A stretch of DNA of 64,000 nucleotides from Cladocopium goreaui (taxonomy: Eukaryota > Sar > Dinophyceae > Suessiales > Symbiodiniaceae). Position numbers and translations under genes: made by a program. This document shows, in pieces, positions 1 through 64,000 of this stretch. The notes under the pieces are model-generated. The model did no database searches, had not been told where the DNA came from, and worked only from the letters and a program-made list of their open reading frames with translations. Every line of letters starts with the position of its first letter. Position 1 is the first letter of the stretch. The stretch lies in the NCBI GenBank assembly GCA_947184155.2, contig CAMXCT020000321.1, positions 204,001 through 268,000 of the forward strand. Reading direction: 5' to 3'.

Positions 1-1720
1 GCTTGGCTGCACTTCAAACGAAAACTGTTGCTTCAAATGTAACATGTGACGTGTCTCAAATCTCAAACCAGTTTTCTCAGCAGAGGTCTCCCTGCAGTGC
101 AGTTGGGCGCTGAGTCTTTGCGGTGTTTATGTAGCTGGTTGTTGTACACATGTTCAGCTGTTTTGTTGGAATGCGAAAGGTTCTCTCTCTGAATTTTGTA
201 AGGCCTGAAGTCAGATTTTTTTGCCGCTTGGGCTACGCTCAGTATTGCCGCAGGGAACGCACAGGAATCAAAGGATCCCGGGCCTTAGCAATCGCTGTGC
301 CCTGTCGTGACTATCAATAGACTCCATTGGTAAATTTCCTGTCACTGTCAATCTGAGATAGTTCAAGCGTTTAGAAGCGAAACCAACACTTTGCAGTTCT
401 TGGTGCTGCATGCTCCCGTTCTTCCCTTTGGTGCTTGTTTTAACTTGACGACAAAGAGTAGCCCATACAGGTTGGTCAATGGCCGGCTTCAAAGGTTCCG
501 GCAATGATTTCTCCCTCAGCAGGTCCAACCTTAGGTTTCGGCCGTCTAACTTTCCTTTCACACAAGTGGAGCATGATGAAGCTACAAAAACATAGAGAAC
601 AAGTGGGAACAAGTCAGAACAAGAAGAAGAGGATCTGCCTTGTGAGCAACACATAGGAATGGTGCAAATCCTTTGCAGTGACTCAGTTTCCTTGACAGGA
701 TTCCAAGTATCAAACCATGTCATCCAAAAAACACATCTAGACTTTGCAAGAGCGGTTTTCAAGAACACTCCTATGAGACCAAAGATGACAAAGGTGTGTT
801 GAGTGTGTTCCGTTGCTTCCCAACCACTCTTCTTGCTGAACAACCGGGACCCTGGCGTTTCGCCACTCTTGCCGGTACCAGCAGTAGTCCATCTTGCTGG
901 TGGGACCTAAACAGCTGCAGGAACTTCCTTCCAAGCATCCTCTTCCCGGCCAAGGACGTGAGGCGGACTTTATTCAAGCGTAACTAGTGACACATTTCTA
1001 TAAAGTGAATAAAGCGCGGTCTATTATCAACACAATATTTGATCATACTGGCAACTTGTACTGAAGAAAAAGTGACACACGCACACCCACTTCGTCTATT
1101 CATGTCTATTCTTTTTCCAGTGAAGCTCTTAGAGCTTGCCTATTTCCATCCAGGCGCGCACACCTGTCCAAGTGAAGGCCTTTCGTGCAAACTTCGTGGC
1201 CGCCTGCGAAAAGTGGAGTCAGGTGGGGTCACATTGGCCCAAAGTCCTGAAAAGTTTGGCATTTTCATCTTGCGAATGGTCCACTGAGTGGTAAACTATA
1301 TCTCCGTAATTTATCACTCAGCTCCAATTCCGTGATCCATAGTCGGCCGGAGGGACAAGTTCACAGGCGCGTGGATTCGAAATGGGAAAACAGACTTGGC
1401 ACCGCAAGGCAGTCATACAGTGATGGACTCTTATTCATGATTTGGCAGTGTTGGAAACTTCTGGCCCCTTCATTAATTCCAACCCTGTCAGACTAAGAAT
1501 CCATTTGATTTATTGAACTATGTTACTATGTTGAACTAAGCAATAGCAGCAATATCCAATATTATCCAATAAATCAACAAATGTTTGAGACAACGATGTC
1601 TTTTGAGACCCGGTTCTCGTAGCCTCGGCTTTGGCCTTCCTCTCATCACCTGGAGGGATCGCACCTGTCCAGGAGAGTAATTTGAGCGAAGTCTACCGAT
1701 ATCATGTAGAAATTTAGTAC

Positions 1721-1768
1721 ATGGATTTAATGGATTTAATGGATTTAATGGATTTGGATGGATTTGGT
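1721..1768. repeat. 9-bp tandem repeat (ATGGATTTA)
   Basis: Three exact copies of ATGGATTTA are followed by degenerate copies ending in GGATTTGG. Simple local duplication with no sign of function. Confidence 0.9.
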
Positions 1769-2473
1769 GTCATGTATTTCACCATGTATTTAGCAGACCT
1801 CCCAACAAACAAGCCAAAAACAAGCGTTGTGTGGGTCTTGCCGACGCGGCGTGGCTCGAGCCTCCAACGCTCAGAGTGTCCTTTTTCAAGTCTCGTCGGA
1901 GCAGGGATGGCACCTGCGGAGCTCGTACAACTCAGGACCACTGGCCCTCTGTCTACACGCCGCAAAAGCAACAGGTTGTGAAGGACAAGTGATTTTCTTC
2001 ATTGAATTCATATGAGGATGACCAGCATGGGTGTTGATTCTGCAAATTTAAGGCCAAAGAGGTACAGCTGGTTTCTTGGTCACAGCCTTTGGATGTCCGA
2101 GTACGAGTAGTAGCTGACTTGGTACACACACATAACTCATATCACCTCCAGAAACAACACCAACAACCTTTTCAGGGAGCTACCCAGTAAATCAGTCTTG
2201 GACTGGACTCATCCGTTCCACCAGGTCCGCTTGGAAATTATATTGTTATTTCTACCCTGCCACCGGAGGGCACCGCGGCCAGCTGCGGCTCCCATCTACT
2301 CTTGTTGTAATACGCAGTCTCTGCCTCAGGTGTTGCGCATCCCAGTGCATCCCATCTCAAGTTGTTTGTGGCTAACAAGTTGAAAGCTCCTTTCAGTGTC
2401 CACAAAGATCACAAAGTCCACAAATAACAATAAACTACCTCAACCGACACTGTCGAGCTGCTACAGTTCTTAC

Positions 2474-2592
2474 CCTGGTTGCAGTACTCTGGACAAACGA
2501 CGTCGCTTGTGCCCTTTCCCATGTCGATGATACAAGCACTTGAGGATCCAACAACACCCGTGGCCGGCTTGAGCTGCCTCGTATGCTTCCAA
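2474..2592 (-). CDS. Coding exon candidate, unknown gene
   Basis: The minus strand reads YEAAQAGHGCCWILKCLYHR and continues with a very basic run (HGKGHKRRRLSRVLQPG) up to a consensus donor, CCAGG then GTAAGAAC. The likely acceptor is TTGGAAG at about 2593-2600. The low-complexity-free composition, the basic cluster and the strong donor argue for a real exon of a split minus-strand gene. No domain is recognised and the neighbouring exons were not identified, so the product is unknown. The upstream boundary is the weaker of the two; the frame stays open for a few codons beyond it. Confidence 0.4.
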
Positions 2593-2782
2593 CAAAAGAT
2601 TTAGGCATAATTAATATCAAGAGTTCAGCTGAAACTTGTATGCTTTTACAAACCATGTCTTGGTGGACATTCATGTAAGAAGAACTAAACAAATGTGTGC
2701 ACAACTCTTCCAGCTTCTCAGTAAATCCGAGAATTCTCTTGTTTAAAGCTTGGCATCCATTCGGCCAGACGGGTAGTCACAT

Positions 2783-2824
2783 GACATCACTGTGACATCA
2801 CTGTGACATCACTGTGACATCACA
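2783..2824. repeat. 11-bp tandem repeat (GACATCACTGT)
   Basis: Three exact copies of GACATCACTGT and a partial fourth. Confidence 0.9.
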
Positions 2825-4567
2825 TGACCCCATTCCTCCGCCTGCTGATCTGTGCAACAGTCATGGTGGGCTGGAAGTCCAACGTCAGGATTGGGACCTT
2901 TGGCATCTCCTGTTATGACCCCACGGCTTAAATATGCTTAAATTGGAGTGGCTAACCTGGCTATCTTCGTTTCGAACCGGGCGTAGCCGAGAGACAGCTT
3001 CAACCGACAAAAGGACAACCATCGGTCAACTAGGCTCTGAAGAATACACGGCAGATTGCAGGATCTAGTAGGCAGCGCCAGAAAGGTTTCGTATTTTCAA
3101 CGAGGTCCCTCACAAAACTGTCCAGCATGCTTGAAAGACCTGTGACTTGCTCCTGAGCGTAGCTCCCAAAATACAGGACACTTGAGATTGCCACAGCAGA
3201 GGATTTTGGGAATAAATTACTTCAATGAAGGCCATTTTTTTCACATTCACTCAAACCATGTAACTTCATCCATCGGACCCCCCCGTCCAAACGAGCTGTT
3301 CGAATGAGGCCCCAAAGTGTGACCTCAGCAAAGGCTACGACTACCTGGTGCTTCAGGTTGAACAGCCAAGACCCATTTCAACCCTATTTCAGCATTCACA
3401 CAGATATGGGAAATTATGACTGCAATCGCTTTGCAATTTACAACTTATAACGCTTTTGAAGCCAGCAATTCAATCATTGACCGAATTGCAGCATGCATCA
3501 TGCTTGCCCGAGTTTTCCGAGCTACACGCACTCTCCACACAACTGTGAATGAAATCTAAGTGCGCTGGCTGCAGCGACACTAGTCATGCTTCCATAGGTA
3601 ATGTCACCGCAAAGACGTCCATAAACACCCCCTGGCTCTCAGCTCACAAAAAAGGTACTGCGATGCCAAGGTGAGCCCTTGCTCTCCTTCCACAATTGTA
3701 CAGGATCACCGAAATTACTGGTAGATCCAGAGCCCTTCTAGACACGGCAACTCATTCTGAAACAACCAGCCTTGCCAAACGCAGTTGGTCAGACATGAAT
3801 ATTCAGACATTCAGACATATTCAGACAATAGTTCTCAAAATTTCTCAAACATGTCAGAGCGACTTGTCTGAACGATCACAGGAACTTTCGGAATATCGCC
3901 CTTGGCCATGGCCTTTGTCATCAACCGGGCAAGATATAGCCTGCCCCAGGTTACATACAAATTTCAAATGCTTTCTTTCGGCACATCTCCTTGCAAACCA
4001 GGACAGATTCGCAAATTCTGCAAAAAATTCTGCAAATTGAAGCCCAAGACATCCAAGACAGACCATCCGAACACCCCAAGCTGCAAGAACCGATCATGTG
4101 ATGACAACAATGACCACATATGACCACATTTCTCTCCACGACCGTCACCGTCGTGCTCAGCCCTGCTCAGCCCCGCACACCAATGAGGTCCATCAGCTCC
4201 AGGCACATCTGCGTCGTGCAGTTCTCGGACCTTGAAGCGGCCCACGGCGGTATGTCAACACAGCCAACACATGTCCCAAACTGTCCCAACCAGGCTAACA
4301 TATCTGACATATCCTAACCTTTTTGTACTTTGCAAAACAATATCAAGACTACAGAGAAATCAATCAATATGCAAGAATTGCAAAGAGTCTCGTGAAGCTC
4401 CATCAGGAACTTTCGACCCACAAGTCCATGCGATAAGTTTCTTCGCCCTTTCTAGCAATGACTGAGCAGCTCACATAGCAGCTCCAAAGATCACACATTG
4501 AGAAGGTGGTCTCTCATCCGCTTCCTATCGAACGGACGTGAGGCAGCAAGACTTCAATGGTCAACAC

Positions 4568-4597
4568 TGGTGAAACATGGTGAAACATGGTGAAACC
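4568..4597. repeat. 10-bp tandem repeat (TGGTGAAACA)
   Basis: Three copies of TGGTGAAACA, the last ending in C. It is followed at once by irregular copies of TATAGC(A/C) to about 4640. Confidence 0.85.
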
Positions 4598-5712
4598 TAT
4601 AGCCTATAGCATCATATAGCAATGCTTATAGCATCTATAGCACTGAAACATTGCAACATTGGGGAGATCATCTCGCACCATCTATGCCGCGCCGGTGCCA
4701 ACATTTTGTTGAGCTAAGGCAGCTAAGGTCCAGGCAGAAGCAGCATCTACTACTGTCCTGGAGAAAGATCTGCAGCGATCTGCGTGCTTTCCCACTTCAC
4801 AATCACCAAGGGTGCAACGCCACATACCAAAGAGTAAGGGAGTTCCAAAATCTAAATGAGATCAATGATCAATCCTACAGCCATCAACCGACATATCAAC
4901 AAAAATCTTGTGCTGGCAGCGTCTGGACACCGTAGCAGCCCTAGCGAATCAGACGTCGGACAATCCACTAAGTCACTAAGTAGTCACTAATCATCACCAG
5001 TCCATGGTGATCTCCTTGGCGTACCCCAGTAGTTTCTGCCGGAGGCCACAATATCCAGCAAAGAGCCGGGAACCTTAGTCGAATTTAGTCGATGTTGCAG
5101 CTGCAAAGGAATCAAGTTGAATCAAGTTACCAAAATGAAAGCAGCTTCCAAGCACCCTCAATGACTTTTGTTTGTTCACCCAAGCAGGCTTCTCGGGAGC
5201 CAAGGATACCAATTCTCCTGGGCTTCCAGCACGACTATGTCTAAGATGGCATGCTTGAGGCCCAGCAGGAGACAAGAGAATACCTCCAAAATCTCCAAAT
5301 CAAAGCACGATTTTCAACTTGGGATATCTTGTGATCCACAAGCACAACAAATTGCAGCAAATCAAGCCGAATCTGATTAGCTCTCAAGCCTTGCCATGCT
5401 ATATGCGGGGGGTTAGAGGAATAAGGCTGCAAAACATCGGTAGCCCGGCAGCCATTACGAGGCATTTACGATCCCCATGTTGACAAACGCTGCTTGGAAT
5501 GCGCCTGAATTCTCAATGCTGGGCCTGGCACTTGCCATTCACTGATGCAATCAATATGGGTTGTCTTGAACGCGTTGTGACCTCCTGTTCGTTTTGACAG
5601 TTTCTCTTGATTTCCAAAAGCAAAACATCCCTAGCTGAAATTGCTGCCAGGACAGACTGGGATTTGCAATCCAAGTTGCAACAATCCAATATCAACTCCT
5701 AAAACCTAAGCT

Positions 5713-5765
5713 CAATATAGCTTAATATAGCTTAATTAATATAGCTTAATTAATATAGCTTAATC
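5713..5765. repeat. AATATAGCTT tandem repeat
   Basis: Four copies of the core AATATAGCTT, spaced alternately by 10 and 14 bp because some copies carry an extra AATT. Confidence 0.85.
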
Positions 5766-6513
5766 AGTCTCCCCTGGAGGCCGCAACTGGGCCTCTTGGG
5801 AGTTGTCATCCGCAGCTGTGCCTCGGTGTCATGCCATGCATGCCATATCCATGACGCCCGTCCCAAATCATTGGTGCCCTGAGAAATCGGCAGTCATCTG
5901 CCGCGCGCGCTCGATGTTTGCCTTCACAAGCTCCTGAAGATCGATAGAACCACAGTTTCGGCAGTGTAGGAAATTAAGCTGGCATGATCTGGCATGATGA
6001 TCTTGATATCTGATACATCCTCATGTCTCTACTGTCTCTAGCTTTATGTGCAACCTATGGTGCACAAAGGTTGTCGCACCTCGTTGACCTTGTCGCCACT
6101 GCGGCGGCAGCAGCTCAACACCTGGAGCCAGGGAGGTTCGTTGGGTGGGTTGAGAAAATGATTTTTTTATTGATGTCTTGATTTGCTTATCATACTATGT
6201 CATTTGTCCATTTAGTTCTTGAGCTAAAAAAGGACAGGCACTTGTGAAGGGTCTGACACTATTCTGAAGGCGGCTCGCAGATTTATGCAAAGGATGTGTT
6301 TTCTGCAGGAGCGATATCTTTCGCAACAAACCTTTGATCTGCACTGAACAAAATAAGAAGCGGACAGACTATATGTCCAAGCAGTTCTCAGCTTTCTGAG
6401 GGATCCAAAGCCGAAGTTGTCACACAAATGAATCTTGAAGCACAGCCAGTATGATTTTAGGTCGGTTTAGCCAACAAAAACTCTCCTCAGGTGTCAAAGC
6501 GAGCTCGGCGAGC

Positions 6514-7203
6514 TCAAGCAAAGTAGACATTCGCACCCCGGGCGTTCAATTCCATTTTGTAGGCCTCGCTGGCAAAATAGTTTTTTAGCGTCGGCAAGGT
6601 CTTGAAGGCCTCATAGAAGGCCTTGCACTTGGGGAACTCAGCGAAAATGTCAGGTCCTCCGATAAATTCAGACAGCATTCTGTGCTGGTCCAACATCTCC
6701 CAAATATGGAAGTCGGCCACACCAGGGCCGTCTTTCAGGACAAACCACTTGCCACCACTGAGGTTGTCCTTGAAGGCCAGCAGACTTTCAAACTTTGCGA
6801 AGGGTGCTTTGCCCACTATTTCTTTTGCTTTGGCATCGAACTCTGCTTGGTTTCTCACCGCATTCTTGTGAGGGTAGGACAAATAGATCATGCCGTTGCG
6901 GACGTCGTAGATCTCACACAACAACTCCTGTGTTCGAATCTTCTGCGCTTCAGTGGTGCCATTCATGCCATATTTGTCCCCCAAATAGTTGAGGATGGCA
7001 TTCGTCTGGCAAATGCAGTTGTCGCCATCGACCAGGTATGGCAAGTTTGCCAAAGGGTTCATGGCCAAAATGGCTGGTTTTCGATCCTTGAACCAATCCT
7101 CACCAGTGGAGTACTGTTTGTCGACATACTTGGCCTCCTTGTACTCCAGAATCATGCGGAAGGGCGCACCCAAACCTCGGATCTTCCAATAGCCAAATTC
7201 CAT
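6514..7203 (-). CDS. Glutathione S-transferase, Mu-like
   Basis: Single-exon gene of 229 codons from the ATG at 7203 to TGA at 6514. It should conjugate reduced glutathione to electrophiles in the cytosol. The N-terminal thioredoxin-like half opens with EFGYWKIRG, matching the Mu-class start with its catalytic Tyr (here Tyr5). It continues with NLPYLVDG (53-60, the cis-proline that holds glutathione) and QTNAILNYLG (66-75, the SNAIL-type glutathione motif). The all-helical half contains the helix-6 capping region VADFHIWEMLDQHR. Length fits the usual 215-230 residues. The frame stays open upstream to 7305, so a non-ATG extension or an upstream exon ending at CCCGGCAG is possible. I prefer the ATG because family members start two to four residues before GYW. 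Its neighbour on the same strand is the split coiled-coil gene at 7664-9973. Confidence 0.9.
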   Translation of the reverse strand: MEFGYWKIRGLGAPFRMILEYKEAKYVDKQYSTGEDWFKDRKPAILAMNPLANLPYLVDGDNCICQTNAILNYLGDKYGMNGTTEAQKIRTQELLCEIYDVRNGMIYLSYPHKNAVRNQAEFDAKAKEIVGKAPFAKFESLLAFKDNLSGGKWFVLKDGPGVADFHIWEMLDQHRMLSEFIGGPDIFAEFPKCKAFYEAFKTLPTLKNYFASEAYKMELNARGANVYFA

Positions 7204-7663
7204 GAGCACTGGGCGCGGAATGGCGCGGACCAGAGAATCCGGAGTGACTAGGCCATTTGACACTGCCGGGATTGGCAGCCAGCTGAGCCAAGGAGCAAAT
7301 CCGATCTATCCAGAATCTCTTGAAAACTCATCTCGACTCATAAGTCATACGAGTTAAGTCGTCATAAGTCTTACAAATGTTATAGCAGCACAGGGAGGCA
7401 CCTCTCGAGCATGGCACAGACCATCTTCCAGGTCGCCACGGGTGAAGTAGCCGTTGGCCAGCGCAAAGTGTGCAGAACTGGCAGCTCAGAGAACATCCAT
7501 ATGGCCCATGATCTATGTACGCTTGACATGACGCGACTACAGCTACACAGCATCTTCTCCTTTCAAGTCCTTTCATGTCCTTTTCCTTCAAAGTCGTTTG
7601 AGTCTCCAAGAGTTGCAGTTTTGAGAGTGCTGCTATGTGCTGCTTGCTGTCTTAAGACTCTCG

Positions 7664-9973
7664 CTACAATCCAACGAAGTCATCAGACTCCTTGTAGATT
7701 CCCAAGGCGGCCTGCCACACCAGATGAATTATTTGCTCCCGAAGCCCGGCACATTTTTCCCAGGGTCCTTTGCCACATTTGAGACCAGTACCATCACACA
7801 ACAACCAAACCAAACTTGAGAGCTCAAATACACCAAAATAGTCATGAAAGATATGAAAGCTGAAATTATGCCTGTCATCTCAAAGTAACTCAACGGATTC
7901 CAATCTCCTAATCTCCTGTCCGCTCTAAGAAAGCTCTGTTCGATGGATCACGTGTCAACTCGTAAACCCAGACACAGCCCTTCCGAACAGTCAGGGATGG
8001 TGAGGGCATTCCCCACCTGCAGGTAGCGCATCCCTTCAGCACTTGCTTGGTTTTCAGCCAGCAAAGCTTGGCCCAGGACCTTGGGCAACTTGGACGCTGA
8101 ATGATGCTGCTTCCTTTCAAGTTTGCATCACAGAGACAACCTAGCAGGACCTAGCAGGACCTAGCAAATTGCTGCTAGTCAATAGTTTGCGCTCTGTATT
8201 CTCAACAAACAAGTCATGTAGCTGCAAACTTTGAACTTTCCACGTAGCATGTGCCACAAGGATTGAAGCAACGTTGCGTACTGTAAAGGTCTCAAAACAG
8301 TTCAGAAAACATCTTTCCAGGTGTGGGCGGGCTACAAAGCCACAATTCCCGCAATGCCTACGCTTTCAGTTCAGAAATCTCGAGCCCAAGATCCCATCAT
8401 CCCTCTACGACAAGACACCACCATGGCTGATGCTTGTCCAGCAGAGTGCTTCCTGAAAATGTTCACAGAGGTCACTGCAAGCGCTCTAAGCCACACAGTT
8501 CCAGAACCTAAATCACCAAACCATCAGCAAAGTGTTCACGCTCTCCCTCCCCTTATACCTTAACTTATTCAGTTATTCCTGTGTTATTAGGCAAGTCGTT
8601 GAGCTGTTTAGCAAGACTTGCTTACGCAAGACTTACTTACAAAGCGTTTTGAATTGTGGGAGCTGATCTTCCTTGCAATAGAAACAGCTCTGATCGAAGA
8701 CACCGCCACTCCACTCTCTGGCGGTGGGCCTTTCAACACATCTGGCCAGCTGCTCTTTGGACCTCTTGATGGCACCCACTTTGTCACCCCTGGCAGGCCG
8801 ACCACGTTGGCACCATAGAAAAAGAGCCAAAGAAAATAACTATATATATATATAAGTTGTTTTTCTCCCCAGCGGTTCGTGTTGAGTCTCAGCAAAGTCA
8901 AGATCTGGCACCTGCGCAACAGGATCTCTGCCACATTGGAGGTGGCTTGGGCTTCCTTCTCAATGTCGTCAGCTTCCTTTGCCTGCCGGTTTCAAGCGAG
9001 ACATCAGAGCAGCAGCATTCCTAGACCACTGCTCCACCTGTCCTACTGTCCAAGCTCTGTTTACGCGGGATGGCATGCCATCCTCTGGTAGAAATCTTTT
9101 TGTGGGCACATGGAACCCAGTCTTGGATACATGACCATCCCATCATACTTTGATTCCACCTTCATCTCAGCCATCTCCGCATACTTCAGAGCTTCAGCTT
9201 CGTTCTGTGAAGACAAACAAGCCGAGACCAAGCGTAGCAAAGCAGCCGCCTGGGGAGGTATAGAGAAAGACTGTTGGGGTCAGGCGATGATGTCTTCCAA
9301 ACTGCAAATTCAACATCTAGGAAACAGGAGGATTGGCCAACAGTACAAGTTCCTGTAAAAGTAGTTAGAAAGACTTCTTAAAGAAGCTCTAAAACAATCT
9401 AAAACAGGTTTCTAACAGCCAACCTGGTGGTCAGCTCTAAAACGTGGTTTCAGCTGGCCTCCTTGGATTTGTTGCCACTGGCCTGAGGGACAAGGGACAT
9501 TAGAACACCAGACTTGTTCCAAGCTGAACTGTAGATCAGAATATCATGGAATATCGAAATATACCTAATATATGATATATATATATATATGATTATATTA
9601 TTATATGATTGTAAATTATATATTATATGTATGTATCAGAGATAAACTAGAACTTAGAAATGAAATCAACCAAAGCATGCTTTCGTGCATTCATCACAAT
9701 TAGCTGCCTGCGTGACAGCTAGGGCTTCTTGTCCAGTGGCCAACGCGGAGTCACCCTGAGGCGGGTCAAATGGAGCCCCCAGCTCATATGGACTCCATCA
9801 ACATGCATGAAACAGCTCAGCAGCAGGAAGTTTGTCCTGTGATGGACAGTGATGTCTTCACACTGAACGAATGCCGAAGGCCAATCCGACGGACGAGTGG
9901 CTTTCTGTGAGCTCAGCTGCAACTCGGAGATGATCTGCAAGCATTCAAGCTCGCCATCCTGATCCAGGGACAT
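7664..9973 (-). CDS. Split gene encoding a helical, coiled-coil-like protein, unknown
   Basis: Five or more exons on the minus strand. Phase-matched chain: 9160-9249 (30 codons), 8912-8982, 8641-8789, 8017-8096. Each has an AG acceptor (CCCCAG, CGGCAG, TGCCAG, TTCAG) and a GT donor (GTGGAA, GTGCCA, GTAAGT, GTGGGG). Joined, phases 0, 2 and 1 match exactly and give a long helical, charged stretch: LRLVSACLSSQNEAEALKYA, then AKEADDIEKEAQATSNVAEI, then a Lys/Arg-rich and Cys-containing part, then SKLPKVLGQALLAENQASAE. A probable first exon at 9755-9973 (SLDQDGELECLQIISELQLS, donor GTGACT) ends in the right phase. A terminal exon at about 7664-7785 reads GLREQIIHLVWQAALGIYKE and stops at TAG; its join is unresolved. 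I do not recognise the family. Exon phase agreement makes the gene convincing; the function is open. Confidence 0.6.
8140..8166. repeat. 10-bp tandem repeat (CCTAGCAGGA)
   Basis: Two and a half copies of CCTAGCAGGA, immediately 5' (minus strand) of the exon at 8017-8096, inside an intron. Confidence 0.8.
9556..9637. repeat. AT-rich microsatellite
   Basis: Irregular TA/TAT runs including (TA)8 and TTATAT copies; probably intronic between minus-strand exons. Confidence 0.8.
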
Positions 9974-10436
9974 TGTCACAAACCACAGAAAAGGCCAGAG
10001 TGGAAACCGTCAACTGAACACAGCTGGACAATGTTTGTTTTGCATCTAGTACTTGCAAAAGAAACGTGTTTTCCTAAAGGCCCAAAGGTCTGGTTTGATT
10101 TTGTTTCAAGCCCTCTTCAAATTCTTCACGGTTGAGCGCCCTATGTTGGCTTGCACTCAGCCACAAAGCAGGAGACCGCAGGGTCTCGGAGGCTGGGGAT
10201 CAAGGAGACTGAACCGAACATTGTCAACCCATCACCCACCCATCTCAACCCTGTAACCCGGTAATCATCTTGGTATCTCAGCATATCTCAGCTGTCGCCT
10301 GGTTCTTGCCTTCTTGCATGAAGCTTCTGGCTTTCTGCATGGACTCAATGGCGCTGCTAACGCCTCAGCGACTCATCTGCAAATGAACAGGTGCTTTTTC
10401 AATCCACCCAAAACTGATGTACATGTTTCATAGTGT

Positions 10437-11054
10437 TTAATCGTTCTTAAAACTTAGGTGCTCTCTTCCGTTGGGGAACTCATCAAAATGCACTGCATGC
10501 TGAGTGGGCTCTGCTAGTCCCCGGCCTTTGCTGCCACCCATGGCCGCATAGATCTGCGACTGCGCGTAGCAAATGTTGGCCTGCTGACATTGTGCTCATC
10601 AAAATTCCGAACTATTCTGAACTATTCTGAAGTATTCTGAACTATTCTGAACTTACGTGGCTTAGGTCATCTGGTCACTCAGCACCTGGACCCCCGCAAT
10701 GCCTTCTCCACTGCGGTCCCGATGAGTGCTTTTTCCAAAGCCTAGAGTGTCAAGCCCACAGCCCGCTCGAGTGCAGGATACTAGCTAAGCCCCACATTGT
10801 CACCTGCAATAGTGGTATACCTCGAAATCAGTAGGAACATAGCTGCCATAGGGTGCAGGCGCAAGCTGCCGTAGTAGAACCATAATTAGTCGTTGATTTG
10901 TATCGATCCATGACCCAGTCATCTTCTCTTCATCCAAACTCACATTTAAAAGCCGCTTGTCAACATATGTCAACATTGACGCCGTGGCCCCGGCTGTGAG
11001 GGCGTCATTGAACTTTTGCTGCCTCAATCGAGAATTCAGCAAAGACAAATGCAT
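10437..11054 (-). CDS. 3' part of a split gene, unknown product
   Basis: Three coding blocks on the minus strand. Block A (10821-11054) opens with ATG and reads MHLSLLNSRLRQQKFNDALT onward for 78 codons to a GTATAC donor. Block B (10686-10741) follows an acceptor CTCTAG in the matching phase and reads ALEKALIGTAVEKALRGS before a GTGCTG donor. Block C (10437 to about 10580-10586) reads ANICYAQSQIYAAMGGSKGR and ends GREHLSFKND at TAA. The join between B and C does not match in phase with the obvious sites, so a small exon or a non-GT donor is missing. No domain is recognised. More exon candidates lie upstream on the same strand (11333-12139), so the ATG of block A may be internal. Confidence 0.5.
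10611..10650. repeat. 10-bp tandem repeat (ACTATTCTGA)
   Basis: Four copies of ACTATTCTGA, the third with one substitution, just 5' (minus strand) of the terminal exon of the split gene. Confidence 0.9.
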
Positions 11055-11332
11055 CCCCAGAACAAGAACGTAGTTTCACCTTTTTGAAGGCGTAGAACCA
11101 CAAGCACAAAAAATGGAATGACGTCTTTGTCACCGATCATGAGAAGACTCATCCCCCCCGGCGGACACCAAAGTGTCCCTTTCTTCACAGCAGAGCGGCG
11201 ACAGGTACAGCACCGCCAATGAGCGAAGAGACTTCACCTGCCCTGCCTGGCCAATTGGGGCATAGGGTATCCACAAGTGTAAGTTATTCCAACCATTCCA
11301 GGAAAGTACTTCAATATATTCAATCACAAACA

Positions 11333-12139
11333 AAGTTTCAGCCGTGCCTGGTCACCCAAGCTGGAGAATCCAGCCACAGCCTACAGGAGCAATACTGGCA
11401 GGGGCTCAAATGTGTGCCGCAGGCTCCTACAGTATTCAGTAGCTCATGCAACAGAGGTTGTCCGAACAGAGACAGGCAAAAAATGGCAAAAGATCATTGG
11501 GATGATTTCGGAAAATAAAATCCTTGAGTCTAGTTGAGCATCTGCAGAATTCTGAACCCATTCGACAACGGGCCTCTTCAACCAGCGTTCTGGCACCCTC
11601 CATAGCACCCATGGAATAAAACACTGCCGCCACTCGGAGCAGGCACGGTGCCTCCTGGACCCATGCAAGGCTTTGTTGCAACCAGATGATGAATTCATCC
11701 TGAATTATGAAACATTCTTGTCCTCATCCTCATCTTGTGACCATCAGGCTCACCCCATTCCCACCAACCCCACCGACAACAGTTTGGAAACAAGGACAAC
11801 AACACCAAACATGCAAACATTCATGTGCTCACCCAGTAGCAAGAGTACCGACAGCAGAGAACAGCAAAACAGCAAATGCAACCTAAAGAATCTTATTGTC
11901 GTTGTCAGTTTCATGGTCCCCTCAACTCAGATCTGCTTTCACCTTCTGGCTTGTGAAACCAAAATCAAGGGGACATGCAGAGCAAGGTCCTTCCCTGTTT
12001 GCATGTTTGTGTGTGTGCGCACGTGTGACAAGGTGCATGTCTTCCATATCTTCCATGCAATAACTGATGGCTCTCACCGTCCCACCTCTTTCTTGCTAGA
12101 GCGGACACGATCACGAATTTCCTCCTCAGTTTTTGCTGC
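11333..12139 (-). other. Cluster of candidate exons of a minus-strand split gene
   Basis: Three stretches look coding. 12086-12139 reads AAKTEEEIRDRVRSSKKE between an AG acceptor and a GTGGGA donor, exactly 18 codons in phase 0 at both ends. About 11560-11665 reads VAAVFYSMGAMEGARTLVEE. About 11333-11380 begins after CTGTAG and reads AVAGFSSLGDQARLKL. They may be upstream exons of the gene at 10437-11054, but I could not join them with full phase agreement. A 184-codon open frame on the opposite strand (11673-12227) is Ser/Thr-rich and looks like a shadow. Confidence 0.4.
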
Positions 12140-12249
12140 CTTGGAGCAAACATGCAAATTGCCGGTCCGAAGTCTTGAGGCAAATGAATCTCCCCAAAGT
12201 TCGGCGGGGTTGCAGGTACAAAACTAGAAAAGTGGTCTCTCCTCAAAAT

Positions 12250-13033
12250 CCAAATCATACGCCATGAGGGACACAGGTCAAAAAATCATAGAAATGTCAG
12301 CGCGCGCTTAAATCATCAAACAAAAACAAAATGCAATCATGTCCTTATACAAGTTTCTTGCCACACCAAAATCTCAAAACCTTGCTGTACAAGAATGGGA
12401 GTCCACATACCAACATACTCTCCCAACCCATGTAGGACCAAACACTCGATACAACCAAAGAATGGATTTGCAAGGCACCCACCCGTCTCTGACTTTTTGC
12501 ATAGGAAAGTTCTGAGGGGATTCGAGCAATGCGAGCATGTCGTTGCGCTTTCTCTCTAGGTTTGGGAGGCAGTGTCTGGCAGTGTCTGGAGTCAAAAGAT
12601 TGCCTCTACGTGTTTTTAGTTGGGAGATGTGGGCCCAAACATCTCGATGTATTAACTTTCACTGCTTCTTTTGGTCGGACAAGACCTGTGTCCACTCATT
12701 CCTATTCGGCACCAATCAGAATCAGCAGACTCAAAGCTGAGATCACCACTGCATCCCGTTGGGAGTTTGCAAGGTGAAACTCCAAGATGTCCTGTGGAGG
12801 TGTATGGGAACCAGCGGCCTGGTCCAAGTTGCCTTACAGGTGAGGACCAACAAAACCCACCTGGTGAGGTGCCGGGAATACCATGGAAATCCATGGAATA
12901 CATGTATAAAACAGTGGGCTGAAGGATTTGCCGATAAGATTCATAAGCACGCTTAAAAATGGTCGACATCGACCTTTCAACTGAATGCCATGCCATGGAA
13001 GTCTCCCATGTAGCAGGATCATTCCAACTTGAC
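12250..13033. other. Stretch with weak coding signal only
   Basis: A minus-strand open frame at 12652-13053 contains SVERSMSTIFKRAYESYRQI, which could be part of an exon, but no convincing acceptor and donor pair encloses it. Nothing else stands out. Confidence 0.3.
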
Positions 13034-13748
13034 TCATAACTCATAGCCGCCATAGCCCTTGTCCTTCATTACATCTTCCTCTTCCATGACATCCCCGGCC
13101 TCTCACGTGGATCAAGTACATCTTGAAAGCACTACAGTAGGATGCTGTCGGGATTTGCCAGTCAGTCCGAGACTCACTTTTAGCAAACGTGGAATGCTGA
13201 GAGCTGGAAAGATTGGTGTGCTGCGTGCTATTCCAGAGATCCACAAGTCAAACGCAAATTCTCGCATTGGATCGGGGACTGATGCACGAGGAGATCACTG
13301 ACCACACTGCATGGCAAAGCAAGCGGCCGGGACCACCGGGACCACCGGGACCACCGGGACCACCGGGACCACCGGGACCACCGGGACCCAGGAGACATTT
13401 TGCGTTTCACCGTTTCGCCGTTTCGCCATGTTTCGCCTCTTTGTAGAGCGTGGAGACCTCCTTGAGGCTTGCGGGAAGCTTTTCGATTGCCTTGGTGTTC
13501 TTATCATTTCTTATCCACGCTAAGCTGCAGCATGCCGCACTGCTTTTGTTTTTGGGTTGTAGATGGTTGTCGGGCTTATGGAATTTCTGAGGGATGAAAC
13601 ATGATGAAACTGTTCAACCCTCGCCAGAACTGTCCCATGCATTGACCCTCACATTGTGCGCTCGGCTTCTGACGGTGCGATCTTCTTGGTAGACCTTCAC
13701 GTGGATGGCCAAATACATCGCTAATGCTTGCGCCTTCTTGTTTCCAGC
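13034..13748 (-). CDS. 3' end of a split gene, unknown product
   Basis: Two exons of the minus strand. 13653-13748 starts after CCAG and reads AGNKKAQALAMYLAIHVKVY then QEDRTVRSRAHN, exactly 32 codons in phase 0 to a GTGAGG donor. 13034-13099 starts after GTGAGAG and reads AGDVMEEEDVMKDKGYGGYE then L and TGA, again phase 0. Both are clean coding-type sequence with correct splice signals and compatible phase; one or more exons may lie between them. Upstream exons were not resolved. The product is not recognised: the first exon looks like a surface-exposed helix followed by a basic strand, and the C terminus is acidic then Gly/Tyr-rich. Confidence 0.5.
13327..13389. repeat. 9-bp minisatellite (CCGGGACCA)
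   Basis: Seven tandem copies of CCGGGACCA with one change in the last. It translates as Pro-Gly-Pro or Gly-Thr-Thr repeats depending on frame. Being between exons of a minus-strand gene, it is probably intronic. Confidence 0.9.
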
Positions 13749-14674
13749 CTGGCCCGTTACCCAGTTGATCCAGAGAGGGCTGGAGGTTCACCGTGAAACT
13801 AAAACAGATCCCAAATCTGATTCTTGCACGGGCGCCAATTTGTAGAAGGATTCATCACACAAGTTCTGTACCCAACTGGCTATCGAATGATCGCACCTAC
13901 ACATTTATCCTGAGTGGTTCCATTCCTTAAAAAAAGGTGCATTTAAGAAAGACAGGTTGAAACAGTTTGCAACCAGCAGAAAGCCTTTTAGATCGCGCAT
14001 GATTTCTACGGGTCTGAAACTGATAACTCAGCTCGACGTGCTGTTGCGCCCAGCATTCAATTGCTCTACCTGACAGAAAATGCAAAACAACGAACAAACG
14101 TTCAGCAAAATTCCAGCAAAAGGATGACTGAAAGAAGGTGCCTGGCTTGATACTCTAAATTCAAAATTTCGAGTTCAAATTCATTGAAAGTCCAGCCACT
14201 CTGCAACCCTCATGCCTTTTGCTTCTTTGCACAAAAATCAGAAGCAAAGGCCAAGATCAACATGCTGTTTATCTTTTACTGATTAGAGGTCAATGTGAGA
14301 TCAGTGCACAAAGCGATTCACAAACTGGGTCGTTGTTCTTCAGGTCTGCTACACCCTCTTTTCAAGTTTGTCCAAGCGGCGGTTCCAACGGTAAAGGTCT
14401 TCACCATCGTGCCTACTGCCCTGAGGTCTGCGGAAGGCTAATGGGAAGAAAGGTTCTCTGTGCCCCGACGGTGCAAAGTAGGTCTACAGGATCTATGAGA
14501 CGACTACCATTGTGAGATCCAACCCAAACATAAACAAAAGCGGAAAAAGTTGTGCAAAAGATATGCAAACATGATAAACATGTGTATCTGTTTATATTCA
14601 TATATATATATAATGTATATACAATATATCATTGTTTCTCCATATTCATCCAATCCACTGGATGTGGCAGCTAC

Positions 14675-14749
14675 TTCTTGCAGCTCCAGCGTCGAGGTCA
14701 AGTTTTTCCAGTTCTCTGCTGGCGCAGAGATGTCCACAATCCACAGCAC
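14675..14749 (-). CDS. Coding exon, unknown gene
   Basis: After the acceptor TTGGGAG the minus strand reads VLWIVDISAPAENWKNLTST then LELQE, exactly 25 codons in phase 0, to the donor GTAGCT. The frame would continue open past the donor into AT-rich microsatellite sequence, which is clearly not coding. The hydrophobic start (a likely beta strand) followed by an amphipathic helix is typical of a folded domain, but I do not recognise it. It probably belongs to the same minus-strand gene series as its neighbours at 13.0-13.7 kb or 15.5 kb. Confidence 0.4.
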
Positions 14750-15527
14750 CTCCCAACGCTCTAAACTTCAATCAGCAATCTGCAACTGCAAGGAGCCAAA
14801 GACCGACCTCAATTCCCATCTTTGCCGAATCTTTGCCCTATATGAAGTGATATGATGGAAGGATTACCCTTACCACCAAGCCTCCGCGAAGGCTTCACGG
14901 GAAGTTTGCGTGGGCCTGCTAGCAAAGGTCTGGGCAGTGGCTGTCGTGACTAAATCGGTGCTGTTACTGGGTTATAGCAAACCTGCACTTAATAAGGGAT
15001 TAGTTTTGATATGTTTTGATCTAAAGGACCATATGCGGCCGCAATCTCCATCTGTACCCCTCAAACAAAGTGCATATGGTTTCGCAACTCTAAAAACTTC
15101 GTGCAGAGTCTGAGACAGTCTGAGTCTTCTGAGTTCAGCACTCTGGCGTGACTGTGTTGATGTTGAGGTGATGAAATTTCTTTGTGTCAAGGACCTCCCC
15201 AGTGTCAGACCTGGTCAGAGGCTGAAAGATAAATGAAAGGTAGATCTCCTAATGGCCCTGCATCCCAGACACGTGCCAACAATCGGCCTTGTTCTTTCAG
15301 CTGTACAAACAAAGTTCCAGAATTTGATGTCATTCCTTTTTTATGTGATTGCTCCTCAGCTCCTCAACTGCAAGAACATGCGGAAATCATCGCCTCTGAC
15401 AGATCTTGCCGTTGGAACCAAACACCTGCCGACCAGGTGACTCGATCCCTATGCAGCCTATGCATCCCTATGCAACATGGTCTGAGGCGACTCAAAGCCC
15501 AAATTTGGAGCATCCAGAAGCCCCCAC

Positions 15528-15590
15528 CTGCCGACCCTCACAGCGGGTCAGGTCAAACTCATACAGCATGTACTTCTGCTTGTCTTGGAC
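15528..15590 (-). CDS. Coding exon, unknown gene
   Basis: Twenty-one codons between CTTGAG and GTGGGG, in phase 0 at both ends, reading VQDKQKYMLYEFDLTRCEGR then Q. The flanking minus-strand sequence at about 15660-15730 also looks coding (GDGEDRARPPRERTTSEILQ). The short exon size and GT-AG signals match the other split genes of this flank. Function not recognised. Confidence 0.4.
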
Positions 15591-16145
15591 CTCAAGACTT
15601 TTATGAAGACTGGGGTTTAATCAGAATACACAGAATTGTAATGACCGTTTTGAAAGCTGGAGAATCTCTGAAGTCGTCCTCTCTCTTGGCGGCCGTGCCC
15701 TATCTTCGCCATCACCTACGGCAAGGCAGTCACTGAGACAAGCCATGCCACGTCATCATCTTTCATGTGGAGAAAGTTGCAAGGGACAGTCCATGACAGT
15801 TCCATGACAGTCCTATAGTCCCCATAGTCCCCATAATGTTCCCATTTCTTTTCGATCCAAATGTGTCCTTCGCCCATTGTGCCCTCCCACCGTCCAGCTC
15901 GAAGGCATAGGTGGCTTTTTGCCGAGCAAAGGCTTTGCTCAAAGACTCAGCAGGCCAGCATTATCAGAATTCATGACATTGCACTCCTTTGCAGCGCAGC
16001 AAACGGCAAACAGCAAAAATACACTTTCGGATCCGAACTGTTTCGAGGATCTCTTGCTGAACATGTCTGAACATTGCTGAATGTAACTCGCTCTGACTGA
16101 AACTCCATTTCCTGTCATTGCGGATTGTTTCAAATTGTTCTTTGT

Positions 16146-16172
16146 AGCAGCAGCAGCAGCAGCAGCAGCAGC
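16146..16172. repeat. (AGC)9 trinucleotide repeat
   Basis: Nine perfect AGC units. No convincing coding frame runs through it. Confidence 0.95.
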
Positions 16173-16404
16173 TGATTTGACCTCCATACCACCGACTCTT
16201 GAGGATGGAACTTCCACAACTGACTTTCTGGTGACCCTTGACAAGCGGGCAACAATGCATCACATCATAATATATCAATATCATATCAAGACTTTGGAAG
16301 TGATCCAAACTGAATGAGCTGATATTCTGCAGGGATTGTGAGTACGTGTGTGTGTGTGTTCTTGCTTTGGAGTACACTCAAGGCACAGCAAGGCTTGATC
16401 AACA

Positions 16405-17609
16405 TAAATCCGCCCGCACCGAAGGTGCTGGGGCGTGATCGTCCGGATGGCACTCGTAAAAGGTTACAGGTTTACCTGGGGGGGGGGGCCATTTTTCGGC
16501 CAAAACCTCCTGTTTTTGATAGGTCGTGACGCTCGCCTTCAAAAAACACTGTAAAAAACAGTACGGAAGACACCTGTTCGTGAACGCGCCCGTCCAAAAT
16601 CGGCAAGCGAAAAGTGAAAAAAAACCGTGTTTTTCAACTTTTTGACCTCAATTTTTTGGTTTGCAACATCTTTTTTTGCGGTTCCGCAGGTGGCCTGGCC
16701 CGGAGGCGGATTTTTGAGTTTTTGGACCCGTTTTCGGACTGATTTTCGTTGTTTTGTGATAGCAGAAACACTGGTTTTTACAGTGTTTTTCTGTTTTCTG
16801 CATGCTTGACGGCTAGCTTCAAAACTTCCAAAAACCTCGTAAATTACGCTGTTTTATGTAACGGTGTGAATGAAAACATCGTAAATACCAGTGTTTTTTG
16901 ACGTTGGTTAAAAAAACACTGTAAATTACAGTGTTTTTGGCCACCTGACCCTCAAAAACCATGCTATTTGCAGTGGTTTCTGCTTCTCACCGTGCAAAAA
17001 CACTGTAAATCCGCCCGCACCGAAGGTGCTGGGGCGTGATCGTCCGGATGGCACTCGTAAAAGGTTACAGGTTTACCTGGGGGGGGGGGGCCCATTATTC
17101 GGCCAAAACCTCCTGTTTTTGATAGGTCGTGACGCTCGCCTTCAAAAAACACTGTAAAAAACAGTACGGAAGACACCTGTTCGTGAACGCGCCCGTCCAA
17201 AATCGGCAAGCGAAAAGTGTAAAAACCCGTGTTTTTCAACTTTTTGACCTCAATTTTTTGGTTTGCAACATCTTTTTTTGCGGTTCCGCAGGTGGCCTGG
17301 CCCGGAGGCGGATTTTTGAGTTTTTGGACCCGTTTTCGGACTGATTTTCGTCGTTTTGTGATAGCAGAAACACTGGTTTTTACAGTGTTTTTCTGTTTTC
17401 TGCATGCTTGACGGCTAGCTTCAAAACTTCCAAAAACCTCGTAAATTACGCTGTTTTATGTTACGGTGTGAATGAAAACATCGTAAATACCAGTGTTTTT
17501 TGACGTTGGTTAAAAAAACACTGTAAATTACAGTGTTTTTGGCCACCTGACCCTCAAAAACCATGGTATTTGCAGTGGTTTCTGCTTCTCACCGCGCAAA
17601 AACACTGTA
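16405..17609. repeat. 601-bp tandem duplication rich in CACTGTAA inverted repeats
   Basis: Two nearly identical units, about 16405-17005 and 17006-17609, differ by a few substitutions and by the length of a G-tract and A-tracts. Each starts with the same GC-rich segment (CCGCACCGAAGGTGCTGG, itself able to form CACC/GGTG pairing) followed by 10-12 Gs. Each contains many copies of AACACTGTAAA and its complement. The best inverted repeat is 16912-16924 with 16926-16938, and again 17514-17526 with 17528-17540: 13-bp arms AAAAACACTGTAA/TTACAGTGTTTTT separated by a single base. The duplication is recent. No protein-coding frame is supported. Confidence 0.85.
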
Positions 17610-18332
17610 AATAACAGCAATTTCGCCGTTTTTTCATGTTTTTCGTTATTTTTTGAACTGCGTTGGTCCGCTATACATGGCTATCAAATTCTTCGCGTTT
17701 TTTTTTTCCGACAATCAGTACTTTCGGATGTTTTTGGTCTCAATGGCCGACATCATTGGCAGTTACGAGCGGTCGCGAAGGTGTGAGAACAACATCGTTC
17801 AAACCGTGGCGGCCGCACAGGGGTTCTTGTCGCGGAGCGACGGCAATAGAAGAGAACAATGGCAGTAGAAGAGAACAATGGCTGACATCATTAACAGTGT
17901 GGACCGTTCACTCAATATGTACATATATGATCTTTATATATATATATATAGATATATCTCTGCTGTGTGAGCCCAACGATGCGGTGCGGGCGGTTGCCGT
18001 CGCGAAGCGACGTGAATAACAGCAATTTCGCCGTTTTTTCATGTTTTTCGTTCTTTTTTGAACTGCGTTGGTCCGCTATACATGGCTATCAAATTCTTCG
18101 CGTTTTTTTTTTCCGACAATCAGTACTTTCGGATGTTTTTGGTCTCAATGGCCGACATCATTGGCAGTTACGAGCGGTCGCGAAGGTGTGAGAACAACAT
18201 CGTTCAAACCGTGGCGGCCGCACAGGGGTTCTTGTCGCGGAGCGACAATGGCTGACATCATTAACAGTGTGGACCGTTCACTCGATATACGATGCGGTGC
18301 GGGCGGTTGCCGTCGCGAAGCGACGTGAATAA
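17610..18332. repeat. 405-bp tandem duplication
   Basis: Unit one (17610-18014) and unit two (18015-18332) share AATAACAGCAATTTCGCC through the segment ending GTCGCGGAGCGAC almost without change. Unit one additionally has a duplicated AGAAGAGAACAATGG motif and a (TA)n tract that unit two lacks. The first unit directly abuts the 601-bp duplication, so four repeat units are stacked head to tail. No gene seen. Confidence 0.85.
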
Positions 18333-18364
18333 ATACAAATAACATTCACTGCTTGAGTTCCCAC

Positions 18365-18427
18365 CTCGGAAAGGGAATCTGGAAGTACTCGATCAAAGTC
18401 AAGGCCCCAGTCCCGTCAGGATCCTGC
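18365..18427 (-). CDS. Exon encoding an EF-hand calcium-binding loop
   Basis: Between the acceptor GCACACAG and the donor GTGGGA, 63 bp read QDPDGTGALTLIEYFQIPFP with one base before and two after. The segment DPDGTGALTLIE is a canonical 12-residue EF-hand loop: Asp at 1, Asp at 3, Gly at 6, Leu at 8 and Glu at 12, the residues that ligate calcium or hold the loop. The following Tyr-Phe fits the exiting helix. The rest of the protein is not resolved, so the product could be a calmodulin-like protein, a calcium-dependent kinase or an ion channel with EF-hands, all common in dinoflagellates. Confidence 0.55.
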
Positions 18428-19092
18428 CTGTGTGCAAAGTGTGTGATGATTGAACTGATTGAACTTTATGTTGATCCAATCAATTTCATTCCATCAGGAT
18501 TTGGATATTTTTTCTCTTAGATTATCTTAGATTTCTTAGAGTATCTGACTTCATCTCTTCACCTGTTCTTCAGGACACAAATGCCGAGAGGCGGAGTCGT
18601 CTGCAGAGGAATTCGAAGGACCTTTACTTCTGCACCCTGGGTCAGATCTACAGGCAGAGGCAATGTTTCCGCCGCAACCGCCGCAACCGCCCCAACCGCT
18701 GCAACCGGCACAGCACTCTATGAACAAATGGAGTTGGTGCCTGGTTTCACCTTTGCTTCCACCTCTCTGAAACTATGAACACGTTGTACTGCCATCAGCT
18801 TGACTTTGTTGCTTTGATTCACAGGCAAGCCCAAGGCACCTTGGAGGGATCCCCTGCTAAGAGCAACTCCTTATGCAGCTTGTTTGGAAGTATTGGCAAG
18901 GGCAGTGAACGGCGTTGAAAGGGAGAAGATAGGAGAAGTACGTGCTTGGGCCTTTGATGCAGCATATCCACACCTCCACTCTCTCAGTGGGCTGAGTAGC
19001 TGCGATCCATACTTCTGTATATAACTGCAGAAATAGGCTAGCAGTATCTAGCAGTCCACTGGCAGTCCACCCAATACAAGCCAATCCTACAA

Positions 19093-19203
19093 TCAAGCCA
19101 ATCCCCTCTCATCACTCGTCTCATCACTCGCAGTCACAATTGTCTCCTTGGTCCTCATCTCGTCACCTCCAGGGACACCAAATTGTCTGAAGATTTGCCA
19201 GCC
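19093..19203 (-). CDS. Terminal exon candidate, unknown gene
   Basis: After the acceptor CGCTCAG the minus strand reads GWQIFRQFGVPGGDEMRTKE then a Thr/Ser/Asp-rich tail to TGA, 36 codons in phase 0. The exon start coincides with an AG and the composition changes at the boundary. Two short direct repeats (CTCATCACTCG) fall in the last codons, giving a small in-frame duplication of SDE. Product not recognised. Confidence 0.35.
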   Translation of the reverse strand, partial: GWQIFRQFGVPGGDEMRTKETIVTASDETSDERGLA

Positions 19204-20331
19204 CTGAGCGAAAGATGCGAAAGACAGCGCATGCCTTGCGCATATGAATTGTTGTGGCTGGGTGCCTACACTGGGGTTTGCCAAACAAAATGGCAAACAA
19301 ACCACCTTTTCCAATCCTTTTCAGGGATCACAAATGATGCGTGGCCTCTGGCAGCTTCATCTGCCAACCGCGCGGTGGGGGCTTTGCTTCGTCCTTTGCC
19401 TCCTGGGTTGCATGCTTAGAACCGGTCCAGCGTCCGGTGTTGCAAAACGAGTACAAGAGAGAGACCTGTACCTTTTGTACGAAAACGCGCCAGAGAGTTG
19501 TTTTGTTCACCTTTCACGAGAACTACGCGTGACATTTCCCGCCATGCCATGCTGGCCCCCATGGCTCCTCGGCAAAGGTTGGCAACGGCGACAGACCGAG
19601 TGAGGCGGCGAAGGAAGTAGCCACCTGTATTGTGTCCTCAAGATGACGGTATTGACGGTTGTGGAGGGAAGACTTCAACAAACACACGCAAGAATCAACC
19701 TAGCTTTGCAACCCAACAGCAGTAAGGGTTCCAGGGTCCCAAGGTTCCATTTCAGTTTGAGCGGTTTGGACGTGCCAGAGATTAGAACGCAGGAAACCGA
19801 ACAAGCACTTCTGTTGGAAATTATAGCTCTGAGACGAGAGAGTTTGCGGTCATGATAAACACTTCTGTAGTGTGTGGCGCTGATCCGAAATGCACAACCA
19901 GTTCAGGATAATTGTCTGTATCACCCATGTGGCGCATAATACTTTCATAGGCAACAAGGTCATTTAAGATGCGTTCAAACTACTCATTCAAAGTTGCAGA
20001 GCACAAAACATGGGCCGTGCACAAAAGGAATATGTTCCTCAATGGCAAATTGTCTGCAGGGCTTGGAAACTGCCCATCACAAAATTCACACAACCACATG
20101 GCATGCGTTGTCCAAAGTGGTGTCGTCTTGTTTGAGCCGGATCAGAAAGGATCAAAACTGGAAAAGTGAACTTTCTGACACTCGGCTGCTCAGCTGATGG
20201 TCTAGCTGTCTGGTGATTCAAGCTTGTGGGCACCAAGGCACTCTTCTGCTGGAGAGCGAAGCAGCAGAGTCATCCTTAGTTTTGCAGAAAGGCTGCACAC
20301 CACTACTGATCAGGCTAAACCAAACAAAGTA

Positions 20332-20427
20332 TTACACATCATTGGGCCCTGGCAGCTCTAAGTTTGCCAACACTGAAGGCTGTGCTCTTGGGTGATCCTG
20401 CAGCATCAGTGGCAGTCTCTTCCGCAA
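20332..20427 (-). CDS. Terminal exon of a split gene, unknown
   Basis: Starts after GCCTTCAG and reads LRKRLPLMLQDHPRAQPSVL then ANLELPGPNDV to TAA, exactly 32 codons in phase 0. The basic start followed by an acidic/proline end is plausible for a protein C terminus. The exon at 21625-21678 may belong to the same gene but the intervening exons are not resolved. Confidence 0.4.
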   Translation of the reverse strand: MRKRLPLMLQDHPRAQPSVLANLELPGPNDV

Positions 20428-21480
20428 CTGAAGGCCAGTCCGGTTGATTCGAAACAGAAGCTTGTAAGATATTGAAAGGCTTCGGTTTCTGATTCGATCC
20501 GCAGATTTGGCAAGTCGAAAGCTTGTTTGGGGAGCAATTAACTTCTCCCAAAAAGATCCAAAAAGTGGTTAAAGGTCCGGGTACATTTGAAGGTACGGTA
20601 TGTTCACTACCTACGTAGGTGGATCAACCTCTGTAGCATGGCAAGAAAATATGGTTGCAAAGAATTCAACTGCATGCGTCATGATCCCTTCCAACGCCTG
20701 AAAGTGCCGCTCTCAATGCGATGTAAATTGCACCAACGATCACCACCTCAAATGGCTGAGAGCTTCCCCTCTCCAAGGTTCCCAAAGTACAGCCAGCTGA
20801 GCCAAGTACTTGCCCCGGAATGACATGTTGGATATACTTGGCTGAGTATCGCGCTGTTGATCGTGATCTGTGACCAGCCATGGCTCAAAAGCGGTGTGCA
20901 AAATAAGTTAGTGAGCTGTTAATTGAGCTAGTACCTCTCCTTTGGTAGAACCTTTGTTGCATTGTTCATGTGGCTCTGAGGGTGATGCTAGAAATTGGAA
21001 TGAAGCATGAAATGGGGTTGAAAATTGCATTGCATTGCTAGTGTGGAAATATACGTACACAGTTTATGTTCATTGAACATGTATACATGTGTTGCCCTTA
21101 TCTCTAGAGACGCACCTTTAGCCCATGAAAGCAACCAAACGCAACGCAAGTGGTTTACAGTATAGATCAAGCTCGATCACAAGACGAATCTGGAGCAATT
21201 TTCAGAGTAAGCGTAGTAGGGATCCTAATCGTGATTGTGATAGTCAAACACACTTTGCCCCATGGCATGATCTGTTATCATTGATTCTACCTGGTTGTTT
21301 TGGATAGTCTGGTGCATACCCACATATGGAGTCTTTGTTGTCTAGCAGCGGATCCATTGAACAAAGAAAGCTGAAAGTCATCCAAAGACCGCCAACACAT
21401 AGTGTTGACTTCCAAGACTATACTTCAATTTGGTGTCCAAACACAACTGCTCAGGTTTTGCTGCGAGGGACTCATGGTAA

Positions 21481-21534
21481 GCCAATGGTAGCCAGTGGTA
21501 GCCAGTGGTAGCCAGTGGCAGCCAGTGGCAGCCT
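21481..21534. repeat. 10-bp tandem repeat (TAGCCAGTGG)
   Basis: About five copies of TAGCCAGTGG, the last two with CAGCC instead of TAGCC. Confidence 0.9.
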
Positions 21535-21624
21535 GTTAGTCACTGTTAGACTGTTAGCCTGTGAAGTTTCAAAAAGGTTCCCTGACGGTGCCCAAAACGA
21601 AGCTCCATGCTCCGCCGGCTCCAC

Positions 21625-21678
21625 CTGCTTGGCTTTGGCAAGTTCCTCTTCTGCCAACGCCAGCGCTGCTTCAGGCGA
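21625..21678 (-). CDS. Coiled-coil exon, unknown gene
   Basis: Eighteen codons, SPEAALALAEEELAKAKQ, in phase 0 between the acceptor CTCGCCAG and the donor GTGGAG. The Ala/Glu/Leu/Lys pattern is strongly helical and typical of a coiled coil. The exon is one of several short, phase-0 exons on this strand. Confidence 0.45.
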
Positions 21679-21834
21679 CTGGCGAGGGGCATGGCATGTG
21701 GAGATGGGGAAGTTCGTAACTCACAGGTCGTCACATCATGGTGATTCTTCTCAGGAACATGGAAGTGTAGCAGTTTCAAGGACTGTTTTCCTTTCTCTTC
21801 AGAATGAAGCAAGTAGCAATAGGCAATAGGTCAT

Positions 21835-24033
21835 TCAAAAGTCCTGTGCTTGTGAGCTGTTGATTGGGTCTGACTTCTGATTCGCCACGGAAAAACGGAC
21901 ATCCTCATCCCGATCCCAATGATCCCACGAGACCAGTCAGAACCAGATGAACCGAGGCATGTCATAGCATGTCATACAAATCACTGAGTTATCTCCACAG
22001 GCGGTTTGCAATGTGATGATGCATGCTGCTTTTCAGGCCTCTTTCGTCAGCTTTTCATCGACTTCTTTCCACAGACCTTCCTTTGGCTTTGCTTTCGTGA
22101 CCTGCTGCACATCAAGGGACTCGTTTTTGAAGCAGTTTATGTAATCCACAGTTCTGCTCACTTGTGAGGTTTCAGATTTATGTTTCGGCTACATTTCATC
22201 AACTTTGTGCCTGATTCCTCCCTGACTTGCCGATTTGCAAAAAAAGGAAAGAACTCGTCTTCTGTGCTTGGTTCATTTTCTCCTATTGTTTGCGAATGAA
22301 TCCACACATTTACTTGAATGCGAACTGTTTTCAAAACATCTCAAAACCACCTATCAACACCATCATTATAGAAAGGGATACGAATCCTCAACCGTGCCAT
22401 CGTGTGACTTCAGTTCTCAATTTCCATCATTGAACCCACAAATTCATGGAGAGTCCTCAGTATTCCAACCACCAGCGCGTGCCTGCCCAGAAGGAAGTTT
22501 CAACGTCTCGGCCCTCAGACCGCAGTCAATTCGTATCCAAGTTTGCGACCATGAACCCATGGCCGCACCGCGGGGCGGGGGAGTACAGGAGCATTTCAGG
22601 AGCACCGAAAATCAAATAAATCATGGTAAAAAATGCAGATTCCTTACCACAAAAAAATGGGGGTGAGAGTACTTGGAATATCTTAGAACGGCATATGTAC
22701 TATTTTTTTCACCATTTCAATTGATCTGTAGATGTATCTCAGAACACAATCACTTGATTTTCAACTATATAACCCTGCCCATCTTTGGGCATCGACATTG
22801 CTTGAAGGGCATCTTCAGGCTGCCGCCTGAACGAGTTGGAGATATGACTTGTGCAGGGAATGTTCCCATTTGTCCATTGTTTGCATGTTGGTTGGAGATT
22901 TTCATTGGCGTTGATCACGGTCCAGTTTTCGTGGACAAATGCAATGACAAAAACACGAACTGCTCGCCTCCATGGGTGCATGGAGAGGAGAAATGCCTCG
23001 GAATTCGGAACCAGTTGCATCTGATGAAATCCTGTTACAAATTTGAAAACAAAAAATCCATGAACTACCTTATATAAATTTGAAAGATGTTCTGTCGCAC
23101 GATTGACACGATTCAACAAGTTAATTGACACTGTCATTCCAACCCAAACCCCCGGCCTCAAATCTATCGGTGGACGGCATGCCGGGCCCAACGCCTGGGT
23201 TTTTGTTGGCAGGATCGGGAACTACCACTGCTACATCAGCGTAATTTTCATGAAGTCTATCACAGAGCAAGTGTGGGGACAGCAAGGTTTCCAATTTTGC
23301 ACGCATTTCACGTTTTGTTTTGAAAAAAAAACGTTTTTGATTTTCACAAACTACTACAGCCCAAATGCCCAACAGGGTTCCAACATTTTTTCATGTGTAA
23401 TTAATTCGTTAAGGTTCGCACTGCCGGAAAGCCCAAGACCCTATGAGCCGCGGCCAGTGGTCGGACGAGCCGACCGCAGCCCCAACAGCTGCAAGCTACG
23501 AGCCCAGCGGCTCGTGGAAAGCATCAAGAACCGCACGCGCAGATGTTCTGCCATCCTTACATATTTATTTTTTTATTCATTTATTTATTTATTCATGAAT
23601 TTATCTATCTATCTGTTTATTTGTATGTATATATATATATATGTGTGTGTGTGTGTTCTTCTGAAACCACGCCAAGCAGCAAGAAAGGTTTGTTTTGCAA
23701 ACGCCTTTTTGTCAAATGCAACAACACAGTTACAAGTAAGATTTTTGGTTGTATATGAATAGAAAATTCAATGTCTCTTTTGTTGAAAATGTTTGTGATA
23801 ATTTGTGCCCACACCAGGCAACGTTGTTATAAACCTTTGAAGTTTTTTGAACATCGCCGATTCCAAACAAATGTTTCAAACGTCAAACAACATTGACCAT
23901 CGTCATTTTGCATGCAGACATGGTTGCCTTTTATTCTTGGATTTTCATGTTTATCCTAAGGTTTTTGGTAGTATGAAACAGCGGCCTTGGCTGCTTGCCA
24001 TTTTTATGCACACAATCAGGGGGTGGGTTGAGC
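21835..24033. other. Gene-poor stretch upstream of the copia insertion
   Basis: No gene is supported. Overlapping open frames on both strands at 22673-23191 look partly coding but lack splice or start context and no family is recognised. A poor-complexity tract of (TTTA)n, (TATC)n, (TA)n and (TG)n lies at about 23558-23656. Confidence 0.4.
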
Positions 24034-24038
24034 CTTTT

Positions 24039-24228
24039 TGATTGGCAGCGCCCTTTTGATCCTCGCACAAAAACGCCTACGGATTCATCCATAGTATATA
24101 CATGAAATTGGACATGTATGACAACTGACATGACATGAAATGTTTCCATGCCAAACTGTACTGACATCAAATGATATGCATTTGTACTGCACATCCATGC
24201 TAGGTTCTATGGAGTGAAATTGTCTTCA
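24039..24228 (-). repeat. 3' LTR of the copia element
   Basis: Direct 190-bp repeat of 30931-31120; on the minus strand it starts TGAAGACAATTTC and ends GCCAATCA. Confidence 0.95.
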
Positions 24229-24237
24229 CCCCGCCTC
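24229..24237 (-). promoter_or_regulatory. Polypurine tract of the copia element
   Basis: Minus-strand GAGGCGGGG lies directly before the 3' LTR, where plus-strand DNA synthesis is primed in LTR elements. Confidence 0.6.
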
Positions 24238-24376
24238 AGTTGGATTCCTATGGATTTCAACTGAACTTTCGTTTCAAAATCCAATCAGGCTGTCATCGAA
24301 GCCTGTACAGCAAATGGGCATTGGATTTCCTGTCCATTTCATTTTCAAAAATTCTCTATGCAACATTTCCAAGACT

Positions 24377-27300
24377 CTAAGTCTCGTTGACGTCTGAGTA
24401 CATCATTGCATGGGCCTCTCGAATTTGGCCTTCCAATTGGGCCATGAGCAAGCTATTGTTGTGAATCTGGGCATCATCCCATTCACATTCCAGTCTTTCG
24501 ATCCTGGTTCTCAACACGCTATTGGTTTCTCTCATAGCTTGTAGCATTGCAGGTGGTAGAGCAGAAAGATGAACTGAAGGGTCATCAGACTGCAGAGACT
24601 CAGATTGTTCACCTTCTGGGTGATCATGCTCATCTTCAAGAGGTGGTCCATAGTGGATGTGACGCCAGAACTCGTCGTCTGAAACTTCACACATCTCACT
24701 GTCCAAGTAACGGCGACGTTTCTCTTGCAGGGTTTCAGCTTTTCCTTCATATATTCCCCAGCCCATTTTATACTCAAGTATATCCAAAACTTGATGCAAC
24801 TTTTGGTCCATGCCTTTGGCGAAGGTCTCGCCTCTTGCAACTCCCAGTGCAAAGCGCAAGTAGAAGCAAACAGCCAATGCACCACAGAGCAGCGTAAGCA
24901 GGGTTGCAATCATCACATTCTTGTAGTCCATGAAGCTTGAGCTCGGGCTGAGGTCAGCTGAAATTGCATCAGTAGAGATTGCCATAGCCATTTCCGAAGG
25001 ACTCAAGGCGAGAAGGAGGATTCTCAGAAGTTGTTTGGGGGCGCTATATCCTTGTTCTTTAAGAAGTCGAATACTGGCCTTCATGTTGTCCTGTTCTTGT
25101 ATCTTGTCATAGGCATTCATGCCAACAAACTCAGAGGTGTCCATGTTGTATACTTTGCATAAACACATGAGGTATTCCATCCTATCCTTTGCTAACCGTT
25201 TGGTCCCCAAGTCTGCAGGGTTCTCACGGCTGGGAACTTTTGAAGGAACTAAACCTTTCTCTTTCACTCTTTGCTGCATCCACAAAACACGAACACTGAC
25301 ATGACGAATACGTCCTACTCCAGAACGTAAAAAGAAGGATCTGCCTGCTGAGTTGTCCATCTTGATGAAGGTGACCACTTTGTTCTCTCCTCCAACAATG
25401 AAACACAGGCAGTATTCCAACAGTGCACCATCGCAGCATGCGCTAGTTGCTGCATAAATTTCAGCTTCTGCTGAAGAGAGTGCTATCGCTTTCTGTGATC
25501 GTGAACTTGAATACAGTAAGTTCCCAAATAGGAATATGAATCCAGAAGAAACTGATTTCCTGGTTGAGCGGTGTTTCGCCCAGTCACTGTCTGAAAAGAC
25601 TTCCAACGTGTAGTCCTCAGGGGTGTAGTGCAAAAGTCCATGGTGACCTTTGTAAGTCAAAATAAGACAGTTTTCCATGCATCCCAACAAGTACATACAC
25701 AAGTGTCGCAAGCATGCAAACGAGTTCACTGTGGGCTTTGACATCGACTGCGACAACGCACGTATGCTGTATTGACATTCGATGTAGTCACTGGAGATAT
25801 ACAAAAGAATACCAATACATGATCTATATATCTTTGCATATTGGGCATCCAACTCTTTGGAGTTGTCGGGTTCATCCAACAGTGGGTGGCCAGGTGTCTT
25901 CTTTGGCATCAGGCTGCGTTTGATCTTCAAAAGCTCAAACAGTTTTTCAAGGTGTTTCGGGTGGCTTTGTATGGCTAGCTGGTTTGGGCTGACCATCACA
26001 TGTTTCCTTTTCAAGAACGTAAGTTCATCACCCTCGTTGCAAACTACATCCAACGATATCTTGTACTTGGCACGCAAGGCTGGTACCAACGTGTTGTTCA
26101 GGTAGTTCTCTTTCACCAAGCAAAGAACATCATCGACATGCAGCAGCAAGACGCATTCTGAGTTTTCAGCTCGAAGTAGGCAGGGGTATGCATCACAAGG
26201 GGTGATCTTCAGCTCGTCACGCAAGAAACTGCTAAAAGCATCGTGCCACATCTGTGACCCATTCCTCTGGCCTGGAAGCACACGGCCGAGGACAAACTCC
26301 ATGGTGGCACCTGAAGCATCAACGCATGTAACCTGTGTGAGTTCTTCTTGAGGAACCATTAGAAAAGCATCACCAACATCTATTGAGCATAGCACATAGC
26401 CATCAGTCTTCCACTTCATGAAGAGCGTAGGCAGTAACCTTGTTGTGATCACTGAAGATGCTGGTGAAAACAAATCTTGTCTATCTGGACTCAACCAAGC
26501 AAACTCACGTGCTACGTATCTCGATCGACGTAGCCAAACTCTTTGTCCATCTATATGTTTATCTCTCCAAGCTCTCACCATCCTTGTTGTCAGTCTTTTG
26601 GGTGCTTGACCTTTGTAGTCATAGCCGTCGGCAGGAAGTAAGACTCCCATTGATTTCAACCTGGAGATTTCAAGGTGATCGGCCATGGTGTCAATTCGAA
26701 GTAGTTCACTTTCACTAAGCTGAGGTTCAGCAGTGGAGTAAGGAAAGCAAAGTTGTTTCAACAAAGCAGCATCACTGACATCATCACTTTTGTTGTTCAG
26801 CTCTTCGTCCAACGAAAAGTCGTAGGCTTCCAACTCATCAACCTCACAATCATCAAATGTTGTGGGGTGCTCAGCATCCTCATGCTCAAAGATAGCTAGT
26901 ATTCTAGCTTGTTTCGAAGGTCTCTCAGACTCTTCCGATGCAGTCTCAAGTGGGTGCACGACACCTGAAGAAGTGTCCATGCCTCTCGAAGGTGCTTCCA
27001 AAGCACTGCCTGCAGCATGTGTTGCTCCATCCAATGGAGTCGAAGGAACTTGCAGTCCAACTGCACTTGGAAGGGACCCCGCCTCAGCAGCTTGTCCCAT
27101 AGTTTCATCCAACGCATCACCTTCCAAAGCTGGTACGCCAGAAACTGGAGCAGGCAAAACAACAGGTTTGTGTGGCGCCTCAACTGGAGTGGGCGGCAAA
27201 TTTCGAACTGCTTCTGCATCTTCATCCCTGAGAGGAGCTGAAATAAAAGGGGCTGGTGTTGGTGGAGCAATCCTCTTGGACAAAATCAACTGAGAACCTA

Positions 27301-30300
27301 AAGAGGCATATGAAAATTGCCAAGGGCAGGTCTCCACCTGACTCATCATCTCACCATTCCACGCATTTGGAAACCTTCTGATACTACGTGTCACAAACAG
27401 TTGGTTGTTGCCAGGAACTGCAACGATGTTGACATCATTGTTGATTGTTTTCCCAAGCCAAATGCCTTTCGTCCATTGTGGGGCTCCTTTGGCTGACTGT
27501 CGTAGGTATCCTAAGACACATTCACCAAACATGGCTACTCGACCACTGTAGGTTCTATCTGCACAAAGCTCATAAGCAGTGTGTCCCTGTTTCACAACGT
27601 ACCTGTTATGCAACCATGCCGCATGAAGAAGTGACCATGAATACAAAGGGTGTTGACATCCAATTGTACCTTCTGGGATTCCACAGCCACGTTCCAGTTG
27701 CTGTATCAGCAGATTGGCCTGACGTCGAAGTAGCTTCACTGTGACTTCGGCTGCTCCGTTTGAAGCATGGCTGCCAGGGGCAACAGTCTCAACAATTGTT
27801 TTGACTCCCAAGCACCTACATGTTTTCCTCACGGCCTTCAGCAAAGACAACGTCGAAGGTTCCTGATCGCATTTCAATGAAATTGTTTCATGACCAAGCC
27901 AAAGCACAAATCTGCAAAACTCCGTGCATAAGTGGTTGAGCCAACGTCCACCTTTCTGGGGTGTAGGCACCGTATGCATGGCACCAGTGTGCCTGTCATG
28001 CAAGAAAAGTGCACAAATTTTGTCATCATCATCGTTTCGTGCAGCATAGCCAAAGTCGAAAGAAATACAACTGTGGCCTGAGTCGACATGTGGTTGAGGT
28101 TCATGTCCATCTTGCCTGGCATGATTTGCAACACAGAGTTCACACCATGCAGCATATGGGTAGTGCACCAAATTGTGCTGGGCACGTTGCGTTTCCGTTG
28201 GTTCAGCAGGAACTGGTTGGCCTATAGCTGGTCTCATCTGTTCACCTTGCAAGTTGCGTTCTGCAGAGTGGGCTGCAATAAGTTCTTGAGCTTGCAAGTG
28301 TTCCCAAAGTCTTTGCAATAGTTTGACCTTGCCTCCTCCCTTCGAAAGTCCAAGGGCGTCGCATGCACCTCTCAAAGTGTTCAACGATGAGTTGCTGTCC
28401 AGCTTCACTCCATCTATCAAAACTTCTCTAACTTCTACACCAACTTCTCTATCAGCCACTGGCAGTTCTTGTTCATCAGCGGCAGCAGGAACAGGGTCAG
28501 GCGCTGCACTGGCATCAGCTGCAGGCCTGGGTGCAGATGAAGATGGAGCTGAACTGGATGAAGCTGAAGCACGAAAAGAACTTGAGAGTGCAGGTACAAC
28601 CGCATCATCATAAACTGAAAAACCAAGGGCCTCAGGTGGAACAAACTCCGTGTGGGCAATCGTGATCACCTCCACAACTTTCTTTGCAGACTCAATTGGA
28701 CTAACTCGTGAGTCCATTTCTGAAATATTTTCACAAAACTCATCCAAGTGCCATGTATCATCATCATGCTTGACCAATGTTGTACGCAACCATAATAGTG
28801 CATCACTCACGCAAAAAGTTGTATCAACATGTTGAGGTGATATACTACGCAGTGCATAAACATTTTCAGAAAGTTGAATCCAACCTCGACCAAGACTTGA
28901 AAGTGGTTCACTCAACGCAAGGGCTCTGACGTGTTCCTTGCACTCTTGGGCAGTGGGCGTTGAAGAATCGTCCACAACATTCAGCATCCTAATGCTACCA
29001 TGTGCACAAAGTGAGTTTCGTTTGAAATGAACTGGTATGCTCCTGCCAGCTCTCACAAGTTTCATAGTACCACCATTGTTTTCCAAACACCATCCATCCT
29101 TCAACAGTCTACCCATTGAAATAAGTGGTGAAGTGACAGCAGCAATAATGAAACGCTCTTTGAAACGCACTGATCCTAGTTGGACTTCAGCAATCCTAGC
29201 TCCCCGCACATTTATTGGCTTACCTTGGGCATCAACATATGCAGAGTCCTTGTGAAAACTTTCATCGTGCAAACCAATGTGGGCATATTCAAGTGGTAAA
29301 ACCGAGCCATCAGCACCAGAGTCCAGCACCACCTCCACAGGCGTAGGGCTGGTAGACCCAATTGCTCGAATACAGTCCACTTCATCAGAAATGCAAACAT
29401 CACTGGAAAGCAGGTCAAAGCTGGGTGAATTGCAAACAGTCCATGAATCATCATCGTCGCTATATGAAATATCAAAGTGCACAAAACGCTCCATGTATGC
29501 TGTGTCGGCCATGCAAAGGTTGTCATCAAATGAAACTTCAGCATGTGAAACCATGTTGATGTTGCCACCATTGTCATAAACAGTGAGGTCGCGCAATTCA
29601 AAGTCAGAATCTTCACTGCAAAGCTCTTCAATCACAGGTGAGGCCATAGCGCTAAAGAGACGCACAGCACTAGCACTTGAAGGCAAAGAGGTCGAAGCTG
29701 TCGAAGGCGCAGCACTGCCAGCAACGCTCTGGGTCTCATCTGAGACTTGGTTCACTCTAGAAGCACCAGGTTTTCCATTCAACTTCCAACAGTCCCTTTT
29801 AAAGTGACCATACTTGCCGCAATGCAAACATTGATCATTCTGGGTTGCAACACGTTTTGAGGTATCTTTGCCAACACCTTTTCCTTTACCCTTATCATTC
29901 TTACCTTTGGACTTCCCTTTGGAGGTATCTTTTCCTTTGGACTTACCTTTTGACTTTCCCTTCTTGCCTCCTTTCTCAAAGCGATCTATCTCCATTGGAG
30001 CAACGCCAGTGTAAGAAGGCTGAACAGGATGTTGTTGTGGCAAAATGCCAAGCTCAGTGTGGATCTTTCCAGGGCTCCATGTTGTTGTAACGGTCTCATA
30101 GCTAAGCACCAGGTCTCTGATTTGGCTGTAAGTTGAATTCTCACTCATCTGCAGCTGGATGTGCTGTTGTATCCCTTTGGGAAGAGCTCGAACCAGCACA
30201 CTCAACATTATGTTGTCATCCAAGTCAGTTCCAGAGGCACGCACATACTCAGAGCGTAAACGCTCAAGACCAAGAATCTGATCCAAAAGTGTCTTGTCCT

Positions 30301-30826
30301 TGGTGGTGAAGTTGGGGATGTTCATGAGGGCTGACAACAGCGATATGGACCTAGATTTCGTCTTGGGCAGGTACAACTGAATCAACTGTCTCCAAACTTC
30401 AAAGCCGTTTCGCTCTGACACCTGTCGAAGCAGTCGAAGAGGTTTTCCTCGAAGAAGACCTGTCAAGATACTGTACAATTGTTTGCATCGCTGTTGCACC
30501 TCATCAGGTTCACCAGAAACAGCAGGAATAGGATTTGCACCATGCAGCTCAGCTCTATGAAGATCTTGTTCAAACAAAGGGTTCCCATAGTACAACCAAG
30601 CTCGAAAATTCACTTGAAAGTCCTGCCATCGTGCCAAGTCGTCCTCATGGTTTTCACTACCAAAAGGTTCAGGGAGACGAACAACTTTTGATGCCTCCTG
30701 GAAGCTTGATCTCGAAGATTGTTGGGCCTTCAAGGCCTTTGTGGCTTCAGCTGCAGCATTTGCAGCTTCAGTGGCTGCCTGAATCAAGGCTCCCAAATCA
30801 TCTGCAGAAACCGTAGTGCCAGCCAT
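24377..30826 (-). CDS. Ty1/copia Gag-Pol polyprotein with SAP and C-terminal membrane domain
   Basis: 2149 residues from ATG at 30826 to TAG. Order: Gag (about 1-300), a Lys/Gly-rich tract, CX2CX4HX4C zinc knuckle (C333, C336, H341, C346), aspartic protease DSGA (502-505), a SAP-like DNA-binding motif (about 811-846, LNTLRGACDALGLSKGGGK), integrase with HHCC residues (H884, H888, C895, C898) and catalytic D924, D987 and E1027, reverse transcriptase with D1483 and the HVDD box at 1563-1566 in place of YVDD, RNase H with D1746 and E1787, ending near DLGTKRL. A further 270 residues are unusual: a single strong membrane segment at about 1971-1993 (VMIATLLTLLCGALAVCFYL) and a charged, coiled-coil-like tail. 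No frameshift or stop. Expected to package, reverse-transcribe and integrate the element. Confidence 0.95.
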   Translation of the reverse strand: MAGTTVSADDLGALIQAATEAANAAAEATKALKAQQSSRSSFQEASKVVRLPEPFGSENHEDDLARWQDFQVNFRAWLYYGNPLFEQDLHRAELHGANPIPAVSGEPDEVQQRCKQLYSILTGLLRGKPLRLLRQVSERNGFEVWRQLIQLYLPKTKSRSISLLSALMNIPNFTTKDKTLLDQILGLERLRSEYVRASGTDLDDNIMLSVLVRALPKGIQQHIQLQMSENSTYSQIRDLVLSYETVTTTWSPGKIHTELGILPQQHPVQPSYTGVAPMEIDRFEKGGKKGKSKGKSKGKDTSKGKSKGKNDKGKGKGVGKDTSKRVATQNDQCLHCGKYGHFKRDCWKLNGKPGASRVNQVSDETQSVAGSAAPSTASTSLPSSASAVRLFSAMASPVIEELCSEDSDFELRDLTVYDNGGNINMVSHAEVSFDDNLCMADTAYMERFVHFDISYSDDDDSWTVCNSPSFDLLSSDVCISDEVDCIRAIGSTSPTPVEVVLDSGADGSVLPLEYAHIGLHDESFHKDSAYVDAQGKPINVRGARIAEVQLGSVRFKERFIIAAVTSPLISMGRLLKDGWCLENNGGTMKLVRAGRSIPVHFKRNSLCAHGSIRMLNVVDDSSTPTAQECKEHVRALALSEPLSSLGRGWIQLSENVYALRSISPQHVDTTFCVSDALLWLRTTLVKHDDDTWHLDEFCENISEMDSRVSPIESAKKVVEVITIAHTEFVPPEALGFSVYDDAVVPALSSSFRASASSSSAPSSSAPRPAADASAAPDPVPAAADEQELPVADREVGVEVREVLIDGVKLDSNSSLNTLRGACDALGLSKGGGKVKLLQRLWEHLQAQELIAAHSAERNLQGEQMRPAIGQPVPAEPTETQRAQHNLVHYPYAAWCELCVANHARQDGHEPQPHVDSGHSCISFDFGYAARNDDDDKICALFLHDRHTGAMHTVPTPQKGGRWLNHLCTEFCRFVLWLGHETISLKCDQEPSTLSLLKAVRKTCRCLGVKTIVETVAPGSHASNGAAEVTVKLLRRQANLLIQQLERGCGIPEGTIGCQHPLYSWSLLHAAWLHNRYVVKQGHTAYELCADRTYSGRVAMFGECVLGYLRQSAKGAPQWTKGIWLGKTINNDVNIVAVPGNNQLFVTRSIRRFPNAWNGEMMSQVETCPWQFSYASLGSQLILSKRIAPPTPAPFISAPLRDEDAEAVRNLPPTPVEAPHKPVVLPAPVSGVPALEGDALDETMGQAAEAGSLPSAVGLQVPSTPLDGATHAAGSALEAPSRGMDTSSGVVHPLETASEESERPSKQARILAIFEHEDAEHPTTFDDCEVDELEAYDFSLDEELNNKSDDVSDAALLKQLCFPYSTAEPQLSESELLRIDTMADHLEISRLKSMGVLLPADGYDYKGQAPKRLTTRMVRAWRDKHIDGQRVWLRRSRYVAREFAWLSPDRQDLFSPASSVITTRLLPTLFMKWKTDGYVLCSIDVGDAFLMVPQEELTQVTCVDASGATMEFVLGRVLPGQRNGSQMWHDAFSSFLRDELKITPCDAYPCLLRAENSECVLLLHVDDVLCLVKENYLNNTLVPALRAKYKISLDVVCNEGDELTFLKRKHVMVSPNQLAIQSHPKHLEKLFELLKIKRSLMPKKTPGHPLLDEPDNSKELDAQYAKIYRSCIGILLYISSDYIECQYSIRALSQSMSKPTVNSFACLRHLCMYLLGCMENCLILTYKGHHGLLHYTPEDYTLEVFSDSDWAKHRSTRKSVSSGFIFLFGNLLYSSSRSQKAIALSSAEAEIYAATSACCDGALLEYCLCFIVGGENKVVTFIKMDNSAGRSFFLRSGVGRIRHVSVRVLWMQQRVKEKGLVPSKVPSRENPADLGTKRLAKDRMEYLMCLCKVYNMDTSEFVGMNAYDKIQEQDNMKASIRLLKEQGYSAPKQLLRILLLALSPSEMAMAISTDAISADLSPSSSFMDYKNVMIATLLTLLCGALAVCFYLRFALGVARGETFAKGMDQKLHQVLDILEYKMGWGIYEGKAETLQEKRRRYLDSEMCEVSDDEFWRHIHYGPPLEDEHDHPEGEQSESLQSDDPSVHLSALPPAMLQAMRETNSVLRTRIERLECEWDDAQIHNNSLLMAQLEGQIREAHAMMYSDVNET

Positions 30827-30916
30827 GGCAACAGGTGGCTAAAGAGCCAAGCAAAGACTGGCTAACGAGCCAAGTCTGAACGGTCCCGTGGATGCCCTAG
30901 GTCCTTTTGACCTTTA

Positions 30917-30930
30917 GGGCTCCGCTACCA
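30917..30930 (-). promoter_or_regulatory. Primer-binding site
   Basis: Minus-strand TGGTAGCGGAGCCC directly follows the 5' LTR. It complements a tRNA 3' end ...CUCCGCUACCA, close to the CUCUGCUACCA end of animal initiator tRNA-Met, so initiator Met tRNA is the likely primer. Confidence 0.7.
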
Positions 30931-31120
30931 TGATTGGCAGCGCCCTTTTGATCCTCGCACAAAAACGCCTACGGATTCATCCATAGTATATACATGAAAT
31001 TGGACATGTATGACAACTGACATGACATGAAATGTTTCCATGCCAAACTGTACTGACATCAAATGATATGCATTTGTACTGCACATCCATGCTAGGTTCT
31101 ATGGAGTGAAATTGTCTTCA
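30931..31120 (-). repeat. 5' LTR of the copia element
   Basis: 190-bp copy indistinguishable by eye from 24039-24228; promoter-carrying LTR for the minus-strand element. Followed at 31121 by the target duplication CTTTT. Confidence 0.95.
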
Positions 31121-31125
31121 CTTTT

Positions 31126-32560
31126 TGGTTTTTTTCCTCGGTCAGAAAATGCCTCGGATATATCCTGTACGTGGAACTGCGCATGAATGTCAAATTGGTT
31201 ATGTTGTCATCTGACAGTGATATGAACTGGATTTGCAGGTGCAACGTTTGGATGTTTTTTGACAACTGCACTGCACATCAAGTGAACATGTATGCATGTG
31301 TACAAATCAAGTGAAACGACTGTATACACCTGGAATGACCCCGCCTGAATTTTTGCCCGCTGGCATCAAATTGCAAACTTAAAACTGCAAACTTTTGGAA
31401 CATTCAGGGAATCCCTACAAGCTAAGCGCTCAAGGGTTTCACGTTCATTCCACTCAGGTGGTTTGGTAGCCCAAACTCTATGCACATACTAAGCTCACCA
31501 AACCAAGCAATGCAAGAGTGATAGTTGCCAGCAGCCATGCCAAGAAAAAAATCAGATGCTATAAAGCAAGTTCTGCGATCTCGGCCGCGATGTTTTCTAT
31601 TTCAAGTACATCGTTCATCACAGCAGCACGCTCAAGTTTTCTTTGGCGTCTCCGCACCGGGGTTTTCATCATCTCGTGGTTTGCCGTGGTGAACATACCT
31701 CCAACATTCATCATCTGAAATTTCCTCCATGCTTGAGTGCATGTATCGCTCATGTCAGTTTCGCTCCCCGTCTGGGGATTTTTCATCTTCAGAACTGTGC
31801 ACCGTGGGATCTTCTTTCTTTGCCCGCTCCTCTGACTGATCATTTAGTTTCTTGCACGCAGGCTACCACCTGCAACACGGAAGAATTTGAGAACATGCCC
31901 GAAATTGAAATTTACGTTCATTCGATGTAAGTGCTGCTGCAACAGAGAGCAATAGCGCGCAATAACCCACAGGAATCCAAGTGCCATGCAAAGGAGAGTG
32001 CAAGCAAAGGCCATCAGGAAGTTGAAGACATCAGAAGTCTCAACAGTAGATGGAAGTCAATGATCCATCTTCGAATCCATAGCCACGCCCAAGATCAAGG
32101 CGTTCAGCAAAAAAACGCATAGGATCTTTCGAGGTTGAACTATTCATGCACAGCTGCACAACGGCTTGAACATTTTGGTACCAACCCATGATCTGCTGTT
32201 CCTCGACTGTGTCGAGGCCGCAAGACTGGTGTCAAGCATGTTTGATTCAGCCATGTTGTAAACCTTGCACAAAAACATCAGGTATTCAGGTATTCCATGC
32301 GATCTCTGCTCAATCTCTTTGTCCCCAAGTCGGGCACATTTTGTTTGGTACTTACTTTTCCACCTATAATGAGACCTTCGTTGGCCCTGGCCTGAACTCC
32401 GAGAACATGCAAGCTAATGCGTCTGGTTCTCCCAACTCCACTTCGATGGAAGAAGGGATGTCCAGCAGCATTGCCCAAGTATCTTCGCCAACAACAAACT
32501 TGATGCAATGGAAAAGAAGCACTGCATCACTGCTGGTTTGATCAATTGCGCCAGTTCTAC
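31126..32560 (-). pseudogene. Decayed copia remnant related to the intact element
   Basis: Three lines of evidence mark an older relative. At 32278-32508 the minus strand reads FFHRSGVGRTRRISLHVLGV then DLGTKRLSRDRMEYL, closely matching the RNase H end of the intact element. At about 32210-32290 it encodes MFLCKVYNMAESN, matching the next segment. At 31559-31843 it keeps a charged helix like the C-terminal tail. Further left, a CCCCGCCT box near 31338 and a loosely LTR-like stretch (31130-31335) sit where a polypurine tract and 3' LTR would be. Frames are broken by several shifts and stops, so it cannot be functional. The intact element inserted into or beside its LTR. Confidence 0.65.
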
Positions 32561-32599
32561 TTAATGCACTTCCCTCACAGATCAAAAAGGCTATACTCA

Positions 32600-33166
32600 A
32601 GCAAGCTCTTTTTCCGGTGCTGTTGATTGATCTGTTTCAGGATGCCATTTCTGCATCCTTTCCAGCAACACAAGTTTTATAGATCGATTCGACCGATCCA
32701 TCGAGATTTCAGAGTGAAATTAAAGCCCAATGTAAATCACAAGCGGTGAAGAATGAAAGCAACAGCTAGAGACGTAACTGACAGCTGAATATGTGATTCC
32801 AAGGGCTAGAAACTATTGGAGATGGCCATTTCGGACGCATTACAACTTTCATCAACTTTAAAAGACCATGGATTGCCAAGTGAGTTGGAAGCAAAAGCAG
32901 AACAACACCATGAAAACAATATGAAGAGTCAATGTATCACCGATGGTCTGAAAGTGCCGAGGTGAAAATGAAGCTGGTAGGCCCTCAATCCTCAAGACAA
33001 AATCATTTGTGAATTTCTCAAATGATGGTCAAGGAGGAAACAAATGAATGATAAATCCAGAATGAATGATAATCTAAGGTTGAGGGTGGGTGGGAAAAAT
33101 TGTGATTTCCATAAGCAAATGATGTTGTGAGTGAAGCGCTTGAACCAGCGTTGCGGTGTTGATTAA
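32600..33166. other. No gene seen
   Basis: AT-rich sequence with short repeats of AATGAATGATAA type near 33045-33075; probably decayed retroelement sequence. Confidence 0.4.
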
Positions 33167-34175
33167 TTAAAACATCCATAAACAAGTACATGAAAAGTTC
33201 AATTTGTTTCTTGGGTCATGATCCACAGGAAGCAGGGCCTGCAGTTCTTGCATTTGTTTGACAGCGGCTTTGCCCATCTGTCTTGCTTCCTTCTCGCTCT
33301 GTATGAAGGTTGGATCAAACTTCAATTTCCATGTGTTTTGCTTGAAAAACTGAATCAAACCTTCGCGCGCAACTCTCGTTTTCTTGGTCCAAGCGTCGGA
33401 CAAATTCCAGTCGCCAGAAATCCAAATTAATCTACAAAAGGATTCTGCCAGCTGTTCACGAACCTGGTACGCTTGCAATGCGCTCTTGGCATTGCTCAAA
33501 CCTAACATCGGACCCTCACTCTTCGTGACAGCATCATATCCTCCTTTGCTGTCAGTCGGGATACTGCATCATGTAGCTGGCCCGCCGTAGGCGATCTCCA
33601 GGAGGTAGCGCGCGGCAGCTATTGGGAAACGAGTGCGAAAGTTGTGGTCCTCGCCCTCCAGAATGCACTGAATCTCGCCATCGTTGGTAGCGATTGCTTT
33701 GCGTTTCAGCTTCCAGGTTCTCTATGCCGCTAAGTTGACGACCAGCATTTCCTTCCCAAGTGTTGGAGACCAGCGACGAAGATCATCAGTCCACAGTAGA
33801 TCCTCCTTGAGGTCTGTTGTTGTGGATCTGATCTGCCAAGGATCTTGCCAGTGTTGAACCTCTGGCATGTGCCAAAGCTTCAGGGTGATCGGATTGCTTC
33901 TAACCTCCTTAGTCAAGTCCTGAATCTCCTTAGCGACTTGAATTGTTTTGACCACGGTGAGCTCGGTCAGCAAAAGGTTAACTCTGACATAAATCTATAC
34001 TTGAGTTTGGGTATGGCAAGGCACCCAGAGCAGCTCGGCAAGCTGACATCTCGTTGGAGTTGAGCTCGTTGTCGGGATCTCCTCGAAGGCGTTCAGCTGG
34101 AACACATAGATCAGGAATTCCCTCGGTGAAAAAAGTCCTGACAAAGTTCAACCCAACTTTCAGAACCTTTCTCAA
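33167..34175 (-). pseudogene. Retroelement pol remnant (RT end to RNase H)
   Basis: Three broken minus-strand frames appear in pol order. 33978-34175 includes ERLRGDPDNELNSNEMSACR followed by AALGALPY, like the segment after the RT active site in copia polymerases (plus sign SALGAL-type motif). 33722-33973 reads TVVKTIQVAKEIQDLTKEVR onward. 33167-33508 reads SFCRLIWISGDWNLSDAWTK, the typical end of RNase H (N-x-x-D-A-x-T-K). Frameshifts and missing catalytic residues show decay. It is clearly diverged from both the intact element and the remnant at 31-32.5 kb, so it is a different family. Confidence 0.55.
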
Positions 34176-34754
34176 AGACTTTTAAACTAATCCCAGTGTG
34201 TTTGATAGGGATAGGATTGTCTCTTCACAGTTCTCCAAGCGTTTGCTTGGTCAATCATGTTGCCAGCACGGTTGAAATCGTCCACATGGCCTCCCATGAA
34301 GCTAATGGTCTTAAAGGTGTCAGCCTGGTTACGAAGATTTGGGTTCTTTCGGACCCAAACTCAGAATCAAGAATCTCCAAGCAGGCGAATGCCATGCATA
34401 GACTTCAGGGTCTTGTTGATGTCCTCCCAAAGTCCGCGCGGTGCTGTAGCATTGCCATAGATGTTCTTGACGGTTTTCTTCTGTCGCCCGTAGGCCTTCT
34501 AAGACCATTTCTTTTGAGCTACTAGACACAGTGACAGATTCCTTTCAGCTGTGACTGTACTGGAGCAGTGTTGTTGAAGGTAGGATTGAGTAAGTCAGAA
34601 CTCATCACCACTATGCGAACTTTTTCTTTCGGCGACCATCAGCAGAGTAAACTGACTCAGGCTGAAGTATTTTCTCTTGCTTTAGCACGATCCTCTTCTA
34701 GTATGACAAGGGAGGCCCCAACTCCGTCTCCAAAAATCATATCAGTTTCAGGTG
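34176..34754. other. No intact gene; probable further retroelement debris
   Basis: Short open frames on both strands resemble nothing recognisable. Position next to the pol remnant suggests its upstream, more decayed part. Confidence 0.35.
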
Positions 34755-35300
34755 CCAAAAAACGAACCCAAAACTAGCCCCTTGCCTTGTACCTGCTTGT
34801 CTTGATCATGACAATATTTCCTTTTCTCTTATGTTGATGAAAGAATCCAAAGCCTGCAAGCGAGCCGCTTCGAGGCTCCGCGAGGCCTGGCCGAGGCCAC
34901 GCCTGGGACGCAAAACGTATTGGCACAAGGACAAAGCGAGGCTCACGGGTACTCGAAACTATAATACTATTGTTGAAGTCCCAGCAAGGCTGAACTTGAA
35001 GTAGTTGGTGACTTTGCTGCCTCGCTGGAATTTTAGCTGGCGCAAAGGAACGGCCTCCAGGCAAGCCTCGAGGCTTCAAGGTTATGGAAATTGCAGCAAA
35101 ATTATAGGATGAAACACAATTGGAGGCAGGCCTCAATGCAAGTCTCGAACTCCAGTGTCGCGAGACCATGGAAATTAGAACAAAACACTTCAGGGCAGGC
35201 TTCGAGGCAGGCCCCGAGGCAGGCCTCGAAGGCCTCAAGGCCATGGAAATTTGATAATTAAAACAATACTGTTTCAACCTAGCACGCTGGATTAATGTAT
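34755..35300. repeat. Dispersed repeat, copy 1 (GAGGC-rich)
   Basis: Begins with CAGGTGCCAAAAAACGAACC and continues with many CTCGAGGC/GAGGCAGGC motifs. A diverged second copy lies at 38850-39110, and an inverted partial copy at 39180-39400. Apparent open frames here are products of the repeat. Confidence 0.7.
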
Positions 35301-35869
35301 TTTGAAATCGTAGCATCACGCGGTAAGCAAATGGTGTCAAAAGAGGGGCTCAAAAATTGGCACCAATTTTGGGTCTCAATTTGTGTGTTTGAGGGACCCA
35401 ATTTTGCCCCCCCAATTCCATTGAACCTTGTTTCGGAACGGCCACAGAAATGGCCCCCATAGGTTCCAAAAATGGGCCTGTGTGGCGGGCCTATTTTTGG
35501 TGCCACATTTTGTGAACAATTTGGCTTGATTATGACAAGCGCGGCGCGAACGAAAAGAAAGAAATTGCGCCCCAAAAAAATTGAAACTAGGGAGGCCCAA
35601 ATGAACGCGACCAAAATATGAGCTGTTTTGAAGGGCTAGAAATGGGCCTCAACTTGGAGGTACTGAGGCCTGAGGTGGACGCGCTGTAAAGGCGGATTGG
35701 CAGCAGCAGCAATTTTCAACACTTGTGTCTTTTTGGGTTCTGCTATAGAATACTGTGCGCAGGAATGTTCACGCAGACCGCATAAGTCAAAGATTTTGGG
35801 GGAGAGTGGTACGGCGCCTACGCCCTTCACAGGCCACCCTAAAGCCCTAAGACCTTTAAAGTTCACACC

Positions 35870-36480
35870 TATACGCTCTTCAAACCCACTTGTCAGGAAT
35901 GCAGCGACGACCCTTACAGCCCACCCTACCACCGAAAGCCGCTTTCCATAAGCGCAGCTGCAACCTTTACACACCGACCTACGACCCTTCAAGGTCACAC
36001 CACGACTCTGCTACGACCCTCACAGGCCAACCGACGACCCTTACAACACCAGGACAAAAGTTCTTCCTCCTGACTAGGTACTAGGTACTCCAACCCTCTC
36101 CCCTTAGACCCCTGACAGGTTGCACACGAATGACATGGCGGATCGCGGAGCAGCTGGTTTGCTTTAAAAGAATTTTAATTTATCCCGACTTGAAATACGA
36201 TCCGCCACGCAGGCCACGCGAAATGAGGATAATTGATCCGCGGCGGAGCATGATGCTATGTACAAAGCACCAAACGGGACAAAACATTCTTTCTTCCTCC
36301 CGATGAAAAGGGCACACCTACGATCTTCAAACCCGCTTGGCTCACCTACGACCTACGACCCTAAAAGGTCACACCTCCGACCCTCAAACCTGCTTGTCAG
36401 AAGCGCAGCTACGAGCCTCGCAGGCCACCCTAGGACCCGTAAAGGCCACATCTACGACCCTTAAACCCGCTTGTCAGCAC
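35870..36480. repeat. Degenerate satellite around CTACGACCCT
   Basis: Irregular units of about 75-90 bp repeat the theme TACGACCCTTAAACCCGCTT, then GTCAG, CGCAGCTACGACCCTC, GGCCACCCTA and AAGGTCACACCT. At least five partial units can be followed, at about 35875, 35985, 36318, 36377 and 36453. Confidence 0.6.
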
Positions 36481-36707
36481 AGCGCGAAGCGGTAGGAGTG
36501 AAAGCTGGAAACGTCAGACTTGCAAGCGCCATATCAAAGACAAAATTTTGGAAGAGACGCGCAGTCCAGAGACCCCATTTAGAAGACAGCCAGGATACAA
36601 CGCTAATTAGGTAGACAAGACATCTTCAGAAAAATCCTCACACCCTCCAAAACATCACCTGACCCCCCCTGGTATATTATTATAATTCCCAAACGGGGTA
36701 TGCGGTC

Positions 36708-36990
36708 CCGCTCCTATAAATTTACAACTAAAGTGGTCCCGCCGACGGCGGAACCGGTCCCGCCTGCAACCTGGAATCGTGGGAATTCCCACGTTTTGCG
36801 GTCCCGCTGCGGTCCCGCTGCGGTCCCGCCTAGAGGAATTGCGTACTTTCGCACACAAAAGCACTGTCAGGTTTACTGCAGCGTCCGACATGGAATCGTG
36901 GTAATCCCCACGTTTCGCTGTCCCCCCGCCGTGGTACCGCCTAGAGGAATTGCGTGGGTCCCCACACAGAAGCAACATCAGGTGTTTGCA
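36708..36990. repeat. About 120-bp tandem duplication with palindromes
   Basis: Two diverged units share TGGAATCGTGG, CGTTT(T)GC(G)GTCC, CGCCTAGAGGAATTGCG and CAGGT. The first contains the perfect 16-bp palindrome CGTGGGAATTCCCACG at 36778-36793; the second has its imperfect form CGTGGTAATCCCCACG. A TGCGGTCCCGC triplet repeat lies between them. Confidence 0.6.
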
Positions 36991-37639
36991 GGGACATGGT
37001 GATCCAATCACCATGGACATGTAGGTGTCGAAGACATCAACTCAGATATTTCTAAAATCGAAAACCAGCTTCTCTCGCTCAACACCCGTCCAAATTCAAT
37101 GCGCTCCAATAGATACCATTGTCAATGGCAACTCTCACACCATCGGGTCGAACAATGAATATGACACTCCCGACAAGCGCATCCATCGCACTCTGCCGAA
37201 TATACACAACGATTGGCAACGCAATAGAATATACACAATCTTGCCCGAACAGCAGAGAATATACATAGATATGTGCATGGTAATCTGATCACCATGATCA
37301 TGCAGGTGTCATATGCAAGAATCCGATACAAAATGAAGCGCGACCTCACAAAATACAAGTTCACCTTGCATCAAATGGTTCCTAACGCCAAACGACGCTC
37401 ATCCTTATAATTCAATCACATTGACGCAATACGACACCCTCGCACAGACATATCAGGTATTTTCCACTGCGTATCAGCAGCGGAGCTTTTTGAACAACAC
37501 GAGGCGCAATTTGGGATGTGGCTTTGACTTCTGCGTGGTTTCATGGGCCTGGAAATGGGGCTTGATTTAGGTTGGAAAAACGGTCTCGTCATGTGGGCCT
37601 CCCATGTATGACAAGAAGGGGCCCGTTTTTGGTCCTCAA

Positions 37640-37824
37640 AACGAAAGAAAAAGCAAGCTTTTTTTTCCGAGCCCGTTGCCTTTCGGCGGGTCTACGGTCT
37701 TGAGTCTTACTCGCGGACCAGCAGGGAATCGAACCACCACCGGCAGTCTGTCAGCGACACAAGAGTGCCGCGATACCAACTGCACCACGACGACGACTAA
37801 AAAATAACGAAAGAAAAAGCAAGC
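37640..37824 (-). mobile_element. Full-length tRNA-derived SINE with 19-bp target duplication
   Basis: Insert 37659-37805 (147 bp, minus strand). It contains an RNA polymerase III A-box-like TGGTGCAGTTGGTATCGC and a B box GGTTCGATTCC, a short body ending in the hairpin CCCGCCGAAAGGCAACGGG, and an (A)8 tail. It is flanked by perfect copies of AACGAAAGAAAAAGCAAGC (37640-37658 and 37806-37824). A functional tRNA is excluded because the acceptor stem does not pair and the body and tail follow. It resembles the DinoSINE type known from symbiodiniacean genomes. Confidence 0.85.
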
Positions 37825-37945
37825 GCGCAAAAATGGGCCTCCCCAGTTCAAGATTCCAGCCGAACCAGCTTCAACTTGACATAAACGCTTCAACAGATTT
37901 GCCACAATGAAGGTGCCAAAAAGGGGACCAAAACTGGACCCTCCA

Positions 37946-38110
37946 GGTTTTTTTTTCTCAGCTTTCGCCAGGTCGATCAACACGCTCTTGCATGCTGCAT
38001 ATTGCCTATTAATTAGGGCAGAAATGAATGCAACCATCTTGAAAGGATGGTTCAAAAGAAGCCGTACCGTTGGAGGACCCATACACAGTCCTTGGTCATC
38101 ACGTGCCGGC
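37946..38110 (-). mobile_element. Short poly(A) retroposon, copy 1
   Basis: Minus-strand sequence ending ATCGACCTGGCGAAAGCTG then an A-rich tail. It is preceded by a TTAATTAAT-like patch and AGGACTGTGTATGGGTCCTC. It aligns with copies at 38343-38530 and 40531-40710. Confidence 0.6.
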
Positions 38111-38342
38111 CCTCCAGGGGTGACCACTTTTGATTTCAAGGGGGTCCACTTTCTGACCTGGCTTTTGAGTCCACCCAACTACCGTCTTCAGCTGCGCTGT
38201 TCCAATGTAGAAACGCATCAACGACACACCGAGTGGCCTCGAACAGTTCAAGATTCCAGCCGCAGCTGTTGCTGGTCAAACCACCTTCAACCTGACACAA
38301 ACGCTTCAATAGATTTGCCACCATGAAGGTGGCAAAAAGTGA

Positions 38343-38530
38343 TTTTTTTTCCGTCCAACGCCTCATAGCTCTCGCCAGGTCGTTCATCATGCCCGTAAGC
38401 CAGCTGCAAATTGACAAATTCAATTAATTAATGCAAACAACGTCATCCATCTTCACAATGGCGGACTTCAAAAGTGAACTGAGGAAGGACCAGTACAAAG
38501 TCCTATTTGCTGTCACGATGCCAACAGAAA
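38343..38530 (-). mobile_element. Short poly(A) retroposon, copy 2
   Basis: Minus strand ...GATGAACGACCTGGCGAG, AGGCGTTGGACGG, then (A)8. It contains the same ATTAATTAAT patch and the same AGGACTTTGTACTGGTCCTT segment as the other copies. Confidence 0.65.
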
Positions 38531-38559
38531 AAACACAAACAAGAAACAGAACCAAAATG

Positions 38560-39432
38560 AAGGTGGCAAAAAGGGAACCAAAACTGGACCCTCCAGGGGT
38601 GACCACTTTTGATTTCAAGGGGGTCCACTTTTCTGACCCCTTTTTGAAACACGTTTCCTTTGCACGGGGGTCCAAAACTAGAACATCAAGAGGTTGAATC
38701 CGGTGCCTCCTTGGAGGTCCGGTTTTGAGTCCACCCAACTACCGTCTTCAGCTGCGCTGTTCCAATATAGAAACGCATCAACGCACAAACCAAGACCGAG
38801 TTGGCAATAAGGGCCTCGAACCTCCATGTCCAAATTCATATGAGTTTCAGGTGCCAAAAAACGAACCCAAACTGGCCCTTTGACCCACTTGTCTTGATCA
38901 GGAGAATATCATAACATATTTCCCTTGCATGTTGATGAAAGAATCCAAAGCCTGCAAGCGAGGCGAGGCCTGGTCGAGGAAGGCTCGAACTCTAGTTGCA
39001 AGACCCTGGACATTAGAACAAAAAACACTTCAGGGCAGGTCTCGAGGCAGGTCTCGAAGATCTCAAGGCCATGGAAATTTGATCAAAACAATGATAAAGA
39101 AGGGACCCGTTTTTAATCCTTTTCCTTCGTTTTGAGCACCAAAAAAATCACATTGTTTTGATTCAATTTGCGCAGGCTTGAGACTCTCGAGGCACCTCGA
39201 AGCTGCCTCGAAGCTTGCTGAGGTGTTTTGTTCTAATCCAAGACTTACATTGTTTCATCTGAGAAGCTTTTTTTGCCGCAATTTCCACCAACTGGTCTGC
39301 CTCGAAGCCTGCCTGAAGTGTTTTTGCTCTAATTTCCATGGTCTCGCGACACTGGAGTTCGAGACTTGTATTGACGTGTCTCCAATTGTGTTTCATCCTC
39401 TAATTTTTCTGGGAAAATGTTACACTACAGAG
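38560..39432. repeat. Duplicated segments of the mosaic
   Basis: 38555-38650 repeats 37910-37945 plus 38100-38160 (CAAAAAGGGAACCAAAACTGG, TGACCACTTTTGATTTCAAG). 38690-38800 repeats 38160-38230 (GAGTCCACCCAACTACCGTC). 38850-39110 is the second copy of the repeat at 34755-35300. No gene is present. Confidence 0.65.
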
Positions 39433-40530
39433 GCCCGCACATGCGAAGCCTGATTTGAATTGACTTTCCGGCCCCAGAAATGGAACCTGAAAGCGCACAT
39501 GTGGTATCAGCTGTCTCCGTTCCCTAGCTCCAATGTGGCGATTTGCGATGCAGCACCACCCAGGCAACATTCACCAATCCTTCGCTACTCCGCGCTACTC
39601 CGCTACTCCGTGACTCCGTGCTATGTTTTAATTCAAGTGCCCAATGTAATTGACACGATATCGAAACGATGGCGGAGTAAGAAAGCCTTCAATACTTCAC
39701 TTTCCCACATCTTTTCCTAAGCAGATTCCTACTCCATCCCGTTTTGAATTTATAGTATTAATTAATTAATAACGGGATTGACTGAAAAAATCATGATTCA
39801 TGTTCTTTCTGGGCTGAAAACTTCGGTAGGAGTCTAGAAAGGCAAGGGGGGCCAACAAGGGGCAGTAGAGTATTCAATACAATCATTTAAATGGAAGCCG
39901 GCCACCTGCGCGAAAACCCACAAACTCCGCAACAGCAAGAAACACCTCAAGCAATCACCTAAGGCTGCAAACGGCTGATGGGCCTTCTTTTAGCAACAAA
40001 CAATCAAGCCACCAAACGAATCGAAATAATAAGAAGCTAACTTCAAGTGGGTTCAAGCAGCAACCGATATGCACCCCGCTTGCCCCAACAAGAAACAAAA
40101 TCATCTTCAAAACAGTTTGCTCCGACGGACCCAATTCTGGGTCCGGAAAACTTTCTCAAAACCGACTTCGTTCAAAAGGGCCTCCCTAGTTGCCCTTCCA
40201 GTCGCCATAAGCCACAAAGTTTCATTGAAACCAAAACGTTGCGCTTCTGCAACCCTGAGACAAAAAACTTCAGAAAATGAACCTGAACACGGTCCCAAAA
40301 ATGGTGCCGCCTGGCAGTCCCATTTTTGGGACCGCATGCACAGCTTAGTAAAAGAACAAAAGAAAAGCATTTTCACGGTCCCATTTTTGGAACCGTCAGG
40401 CGGCACCAAAAATGAGACCGCAAAATCGCAAAATCCACAGCCCGCACATGCGAAGCCTGATTTGAATTGACTTTCCGGCCCCAGAAATGGAACCTGAAAG
40501 CGCACATGTGGTATCAGCTGTCTCCGTTCC

Positions 40531-40710
40531 CTAGCTCCATTTTTTTTCCGTCCGACGCCTTCATGGCTTCCACCAGGTCGTTCACCATGTTTTGGTGCAT
40601 GTTGCAGATTGGAATTAATTGATTAATTAAATCGTGCGTAGGCCGCCTGTGGTGGAAAAGCCTCAAAAGTAAACTGGTGGAGGACCGTTACATAGTCCTG
40701 TGTACTGTCA
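40531..40710 (-). mobile_element. Short poly(A) retroposon, copy 3
   Basis: Minus strand ...GGTGAACGACCTGGTGGAAG, CCATGAAGGCGTCGGACGG, then (A)8. It interrupts the duplicated block between the first and second shared segments. Confidence 0.65.
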
Positions 40711-41243
40711 CATGCATCACCAGGTCGAAGAGCGAAACAAAGCAACCAAAACACAAGAAAACCACCACACAGAAAACAACAAACCACACACAAAAACACA
40801 CACAGAAACAAAACCAAGCAAACCAAAAACAAAAACCACAACAGAGGGGTGATGCGACAGGTACCAGTTAATGGGTGAAAAGGATAAATTCAGGCAAGAG
40901 GTGATAGCTTAGTATCATCTCAGTTCAAGCATGATGACAGCTTGTGTGCCATGGCAATAATGGCCCCAATCAAGTAACAAACACAATCTCCGTTCCCTAG
41001 CTCCAATGCGGCGATTGCAATGCAGCACCACCCAGGCAACATTCACCAATCCTTCGCTACTCCGCGCTACTCCGCTACTCCGTGGTATGTTTTAATTCAA
41101 TTACCCAATGCAATGTAATTGACACGATATCGAAATTCATGTTCTTTCTGGGCTGAAAACTTCGGTAGGAGTCTAGAGGGGCAGGGAGGGCCAACAAGGG
41201 GCAGTAGAGTATTCAATACAATCATTTAAATGGAAGCCGGCCA

Positions 41244-41390
41244 CCTGCGCGAAAACCCACATGGTCTTGCCAGCGCTGACAGACTGCCGGTGGTGGTTCG
41301 AATCCCTGCTAGTCCACTCGGGAGTCTCAAGTGCGACCCGCCGAAAGGCAACGGGCGCCGACCAAAAAAAAACCTGCGCGAAAACCCACA
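41244..41390 (+). mobile_element. 5'-truncated tRNA-derived SINE with 18-bp target duplication
   Basis: Insert 41262-41372 (111 bp) carries the B box GGTTCGAATCC, the 3' hairpin CCCGCCGAAAGGCAACGGG and an (A)9 tail. It is flanked by perfect copies of CCTGCGCGAAAACCCACA (41244-41261 and 41373-41390). The homologous site in the sister duplicate, near 39905-39922, has one copy of that 18-mer and no insert, so the pre-insertion state is visible. Confidence 0.9.
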
Positions 41391-41789
41391 AATTCCGCAA
41401 CAGCAAGAAACACCTCAAGCAATCACCTAAGGCTGCAAACGGCTGATGGGCCTTCTTTTAGCAACAAACAATCAAGCCACCAAACGAATCGAAATAATAA
41501 GAAGCTAACTTCAAGTGGGTTCAAGCATGGTCAGCACATCATCGCAATGTCCAATGACATGCTTGCCATAGCCGTAAACTCTTAAAACATGCACTGTCAC
41601 GGGGCGCACAACCTGTGTAGTAGCTGCAGGATTGTTCAGGTGCTCCCAGAGCGTCTTCGTCTCAGCAAAGTACCTGCAGTGCATTGCAGCAAAGGGAGTA
41701 ATCGATCAGATGACTGACCACCCGTCACGCGGACCATTGCGCAGCATTACAAAGCCAGCATGAAGTACTGCTGTTAGCAATAAGGGCGG

Positions 41790-42520
41790 AGAGCCACCTA
41801 TACATGCTGCCCTCAAGAAAAGCTCAACATTGTCAGTCAGAAGCAGAAATCATGGCCTGCTTGTACCTGGTTGAAGAAATCTCTGTGGAACTTCTATCAA
41901 GCCGTGGCCTCACAAGGTAGTTATCCAAGGTGATATTCTTCCTGTCATCAAGTACTTCCAATTTGCAGGCCGCCTCCGAAGGCTGGACATGCACCAACCA
42001 CTGGAGAGCATTCGCACGACTGCAAGTTTACACCTTCCCCATGGTCTTTTTTTATACCTGCCTCGAGTCGCAAACGGCATTGCGGACGACTTGGCGGAGC
42101 AAGCCTCTCAGTTTCTATTGGCCAGATATAGGAGTGACCCCGCTACCTTCAACCGGAACTCTGGGGGGGAATGTGTTGAACGACCTGGCGGAAGCCATGA
42201 AGGCGTTGGACGGAAAAAAAATCAACCGGAACTCTGGGCCGGTGTCCATCAAACCATCATTCCCAACAGCCCTTTTTCAAGTAGGAGGTTTCCACATTCA
42301 ATGTTTTGAACAACCCTGGAGTCAGCCGACACTTACCCTTGTGGAGAGACCCAGCATTGACCACGGCCTCCTCCGCAGACACTTGACCCTCCACCCCCAT
42401 CACCGCCAGCTGATCGAATCGTATCTGTCCCCCTGTCTACCGCAGAATAGCAGTATTGAAATTGGGACTCCCCCAAAGCTGCCGACAACCATGGGCGTAA
42501 GTATTGCTGCACCATAGGGG
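41790..42520 (+). pseudogene. LINE-type RNase H remnant
   Basis: On the plus strand a broken frame reads GDILPVIKYFQFAGRLRRLD, then, after 42000, LPRVANGIADDLAEQASQFL. The R-x-x-N-x-x-A-D-x-L-A motif is the C-terminal signature of RNase H as found in LINE (I/Jockey-like) polyproteins. The frame shifts at least once near 42000 and is interrupted by a small retroposon at 42166-42221. The upstream catalytic Asp and Glu are not found, so this is a fragment. Confidence 0.6.
42149..42238 (+). mobile_element. 56-bp poly(A) retroposon with 17-bp target duplication
   Basis: Insert 42166-42221 reads AATGTGTTGAACGACCTGGC, GGAAGCCATGAAGGCGTTGG, ACGG, (A)8. It is the 3' end of the family at 37946, 38343 and 40531. 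It is flanked by TCAACCGGAACTCTGGG at 42149-42165 and 42222-42238. It adds about 24 codons to the frame of the LINE remnant. Confidence 0.85.
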
Positions 42521-42903
42521 GCCAGAGACCACCGAGGGCTGCAAGACTCCCACTGTTCGGACGTAATCACTGCGAAAATTGACCTTAAAGGGTCTTTTTA
42601 TGAACTTGTCCTAGGATTATTTTTTTTTCCTCGAGTGTGGCCGATGTCGCACTAATGGCTCGGTCCTTACATGTGAGTAAGCAGACAAAACTCTGTACAA
42701 GGACACAAAGTCCTTAGAATAAGCAAATCGATGTGACAACAAAACGGAAACCAAAAACACACCACAAACGACGACCCGCAAATCCCCCAGCCAGACTTGC
42801 GTTTCGCCAGCGGAAACAGCGAAGCAAACAGCAGAAAACAAACCCAAAACAAAAAACGGGGCCAGAGCCCAAACAAAAACACCTACTAATCGATTTGCAA
42901 TAG

Positions 42904-42928
42904 GACGCAGTGGCAAATCCACTGCATC
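42904..42928 (-). other. Hairpin of repeat unit one
   Basis: Minus-strand GATGCAGTGG and CCACTGCGTC pair over 10 bp around a 5-base loop. One U.G pair on the minus strand would be a C-A mismatch on the plus strand. Counterpart of 44745-44770. Confidence 0.6.
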
Positions 42929-44744
42929 ACTATCAAAAGCATGCAAAAAATGAATTATGTATCGCAGCTGCCCAGGCAGACATGAAGACCCTAGCGCTAA
43001 AGTTAACTCTAGCATGAGACAAGCTGTACACGAAAGCAGAGCTACTATGAAATCTCTCTCAGAGTCCTCTCAGGTCAGCTCGTCATGGGCCTTCATGGAC
43101 GTAATAGTCATCCTCTTGACTGTCAGCTGCGATCACAAATCCAAAGTCAAATGAAGTCAGAACCCCCCTATGAAGGGGGGGCCAGTGAGGGCAATGAGGA
43201 AGCAAAGAAGGCCAGGGAGCGGCTTCCAAACATGCCATCGCCGACAACAAATCAAATGGGGGGGAGCACGCCCCTAGTTTCATAGGGGAGATGCAGCCAT
43301 CCATTGTATGGTCTCAGTCAGCGACTCACTTGGTAGTATCCGCAAAGCTGAGCAACATGCAGAAAACGCTTCTGTCTTCAAAATGTCTTTGCAATTGCCA
43401 CAGTACCAGTGCTGTCGTAGGCAGTGTAGCGTTCAAAAAGCAGGTTCGCAAGGGATACAAACTGCAGAACTGTTCAGGACATTGCAGGATGTCATCGTTC
43501 CTGAAGGACCCGCAGTGCGTTGCAGTACGTACCGGAGAGCATGGTAGCAAAACTGTGGCAGTGTAGACAGGCTGCAGAATTGCCACATCGTTCTGTCCAG
43601 TGACGAACCATGTTGGCAGTCTTGTGCTGCTTGCGGGCGCTCCAGGCTGTCCTACAGGGAGGAACACCGGAAAGCACCGGTGAAGCTCGCTGCAGCACAG
43701 GCTGGTCCATGGCATCGGCCGGCTAACTATCACCCCCCTCAGTTGGATTCAGCTACCGATAGAGTGCCCAGCCAGAAGACATACCAGGGGAACCCAACGA
43801 GAACAAACGAATTAAGGCAAATCAGCAAAGCAGCCCCTCAGAGAAAAGAAGTCTTGCCAGCACGAAAGGCAGAAGAAGAGGCGGCCTTTACGGACACTGG
43901 CAATACGGCTGTCCTGAGTCACCTTAGTGGATCACAAGAGTGCTGTGTCAGTGTCTTTCCATTCAGTGTAGAAAACAACGAAAAAACCATCCAGAACCCA
44001 AGTACGTACAGTCAAACAAATCTCCATTCATCGTGCCTGAGTGAGAGCAGGGGAGAATGAAACAAAAACAGAGGAAGCAAAGGAAGCACGCAAGGTCCAC
44101 CAGAGACACAGACAAACAAAGGAAATCCCAGCAAAGCACAACCGGACAAAAAGACCAAGCGGCAACCAGACAGGAGGGGGCGCCGGGCAGGCAGAGGAGG
44201 ACAGGGCGGAGAAGGCTGCACCAATCTAGGATTACTTTTAGCACCTGATCTAGTACCCCTCCCAACCATCGATGAACTTCGTGCGCAACTCCACCGCGAT
44301 CTCAAAATCCAACAGGTAGAAGCCATTTGTCCCGACACTATCAAGCAACTCCCACTGAGGATTATCAATAGCTCTCTTGATGCTACATACCGATATCTAA
44401 GATCCCTTGAAGATGGCTCCCCCGGTGCTAGTGTAAGCGCGACCCTTCACCAACTCTGGTCCCCAAGTACTTTTTTTTTCCTCCGGTTTGGCCGTTCGCA
44501 CTAGGCACGGTCCTTACAATTGAGTAAGCGGTGAAAAGCATTCAGAAAAAGGACACGTGTGGTCCCAAAACGCTGGCAAATCATCACATCAACACAAACC
44601 AAACAACAAAAAAAACGCAACCAAAAACGACCCGCAAATCCCCCAGCCAGATTTGCGTTTCGCCAAAAAGCAAAACAGCGAAGCAACAAAGAACGGGGCC
44701 GGGCCCAAACAAAAACCAAACCAAACATTCAGTGATGTGCCAAG

Positions 44745-44770
44745 GATACAGTGACGTAAGTCACTGTATC
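44745..44770 (-). other. Hairpin of repeat unit two
   Basis: Perfect 11-bp arms GATACAGTGAC/GTCACTGTATC around a 4-base loop. Compared with 42904-42928 several stem positions have changed on both sides so that pairing is kept. Confidence 0.65.
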
Positions 44771-46374
44771 ATCATCAAAAACATGCAAACTAATTAAGTG
44801 CTGCAGAGCGAAGAATATCGTGCACGATCACCCAGAATCTCATCGCCTATAATCCGTGGCTGTCGCTCCAGCTCTCTCATAGGTAGGCAAATCAGGAATA
44901 GTTGACAGTACAGCTCGTACCAGTTGCCAGTCTCATTATCACAGTTGGTCATATGATGAGAAGTGAAGTCGGAGTCCAATCTCTGTCGTGAGATACTGCC
45001 GCAGTGGTGATGTGACTTAATACCCCCCTCGCGGGGGTAGGGATTGACAGCCTGTAGGTCATGCAGGACAAAATGTGTAATTCACCACAGATGCTGTCAA
45101 ATCGTAGGAGGCCAAGAGGACCTGAAAAGGTGCCAATGGTAAGCGATAGCCGCTAAAAAAAAGATTCTCTCCGTATGGTCTTTGCAGATGAATAAAATGC
45201 ACTCATGCAGAGGGTAGGCTTAAGCAAGAAAGATTGCTACTAGCGAACTGTACACAATTGTGCCGCTCTCGCATGTCAGTCGTGCTCACGCCACAAACTT
45301 GAAGAGGTGACTAGGTTCGCTGTACCAGCACCAGATTGACAAGCAGGATTCACAAGGTGTCATCGTCCCTGCGAAAGAAAACTGCTGCAAATCAGATGTT
45401 CCAGAGGTTCGCAGTGCATCTCGCATAGGGCCACTCTCCCTAGAGTAAGCCAGTAGCAGAATCACAACGTCCCATCAGCGCACCGATCCATGTTGGCAGG
45501 CTTTGCTGCACGAGGGCGCTCCAGACTGAACAGCAGGAAGCCCCACTGGACAGCGCCAGTAGAGCTCACTGCAGTGCAGCCTGGTCCATGGCTCTACCGG
45601 GGATCTACCGCCCCTCCCGGAGAAAACGCAGAAACAAAACAGAAGGAGAAGGGCCCTCCCCAGACAGCCAACGAAAAAGCCACATGAATCAAAAAGCCTA
45701 ACGCCACAAAAAGACCAAAAAGAGGTAAAACGGAGAGGGGGGGACGGTGACAGAAGTCTGCCCCACCGCAAACGAATTCATAGGAGCTAAAGCTACGACC
45801 AATGTAGTAGGGTGAAATAACAGAGCACTGATGTAGGGCGGTAACCTCAGTATCCAGGCAGCAGGTTAACCAGAAGACACCGCAAACGCCAAAGAGAACC
45901 CTGCCATCATGGGGGAAGCAAACCACACAAGGGGGAGAGGCCGAGACAAAGCACACACAACAACACCGGCCACACAGAAGGAACGAGGAGAGGAGCCAGG
46001 AGGCAGCAGAGGACAGAGGGAGAGGGACACACCCGCACCAGAAGGGGTACAAATGTGCCTTAGCGGAGTTCAAAGAAGGGGCCACGGATCATACAATGAT
46101 GAATACCTCAGTGAGGGTGCACACAGCACTCCAACAACACGGGAAACATGGTGTAGAGGGAAAGGTCCCCACACAGGGCCAGAGGCCTTTAATGCCATGA
46201 GACACAATGAAGAGGAGAAATCAATGCACAACAATCACTCCAAGCACAGAGGCAAGGCAACAAGGCCGTCGCCGGAAGCAACGATACCCCGAGGGAGGGA
46301 CCAGTAAAACCTGGACCAAGGCGCCAAGGAGGAACATCCGAGGGGGAGTGAGGGTCACGTCAGGCAGGGAACAG

Positions 46375-46605
46375 TCACCTCAAACAAGAAAAAGACAGAA
46401 AGAGGCACCAACAGCTAATGTAGCTCTGCAAATGGTAAAATCTAATGGAGGAGTCAGCTAATTCAAGCGCCTTAGTTGGTGGATAGGGTGGGGGAATGAG
46501 TGGTTCATCAAGACGACATCTGGAGACAACAAACGCATCTTTCCCATCAATGATTGTCAGGCACAGACTGCGAAAAGCGAGTGCGTGCACTAGGCTTTCA
46601 TGGCA
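46375..46605 (-). CDS. Small reading frame of unknown function
   Basis: The minus strand reads HALAFRSLCLTIIDGKDAFV then VSRCRLDEPLIPPPYPPTKA, ending at TAG after about 71 codons from a GTG; no ATG opens this frame. The middle part looks coding (mixed hydrophobic strand, then Pro-rich linker). It is the first frame downstream of the stem-loop at 46838-46856, so it may be the start of the unit read through that leader. It could equally be a fragment. No family is recognised. Confidence 0.25.
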   Translation of the reverse strand, partial: CHESLVHALAFRSLCLTIIDGKDAFVVSRCRLDEPLIPPPYPPTKALELADSSIRFYHLQSYISCWCLFLSFSCLR

Positions 46606-46837
46606 GAGGCAACCTTAGTACACGCTAAGCTCTCGGCGGGACAGCCCATTGAGAAACCAGGTATTAACGGAGCCATGGGCCCGATCTGTTATGCCTAAGC
46701 TGGCACTCGCACACAAAGCCAACTGTGGCTCACAACTGCTGGAGAGATCTGGGTTGGTTGGAGCCAGGCATGTGTCGCATGAGGAACCTAACAATTATAA
46801 ATGGGGAAGCTGCGTCTCCGGCTGCATACCAGTGCAC

Positions 46838-46856
46838 CTGTCACGTCCTTGGACAG
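46838..46856 (-). promoter_or_regulatory. Stem-loop element 1 (CAAGGACGU loop)
   Basis: Minus-strand CTGTCCAAGGACGTGACAG: 5-bp inner stem CUGUC/GACAG, 9-base loop. A 3x3 internal loop leads to a long outer stem (plus-strand arms 46825-46834 and 46860-46870, CATACCAGTG type with one bulged base). Confidence 0.75.
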
Positions 46857-47060
46857 ACACACTGGGTATGAACAGCTAATTGAAGTGGATGTGACAAATG
46901 AACCTATTGGACACGAAAGTCATCTTTCACACCATGATTGATGAAACAAAAACCAGCTAATGGGTGAAAACCCGGAGTGAAACACAAAAGAGAGAAGAGG
47001 AGGGGATAGGGGGGGTGGACACACGGAGGAAAGTGTGACAGTAGGGGGTTGAGCTGGGGA

Positions 47061-47434
47061 TCATGTCATACCTCTCGTGAAATGTTCAAGATGGTGTTTT
47101 TTGTCTGCTGTAATGGTATCATACCATGCATTGGTGAGCCCAAATGAAACTGGGTTCACTTCTTGCTGGGCAATAGCACGCTGATGAAGCGCTCTGAGCG
47201 CCCTTCGATGTTCGTCCAGATCCTCAGGAGGGACCCTCCTGCGGACTCGCCTATCAGGGAAATTTCGTTCCCGCAGGTTGGTTTGCAAGGCATGTTCCGC
47301 TATATAAACTGCTGGTTGCTGGAATAAAACTCGCTCCGCGAATCTGTCGAGATGGACTGTCCACTCAGCAAACATATGGTTGTGGGACAGTTGCTTCCTG
47401 AGACGCTTTGATGAAGGCTCCCATTCATATGCCA
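47061..47434 (-). CDS. C-terminal frame of the large unit, unknown
   Basis: About 124 codons ending at 47061. There is no ATG at the upstream end: the frame is open from a GTG and overlaps the last 45 codons of the preceding frame, shifted by -1. The overlapping end of the preceding frame (ISTDSRSEFYSSNQQFI) looks non-coding, while this one (ERNFPDRRVRRRVPPEDLDE then HRRALRALHQRAIAQQ) looks like real protein with a basic, helical character. The simplest reading is that the protein of 47300-48934 continues here through a frameshift, either programmed, a sequencing or assembly indel, or decay. No domain is recognised. Confidence 0.45.
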
Positions 47435-48934
47435 CAATAGTAAAAGACTGTAATTGGAAGGCCAGTCAAGTGGGCACAGTGTGGCTGTTTCTTTCCATTT
47501 TTCGGGGGTAAGTCCTTCTGGAGAGGGAATGATCACTTCCAGAGTGGTACGATTCGATCCGAGGGGTTGGAGACCTCGCATCATACATGGTTCAACGAGC
47601 CCTGCGGTGTACCCATTGATGAGCTCCTGGAAGCTTCCAGCCATTTGAAAGTCTTCATCCACCCCCTGGTGAAAACCAGGCAAATTTTTAGCAACAAATT
47701 TGACTGCTTGGAGCAGCTGTTTTTCTCCTTCCACGGGAGTCTCGTCACAGGAACGTTTCGGGCACGTGAGGTTGATTTCTTGAGGTTTCTGTGCATTCTC
47801 AGGAGCATTCTCGAGGAGTTTGGGAGCAATTTTGCTGGCCCAACTAGCCGGAAACCCTGCCAAGAGGGCAGAGGCGCCACTCGTAAGGTCCACTAACCCA
47901 GTAGTGCGCCGATGCGGTCGATCTGTGACTAGGACTTTCACAGGGCCACTCGGCGCTCGACTCCGATTCACTTCAGAGCTCTCGCGCGCTGAGCCAATGA
48001 GTTCAGACAGGATGGGCCGAAACCAGTAAGTGGCATACAAAAGGCATTCAGTTTCTGGAGTCACCATGGATTCAGCCAATCTCATCAACGAGCTCATCGC
48101 CTGGGCGAGCTTCTCTGCCAATCGAATTGTGAGAGCCCTAGCTGTTTGATTAAGGACATCTTCCACCTCCTTGGCACCTTGCCCGCGCAACCACAGTTCA
48201 CCCGCCACACTCAGCAAGACGCGCGCAAACTTTTCTTGGATGGCAATCAACGACAAGGTCAGTCTCGCCTGGAGCCACAGCGGCGGGAGAATGCCAAGGG
48301 TTTCTGGTATGCAGAATGGGGTTCCGTCAGGTTGGATATTGTCAATTAACATTGCCAGCTTATCAGCTGCGCTCCAGATCTCGTCCTCCGAGGGATCTTC
48401 AGCGGCTTCAGGTATGGGTGGACACCATGAGATGGTAGGATCTTCTGGATCACTTTCTCCATCGGTAGAGGCTGCTTCTTCATCCGAGGAGGGGTCGCTC
48501 ACTGTGTCTCTTGCACCCTCCGGGCTTGCTAGTTTCATCGTGCCTGGATCAAATTGGCGATCTAGTGTGGCCAAAAGCTCCGGTTGCAACCGATGAGCAT
48601 CAAAATAGTGGATACCAGGGATTACAACTAGCTGTCGATCCTGTATACCAACATGAAAGAAAACCTTGTGACCTCTATGTCGATGAACTAGGGCAGGTGA
48701 CCCATTGTAAGCTGCACACAGCCAGAGGGGAGATTTGTAACCATCAGCAGCGTAACCATATAAGTATTCACGATCAATTGAGCAGGGGAAAAATCCACTG
48801 GTCGTCAACACATGGTCACGTGTGCGGGGCTCTAGCGCTGCAAGGACATTGGGGGGAAGCCGTAGCCTGTCTCTGCATGCCACTACCAGCCGATATCGTC
48901 TCCACACTCGTGTGCCATTGGTGGTCACTATCAT
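47300..48934 (-). CDS. Unknown protein following the helicase frame
   Basis: 544 codons from ATG at 48934, which overlaps the TGA of the helicase frame as ATGA. Residues 1-130 are mixed alpha/beta (RLVVACRDRLRLPPNVLAAL; HRGHKVFFHVGIQDRQLVVI). A Ser/Asp/Glu-rich linker follows (about 145-185). Residues 200-330 are helical (LTLSLIAIQEKFARVLLSVA). A final basic and polar region includes PSGPVKVLVTDRPHRRTTGL and a Cys/Pro segment. The last 45 codons overlap the frame at 47061-47434 and look non-coding. No known family is recognised. Position and the absence of a leader stem-loop suggest it is the C-terminal part of, or is translated together with, the helicase unit. Confidence 0.6.
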   Translation of the reverse strand: MIVTTNGTRVWRRYRLVVACRDRLRLPPNVLAALEPRTRDHVLTTSGFFPCSIDREYLYGYAADGYKSPLWLCAAYNGSPALVHRHRGHKVFFHVGIQDRQLVVIPGIHYFDAHRLQPELLATLDRQFDPGTMKLASPEGARDTVSDPSSDEEAASTDGESDPEDPTISWCPPIPEAAEDPSEDEIWSAADKLAMLIDNIQPDGTPFCIPETLGILPPLWLQARLTLSLIAIQEKFARVLLSVAGELWLRGQGAKEVEDVLNQTARALTIRLAEKLAQAMSSLMRLAESMVTPETECLLYATYWFRPILSELIGSARESSEVNRSRAPSGPVKVLVTDRPHRRTTGLVDLTSGASALLAGFPASWASKIAPKLLENAPENAQKPQEINLTCPKRSCDETPVEGEKQLLQAVKFVAKNLPGFHQGVDEDFQMAGSFQELINGYTAGLVEPCMMRGLQPLGSNRTTLEVIIPSPEGLTPEKWKETATLCPLDWPSNYSLLLLWHMNGSLHQSVSGSNCPTTICLLSGQSISTDSRSEFYSSNQQFI

Positions 48935-51768
48935 GGCAATAGCAAGGGGCGGTTTATCTTGGGGAGTGAAGGGTACCGATAATCCCCAGTCCAGTATGGC
49001 ACATCTGTCGCTAGGGTCGTTTGTAGGCCATGGTACTGAATATCACGGCCTTTCAGCGTGAAGTACCCGTAATGGTAGACCCCTAGGGTCTGGGCCATTC
49101 CAAGCATGCCTGCCATATCAAGAGGCGAGACAATATAGGTATGGTCAATGGCTCTTGTCAGCGCTACAGTTGCTCGTCCATAGCAGTCCTCGCGCTCGTC
49201 TGCTGTTGAACCTCTCCGTCCTCCACTGAGAAAACCTTCCCCTGTTTGAACAATGACAGCAATGCGTGCTGTCGCTCCTGCAGCAGAGGAGGTGGTGGAA
49301 ACTCGCAGCCCACCGTACCACTCGGTCTGAAAGCCATGTTGCAGTAGCAACTTATGTACAGCCGTACGGTTGCACAAGACAAGCAGCTGCGAGGTCGCTC
49401 CCCGTTGCAAGTTACGATAATATTTCTTCAAGTAGGTACAAAAGGCGACCACATCCTCAACTGCAGACCTAAGATCCTTAGGTGCTTTCCACAATACTGT
49501 GCGGAAGCCTCCGACGGCTACAGTGGACTCATGTGGCACGAAATGGCCAATGTAGATGTGGTTGGACTCATGGAGGACTAGCTCCGGATATCGAACTGCA
49601 ACTATCGCTTGGTAGGTCAGCATTGAAACTCGTGAGCTGTTAGGGAGAATGATGCCCCAGCGGTGAGGACCACAGAGTCCAGCTGCGACAAGGGTCGTGG
49701 TGCTCTCAGGTACGCCAAACTCCTCTGGTGCTGTGGCAATCATCAAGACTGCGAGCACCGCTGCAATGAGGCTGCTGTGTGCATCCAACTGGCACGAAAT
49801 TCGGCAGTGGAACACCCGCCTGAGGGCAACAGGCAGCTCGTAATCCTGCGGAGTGGATGTCCATGGGCCACTGTGCGGCTTGTTGGCAAGTCTCAGCAGA
49901 CTGAAGAGCTCTGACTCCGGATCTTGGCTTGCATCAGGCCACAGCTGAGCTACAAGAGCTGCCATTCGTGCTGGTGGAAAATAGTCGCCTGACCTATCAA
50001 GTGCTCGAAGCCCCAATGGCCGTTGCAACAGTTTACGTCGATTGACTGCCGCTGCTCGGCCTTTGGACAGCCCTCCTGGAGTTTGCCTGTGGTCTTTAAT
50101 GAAGACAGTCAGCATTGGCTGTTGTATGGCAGCAAGAGCTGCAATCTCATGGTAATTGCCATACTGTTGACTTTCGTCCATGAAGGCAAGCCAGGTGCGA
50201 GAAATCCAATGGCCAAAAGTGGAGTAGCGCATCGCCATTTCCGCCGTAGCTGAGCCACCTGTTGCGACAAGGATATTCTTATGTGAGATGATTCGATTGC
50301 GGTCACTACATCGGACGTCAATTTTGGAGGCGTAAGCCTCTCCTTTACCCTCCTCCATGCGTCCAATTAGCCTGCCGAAATTCTCGATTGTCGGAGGCGC
50401 AAGATCACTCACTTGATCCGCCAGAGCTTTGGCAGCTACTGACCTATCAAGTGCTCGAAGCCCCAATGGCCGTTGCAACAGTTTACGTCGATTGACTGCC
50501 GCTGCTCGGCCTTTGGACAGCCCTCCTGGAGTTTGCCTGTGGTCTTTAATGAAGACAGTCAGCATTGGCTGTTGTATGGCAGCAAGAGCTGCAATCTCAT
50601 GGTAATTGCCATACTGTTGACTTTCGTCCATGAAGGCAAGCCAGGTGCGAGAAATCCAATGGCCAAAAGTGGAGTAGCGCATCGCCATTTCCGCCGTAGC
50701 TGAGCCACCTGTTGCGACAAGGATATTCTTATGTGAGATGATTCGATTGCGGTCACTACATCGGACGTCAATTTTGGAGGCGTAAGCCTCTCCTTTACCC
50801 TCCTCCATGCGTCCAATTAGCCTGCCGAAATTCTCGATTGTCGGAGGCGCAAGATCACTCACTTGATCCGCCAGAGCTTTGGCAGCTACATTCTCTTTAG
50901 TGTAGACGATTGCAACAAAATCATTTAGTTCGCAGCTTAAGGCAATGAGCAGGACCGCCAGGGACCGCGTTTTGCCAGCACCAAAGACCCCGGCAATACA
51001 TAAGTCAGATCTTCCAGTCATAATGGCCAGCAAGAGTGCAATTGAGACTGTCAAGACATGTCCCTCACCGTGTGCTGCTAGGGGAAGGAGATGTTCACGA
51101 TAGTAGCTGTCATGGGCCCCATCCATCAAGATCGCGGCTGGTGTCAAAAAGCGGCACAGAATTCTGACTAACGCATCAGTCAGTTGCATTTTGCGCTCGC
51201 TAGCCATCCGGCGAACAGGTATATGCGGCTGCACGATGCCCATTGCCAATGGTAGGCGCGACTGGTTGGCTTGTGCAAACACTAAGAGTTCATGGCGGCT
51301 GCGTGTGTCTCCTAGAAAGGCCAGCTCTTCCCAAACGACGGCCATGGACGGGTGGTCTTCAATGGATTTCAGCCAGTCCTGTGCAGGATCAAAATAACTC
51401 ATTGTTTTAAGATGCTGGTCCAAAAGTCGCCCACAAAAGGTCCGAGCAATAGGCAGAGAGACAATAACAAGCTCCAGCAACTTTGGAGCAATGCGCTTGA
51501 GCGCTCTTTGAACAAGGTTTTTGCTAGTTCCGCTCGACATCACCTTCTCATGTACCAATGCTATGACACAACGCTGCTGATTGTCTGGCAACTGGAATAT
51601 GCCCAATAGTGCTCTGCCTGCCATCACGTTCGCTTCCAAGTTGCCTAGGTTCCCAGCTTCACAGAGAGCACGCGGCGACAGCGCTGGCACGTCGGAAGGT
51701 GCACTAAATAACAGGAGTGGAGCACTATCAGTGTAGGTGGACGACATGAAATCCGGCATACGCCTCAT
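48931..51768 (-). CDS. SF1 (UPF1-like) helicase with an internal 150-residue duplication
   Basis: 945 residues from the first in-frame ATG (51768); the frame is open back to a TAG at 51831. Walker A is CIAGVFGAGKTRS (GAGKT at about 263-267). Motif Ia-like IVYTKENVAAKALAD follows, then motif II DESQ (381-384), a motif III-like IKDHRQTPGG (408-417), and near the end ATVALTRAIDHTYIVSP (866-882), the motif VI of UPF1-type SF1 helicases with its arginine. It should bind and unwind RNA or DNA using ATP. The block from motif Ia to motif III is repeated exactly (450 bp; plus strand 49989-50438 and 50439-50888), so two DESQ boxes follow one Walker A. This suggests a very recent duplication or an assembly error. 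It is in the same frame as the two preceding proteins. Confidence 0.75.
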   Translation of the reverse strand: MRRMPDFMSSTYTDSAPLLLFSAPSDVPALSPRALCEAGNLGNLEANVMAGRALLGIFQLPDNQQRCVIALVHEKVMSSGTSKNLVQRALKRIAPKLLELVIVSLPIARTFCGRLLDQHLKTMSYFDPAQDWLKSIEDHPSMAVVWEELAFLGDTRSRHELLVFAQANQSRLPLAMGIVQPHIPVRRMASERKMQLTDALVRILCRFLTPAAILMDGAHDSYYREHLLPLAAHGEGHVLTVSIALLLAIMTGRSDLCIAGVFGAGKTRSLAVLLIALSCELNDFVAIVYTKENVAAKALADQVSDLAPPTIENFGRLIGRMEEGKGEAYASKIDVRCSDRNRIISHKNILVATGGSATAEMAMRYSTFGHWISRTWLAFMDESQQYGNYHEIAALAAIQQPMLTVFIKDHRQTPGGLSKGRAAAVNRRKLLQRPLGLRALDRSVAAKALADQVSDLAPPTIENFGRLIGRMEEGKGEAYASKIDVRCSDRNRIISHKNILVATGGSATAEMAMRYSTFGHWISRTWLAFMDESQQYGNYHEIAALAAIQQPMLTVFIKDHRQTPGGLSKGRAAAVNRRKLLQRPLGLRALDRSGDYFPPARMAALVAQLWPDASQDPESELFSLLRLANKPHSGPWTSTPQDYELPVALRRVFHCRISCQLDAHSSLIAAVLAVLMIATAPEEFGVPESTTTLVAAGLCGPHRWGIILPNSSRVSMLTYQAIVAVRYPELVLHESNHIYIGHFVPHESTVAVGGFRTVLWKAPKDLRSAVEDVVAFCTYLKKYYRNLQRGATSQLLVLCNRTAVHKLLLQHGFQTEWYGGLRVSTTSSAAGATARIAVIVQTGEGFLSGGRRGSTADEREDCYGRATVALTRAIDHTYIVSPLDMAGMLGMAQTLGVYHYGYFTLKGRDIQYHGLQTTLATDVPYWTGDYRYPSLPKINRPLLLP
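49989..50888. repeat. Exact 450-bp in-frame tandem duplication
   Basis: Two units without any visible difference, 49989-50438 and 50439-50888, inside the helicase frame. The length is divisible by three, so the frame is kept. Confidence 0.9.
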
Positions 51769-51882
51769 ATTGATAGGTAACCTGAAGCCGTGTTCCAGTC
51801 TGTCCTCGCTTCTTCTGCCGAGCAAGTTCTACACTGACCCAAGGCTGGAGATGTTGGAGTTGTCGTCCCGCATGATAAGCGT

Positions 51883-53040
51883 CTAATTGCGGCAACACCA
51901 TGTCCAGGAGGAAAATGAGGTGCGTAAGGAAAAACCACGCAGGAATTCCGCCAGTAGGTTGCGAACTAGCACACCTCCCTCAGCATGGGACCCTCCCGGT
52001 GTGGGAATCATCGCAATCAGAGCTGCTTGCAGGTCAGCTTCCGTTTCAGGCTGGCCATCCCGGATATCCCGTCCGTCAACGGGCACTGTGTGCAGTTCAG
52101 TGTTCCCTTCTCCAGCTGCTTCTAACAGAGAACTTAGAGTTGTCTTGAGGTGTTCCGGAAGGTCAAAACTAACCCATGAAAGTACACGCAGCAAACCCTC
52201 GCAACGTACCCCATGGGGAATGACTTGCGGGATAGTGATTTGTAGTCTTTGGATTTCATGAACCCCTTCGTCAAGATCAATGAAGAGCAAATGGCCATAG
52301 GAGTGTTTAGCACGTCCACTCCAAGTGGGGTGCCCTTCTATCAGGACAATCTGATAGTTGAATTCTGTCAGAGAGTCAGGTTTCCACACGCAAAGCCGGT
52401 CCTCCAGGCAGTGCACCAGTGTGACTGTGCGCTCGCCAGTGGCAAGTCGCAGCATCTCTGGCGGCGTCGCAATCGCAGCAACTTTGGTGAGGCCAGGGAA
52501 CACAGCAAACGCACTCAGGATCTCGTGGACAGCAAGGCCTGTGTAGGACCCAGCCGAGAAACCATGCACGTTGACATCCCTGCCACCGCTTGTAGCCGCT
52601 GTGGGGACTAGCTGTGGAAAACATGACTTCAGAAATAAATGTTTGCCTTGCGGATGGTAGCAACGAAAGATTTGCATGATTGCTGTTGTCCAGGTCGGGT
52701 GTGGTGGCCTGACATGGACTGGCCTGATATTCGCAGCCTCAATTAGGCGAATCGCTCGCGTGAGCAGCAGCTGTTGATCCGCGAACTGTTCAGGGAGAAA
52801 ATCTCGCCACGCTGTCCATCCTTCTGCCGTGGAGAGTAGCTGATAGATCACATACTCATGCACAGTTTTGGTAAGGCCAAGCTGGATAATATGGTCTTCC
52901 CAGTTATCAGTCATCGCAAGCGATGGGCCATACACCTTGGTTTGCGCAAGATTTTGCAGAAAAATATCATATTCATGCTCGCCACTAAGTAGGCCACCCC
53001 CTAGTCCACTGCAATGCACTTCAAGGGGTCGGTCTTGCAT
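51883..53040 (-). CDS. Alpha/beta-hydrolase-like protein
   Basis: 385 residues from ATG at 53040. The nucleophile elbow VHGFSAGSYTG gives G-x-S-x-G with Ser162, preceded by a beta strand and followed by a helix. VTLVHCLEDRLCVW offers the acid (Asp214), and AKHSYGHLLF offers the histidine (His246 or His250). This order and spacing fit a serine hydrolase, perhaps an esterase, lipase or peptidase; the substrate is unknown. The N-terminal 140 residues are helical. The frame continues the one upstream: only TAG plus five codons separate it from the preceding protein. It is also in phase with the helicase after two more TAG codons (51883-51885 and 51829-51831). Confidence 0.6.
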   Translation of the reverse strand: MQDRPLEVHCSGLGGGLLSGEHEYDIFLQNLAQTKVYGPSLAMTDNWEDHIIQLGLTKTVHEYVIYQLLSTAEGWTAWRDFLPEQFADQQLLLTRAIRLIEAANIRPVHVRPPHPTWTTAIMQIFRCYHPQGKHLFLKSCFPQLVPTAATSGGRDVNVHGFSAGSYTGLAVHEILSAFAVFPGLTKVAAIATPPEMLRLATGERTVTLVHCLEDRLCVWKPDSLTEFNYQIVLIEGHPTWSGRAKHSYGHLLFIDLDEGVHEIQRLQITIPQVIPHGVRCEGLLRVLSWVSFDLPEHLKTTLSSLLEAAGEGNTELHTVPVDGRDIRDGQPETEADLQAALIAMIPTPGGSHAEGGVLVRNLLAEFLRGFSLRTSFSSWTWCCRN

Positions 53041-53055
53041 CGGGGCGTCATCTTG

Positions 53056-55077
53056 CTAGACGTCAGCGAGGGAAAATATCCAGGAGGCCCACTCTGCAGA
53101 GCCTGTGAGGGCTACGGGCAGCGCATCTGCGAGTTGCCCCCCAATGTAGTGTTGTTTGGACACTACCCCAATATCTATGGCCTGCTCGTTGACGGTGACT
53201 TCCCACTTAGCCATCTCTCTGAAGGGAAACGGAAGACCAAACGCGAGGGGAGTTGCCTGCTGTAGCGATGTACATGAAGGTGCGGATTGTTCCTTTCGGT
53301 GCCACAGGCCACACAACAATGTGAGTTGAGCTTGGGAGAGGGGAACAGGAGGCACTTTGGCATGCAGTCTCAGACCAACCACTGGAAGGAAATTGGGATG
53401 CAACCATTGGGGCTTCCATTCTTGTGTCCCAAAGAGAGCCGCAGCCAGCGGCAACCAGCCAAATTGGGCCAGCTCAGCGAGACTGCTGGGCATTCTTTTC
53501 TTGGCATTGGTGCCAAACCCATGCAGGATAACAGGCCGCATGTAATGTGGCTCAATCGTCATGGCTTGGTACATCTTGTCTCCAGGTAATACTCGTACGC
53601 TGACTTCACCCGGCAACAGGCTAAGGGTCGGAAGAGCTCCTTGCTCATATGCAGGCCGAGCCCATTTGTGGAAGTTGGGTTGTCTGCCTTGGTAGCCATC
53701 AAGGATTCTCCGTAGATGACCGTGGCGCGGCCAGACTCCAGAGGCTGGGACCGGAAAAGTGACTAAGCCCGACCACTGGCCCAACACACTCCACGCATGG
53801 CACCAATCTGCAGTGACCCGGGTGGACGTGCCAAGCAGAGGAGAGCCAAGTAATCCACTAGCGACTGCTTGCTCAACGTCAACAGGTGGATATGTAGTAG
53901 CAAGATAGGCTTCAACATGTCTATGATAGGCACGAGTAATATCATGGGCTATTTCATCAGAATCAGTATCCGAGTCCTCCAATACAGTGATGGGCACAGG
54001 GCTCTCATGACCTGACGCTAATACAATGACCAGGCCCGCATTAATTTCAGTGAATGCCTCGCTCACTAAGATGACTCCTTTGGGCCGACACTCAGCGGCA
54101 GTTTCATCCTCGGCTGCTTTGTCCTTCCGGGCAGGTTTGGTTGACCCAGCCGGTGAAGAGACATCGCTGCTGGACGACGCCCGACGAGACATGCGGGGAC
54201 TCGGGTCTGGGGAACCCCCGTAGTCAACCTCATCTGCCAGATCGACACCATAGGTAAGTGGCGGAGCTCGTAGCGGGTCAGCTGCTCGGACTGCAATATG
54301 GTCAGCACTATGTGATCTGGACAGTTTCGATGGTGGGCCAGGTTGCTGCATATCCCTGCCCGTGTCCACAGAGCGCGCACGTTTGTGCGATGATGCAATG
54401 GGACTTGGCAGCTTGCTTTTTGCAACTTTGCTTGGCGTAGCTGGGAGGGTTGGGTCAGTGCTTACTAGCCAAAGTTCTCGTATCTCAAAGAGGGTCACCG
54501 GCACACAATCGCTGTCAATCAGTGCAAAGTTGATGGTCGGAAAGAGGAATACACAAGCATCAAGGATGTATGTCCCAGCCCATGTCGGGTGTACCTTGTG
54601 AAGACCAGTGTCAGCCGAAATGTGGACAAAGACAACTGTAGTGAGTTCGCCATATGAACCGACATATCGTAGCCGTTCTTTCCACCAAGCAGCGACCATT
54701 GGCCAATGGCTGAGCCCAGGCACAGACTTGACCTTGTCGGATTGCAGATCCCGATTGTCCGTCACCAGATATACCGTGTGGTAGAACAGAAATGCTGAGC
54801 TCTGACTAACCAACCATCGGTACAACTTGTGCCAATCAGGTCCAGGTAAGGTTTCACGCCCGTCGACCATGGCAATTTCATAGTCATGCCAATCCGGTGC
54901 AGCTGTCTTCTTATGGGGGTCTCCGAATCGCCAGTGCTGCTCAATCGATACATTTAGCCCGTATTCCGTCGAAATGCTTTTGTGCTGTTCAATTGCGTAG
55001 AGCAAGTCAAAGAAACTAATATTAGGGTTCTTTTCATGCCAAAACTTCGCCACCTGTTCTCTGAAGAGCAGAGACAT
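53056..55077 (-). CDS. Glycosyltransferase-like protein
   Basis: 673 residues from ATG at 55077. The N-terminal 215 residues end with TINFALIDSDCVPVTLFEIR then ELW. The D-x-D (about 188-190) after a hydrophobic strand, followed by LFEIRELW, is the arrangement of GT-A fold glycosyltransferases (GT8-like), where the Asp pair binds metal and nucleotide sugar. A long Ser/Pro/Lys-rich, probably disordered linker follows (about 220-330), then a domain of about 330 residues with Trp-rich stretches (HAWSVLGQWSGLVTFPVPAS) that I do not recognise. The frame ends at TAG and resumes as the hydrolase. Four stem-loop elements precede it at 55153-55599. The assignment rests on one motif and is an inference. 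Confidence 0.5.
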   Translation of the reverse strand: MSLLFREQVAKFWHEKNPNISFFDLLYAIEQHKSISTEYGLNVSIEQHWRFGDPHKKTAAPDWHDYEIAMVDGRETLPGPDWHKLYRWLVSQSSAFLFYHTVYLVTDNRDLQSDKVKSVPGLSHWPMVAAWWKERLRYVGSYGELTTVVFVHISADTGLHKVHPTWAGTYILDACVFLFPTINFALIDSDCVPVTLFEIRELWLVSTDPTLPATPSKVAKSKLPSPIASSHKRARSVDTGRDMQQPGPPSKLSRSHSADHIAVRAADPLRAPPLTYGVDLADEVDYGGSPDPSPRMSRRASSSSDVSSPAGSTKPARKDKAAEDETAAECRPKGVILVSEAFTEINAGLVIVLASGHESPVPITVLEDSDTDSDEIAHDITRAYHRHVEAYLATTYPPVDVEQAVASGLLGSPLLGTSTRVTADWCHAWSVLGQWSGLVTFPVPASGVWPRHGHLRRILDGYQGRQPNFHKWARPAYEQGALPTLSLLPGEVSVRVLPGDKMYQAMTIEPHYMRPVILHGFGTNAKKRMPSSLAELAQFGWLPLAAALFGTQEWKPQWLHPNFLPVVGLRLHAKVPPVPLSQAQLTLLCGLWHRKEQSAPSCTSLQQATPLAFGLPFPFREMAKWEVTVNEQAIDIGVVSKQHYIGGQLADALPVALTGSAEWASWIFSLADV

Positions 55078-55152
55078 CACACTGTGAATTCCTGGGCTAC
55101 TGATTTGGCAGTGAAATTGAAGAGAGGGGGAGGGAGGGAGGTGTTGAGAATC

Positions 55153-55171
55153 CTGACACGTCCTTGGTCAG
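55153..55171 (-). promoter_or_regulatory. Stem-loop element 2
   Basis: CTGACCAAGGACGTGTCAG on the minus strand, 75 nt before the ATG at 55077. Inner stem CUGAC/GUCAG, 4x4 internal loop, outer stem UUGAG/CUCAA extended by GUG/CAC past a bulged C (plus-strand arms 55141-55148 and 55176-55184). Confidence 0.8.
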
Positions 55172-55325
55172 AAGACTCAAGCACACCAAGTGAAATACAA
55201 GGAAAACCGACAGGGAGGAACAAAAGAAGGACAAACAAAGCAGGCAGCAAAGGAAAAGGGTCAACAGCACAACAACGACGAACGAATCAAACAGGGGGGA
55301 AGAGGGGGGGCAAGTGTTGAAAAAC

Positions 55326-55344
55326 CTGACACGTCTTTGGCCAG
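55326..55344 (-). promoter_or_regulatory. Stem-loop element 3
   Basis: CTGGCCAAAGACGTGTCAG. Inner stem CUGGC/GUCAG keeps pairing by a G.U that exists only on the minus strand. Outer stem UUGAA/UUCAA, a double change from UUGAG/CUCAA of element 2, with the same bulged C and GUG/CAC. Confidence 0.8.
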
Positions 55345-55496
55345 GCAGTTCAAGCACCCAGAGCACCAACTAAAAGGATCAAATCAAATAGTCAGGACAA
55401 AGAGCCTAGGAAGCAATGGCTACGCGAGGCAGAGCAAGCGTAGTGAGCGAAAGAGGTGAATCAGGAGGAGGGAGCAGGAAGAAGAAGCTGGAAGCC

Positions 55497-55514
55497 CTGA
55501 CAGTCTTTAGTCAG
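55497..55514 (-). promoter_or_regulatory. Stem-loop element 4
   Basis: CTGACTAAAGACTGTCAG with an 8-base loop. Outer stem CUGGA/UCCAG (plus-strand arms 55488-55492 and 55519-55523) across a 4x4 internal loop. Confidence 0.75.
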
Positions 55515-55580
55515 AGAATCCAGGCACGAAGAGAGAAAAAAGAAGAAAGGGAGAAGAGATGAAAGGAGGCGCTGATAACC

Positions 55581-55599
55581 CTCGCACGTCTTAGGCCAG
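55581..55599 (-). promoter_or_regulatory. Stem-loop element 5 (degenerate)
   Basis: CTGGCCTAAGACGTGCGAG: one mismatch in the inner stem. Outer stem CUGGU/AUCAG has a G.U pair possible only on the minus strand. Confidence 0.6.
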
Positions 55600-56051
55600 A
55601 GAAACCAGACGTTAAATGGAAGGAAACGAAAAGCAGGAAGAAGTGGAATGAGCAATGATGAGTACAATCGGAATGTGGTCACAATGCACGAGAGATCAAT
55701 ATGTACTTTGTGGAGTGAAGAGGAAACTATAGCAATACCCTTCGCCCAATAATCGGGAAGCTGGCAATTTCTATCCCGTAACGTAATGAGGAAGAACTGT
55801 ATGGCCCTTTCCTGAAACTGAGCTAAGGTAGCAAGACTGTCTACGACTGTCTCTTGAGCCGATGGGATCGCAGAGAGCAGCATCTCTCTGTGACAGAGCA
55901 CACGATGCTAGTACATTACACATATCATGATGCAAATGGAAAATGATGATGTGTACATTCTTTCGTGTGTATTAAGATAACAGGCAGGCCGGAATTCCTT
56001 TTTGTCTGATGCTCACATCCTACTGGGCAGATATTCAACTGGAGCTCACTA
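55600..56051 (-). other. Leader or spacer between ankyrin gene and glycosyltransferase-like gene
   Basis: A minus-strand open frame (55461-55901) runs through stem-loops 4 and 5 and its pyrimidine-rich surroundings. Only the part LAQFQERAIQFFLITLRDRN then CQLPDYWAKGIAI looks at all coding, so I do not call a gene. Confidence 0.35.
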
Positions 56052-57171
56052 TTAGTCGACTTGGTGTAGGAAAGTTTCTCCCTGGTTGAGCTCCGGGGGT
56101 GTCTGCAGCTCAGGGCGTAGTTGCACTGGTAAAGACAGGCCGTCGAGTATTTTGCGCCATCGATATGTGGTGAAATTCGTCTGTCGTGACTGTTGGTCAA
56201 TGGTGTGGTGGTACTTCCACACTATTTGTTTCATGATAGCGATGGCCCTATCTGTCAACGCAGTGAGTTTGATTCGCACCTGAGAAGGTTGTTCACTTCT
56301 CACCACATCGGAGGAGCTACTGGCACGCTGTAACATGTCAATGACTGTGTCATCGTTGCTCTGCTCCGCAGCAGCTTGTACAGCGTTGAAAACTTCTTTA
56401 CGGGCAGGATAACCATACCATTCCAGGGAATGGCAGAGCACTGAGGCTATCGTGATCTCCTGCCACGGGTCCGCTTGTGCGTCTAGGAGCAGCTGTACAT
56501 TAGTCCTATGTCGATGGAGGACAGCAAGAAAAAGTGAGGGGAGCGCTCCTTTCACGGAAATCACCGAGGCACCAGCTTCAAGCAAAATTTGCACATGCTG
56601 CGAGCTGCCCAACTCAACTGCTAACTCCAACATGGTGGTAGGTTTTGTTTTGGGCGGAATGATATTGGGGTCAGCATGGGCTTGTAGCAGTAGGTAAGTT
56701 AGTGTGGCTCCATGTCGAGGGAAACAGTGGCCAGCATCAGGCTGGTAAGCATATGGATCAGCAGAATGGTCTCGAAGGATAGCTGAAGCTATTAAAGTGC
56801 TAATATGCCTTTCCTCCGTCGTCATGTCTATAAGGCCTACGCCCTTACCAAGGAGATAGCTTACATCAATCACATCCTTGTGACAAATGGCAGTGAGCAG
56901 GTCGCGGTATTGCTGCGCCGACCGGGACTTGTAACAACTGCATTATATAGCAGAATGTTGTCTCATTCGCATCTGTATCGAACTGAACAGCCCTCAAAGG
57001 CGATTGGATTACTGACGAGCTGGCTGCATATAGGACAATTTGAAAAGGTGAGTCCAACTCGAGCACCTTAGCCGTCTGTTTCATAATATCCCATCCGAGG
57101 GTTGTCCGTTCCACGACGTCCATCGTCAGGGCTGCTTCCCCACGGATTCCATGGCAGACACGGAGTCGCAT
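56052..57171 (-). CDS. Ubiquitin-like plus ankyrin-repeat protein (frameshifted)
   Basis: ATG at 57171 opens MRLRVCHGIRGEAALTMDVV and continues to ANETTFCYI, about 75 residues with the strand-helix-strand pattern of a ubiquitin-like fold. That frame then drifts and stops at TGA (56866). A second frame, open from 56942, carries on with QQYRDLLTAICHKDVIDVSY, followed by ankyrin units such as TLTYLLLQAHADPNI, TMLELAVELGSSQHVQILLE then AGAS, and LAVLHRHRTNVQLLLDAQAD, ending TAA at 56052. The two-domain arrangement is common in dinoflagellate ankyrin proteins, which mediate protein contacts. The shift (-1 or +2) must lie between 56942 and about 56912. I cannot tell programmed frameshifting from an indel. 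Stem-loop 6 ends 34 nt before the ATG. Confidence 0.6.
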
Positions 57172-57205
57172 ACTTACCCCTGGAAATAAGTAAGCGGAGG
57201 CAACC

Positions 57206-57223
57206 CTGACAGTCTTTAGCCAG
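57206..57223 (-). promoter_or_regulatory. Stem-loop element 6
   Basis: CTGGCTAAAGACTGTCAG, 8-base loop, inner stem with a minus-strand-only G.U. Outer stem GUGGC/GCCUC has one mismatch. Exactly 34 nt separate it from the ATG at 57171. Confidence 0.75.
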
Positions 57224-57770
57224 AGAGGCCACGCACTTATATTTGTAACCGCGAAGTTTAAAGATGCCTGAGTAGGGTGCAGAGGGGTGCATAAGGAAAT
57301 GTAAAAAGGATAGCAACATGTCAGACCATCTGAATTTGAGCCGGTATTGCTTAGCAGATTACGAGAATTCTCAAGGGCATGCAAGCTGAAACAAAGAAAA
57401 CAGAATAGCCAGTCAGAAGCAAACGGCCCGTGCTGTATAGCATGTCTAGGATCCCATAGTTCGAAAGATCGATCTAGTGGGTATGTGACTAGACTTGTAT
57501 CAGGAGAGCCTCGGTGAGGGTCAGGAATCCGATACTGTTATTTGAACCAAAAAATGCTGCGGGCCTTCATTCAAGCAGCGTGACAAGGGGTCCCATGCAA
57601 AACAAAAAGCTCCTCTACTCAACTTCAACTTTTCTGTTGGCAAAGTTAGCAACTAGTGCACTTGCCCTCTTTTCATGTCCTGCATCCTCAGAATGAGGAA
57701 AAAGCCACAGTCTTCGCTGCAGTTCCTTCGGACTATAGTCAGCATGCAGATATCAAAGGTCTAATGTCAC

Positions 57771-58934
57771 TCAGGTTTGACTTCCCTCTGTAGCTGGATC
57801 TGTGCACGATTCTGTCGGAGCAGCTGAAACAGCTTGAACCAACTCTTCTTCTTTAGCAGTGGCTTGTTCATGCTCGATCTGTACCAAATTGCCCACAACT
57901 TCCTCCATTTGAGTGGCTGCCTCTATTACGAAGGTTAATAGAGTGCGTGCATACGCCAGCTGTTTAGCGGCCCGGGCCCGACCCTCTGTTGCAGGTCCTA
58001 GCGGCGGTACCTCACCATGCCGCCACATTGTGACTTTGCTTGTTGTATGCACTGGCATGGAGGGTGATTGCGGTTCCGATCGACCAGCAAAGGTCGCATT
58101 GAGTTTCTGCAAGTCGCGTACACTGTAATTCCCAGTCGGGTCGAGCTGTTGGGTACTTGTCTGTCCCGTGGGGTCTGTGTACTTTCTTTTACCATGCAAG
58201 TTCTCCTCTCTTCGCGGCATAGACTTTATGGCACTTTTGTGTTCAAAGCCAGTCTTGAAAGTTTCGTGAGCTGCTGAACTACAGCGGGATTCTCTGTTCA
58301 GGGCAATCAGTTTGTCCATCACCTTGCCTGAGCTATTGGTCATTTCGGTGAAGGGCCAGCAGGGCGTGCGATTCGCCAGGATATTGTGCTCATGCATCCG
58401 GTCAACATAGAAATGATTCAATTTCTCATTGTGTCGGTGGTTCGTGATGACTGCAAATCTTCTGGGACTGACCCAGACCCATAAATCCTCCTGAAAGGAC
58501 TCTGTGGCGTAGAAGGGCCAGATCTGCCGGCCTCCCATTTCCACAAAAGAGAAATTGGTATAGACGTCATCACTGGCTTCGGTATCTATATGACAAAAGT
58601 CATGTGACAGCTTGGCGGAACTGGACACAGGATAAGTCCAGTCCAATGGGCTCTTCATGTCATCATTGAGAATAATGTTCCAACATTCGCCATTGATGCA
58701 CATTCTATATTCGTAGAAAGACCATGCATGGAGCTGCTTGGCGTGCTCATAGCAGCCCTGCTGCTGATAGACCTGGATGCCGTCGTATTCCATAATGTAG
58801 GACTCTTTGTATTCAAGTCGCTGGTGTTCACTGTGAGCCTCAGTATCATTACTGCCACCAGCTGGTCCCGCTTGGTCAGGCCCAGTCAGTGGGCCTGCTT
58901 TTAGCGTGACCTTGTCACCGATCCACTGCGCCAT
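57771..58934 (-). CDS. Unknown protein, paralogue of 61570-62380
   Basis: 387 residues from ATG at 58934 (the frame is open further up from a TTG, but that part is the pyrimidine-rich leader). It shares with the frame at 61570-62380 the sequence C-x-N-G-E-x-W-N-I, the run PFYATE/PFAAE, the motif RRFAVITN/RRFAIVAK and HEHNILANR/HAYNILGNR, then S-R-(C/I)-x-S-A-x-H-E. This conserved core (about residues 45-245) is rich in Trp, Tyr and Cys. The C-terminal 140 residues are polar with a final helix (AYARTLLTFVIEAATQMEEV) and an acidic tail. I do not recognise the family. Stem-loop 7 lies 229 nt upstream, with a long C/T-rich tract between. Confidence 0.55.
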   Translation of the reverse strand: MAQWIGDKVTLKAGPLTGPDQAGPAGGSNDTEAHSEHQRLEYKESYIMEYDGIQVYQQQGCYEHAKQLHAWSFYEYRMCINGECWNIILNDDMKSPLDWTYPVSSSAKLSHDFCHIDTEASDDVYTNFSFVEMGGRQIWPFYATESFQEDLWVWVSPRRFAVITNHRHNEKLNHFYVDRMHEHNILANRTPCWPFTEMTNSSGKVMDKLIALNRESRCSSAAHETFKTGFEHKSAIKSMPRREENLHGKRKYTDPTGQTSTQQLDPTGNYSVRDLQKLNATFAGRSEPQSPSMPVHTTSKVTMWRHGEVPPLGPATEGRARAAKQLAYARTLLTFVIEAATQMEEVVGNLVQIEHEQATAKEEELVQAVSAAPTESCTDPATEGSQT

Positions 58935-59163
58935 GACTGCCGCCCAAGGTTGAAGAGGGGTATGGCAGAAGCAGGAGCGGTGTACAGGAAGAGAGAGGAG
59001 AGGAAGCAATCACAGGCGAGTGAGAGGGACGGACCAAAAGGTAGACACGAGAGGCCAACAATTAGGGACAGCAGCGGCGGTAGCAATAGGGGGCAGCCAA
59101 AGAGAGAGGGGAAGAAGATGACGGCAAAAGAGAGGGAAGGCAAAATAGAGAAAGGGTACTCCC

Positions 59164-59182
59164 CTGACACGTCCTTGGTCAG
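59164..59182 (-). promoter_or_regulatory. Stem-loop element 7
   Basis: CTGACCAAGGACGTGTCAG in which the outer stem ACUCC/GGAGU joins the inner stem through a U.G pair (C-A on the plus strand), giving 11 consecutive pairs. GGG/CCC can add three more beyond a short gap. Confidence 0.8.
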
Positions 59183-59429
59183 AGGAGTGGGAGCCCTGTA
59201 CGTGGGACGGTAATTTGAGCCACACGTGTGCGATATGGTACATTCCAACTGATGCCGTATCTCTACCTGTAGACATGGAGCAAGGTGGGCACGTGTACTC
59301 ATGAATGCACATGCTGATCATGCAAGCTGCCGAGGCGGAAAGACAACTCCTTTTTCCAGGAATTTCTGAGATGACGATATCACACCGAAGGATGGTAAGT
59401 ATAGTCCCTGCTTCACGCCAGTTGATTCA

Positions 59430-59825
59430 TCAAAAAGAAGCTAGACAGTGAGTAAGTTCAGTGTAACTGTGTTGTACAAAAGCTGTGGCTATGTACATTG
59501 TAGATGAATCTGTGAGGCCTATTCCTTCACGGGACAGCTGTTCAAGCAGCCCATCATCAAGGCGGTCCACCGTCTCTTCCTTGATCGAAAAAACGCAAGG
59601 AGTCCGATGCATGAGCCCATTGGATATGAGAAGATAGTCTTGAATTTGTTGCTCTTCAATTCGGATTACTGCGTGTGTAGCAGTGTGTGCGATCCAAGTC
59701 TCAGCATCAGGCATTCGTAGGTGCAAAATTAACAGTTCGATGTTGTCTCCTATCACTGCAGACGGAGGTCTTGCTTCGAGCGAGGTTGCTCCGATAACTC
59801 CATCCACAACGTCTAAGTGCTTCAT
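59430..59825 (-). CDS. Unknown small protein
   Basis: 131 residues from ATG at 59825 to TGA. Reads KHLDVVDGVIGATSLEARPP, IELLILHLRMPDAETWIAHT, then DYLLISNGLMHRTPCVFSIK and ends in a helix. The alternation of hydrophobic strands and helices suggests a compact alpha/beta domain. No family is recognised. It has no stem-loop of its own; it follows the 248-residue frame by 242 nt, so it may be a downstream cistron or a broken continuation. Confidence 0.45.
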   Translation of the reverse strand: MKHLDVVDGVIGATSLEARPPSAVIGDNIELLILHLRMPDAETWIAHTATHAVIRIEEQQIQDYLLISNGLMHRTPCVFSIKEETVDRLDDGLLEQLSREGIGLTDSSTMYIATAFVQHSYTELTHCLASF

Positions 59826-60067
59826 TCCGTCACCATGGCAGTTCCGTATGCGCTGTCTGACTAGGTCTCCATGTCTAGAGTAATTGTTTGGAAACAGCTA
59901 GTGATCTCCACAGCTAAATACTAAGTAGTATTCGTTGAATTTGTGTTGTGGGGTATCAACTCTTGAGCAAACGATGGCTCACGTAGATAATGTGTGGAAC
60001 AGTACCCATGCAAAATGCACCGAATTGTTATGCGGCAACTCTAAAATTCCAGCCATTTCAATTTTTG

Positions 60068-60814
60068 TTATAGGAGGACGAGCTCTGGCGCACTCAACTC
60101 TCTGTCGGGACTGCGGATAGCCGCAGTGGGCGGGTCCTGCACAAGAAGACTAAATCTTATGGCGGGAGCCATCATTCTGGCCACTTCCGCTAGGAGTGTG
60201 TTCGGTTGGAGTCTTTGCATTGTTGAATTAGTTTCAACTGCTGTGGTGGTCCAGATGCGGAGGTTCGGTGGCACCCCTGACCTTAATAGCATGAAAGCAA
60301 CTTCCACTACTGTATCAACTGCTTGCCGCATGGTTCTGCGGTCCAGAAATCCGCCCAGGGTAGCAGTGATATGTATTGTCTGAATGATTAACCGAAAGGG
60401 TCGGGCATCTATTGGCACTGGGGAAAGTCCCGCCTGATCGGTCATGCCTCCATCAGCAGCTGGGACTAAGTATAGGTGGTTGACCCACACACCTCGTGTG
60501 GACAGGCGACTAAAACCTGCCACTCGTACTATGTCCTCGTAAGATGCTGCTAGTGCCGTCAAGAGATGCTGTGTGATGCGCTGTCCATCCACTTCAACTT
60601 GCTGGAGGTCAGCTTCTAATGTGTTATATATCAACTGCAGGCCATGTGCTTCTTCTGGAAAAAAGGTGACACATCCACTCTGCACTAGCCGTACTGTGCG
60701 CCTGAGGTCTCGTACAGCCACCATAAGGTCTTGCGCTGCTTCCAAGCTATATAGGATCATCTTTACTGGCATAGGGAACTGGTGTTCTTCTCCCCGGAGT
60801 CGCACATAATCCAT
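60068..60814 (-). CDS. Unknown 248-residue protein
   Basis: ATG at 60814 to TAA. The N-terminal half is helical (KMILYSLEAAQDLMVAVRDL, LIYNTLEADLQQVEVDGQRI). The middle is rich in beta-type sequence (TRGVWVNHLYLVPAADGGMT; FRLIIQTIHITATLGGFLD). The end is helical again with NTLLAEVARMMAPAIRFSLL. There is no signal peptide and no clear membrane segment. No known family. Stem-loop 8 lies 118 nt upstream of the ATG with CT-rich sequence between. Confidence 0.5.
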   Translation of the reverse strand: MDYVRLRGEEHQFPMPVKMILYSLEAAQDLMVAVRDLRRTVRLVQSGCVTFFPEEAHGLQLIYNTLEADLQQVEVDGQRITQHLLTALAASYEDIVRVAGFSRLSTRGVWVNHLYLVPAADGGMTDQAGLSPVPIDARPFRLIIQTIHITATLGGFLDRRTMRQAVDTVVEVAFMLLRSGVPPNLRIWTTTAVETNSTMQRLQPNTLLAEVARMMAPAIRFSLLVQDPPTAAIRSPDRELSAPELVLL

Positions 60815-60932
60815 GGCAGTACAGGTAAAGCGAGAGGAGGCCCACTACACACAAACATTACTGTCTTGCATTAGTCGTGAGAGTAAGAGTGAGATGGCAG
60901 TTAGCTGATGTTGTTGTCAGTCAGTTGCAATC

Positions 60933-60951
60933 CCGACACGTCCTTGGTCGG
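60933..60951 (-). promoter_or_regulatory. Stem-loop element 8
   Basis: CCGACCAAGGACGTGTCGG: inner stem CCGAC/GUCGG, 4x4 internal loop, outer stem GUUGC/GCAAC. The inner stem differs from CUGAC/GUCAG by a compensatory pair change. Confidence 0.85.
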
Positions 60952-61081
60952 AAAGGCAACGTGACCTACATGGTTACTTTATTTATGGCAGGCATGCTGA
61001 ATATTGGATCTTGTCGGTCATGCCTCAGTGATAACAATCTCTCTTAGGGTATCTCAGCCATTCGGATGGAGGAGATATTAG

Positions 61082-61390
61082 TTATGTGTATATCCCGTAA
61101 TCACTGAAGTAACCCCATGTAATCTTCACACTTTTTGACTTGTGGAAGAGACTAGGACAGCAAGCAAGTAGCCAATTGTGCATGAGTTGATACCACTGAA
61201 TAAGGATAGACAAGTTAAATGCGGGTTGGGGTCCATCCTTGAGCCCTTCGTGAACATTCATGATGTGCACAAACACAGGGCTGTCATATAACCCGCTAAT
61301 AGGTGTGTAGGGGCTGTCGCTTGTTAAAAATACCAGCTTAGGAGGGATGAAGAACCTGTGAGCAAACACACGCGCATGTTCACAATGCAA
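61082..61390 (-). CDS. Doubtful frame of about 100 codons
   Basis: Opens only with TTG; reads HRFFIPPKLVFLTSDSPYTP, then LSILIQWYQLMHNWLLACCP, to TAA. The composition could be coding, but there is no ATG, no stem-loop and no family resemblance. It may be a fragment of a gene broken by a frameshift. Confidence 0.2.
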   Translation of the reverse strand: MHCEHARVFAHRFFIPPKLVFLTSDSPYTPISGLYDSPVFVHIMNVHEGLKDGPQPAFNLSILIQWYQLMHNWLLACCPSLFHKSKSVKITWGYFSDYGIYT

Positions 61391-61569
61391 TCACAACCAA
61401 AAACGTCACAAGGATGAAAGTGCCCCTACAAAGTGAGCATGTGGTGCAGTTCCCTTAAAGGTTATTTGCGTGATCAGCGAGAAAAACCACCGGACGGGCT
61501 GACCCCTGAGTTCCTCTTTTGGATTTGCTGGCAATCAACTTCACAATTCTTCTGCTAAATCATTGGGCC

Positions 61570-62380
61570 TCAAAGGTCGGTGAAGATGGTTGCATAAGCT
61601 TCACTGAGGGCATACCAATTTTGCTGTAGTCGGTAAAGTGCTCGGTTAGCTTCTTGGACAAGGTTATTATGTTGCATTTGCAGCACTTGTATACTTTCAC
61701 TGAGTTGGGAGATCCTATCCGCTTCATCTGCATGATTAGGAAACTGGCCTGCTATCGCAGCTTGGCACTCTTGCGAGAGCCGGAAATCAAAGCACGGTCG
61801 ATCATCTTCATGGACAGCACTGTTGATTCGTGATTGCTCACTCAGTGCAATTCCTTCTGGGGTTGGCTGCAGTGTTTCAATGCGATTACCTAAGATATTG
61901 TAAGCATGCATAATTTCTGCAATAATAGCACATTGTTGGGCATTCTTTGCAACTATTGCAAAGCGTCTGGAGTTGGCCCAGCATGCATATCCGTTGTGTC
62001 GCACCTCTGCAGCGAAGGGATAGAAACCACCATATCCTGTGATATTCAACCAAGCCTGCAGGTAAATCTCGTCACACTCTCGAGGAATGACCTTATGGAA
62101 TCCATGGGGCAGTGTAGCCCCCATCATTACTGTCGTCTCCTCCGGAAGCCATGACTCATCTTCAGCCCATAGGGATGTTCCATTTCTCACCATTGAGCCA
62201 TGTGCATACTTCCATCAGGTTAAATGCCCTACATTCTATGTTGACATTGTGACATAGCCTATGGATAGGATACTTGCCGCGATGTAGATTTGTCAGCATA
62301 TTTGGAGTGCTCTGAATGGTTTCGACGTTATAACCTTTCCAGTGGTAGTTCCTCAGAAATGTCATGAGCGCAGTCGACAT
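61570..62380 (-). CDS. Unknown protein, frameshifted paralogue of 57771-58934
   Basis: ATG at 62380 (34 nt after stem-loop 9) starts STALMTFLRNYHWKGYNVET and runs to WLNGEKWNIPMG and a TGA (62162-62164). Alignment with the paralogue continues without a gap in the +1 frame (EDESWLPEETTVMMGATLPH, RRFAIVAKNAQQ, MHAYNILGNRIETLQP), which ends at TGA 61570. The +1 frame also has its own ATG at 62193. So the full product needs a +1 shift at GGC-UGA, or the gene carries a one-base indel. The last 60 residues are a heptad-like helix (IQVLQMQHNNLVQEANRALY). Product size would be about 260 residues. Family not recognised. Confidence 0.5.
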
Positions 62381-62414
62381 GGCTACGAGGGTGGAGCGTT
62401 TGCCAGGTGCAGTC

Positions 62415-62433
62415 CCGACACGTCCTTGGTCGG
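62415..62433 (-). promoter_or_regulatory. Stem-loop element 9
   Basis: CCGACCAAGGACGTGTCGG with outer stem GGUGC/GCACC across a 4x4 internal loop; compared with element 8 the outer stem has changed two pairs, both compensated. Exactly 34 nt before the ATG at 62380. Confidence 0.85.
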
Positions 62434-62847
62434 AAAAGCACCGTGGCTTGGCAGCTGAGGGAAATCTGTACTATGCATGTCAGTGTCAGGCAACAAGGTA
62501 GCAACATTGAAGGTAGCAATCATTTGGTCAACTTGTGTTGTCTGAACTATGTCTGAGCCGATAGACTACATGTACTGGCAAGGTGTTGTGAAATTCGTTA
62601 CCATGTATTAAAGTCCAGTAGCTGCCGGCATGTAAAGCTTTAGTGTAACATGTCACTCAAGCTGCATACACTCGTGTTCTTATTTTCTCGATAGCCGAAC
62701 AAAATTGCGCTATACGTGGTATAACTACATTGGGGCTGGCCAGTCACTCCTAGCTCAGGCAAGGTGTATAACGGGAAGTTTGGAGGCACATCGTCATCTT
62801 GCTTCTTTGGTAGCGCTGGCACTTCTCAGCCTTTGGTATTACCATTG

Positions 62848-63231
62848 TTAAGGTGAGGGCGGGAAGCAGTTCTCCCTCACATCATGGAGTTCTTCGCCTA
62901 CATCTGAACTGATCTCAATGCCATCGGGATACACCACTGGGACTAACAGCTCGTTTTGAGCGTATTCCATTTCACGTACAATGTGGGCTTTGTAGTCAGC
63001 GATCATGTGAAGTAAAGTGACTTGCGCTTGAATGTTCTCATCAAGCTTTTCTGGCATTGGTATGTCAACCCAGAATACTTCCTTGGCCTGTTGCTTCGCC
63101 TTGAGCAAATGGAAGTGGGCAGACTGCAAATTGTCCAATAAGGTACAGCAAGCTGTGTACTTATTGATGACTCGTTTAATATGTAGAAGTCGTTCATCAC
63201 AGCTTGATGCATCCGATGTAGCATACGCCAT
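62848..63231 (-). CDS. Unknown helical protein
   Basis: 127 residues from ATG at 63231 to TAA. Reads AYATSDASSCDERLLHIKRV, TLLDNLQSAHFHLLKAKQQA, then VTLLHMIADYKAHIVREMEY and ends with an acidic segment and CFPPSP. The two long amphipathic helices suggest a coiled coil or helical bundle, as a partner-binding or structural protein might have. No family is recognised. Stem-loop 10 lies 135 nt upstream. Confidence 0.45.
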   Translation of the reverse strand: MAYATSDASSCDERLLHIKRVINKYTACCTLLDNLQSAHFHLLKAKQQAKEVFWVDIPMPEKLDENIQAQVTLLHMIADYKAHIVREMEYAQNELLVPVVYPDGIEISSDVGEELHDVRENCFPPSP

Positions 63232-63366
63232 GGCAGGCAATCCGGCAACTGAAATTGTGTAATCTCTTTTTAATTCAACATATTAGCACTGTTCAAGTGG
63301 GGGGGGAAGTGAGACCTTTGAATTCCGAGACCAATGGAGTCCAATGACTGTTTATGTGAGGGACCC

Positions 63367-63385
63367 CTGTCACGTCCTTGGACAG
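63367..63385 (-). promoter_or_regulatory. Stem-loop element 10
   Basis: CTGTCCAAGGACGTGACAG: inner stem CUGUC/GACAG, the same compensated inversion (A-U to U-A) as element 1. Outer stem AGGG/CCCU across a 5x4 internal loop. Confidence 0.75.
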
Positions 63386-63880
63386 AAGTACCCTGTGCAA
63401 TCTTAGTAAGTGAAAACGATATATACTTATGAAGGTCCATTGCATAGTTAGGGAGGAAATTACCCCATGGACGACTAAGGGAGAATTTAGCAAAAAATCA
63501 TGAGGTAGACGGAAAATTCACAAGCATGGTCAGTTGCTGCACAATACCGTTACTGAGGAGCCGAACAGTGGGATATGCATAGAAGCCTCGACATTCAGTA
63601 CCACCGATCAAATACGTAGTTAGAGTGTGGCTCATGGAACAAGGGAGCACAGACATGAATACGACAGGCACAATCGGAGTAAACCAGATAGAGAGAAACA
63701 ACAGGAGGGAGGTCAATCTATAGAGTGCCAGGTATAATCTTGCTACCTAGTTTTGAAGCCAGAGAGGGAGAGAGGAGTAGTGCTCAACTGGCAAGAAAAA
63801 CCACTCAGTCGACCAATCATTTTGTCTTCGCACTGATGACTCTTTTGTGGCACAAACACGATATGCAGTAATAAGTCAGC
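63386..63880. other. Spacer or leader, no gene supported
   Basis: The minus strand holds short hydrophobic frames (63498-63716, opening at TTG) that I cannot support. A CT-rich stretch at about 63660-63790 resembles the other leaders. Confidence 0.35.
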
Positions 63881-64000
63881 TCATTCATCCAACTTCCGCT
63901 TCACAGAACTCCGACTTTGTTGTCTGCCGTGCTTTTCTTGCCGCCGACTTGCCTCCCATCTCTGAAAGATTTTTGCTCGATCAATGGCAGTCAAAGATTT
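63881..64000 (-). CDS. C-terminal end of a gene running off the window
   Basis: The minus strand is open from the window edge: KSLTAIDRAKIFQRWEASRR then QEKHGRQQSRSSVKRKLDE and TG A stop at 63881-63883. The strongly basic tail with VKRKLDE looks like a nuclear-localisation or RNA-binding end. Only 39 residues are visible, so the product is unknown. It shares the strand and intronless style of the block. Confidence 0.5.
   Translation of the reverse strand, partial: KSLTAIDRAKIFQRWEASRRQEKHGRQQSRSSVKRKLDE

Follow-up and report, generated by a model that had tools for sequence, protein, structure and literature searches.

Introduction

Spliced-leader addition is general in dinoflagellates. The retrogenes of these organisms have been described as genomic copies of host mRNA that start with at least one spliced-leader relic, left by reverse transcription of trans-spliced RNA (PMC12014239, PMC2488372). 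Among dinoflagellate LINEs, the SymbioLINE-Dnmt retrotransposons are known from Symbiodinium; the report on them describes a methyltransferase-type domain ORF (ORF1, with a C5 methyltransferase) upstream of an endonuclease/reverse transcriptase/RNase H ORF, conserved 5' and 3' UTRs, TSDs and the lack of a poly(A) tail, and its main text contains none of the terms "helicase", "ankyrin", "splice leader" or "stem-loop", and accessory ORFs are not known from it (de Mendoza et al. 2018, PMC5890265). LINEs are described as typically carrying one or two ORFs (PMC2881922), and recognition of 3' stem-loops, situated in the 3' UTR, by LINE reverse transcriptase has been reported (PMC5135761).

The window (the whole 64-kb stretch of DNA analysed) carries ten hairpins on its minus strand, and these hairpins and the accompanying ORFs are the 3' half of one multi-gene element, not host genes. 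Their host is a LINE-type retrotransposon of ~32-34 kb, present in many copies, whose sense strand is the minus strand of the window. Its coding core resembles SymbioLINE-Dnmt in a methyltransferase-like ORF placed upstream of a reverse transcriptase ORF with putative endonuclease and RNase H domains; conserved 5' and 3' UTRs and, in some copies, TSDs are further likenesses. It differs in its length, in seven further selected ORFs, in a spliced-leader 5' end and in the hairpin family. ORF1 matches PF00145 at E 0.081, below cut-off, and the six 3' ends read bear a terminal run of 9-13 A. As in the retrogenes, genomic copies start with spliced-leader relics, but here the relics are nested and the inserted RNA is the retrotransposon itself. 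The LINE 3' stem-loops are likewise structured RNA inside a LINE, whereas the ~17-19 hairpins per element found here stand mostly before ORFs. Protein-binding leader hairpins are exemplified by the iron-responsive element and the phage coat-protein operators, which are alike in having a fixed loop, free stems, a bulge at a fixed distance and a place in several gene leaders; here the loop and geometry are other, one hairpin is reiterated along a single RNA, and the binding protein is putative.

The Hairpin Family

The ten stem-loops had been placed by an earlier, sequence-only reading, and all are present at those positions. A covariance model trained on the ten and then run on the same window recovers them with E values up to 2.1e-10 (by construction), the next window match having E = 2.1. 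In element order, they are (all recovered by the covariance model):

63354..63398, minus strand: hairpin before ORF3, whose ATG lies 122 nt downstream
62402..62446, minus strand: hairpin before ORF4, whose ATG lies 21 nt downstream
60920..60964, minus strand: hairpin before ORF5, ATG 105 nt downstream
59151..59195, minus strand: hairpin before ORF6, ATG 216 nt downstream, leader 77% pyrimidine
57193..57236, minus strand: hairpin before ORF7, 8-nt loop variant, ATG 21 nt downstream, found in three copies compared
55568..55612, minus strand: ORF8 tandem hairpin 1 of four, with a single G.G mismatch in the window copy
55484..55527, minus strand: ORF8 tandem hairpin 2 of four, 8-nt loop
55313..55357, minus strand: ORF8 tandem hairpin 3 of four
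55140..55184, minus strand: ORF8 tandem hairpin 4 of four, ATG 62 nt downstream
46825..46869, minus strand: 3' UTR hairpin after ORF8, ~190 nt past the ORF8 stop in copy C1236

The consensus fold comprises a 9-nt loop, a 7-bp inner stem, a 2x2 pyrimidine mismatch, 5 bp, one 5' bulge and a further 3-4 bp. The inner stem had been described with 5 bp; it has 7. The supposed 4x4 internal loop holds a near-constant U.G and a freely covarying pair, which leaves the 2x2 mismatch. A fixed loop had also been claimed correctly, but its commonest form is CAAAGACGU (85/100 of the genome pattern matches listed, first by contig number) and not CAAGGACGU (10/100 of the same matches). The G.G mismatch of the first ORF8 hairpin is a paired position in 5/5 other copies compared, and the fourth shows zero differences from five other copies compared.

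Covariation was evaluated against a null in which whole 3' arms were redealt among the ten copies 20000 times. The outer stem, said to differ from copy to copy and nevertheless to pair, does so in 68/80 pairs (null mean 41.9), and the inner stem in 69/70 (null mean 59.3); neither value was reached in any of the 20000 redeals. Both sides change in 11/15 stem pairs of the ten window copies, and 91.3% of cells are paired, compared with 67.3% in shuffled sets and 29-50% when the partner is slid. A larger set of 67 distinct rows, drawn from the window and from further copies, has pair 12-34 in all six standard types, with 64/65 cells paired, and pair 13-33 as U.G in 65/67. For larger hairpin sets, the percentage paired and the covariation score exceed the shuffles (0/500); the cruder measures, namely the count of pairs changing on both sides and the number of pair types, are not above them.

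The minus strand had been proposed as both the sense and the folding strand, which agrees with better folding of the sense strand in 11/12 hairpins and with 66 sense and 0 antisense matches in six element copies, some of them nearly identical; the complementary strand has a good fold of its own in some copies (two of 12, with z -3.6 and -3.5). Relative to the window copy, orthologous hairpins are changed at 104/2060 sites, compared with 3526/21741 in flanking non-coding DNA (these comparisons are not independent). Because of the covariation, this low divergence and the one-sided orientation, the RNA structure is under selection, and the hairpins constitute a conserved cis-acting RNA structure family.

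Occurrence in the Genome and Family Searches

A genome search, proposed in the sequence-only reading, found 3775 matches to the loop-plus-stem pattern CNGNCNWARGACGTGNCNG in 1.17 Gb, against 47 for the reversed pattern; both free positions are paired in 100/100 of the matches listed (first by contig number, of 3775). A chance origin of the hairpins is excluded by these counts, by the covariation and by the redealing of 3' arms. A narrower pattern occurs in at least 117 prokaryotic stretches, and these occurrences are taken as chance because only 36 of the 80 listed, with one match each, pair at both positions.

The absence of a described family, also asserted earlier, agrees with Rfam, which gives 0 matches over the window and, with lax thresholds over 55100-55650, mir-7383 alone (E 2.1, 16 bits versus 88). 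The CsrA/RsmE binding hairpin carries GGA in its loop; it was rejected as a candidate, given that 90/100 of the listed genome matches, including those with the common loop, have no GGA there. The exact hairpin strings are absent from the viral contigs searched, and no description of these hairpins was found in the literature.

The Giant LINE-Type Retrotransposon

The element runs from a 5' array of 7-9 hairpins through ORF1, ORF2 and ORF3-ORF8 to a 3' UTR with one hairpin. Its 3' end in the window is:

44471..47299, minus strand: 3' UTR with the common 3' terminus of the retrotransposon, ending in CCGGAGG + A9; six copies have this same end

It is assigned to the LINEs by a reverse transcriptase ORF (RVT_1 passes the cut-off in two copies, with E 9.5e-10 and 1.2e-9), by a common 3' end in six copies together with the occurrence of 5'-truncated copies (C1191, C43 and C26) and by the lack of long terminal repeats, the 5'-terminal 6 kb of the C648 stretch having no blastn match of at least 60 bp to its own 3' end (one copy). 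Its nine ORFs depart from the one or two that LINEs typically carry, a number not treated as defining. TSDs were found in 2/5 copies tested (18 bp in C648, 21 bp in C1191), on a background of no more than 8 bp in common between the flanks of different copies; none was found in C1236, C257 or C890, the 11-bp match of the last overlapping the leader itself. For the window copy, the first 18 bases that follow the 3' end are identical to the 5' flank of the C2212 copy, yet C2212 has no element 3' match at the expected distance, and this candidate TSD was set aside. The 5' ends carry spliced-leader sequence, by which the host organism is judged to be a dinoflagellate, and the junction with this leader lies upstream of the 5' hairpin array. 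Degenerate spliced-leader-like strings number 8 sense and 0 antisense over four stretches; one is a true 5' end, and one, in the window, lies outside the element.

An endogenous giant virus or polinton was also considered and rejected: none of the 24 ORF pieces scanned (six of them outside the element; ORF1 without its 5'-most part) matches a capsid or DNA polymerase B family of Pfam. Among viral contigs there is no relative of P0001 or P0002, and among phages none of P0001. The sequence-only reading was correct on the sense strand, the marking of gene units, the absence of an Rfam family and the dinoflagellate host; the giant retrotransposon had escaped it.

Accessory ORFs and Selection

ORF1 is methyltransferase-like, its motif SPCQ being recognised by eye. 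ORF2, the reverse transcriptase ORF, also gives RVT_3 at E 0.0017 (below cut-off) and Exo_endo_phos_2 at E 0.18. The remaining ORFs in the window are:

62848..63231, minus strand: ORF3, 127 aa; no Pfam match; omega 0.10-0.16
61570..62380, minus strand: ORF4 region; a reading frame of 269 aa in C1236, broken in the window copy; omega 0.09-0.23
60068..60814, minus strand: ORF5, 248 aa; only Gene66 at E 0.014, below cut-off; omega 0.08-0.10 (clearly distinct copies)
59430..59825, minus strand: orf131, 131 aa, without its own hairpin; omega 0.07-0.20
57771..58934, minus strand: ORF6, 387 aa; omega 0.15-0.23
56052..57170, minus strand: ORF7 region, ankyrin repeats (Ank_2 5.6e-6); 372 aa in C648 and C1191, with a broken frame in the window copy
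47300..55077, minus strand: ORF8 region, P-loop helicase-like (AAA_19 E 0.0028, below cut-off); a single ORF of 2525 aa in C1236, split into four in the window copy; omega 0.09-0.11 (four pairs)

Omega was computed between element copies for the accessory ORFs (ORF1 and ORF2 being left out), identical pairs giving no value. Where frames are intact it amounts to 0.07-0.24, and the accessory ORFs are under purifying selection. ORF4 is a paralogue of ORF6 (28% identical). NCBIfam gave a single match for six proteins, far below cut-off; solved structures, searched with P0001 only, gave one meaningless match (E 0.51); and the AlphaFold2 model of ORF6 is uninformative (mean pLDDT 35.6).

Function of the Hairpins

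One hairpin precedes each of ORF3-ORF7 and four precede ORF8, and in the copies read every gap before ORF1 and before ORF3-ORF8 has at least one; the long ORF1-ORF2 and ORF8 stretches contain none. The hairpins had been taken to mark gene or transcription units and to lie in leaders throughout. The first claim stands for ORF1 and ORF3-ORF8; the second fails for the copy at 46838, which is in the 3' UTR. A pure transcript-start mark is disfavoured, because this hairpin comes after ORF8, the final ORF, and because neither ORF2 nor orf131 has a hairpin to itself.

The hairpins are almost certainly a conserved RNA structure family of this giant LINE-type retrotransposon. The complete reading, in which such a family of a spliced-leader-bearing LINE also has a per-cistron expression role, could equally prove right or wrong, and its mechanism is put forward tentatively: a factor-binding leader hairpin may let each cistron of the ~33 kb RNA be its own expression unit. 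A loop-binding protein, perhaps element-encoded, would recognise AARGAC in the loop that the paired stem presents, and the bound hairpin would let every cistron on the single RNA act separately. The simplest route would be spliced-leader addition or ribosome entry directed to a start codon 21-216 nt downstream, and reiteration of one hairpin would place all units under one factor. In favour are the hairpins in all gaps before ORF1 and ORF3-ORF8 and an AG 2-17 nt ahead of the ATG in the window leaders of ORF3, ORF4, ORF6 and ORF8 (a single AG in the pyrimidine-rich ORF6 leader). Copy C4, which belongs to another subfamily, shows the hairpin types in the same succession (hairpins compared, ORFs unmapped). 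Several observations argue against it: the 3' UTR hairpin precedes no ORF, and ORF2 and orf131 lack one; only 3/6 genes (ORF4, ORF5 and ORF6, not ORF3, ORF7 or ORF8) have a leader richer in pyrimidine than the 150 nt upstream of their hairpin; three leaders contain upstream ATGs; in C890 and C1191, the ORF5 leader lacks an AG anywhere from the hairpin to the ATG; the junctions of the 5'-truncated copies C43 and C26, whose ends lie near ORF8, bear no spliced leader; and hairpins overlap just 4/30 of the most conserved 40-nt windows outside masked ORFs, those at 57206 and 55581 being as variable as non-coding DNA.

Packaging is a serious, if rather unlikely, rival. The element's own RNA-binding protein or reverse transcriptase would bind the dispersed hairpins and mark full-length RNA for RNP assembly and retrotransposition, the hairpins avoiding ORFs only since coding constraint leaves no room. 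The combination of fixed loop and free stems typifies protein-binding sites, hairpins also occupy the 5' array and the 3' UTR among the ~17-19 per element, and full-length RNA keeps them because the spliced leader joins upstream of the array. On the other hand, each of the seven gaps with hairpins opens into an ORF start, a placement that packaging would not require, and no hairpins were detected in the long ORF1-ORF2 and ORF8 stretches, though coding constraint could explain this. Processing punctuation, in which a host or element nuclease would cut at the hairpins and separate cistrons as tRNAs punctuate polycistronic transcripts in some organelles, is improbable: hairpins between accessory ORFs and after the last one do fit a between-genes mark better than a before-gene one, but cleavage among the 7-9 hairpins of the 5' array would break up the genomic RNA on which retrotransposition depends. 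A DNA-level element (palindromic protein-binding site or internal promoter) with incidental RNA folding is highly improbable, for although the inner part is palindromic, the complementary strand folds well in two hairpins and tandem 5' arrays recall the promoter monomers of some LINEs, many G.U pairs (such as 13-33) would be A.C on the other strand, the outer stem changes in sequence with pairing kept, and the sense strand folds better.

To return to the expression of each cistron, a fixed-loop hairpin with freely changing but still pairing stems before most genes points to a control code built into the element, by which its long multi-gene RNA would be expressed or packaged. Somewhat doubtfully, the element might be a LINE turned genome-sized polycistronic capped RNA replicon, with a host spliced-leader 5' end, seven selected accessory genes (one of them for a large helicase-like protein) and a hairpin code read by its own RNA-binding protein for cistron expression and full-length RNA marking. 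If true, a LINE of 32-34 kb that combines many selected genes with a hairpin for each gene would mean that a long multi-gene RNA replicon had been reached by an independent route. With hairpins numbering in the thousands, the genome also offers a natural experiment on cistron separation in dinoflagellates.

Structure, covariation and constraint of the hairpins

The hairpins, which lie in leaders of a retrotransposon with several genes, are a structure at the RNA level and are kept by selection. The ten stem-loops that the sequence-only reading had placed in the window were located correctly, all ten on the minus strand, which is the sense strand of the element, and they can be aligned without inner gaps, bar one loop base in two copies. 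A single register accounts for twelve pairs, and RNAalifold, unaided, adds four pairs past a single bulged 5' base. Among the ten window copies, both sides are altered in 11 of the 15 pairs of a 15-pair structure and 91.3% of the cells are paired; pairing falls to 29–50% when the partner is slid, and when the 3' arms were dealt anew among copies, neither the outer nor the inner stem reached its observed pairing in any of 20,000 trials.

Throughout the 1.17 Gb assembly containing the window, the exact 15-mer GACCAAGGACGTGTC occurs 381 times and its reversal 0 times, and the pattern CNGNCNWARGACGTGNCNG has 3775 matches, against 47 for its reversal, with both free positions pairing in 100 of 100 among the matches listed. 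The model built from the ten copies found 103 matches across the window and 19 further loci, which reduce to 51 different rows with pairing in 90.5% of cells; a wider set, to which 5' arrays and another subfamily were added, comprises 67 different rows (86.6% paired). Both sets were aligned to the structure and are biased towards it; in both, percentage paired and covariation score exceed those of shuffles (0 of 500 reach them), while the number of pairs changed on both sides and the number of pair types are not above shuffles.

The loop has 9 nt, mostly (C/U)AA(A/G)GACGU, or 8 nt in two window copies; as folded by program, its first C pairs with G and a U is bulged, leaving the six bases AARGAC. 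The five inner-stem pairs described earlier are retained, but the true length is 7 bp, the additions being a U.G kept in 65 of 67 rows and one varying pair found as all six standard types in the 67-row set. Outside this stem, most copies have 2x2 mismatches between pyrimidines; a 5-bp helix, a single bulged 5' base and a final 3–4 bp complete the structure. Compared with its complement, the sense strand gave the better fold in 11 of 12 hairpins, with a z of −2.5 or lower in 7/12 on the sense strand versus 2/12 on the complement.

Relative to the window copy, orthologous hairpins carry differences at 104 of 2060 sites, versus 3526 of 21,741 in flanking non-coding DNA, in comparisons that share branches and leave out the near-identical element copies C1236 and C257. 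Against such constraint, the hairpins at 57206 and 55581 are as variable as non-coding sequence, and of the 30 best-conserved 40-nt windows outside the masked ORFs, a hairpin is overlapped by only 4. Many of the others fall in the 3' UTR, and two belong to ORF4 sequence that the mask missed.

The retrotransposon

Copies of the element are 87–99% identical, and their homology extends past the window. Two large ORFs lie upstream in the same orientation: ORF1, part of which resembles a methyltransferase (PF00145, E 0.081, short of the cut-off), and ORF2, which has an RVT_1 match (E 9.5e-10) and in which the endonuclease match is weak (0.18), as is the RNase H match in copy C648 (0.0017). The 15-nt gap between ORF1 and ORF2 is hairpin-free in the two copies looked at. 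The nearest described element is SymbioLINE-Dnmt, which has target-site duplications (TSDs), conserved UTRs and a methyltransferase ORF preceding that of the RT, and whose transcription favours ORF2 and the 3' UTR (PMC5890265). Among the titles and abstract beginnings listed from the literature, which leave out most subscription papers and bioRxiv preprints, none describes such a hairpin or a LINE this large.

Six copies share an identical 3' end base, after CCGGAGG and 9–13 A, and two share a 5' start at a spliced-leader relic; the leader points to a dinoflagellate host. Leader plus element start has 121 genome matches (control, 0), of which 5 of 100 among the matches listed are a second match inside one 5' end. 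At 14 element 5' ends, selected by a pattern that already demanded the last ten leader bases, CCGTAGC is exact in 12 and carries one change in 2; several of these ends bear two or three nested leaders. TSDs measure 18 bp in C648 and 21 bp in the 5'-truncated C1191, and are absent from the flanks compared in C1236, C890 and C257; the longest match between flanks of different copies is 8 bp. By arithmetic from the ends, C1236 is 33.6 kb, C890 34.3 kb and C257 31.6 kb long, assuming that both ends belong to one copy, with 2.2, 2.6 and 12.5 kb unread between them, respectively. C648 measures 30.1 kb and has an N gap at the site of 5.0 kb in C1236. At C257 (L020 8464–9998), one copy ends right against another of opposite orientation, at window-equivalent position 55785; this looks like an insertion into the latter but shows no visible TSD.

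Hairpin placement and accessory genes

Accessory genes of the element, in sense order
ORF3: 127 aa, between hairpins
ORF4: 269–311 aa, between hairpins
ORF5: 248 aa, between hairpins
orf131: between hairpins, without a hairpin of its own
ORF6: 387 aa, between hairpins
ORF7: 372 aa, between hairpins, ankyrin
ORF8: 2525 aa in C1236, between hairpins, helicase-like P-loop

The 5' UTR holds nine hairpins in C648 and seven each in C80 and C113; one precedes each of ORF3, 4, 5, 6 and 7, four precede ORF8, and a further one lies ~190 nt past ORF8. The distance from hairpin to ATG is ~86 nt for ORF1 and 122, 21, 105, 216, 21 and 62 nt for ORF3 to ORF8, respectively. Scanning six copies for the motif gave 66 sense and 0 antisense matches. 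ORFs of at least 200 aa (from the first ATG) occupy 56–73% of these stretches and contain 7 of the 66 sense matches, which by coordinates are leader hairpins of ORF4, its tandem duplicate or ORF7, in copies whose reading frame stays open 5' of the conserved ATG.

Where copies differ and frames are intact, pairwise omega is 0.07–0.24; for the frame-broken ORF7 of C890 it reaches 0.41, 0.60 and 0.86 in three comparisons. In the window copy, the frames of ORF4, ORF7 and ORF8 are broken. ORF4 is a paralogue of ORF6, at 28% identity. The unit formed by ORF4 and its hairpin (~1.5 kb) stands twice in tandem in L011, L016, L017, L022 and L025 (C890, C1191, C324, C648 and C67). Within the ORF at 48931–51768, ~450 bp of the helicase region are tandemly doubled at window ~49990–50890 (minus strand), a ~140-aa repeat in the protein P0001 read from it; this segment is single in the eight other loci covering it.

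Possible roles of the hairpins

A loop-binding factor would recognise the hairpin, which would help to express each unit separately; this mechanism is a tentative proposal that we would sooner doubt than accept, and hairpins as packaging signals are a serious rival to it, with RNA processing a less likely alternative. Some leaders, but not all, look like splice acceptor regions downstream of the hairpin. The ORF6 leader is 77% pyrimidine with a single AG, two bases ahead of the ATG; that of ORF3 has TTTCAG in the five copies displayed, and that of ORF4 an AG two bases ahead of the ATG. No AG stands between hairpin and ATG in the ORF5 leader of C890 and C1191, just three of the six leaders exceed the 150 nt preceding their hairpin in pyrimidine content, and upstream ATGs occur in three leaders. 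In a dinoflagellate, the acceptor is described as an AG that lacks simple consensus features (PMC2488372). The by-product to be expected, partial copies that begin with the leader joined to an ORF, was absent from both truncated junctions that were read; in two more copies, C34 and C107, the sequence continues upstream through the whole fetched stretch.

Degenerate spliced-leader-like strings occur on the window minus strand at 59980–60010, upstream of orf131, and at 55850–55885, upstream of the ORF8 hairpins. Since the former precedes a gene that has no hairpin, the element may have picked up some of its cargo genes as mRNA copies tagged with a leader.

Other features of the window

42617–43715, minus strand: diverged relative of the element 3' end, ~70% identical over 330 bp, with a short terminal A run
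24377–30826, minus strand: 2149-aa ORF with gag, zinc-knuckle and aspartyl-protease matches, all below the cut-off; probably part of another retrotransposon
6514–7203, minus strand: glutathione S-transferase ORF, 229 aa, unbroken
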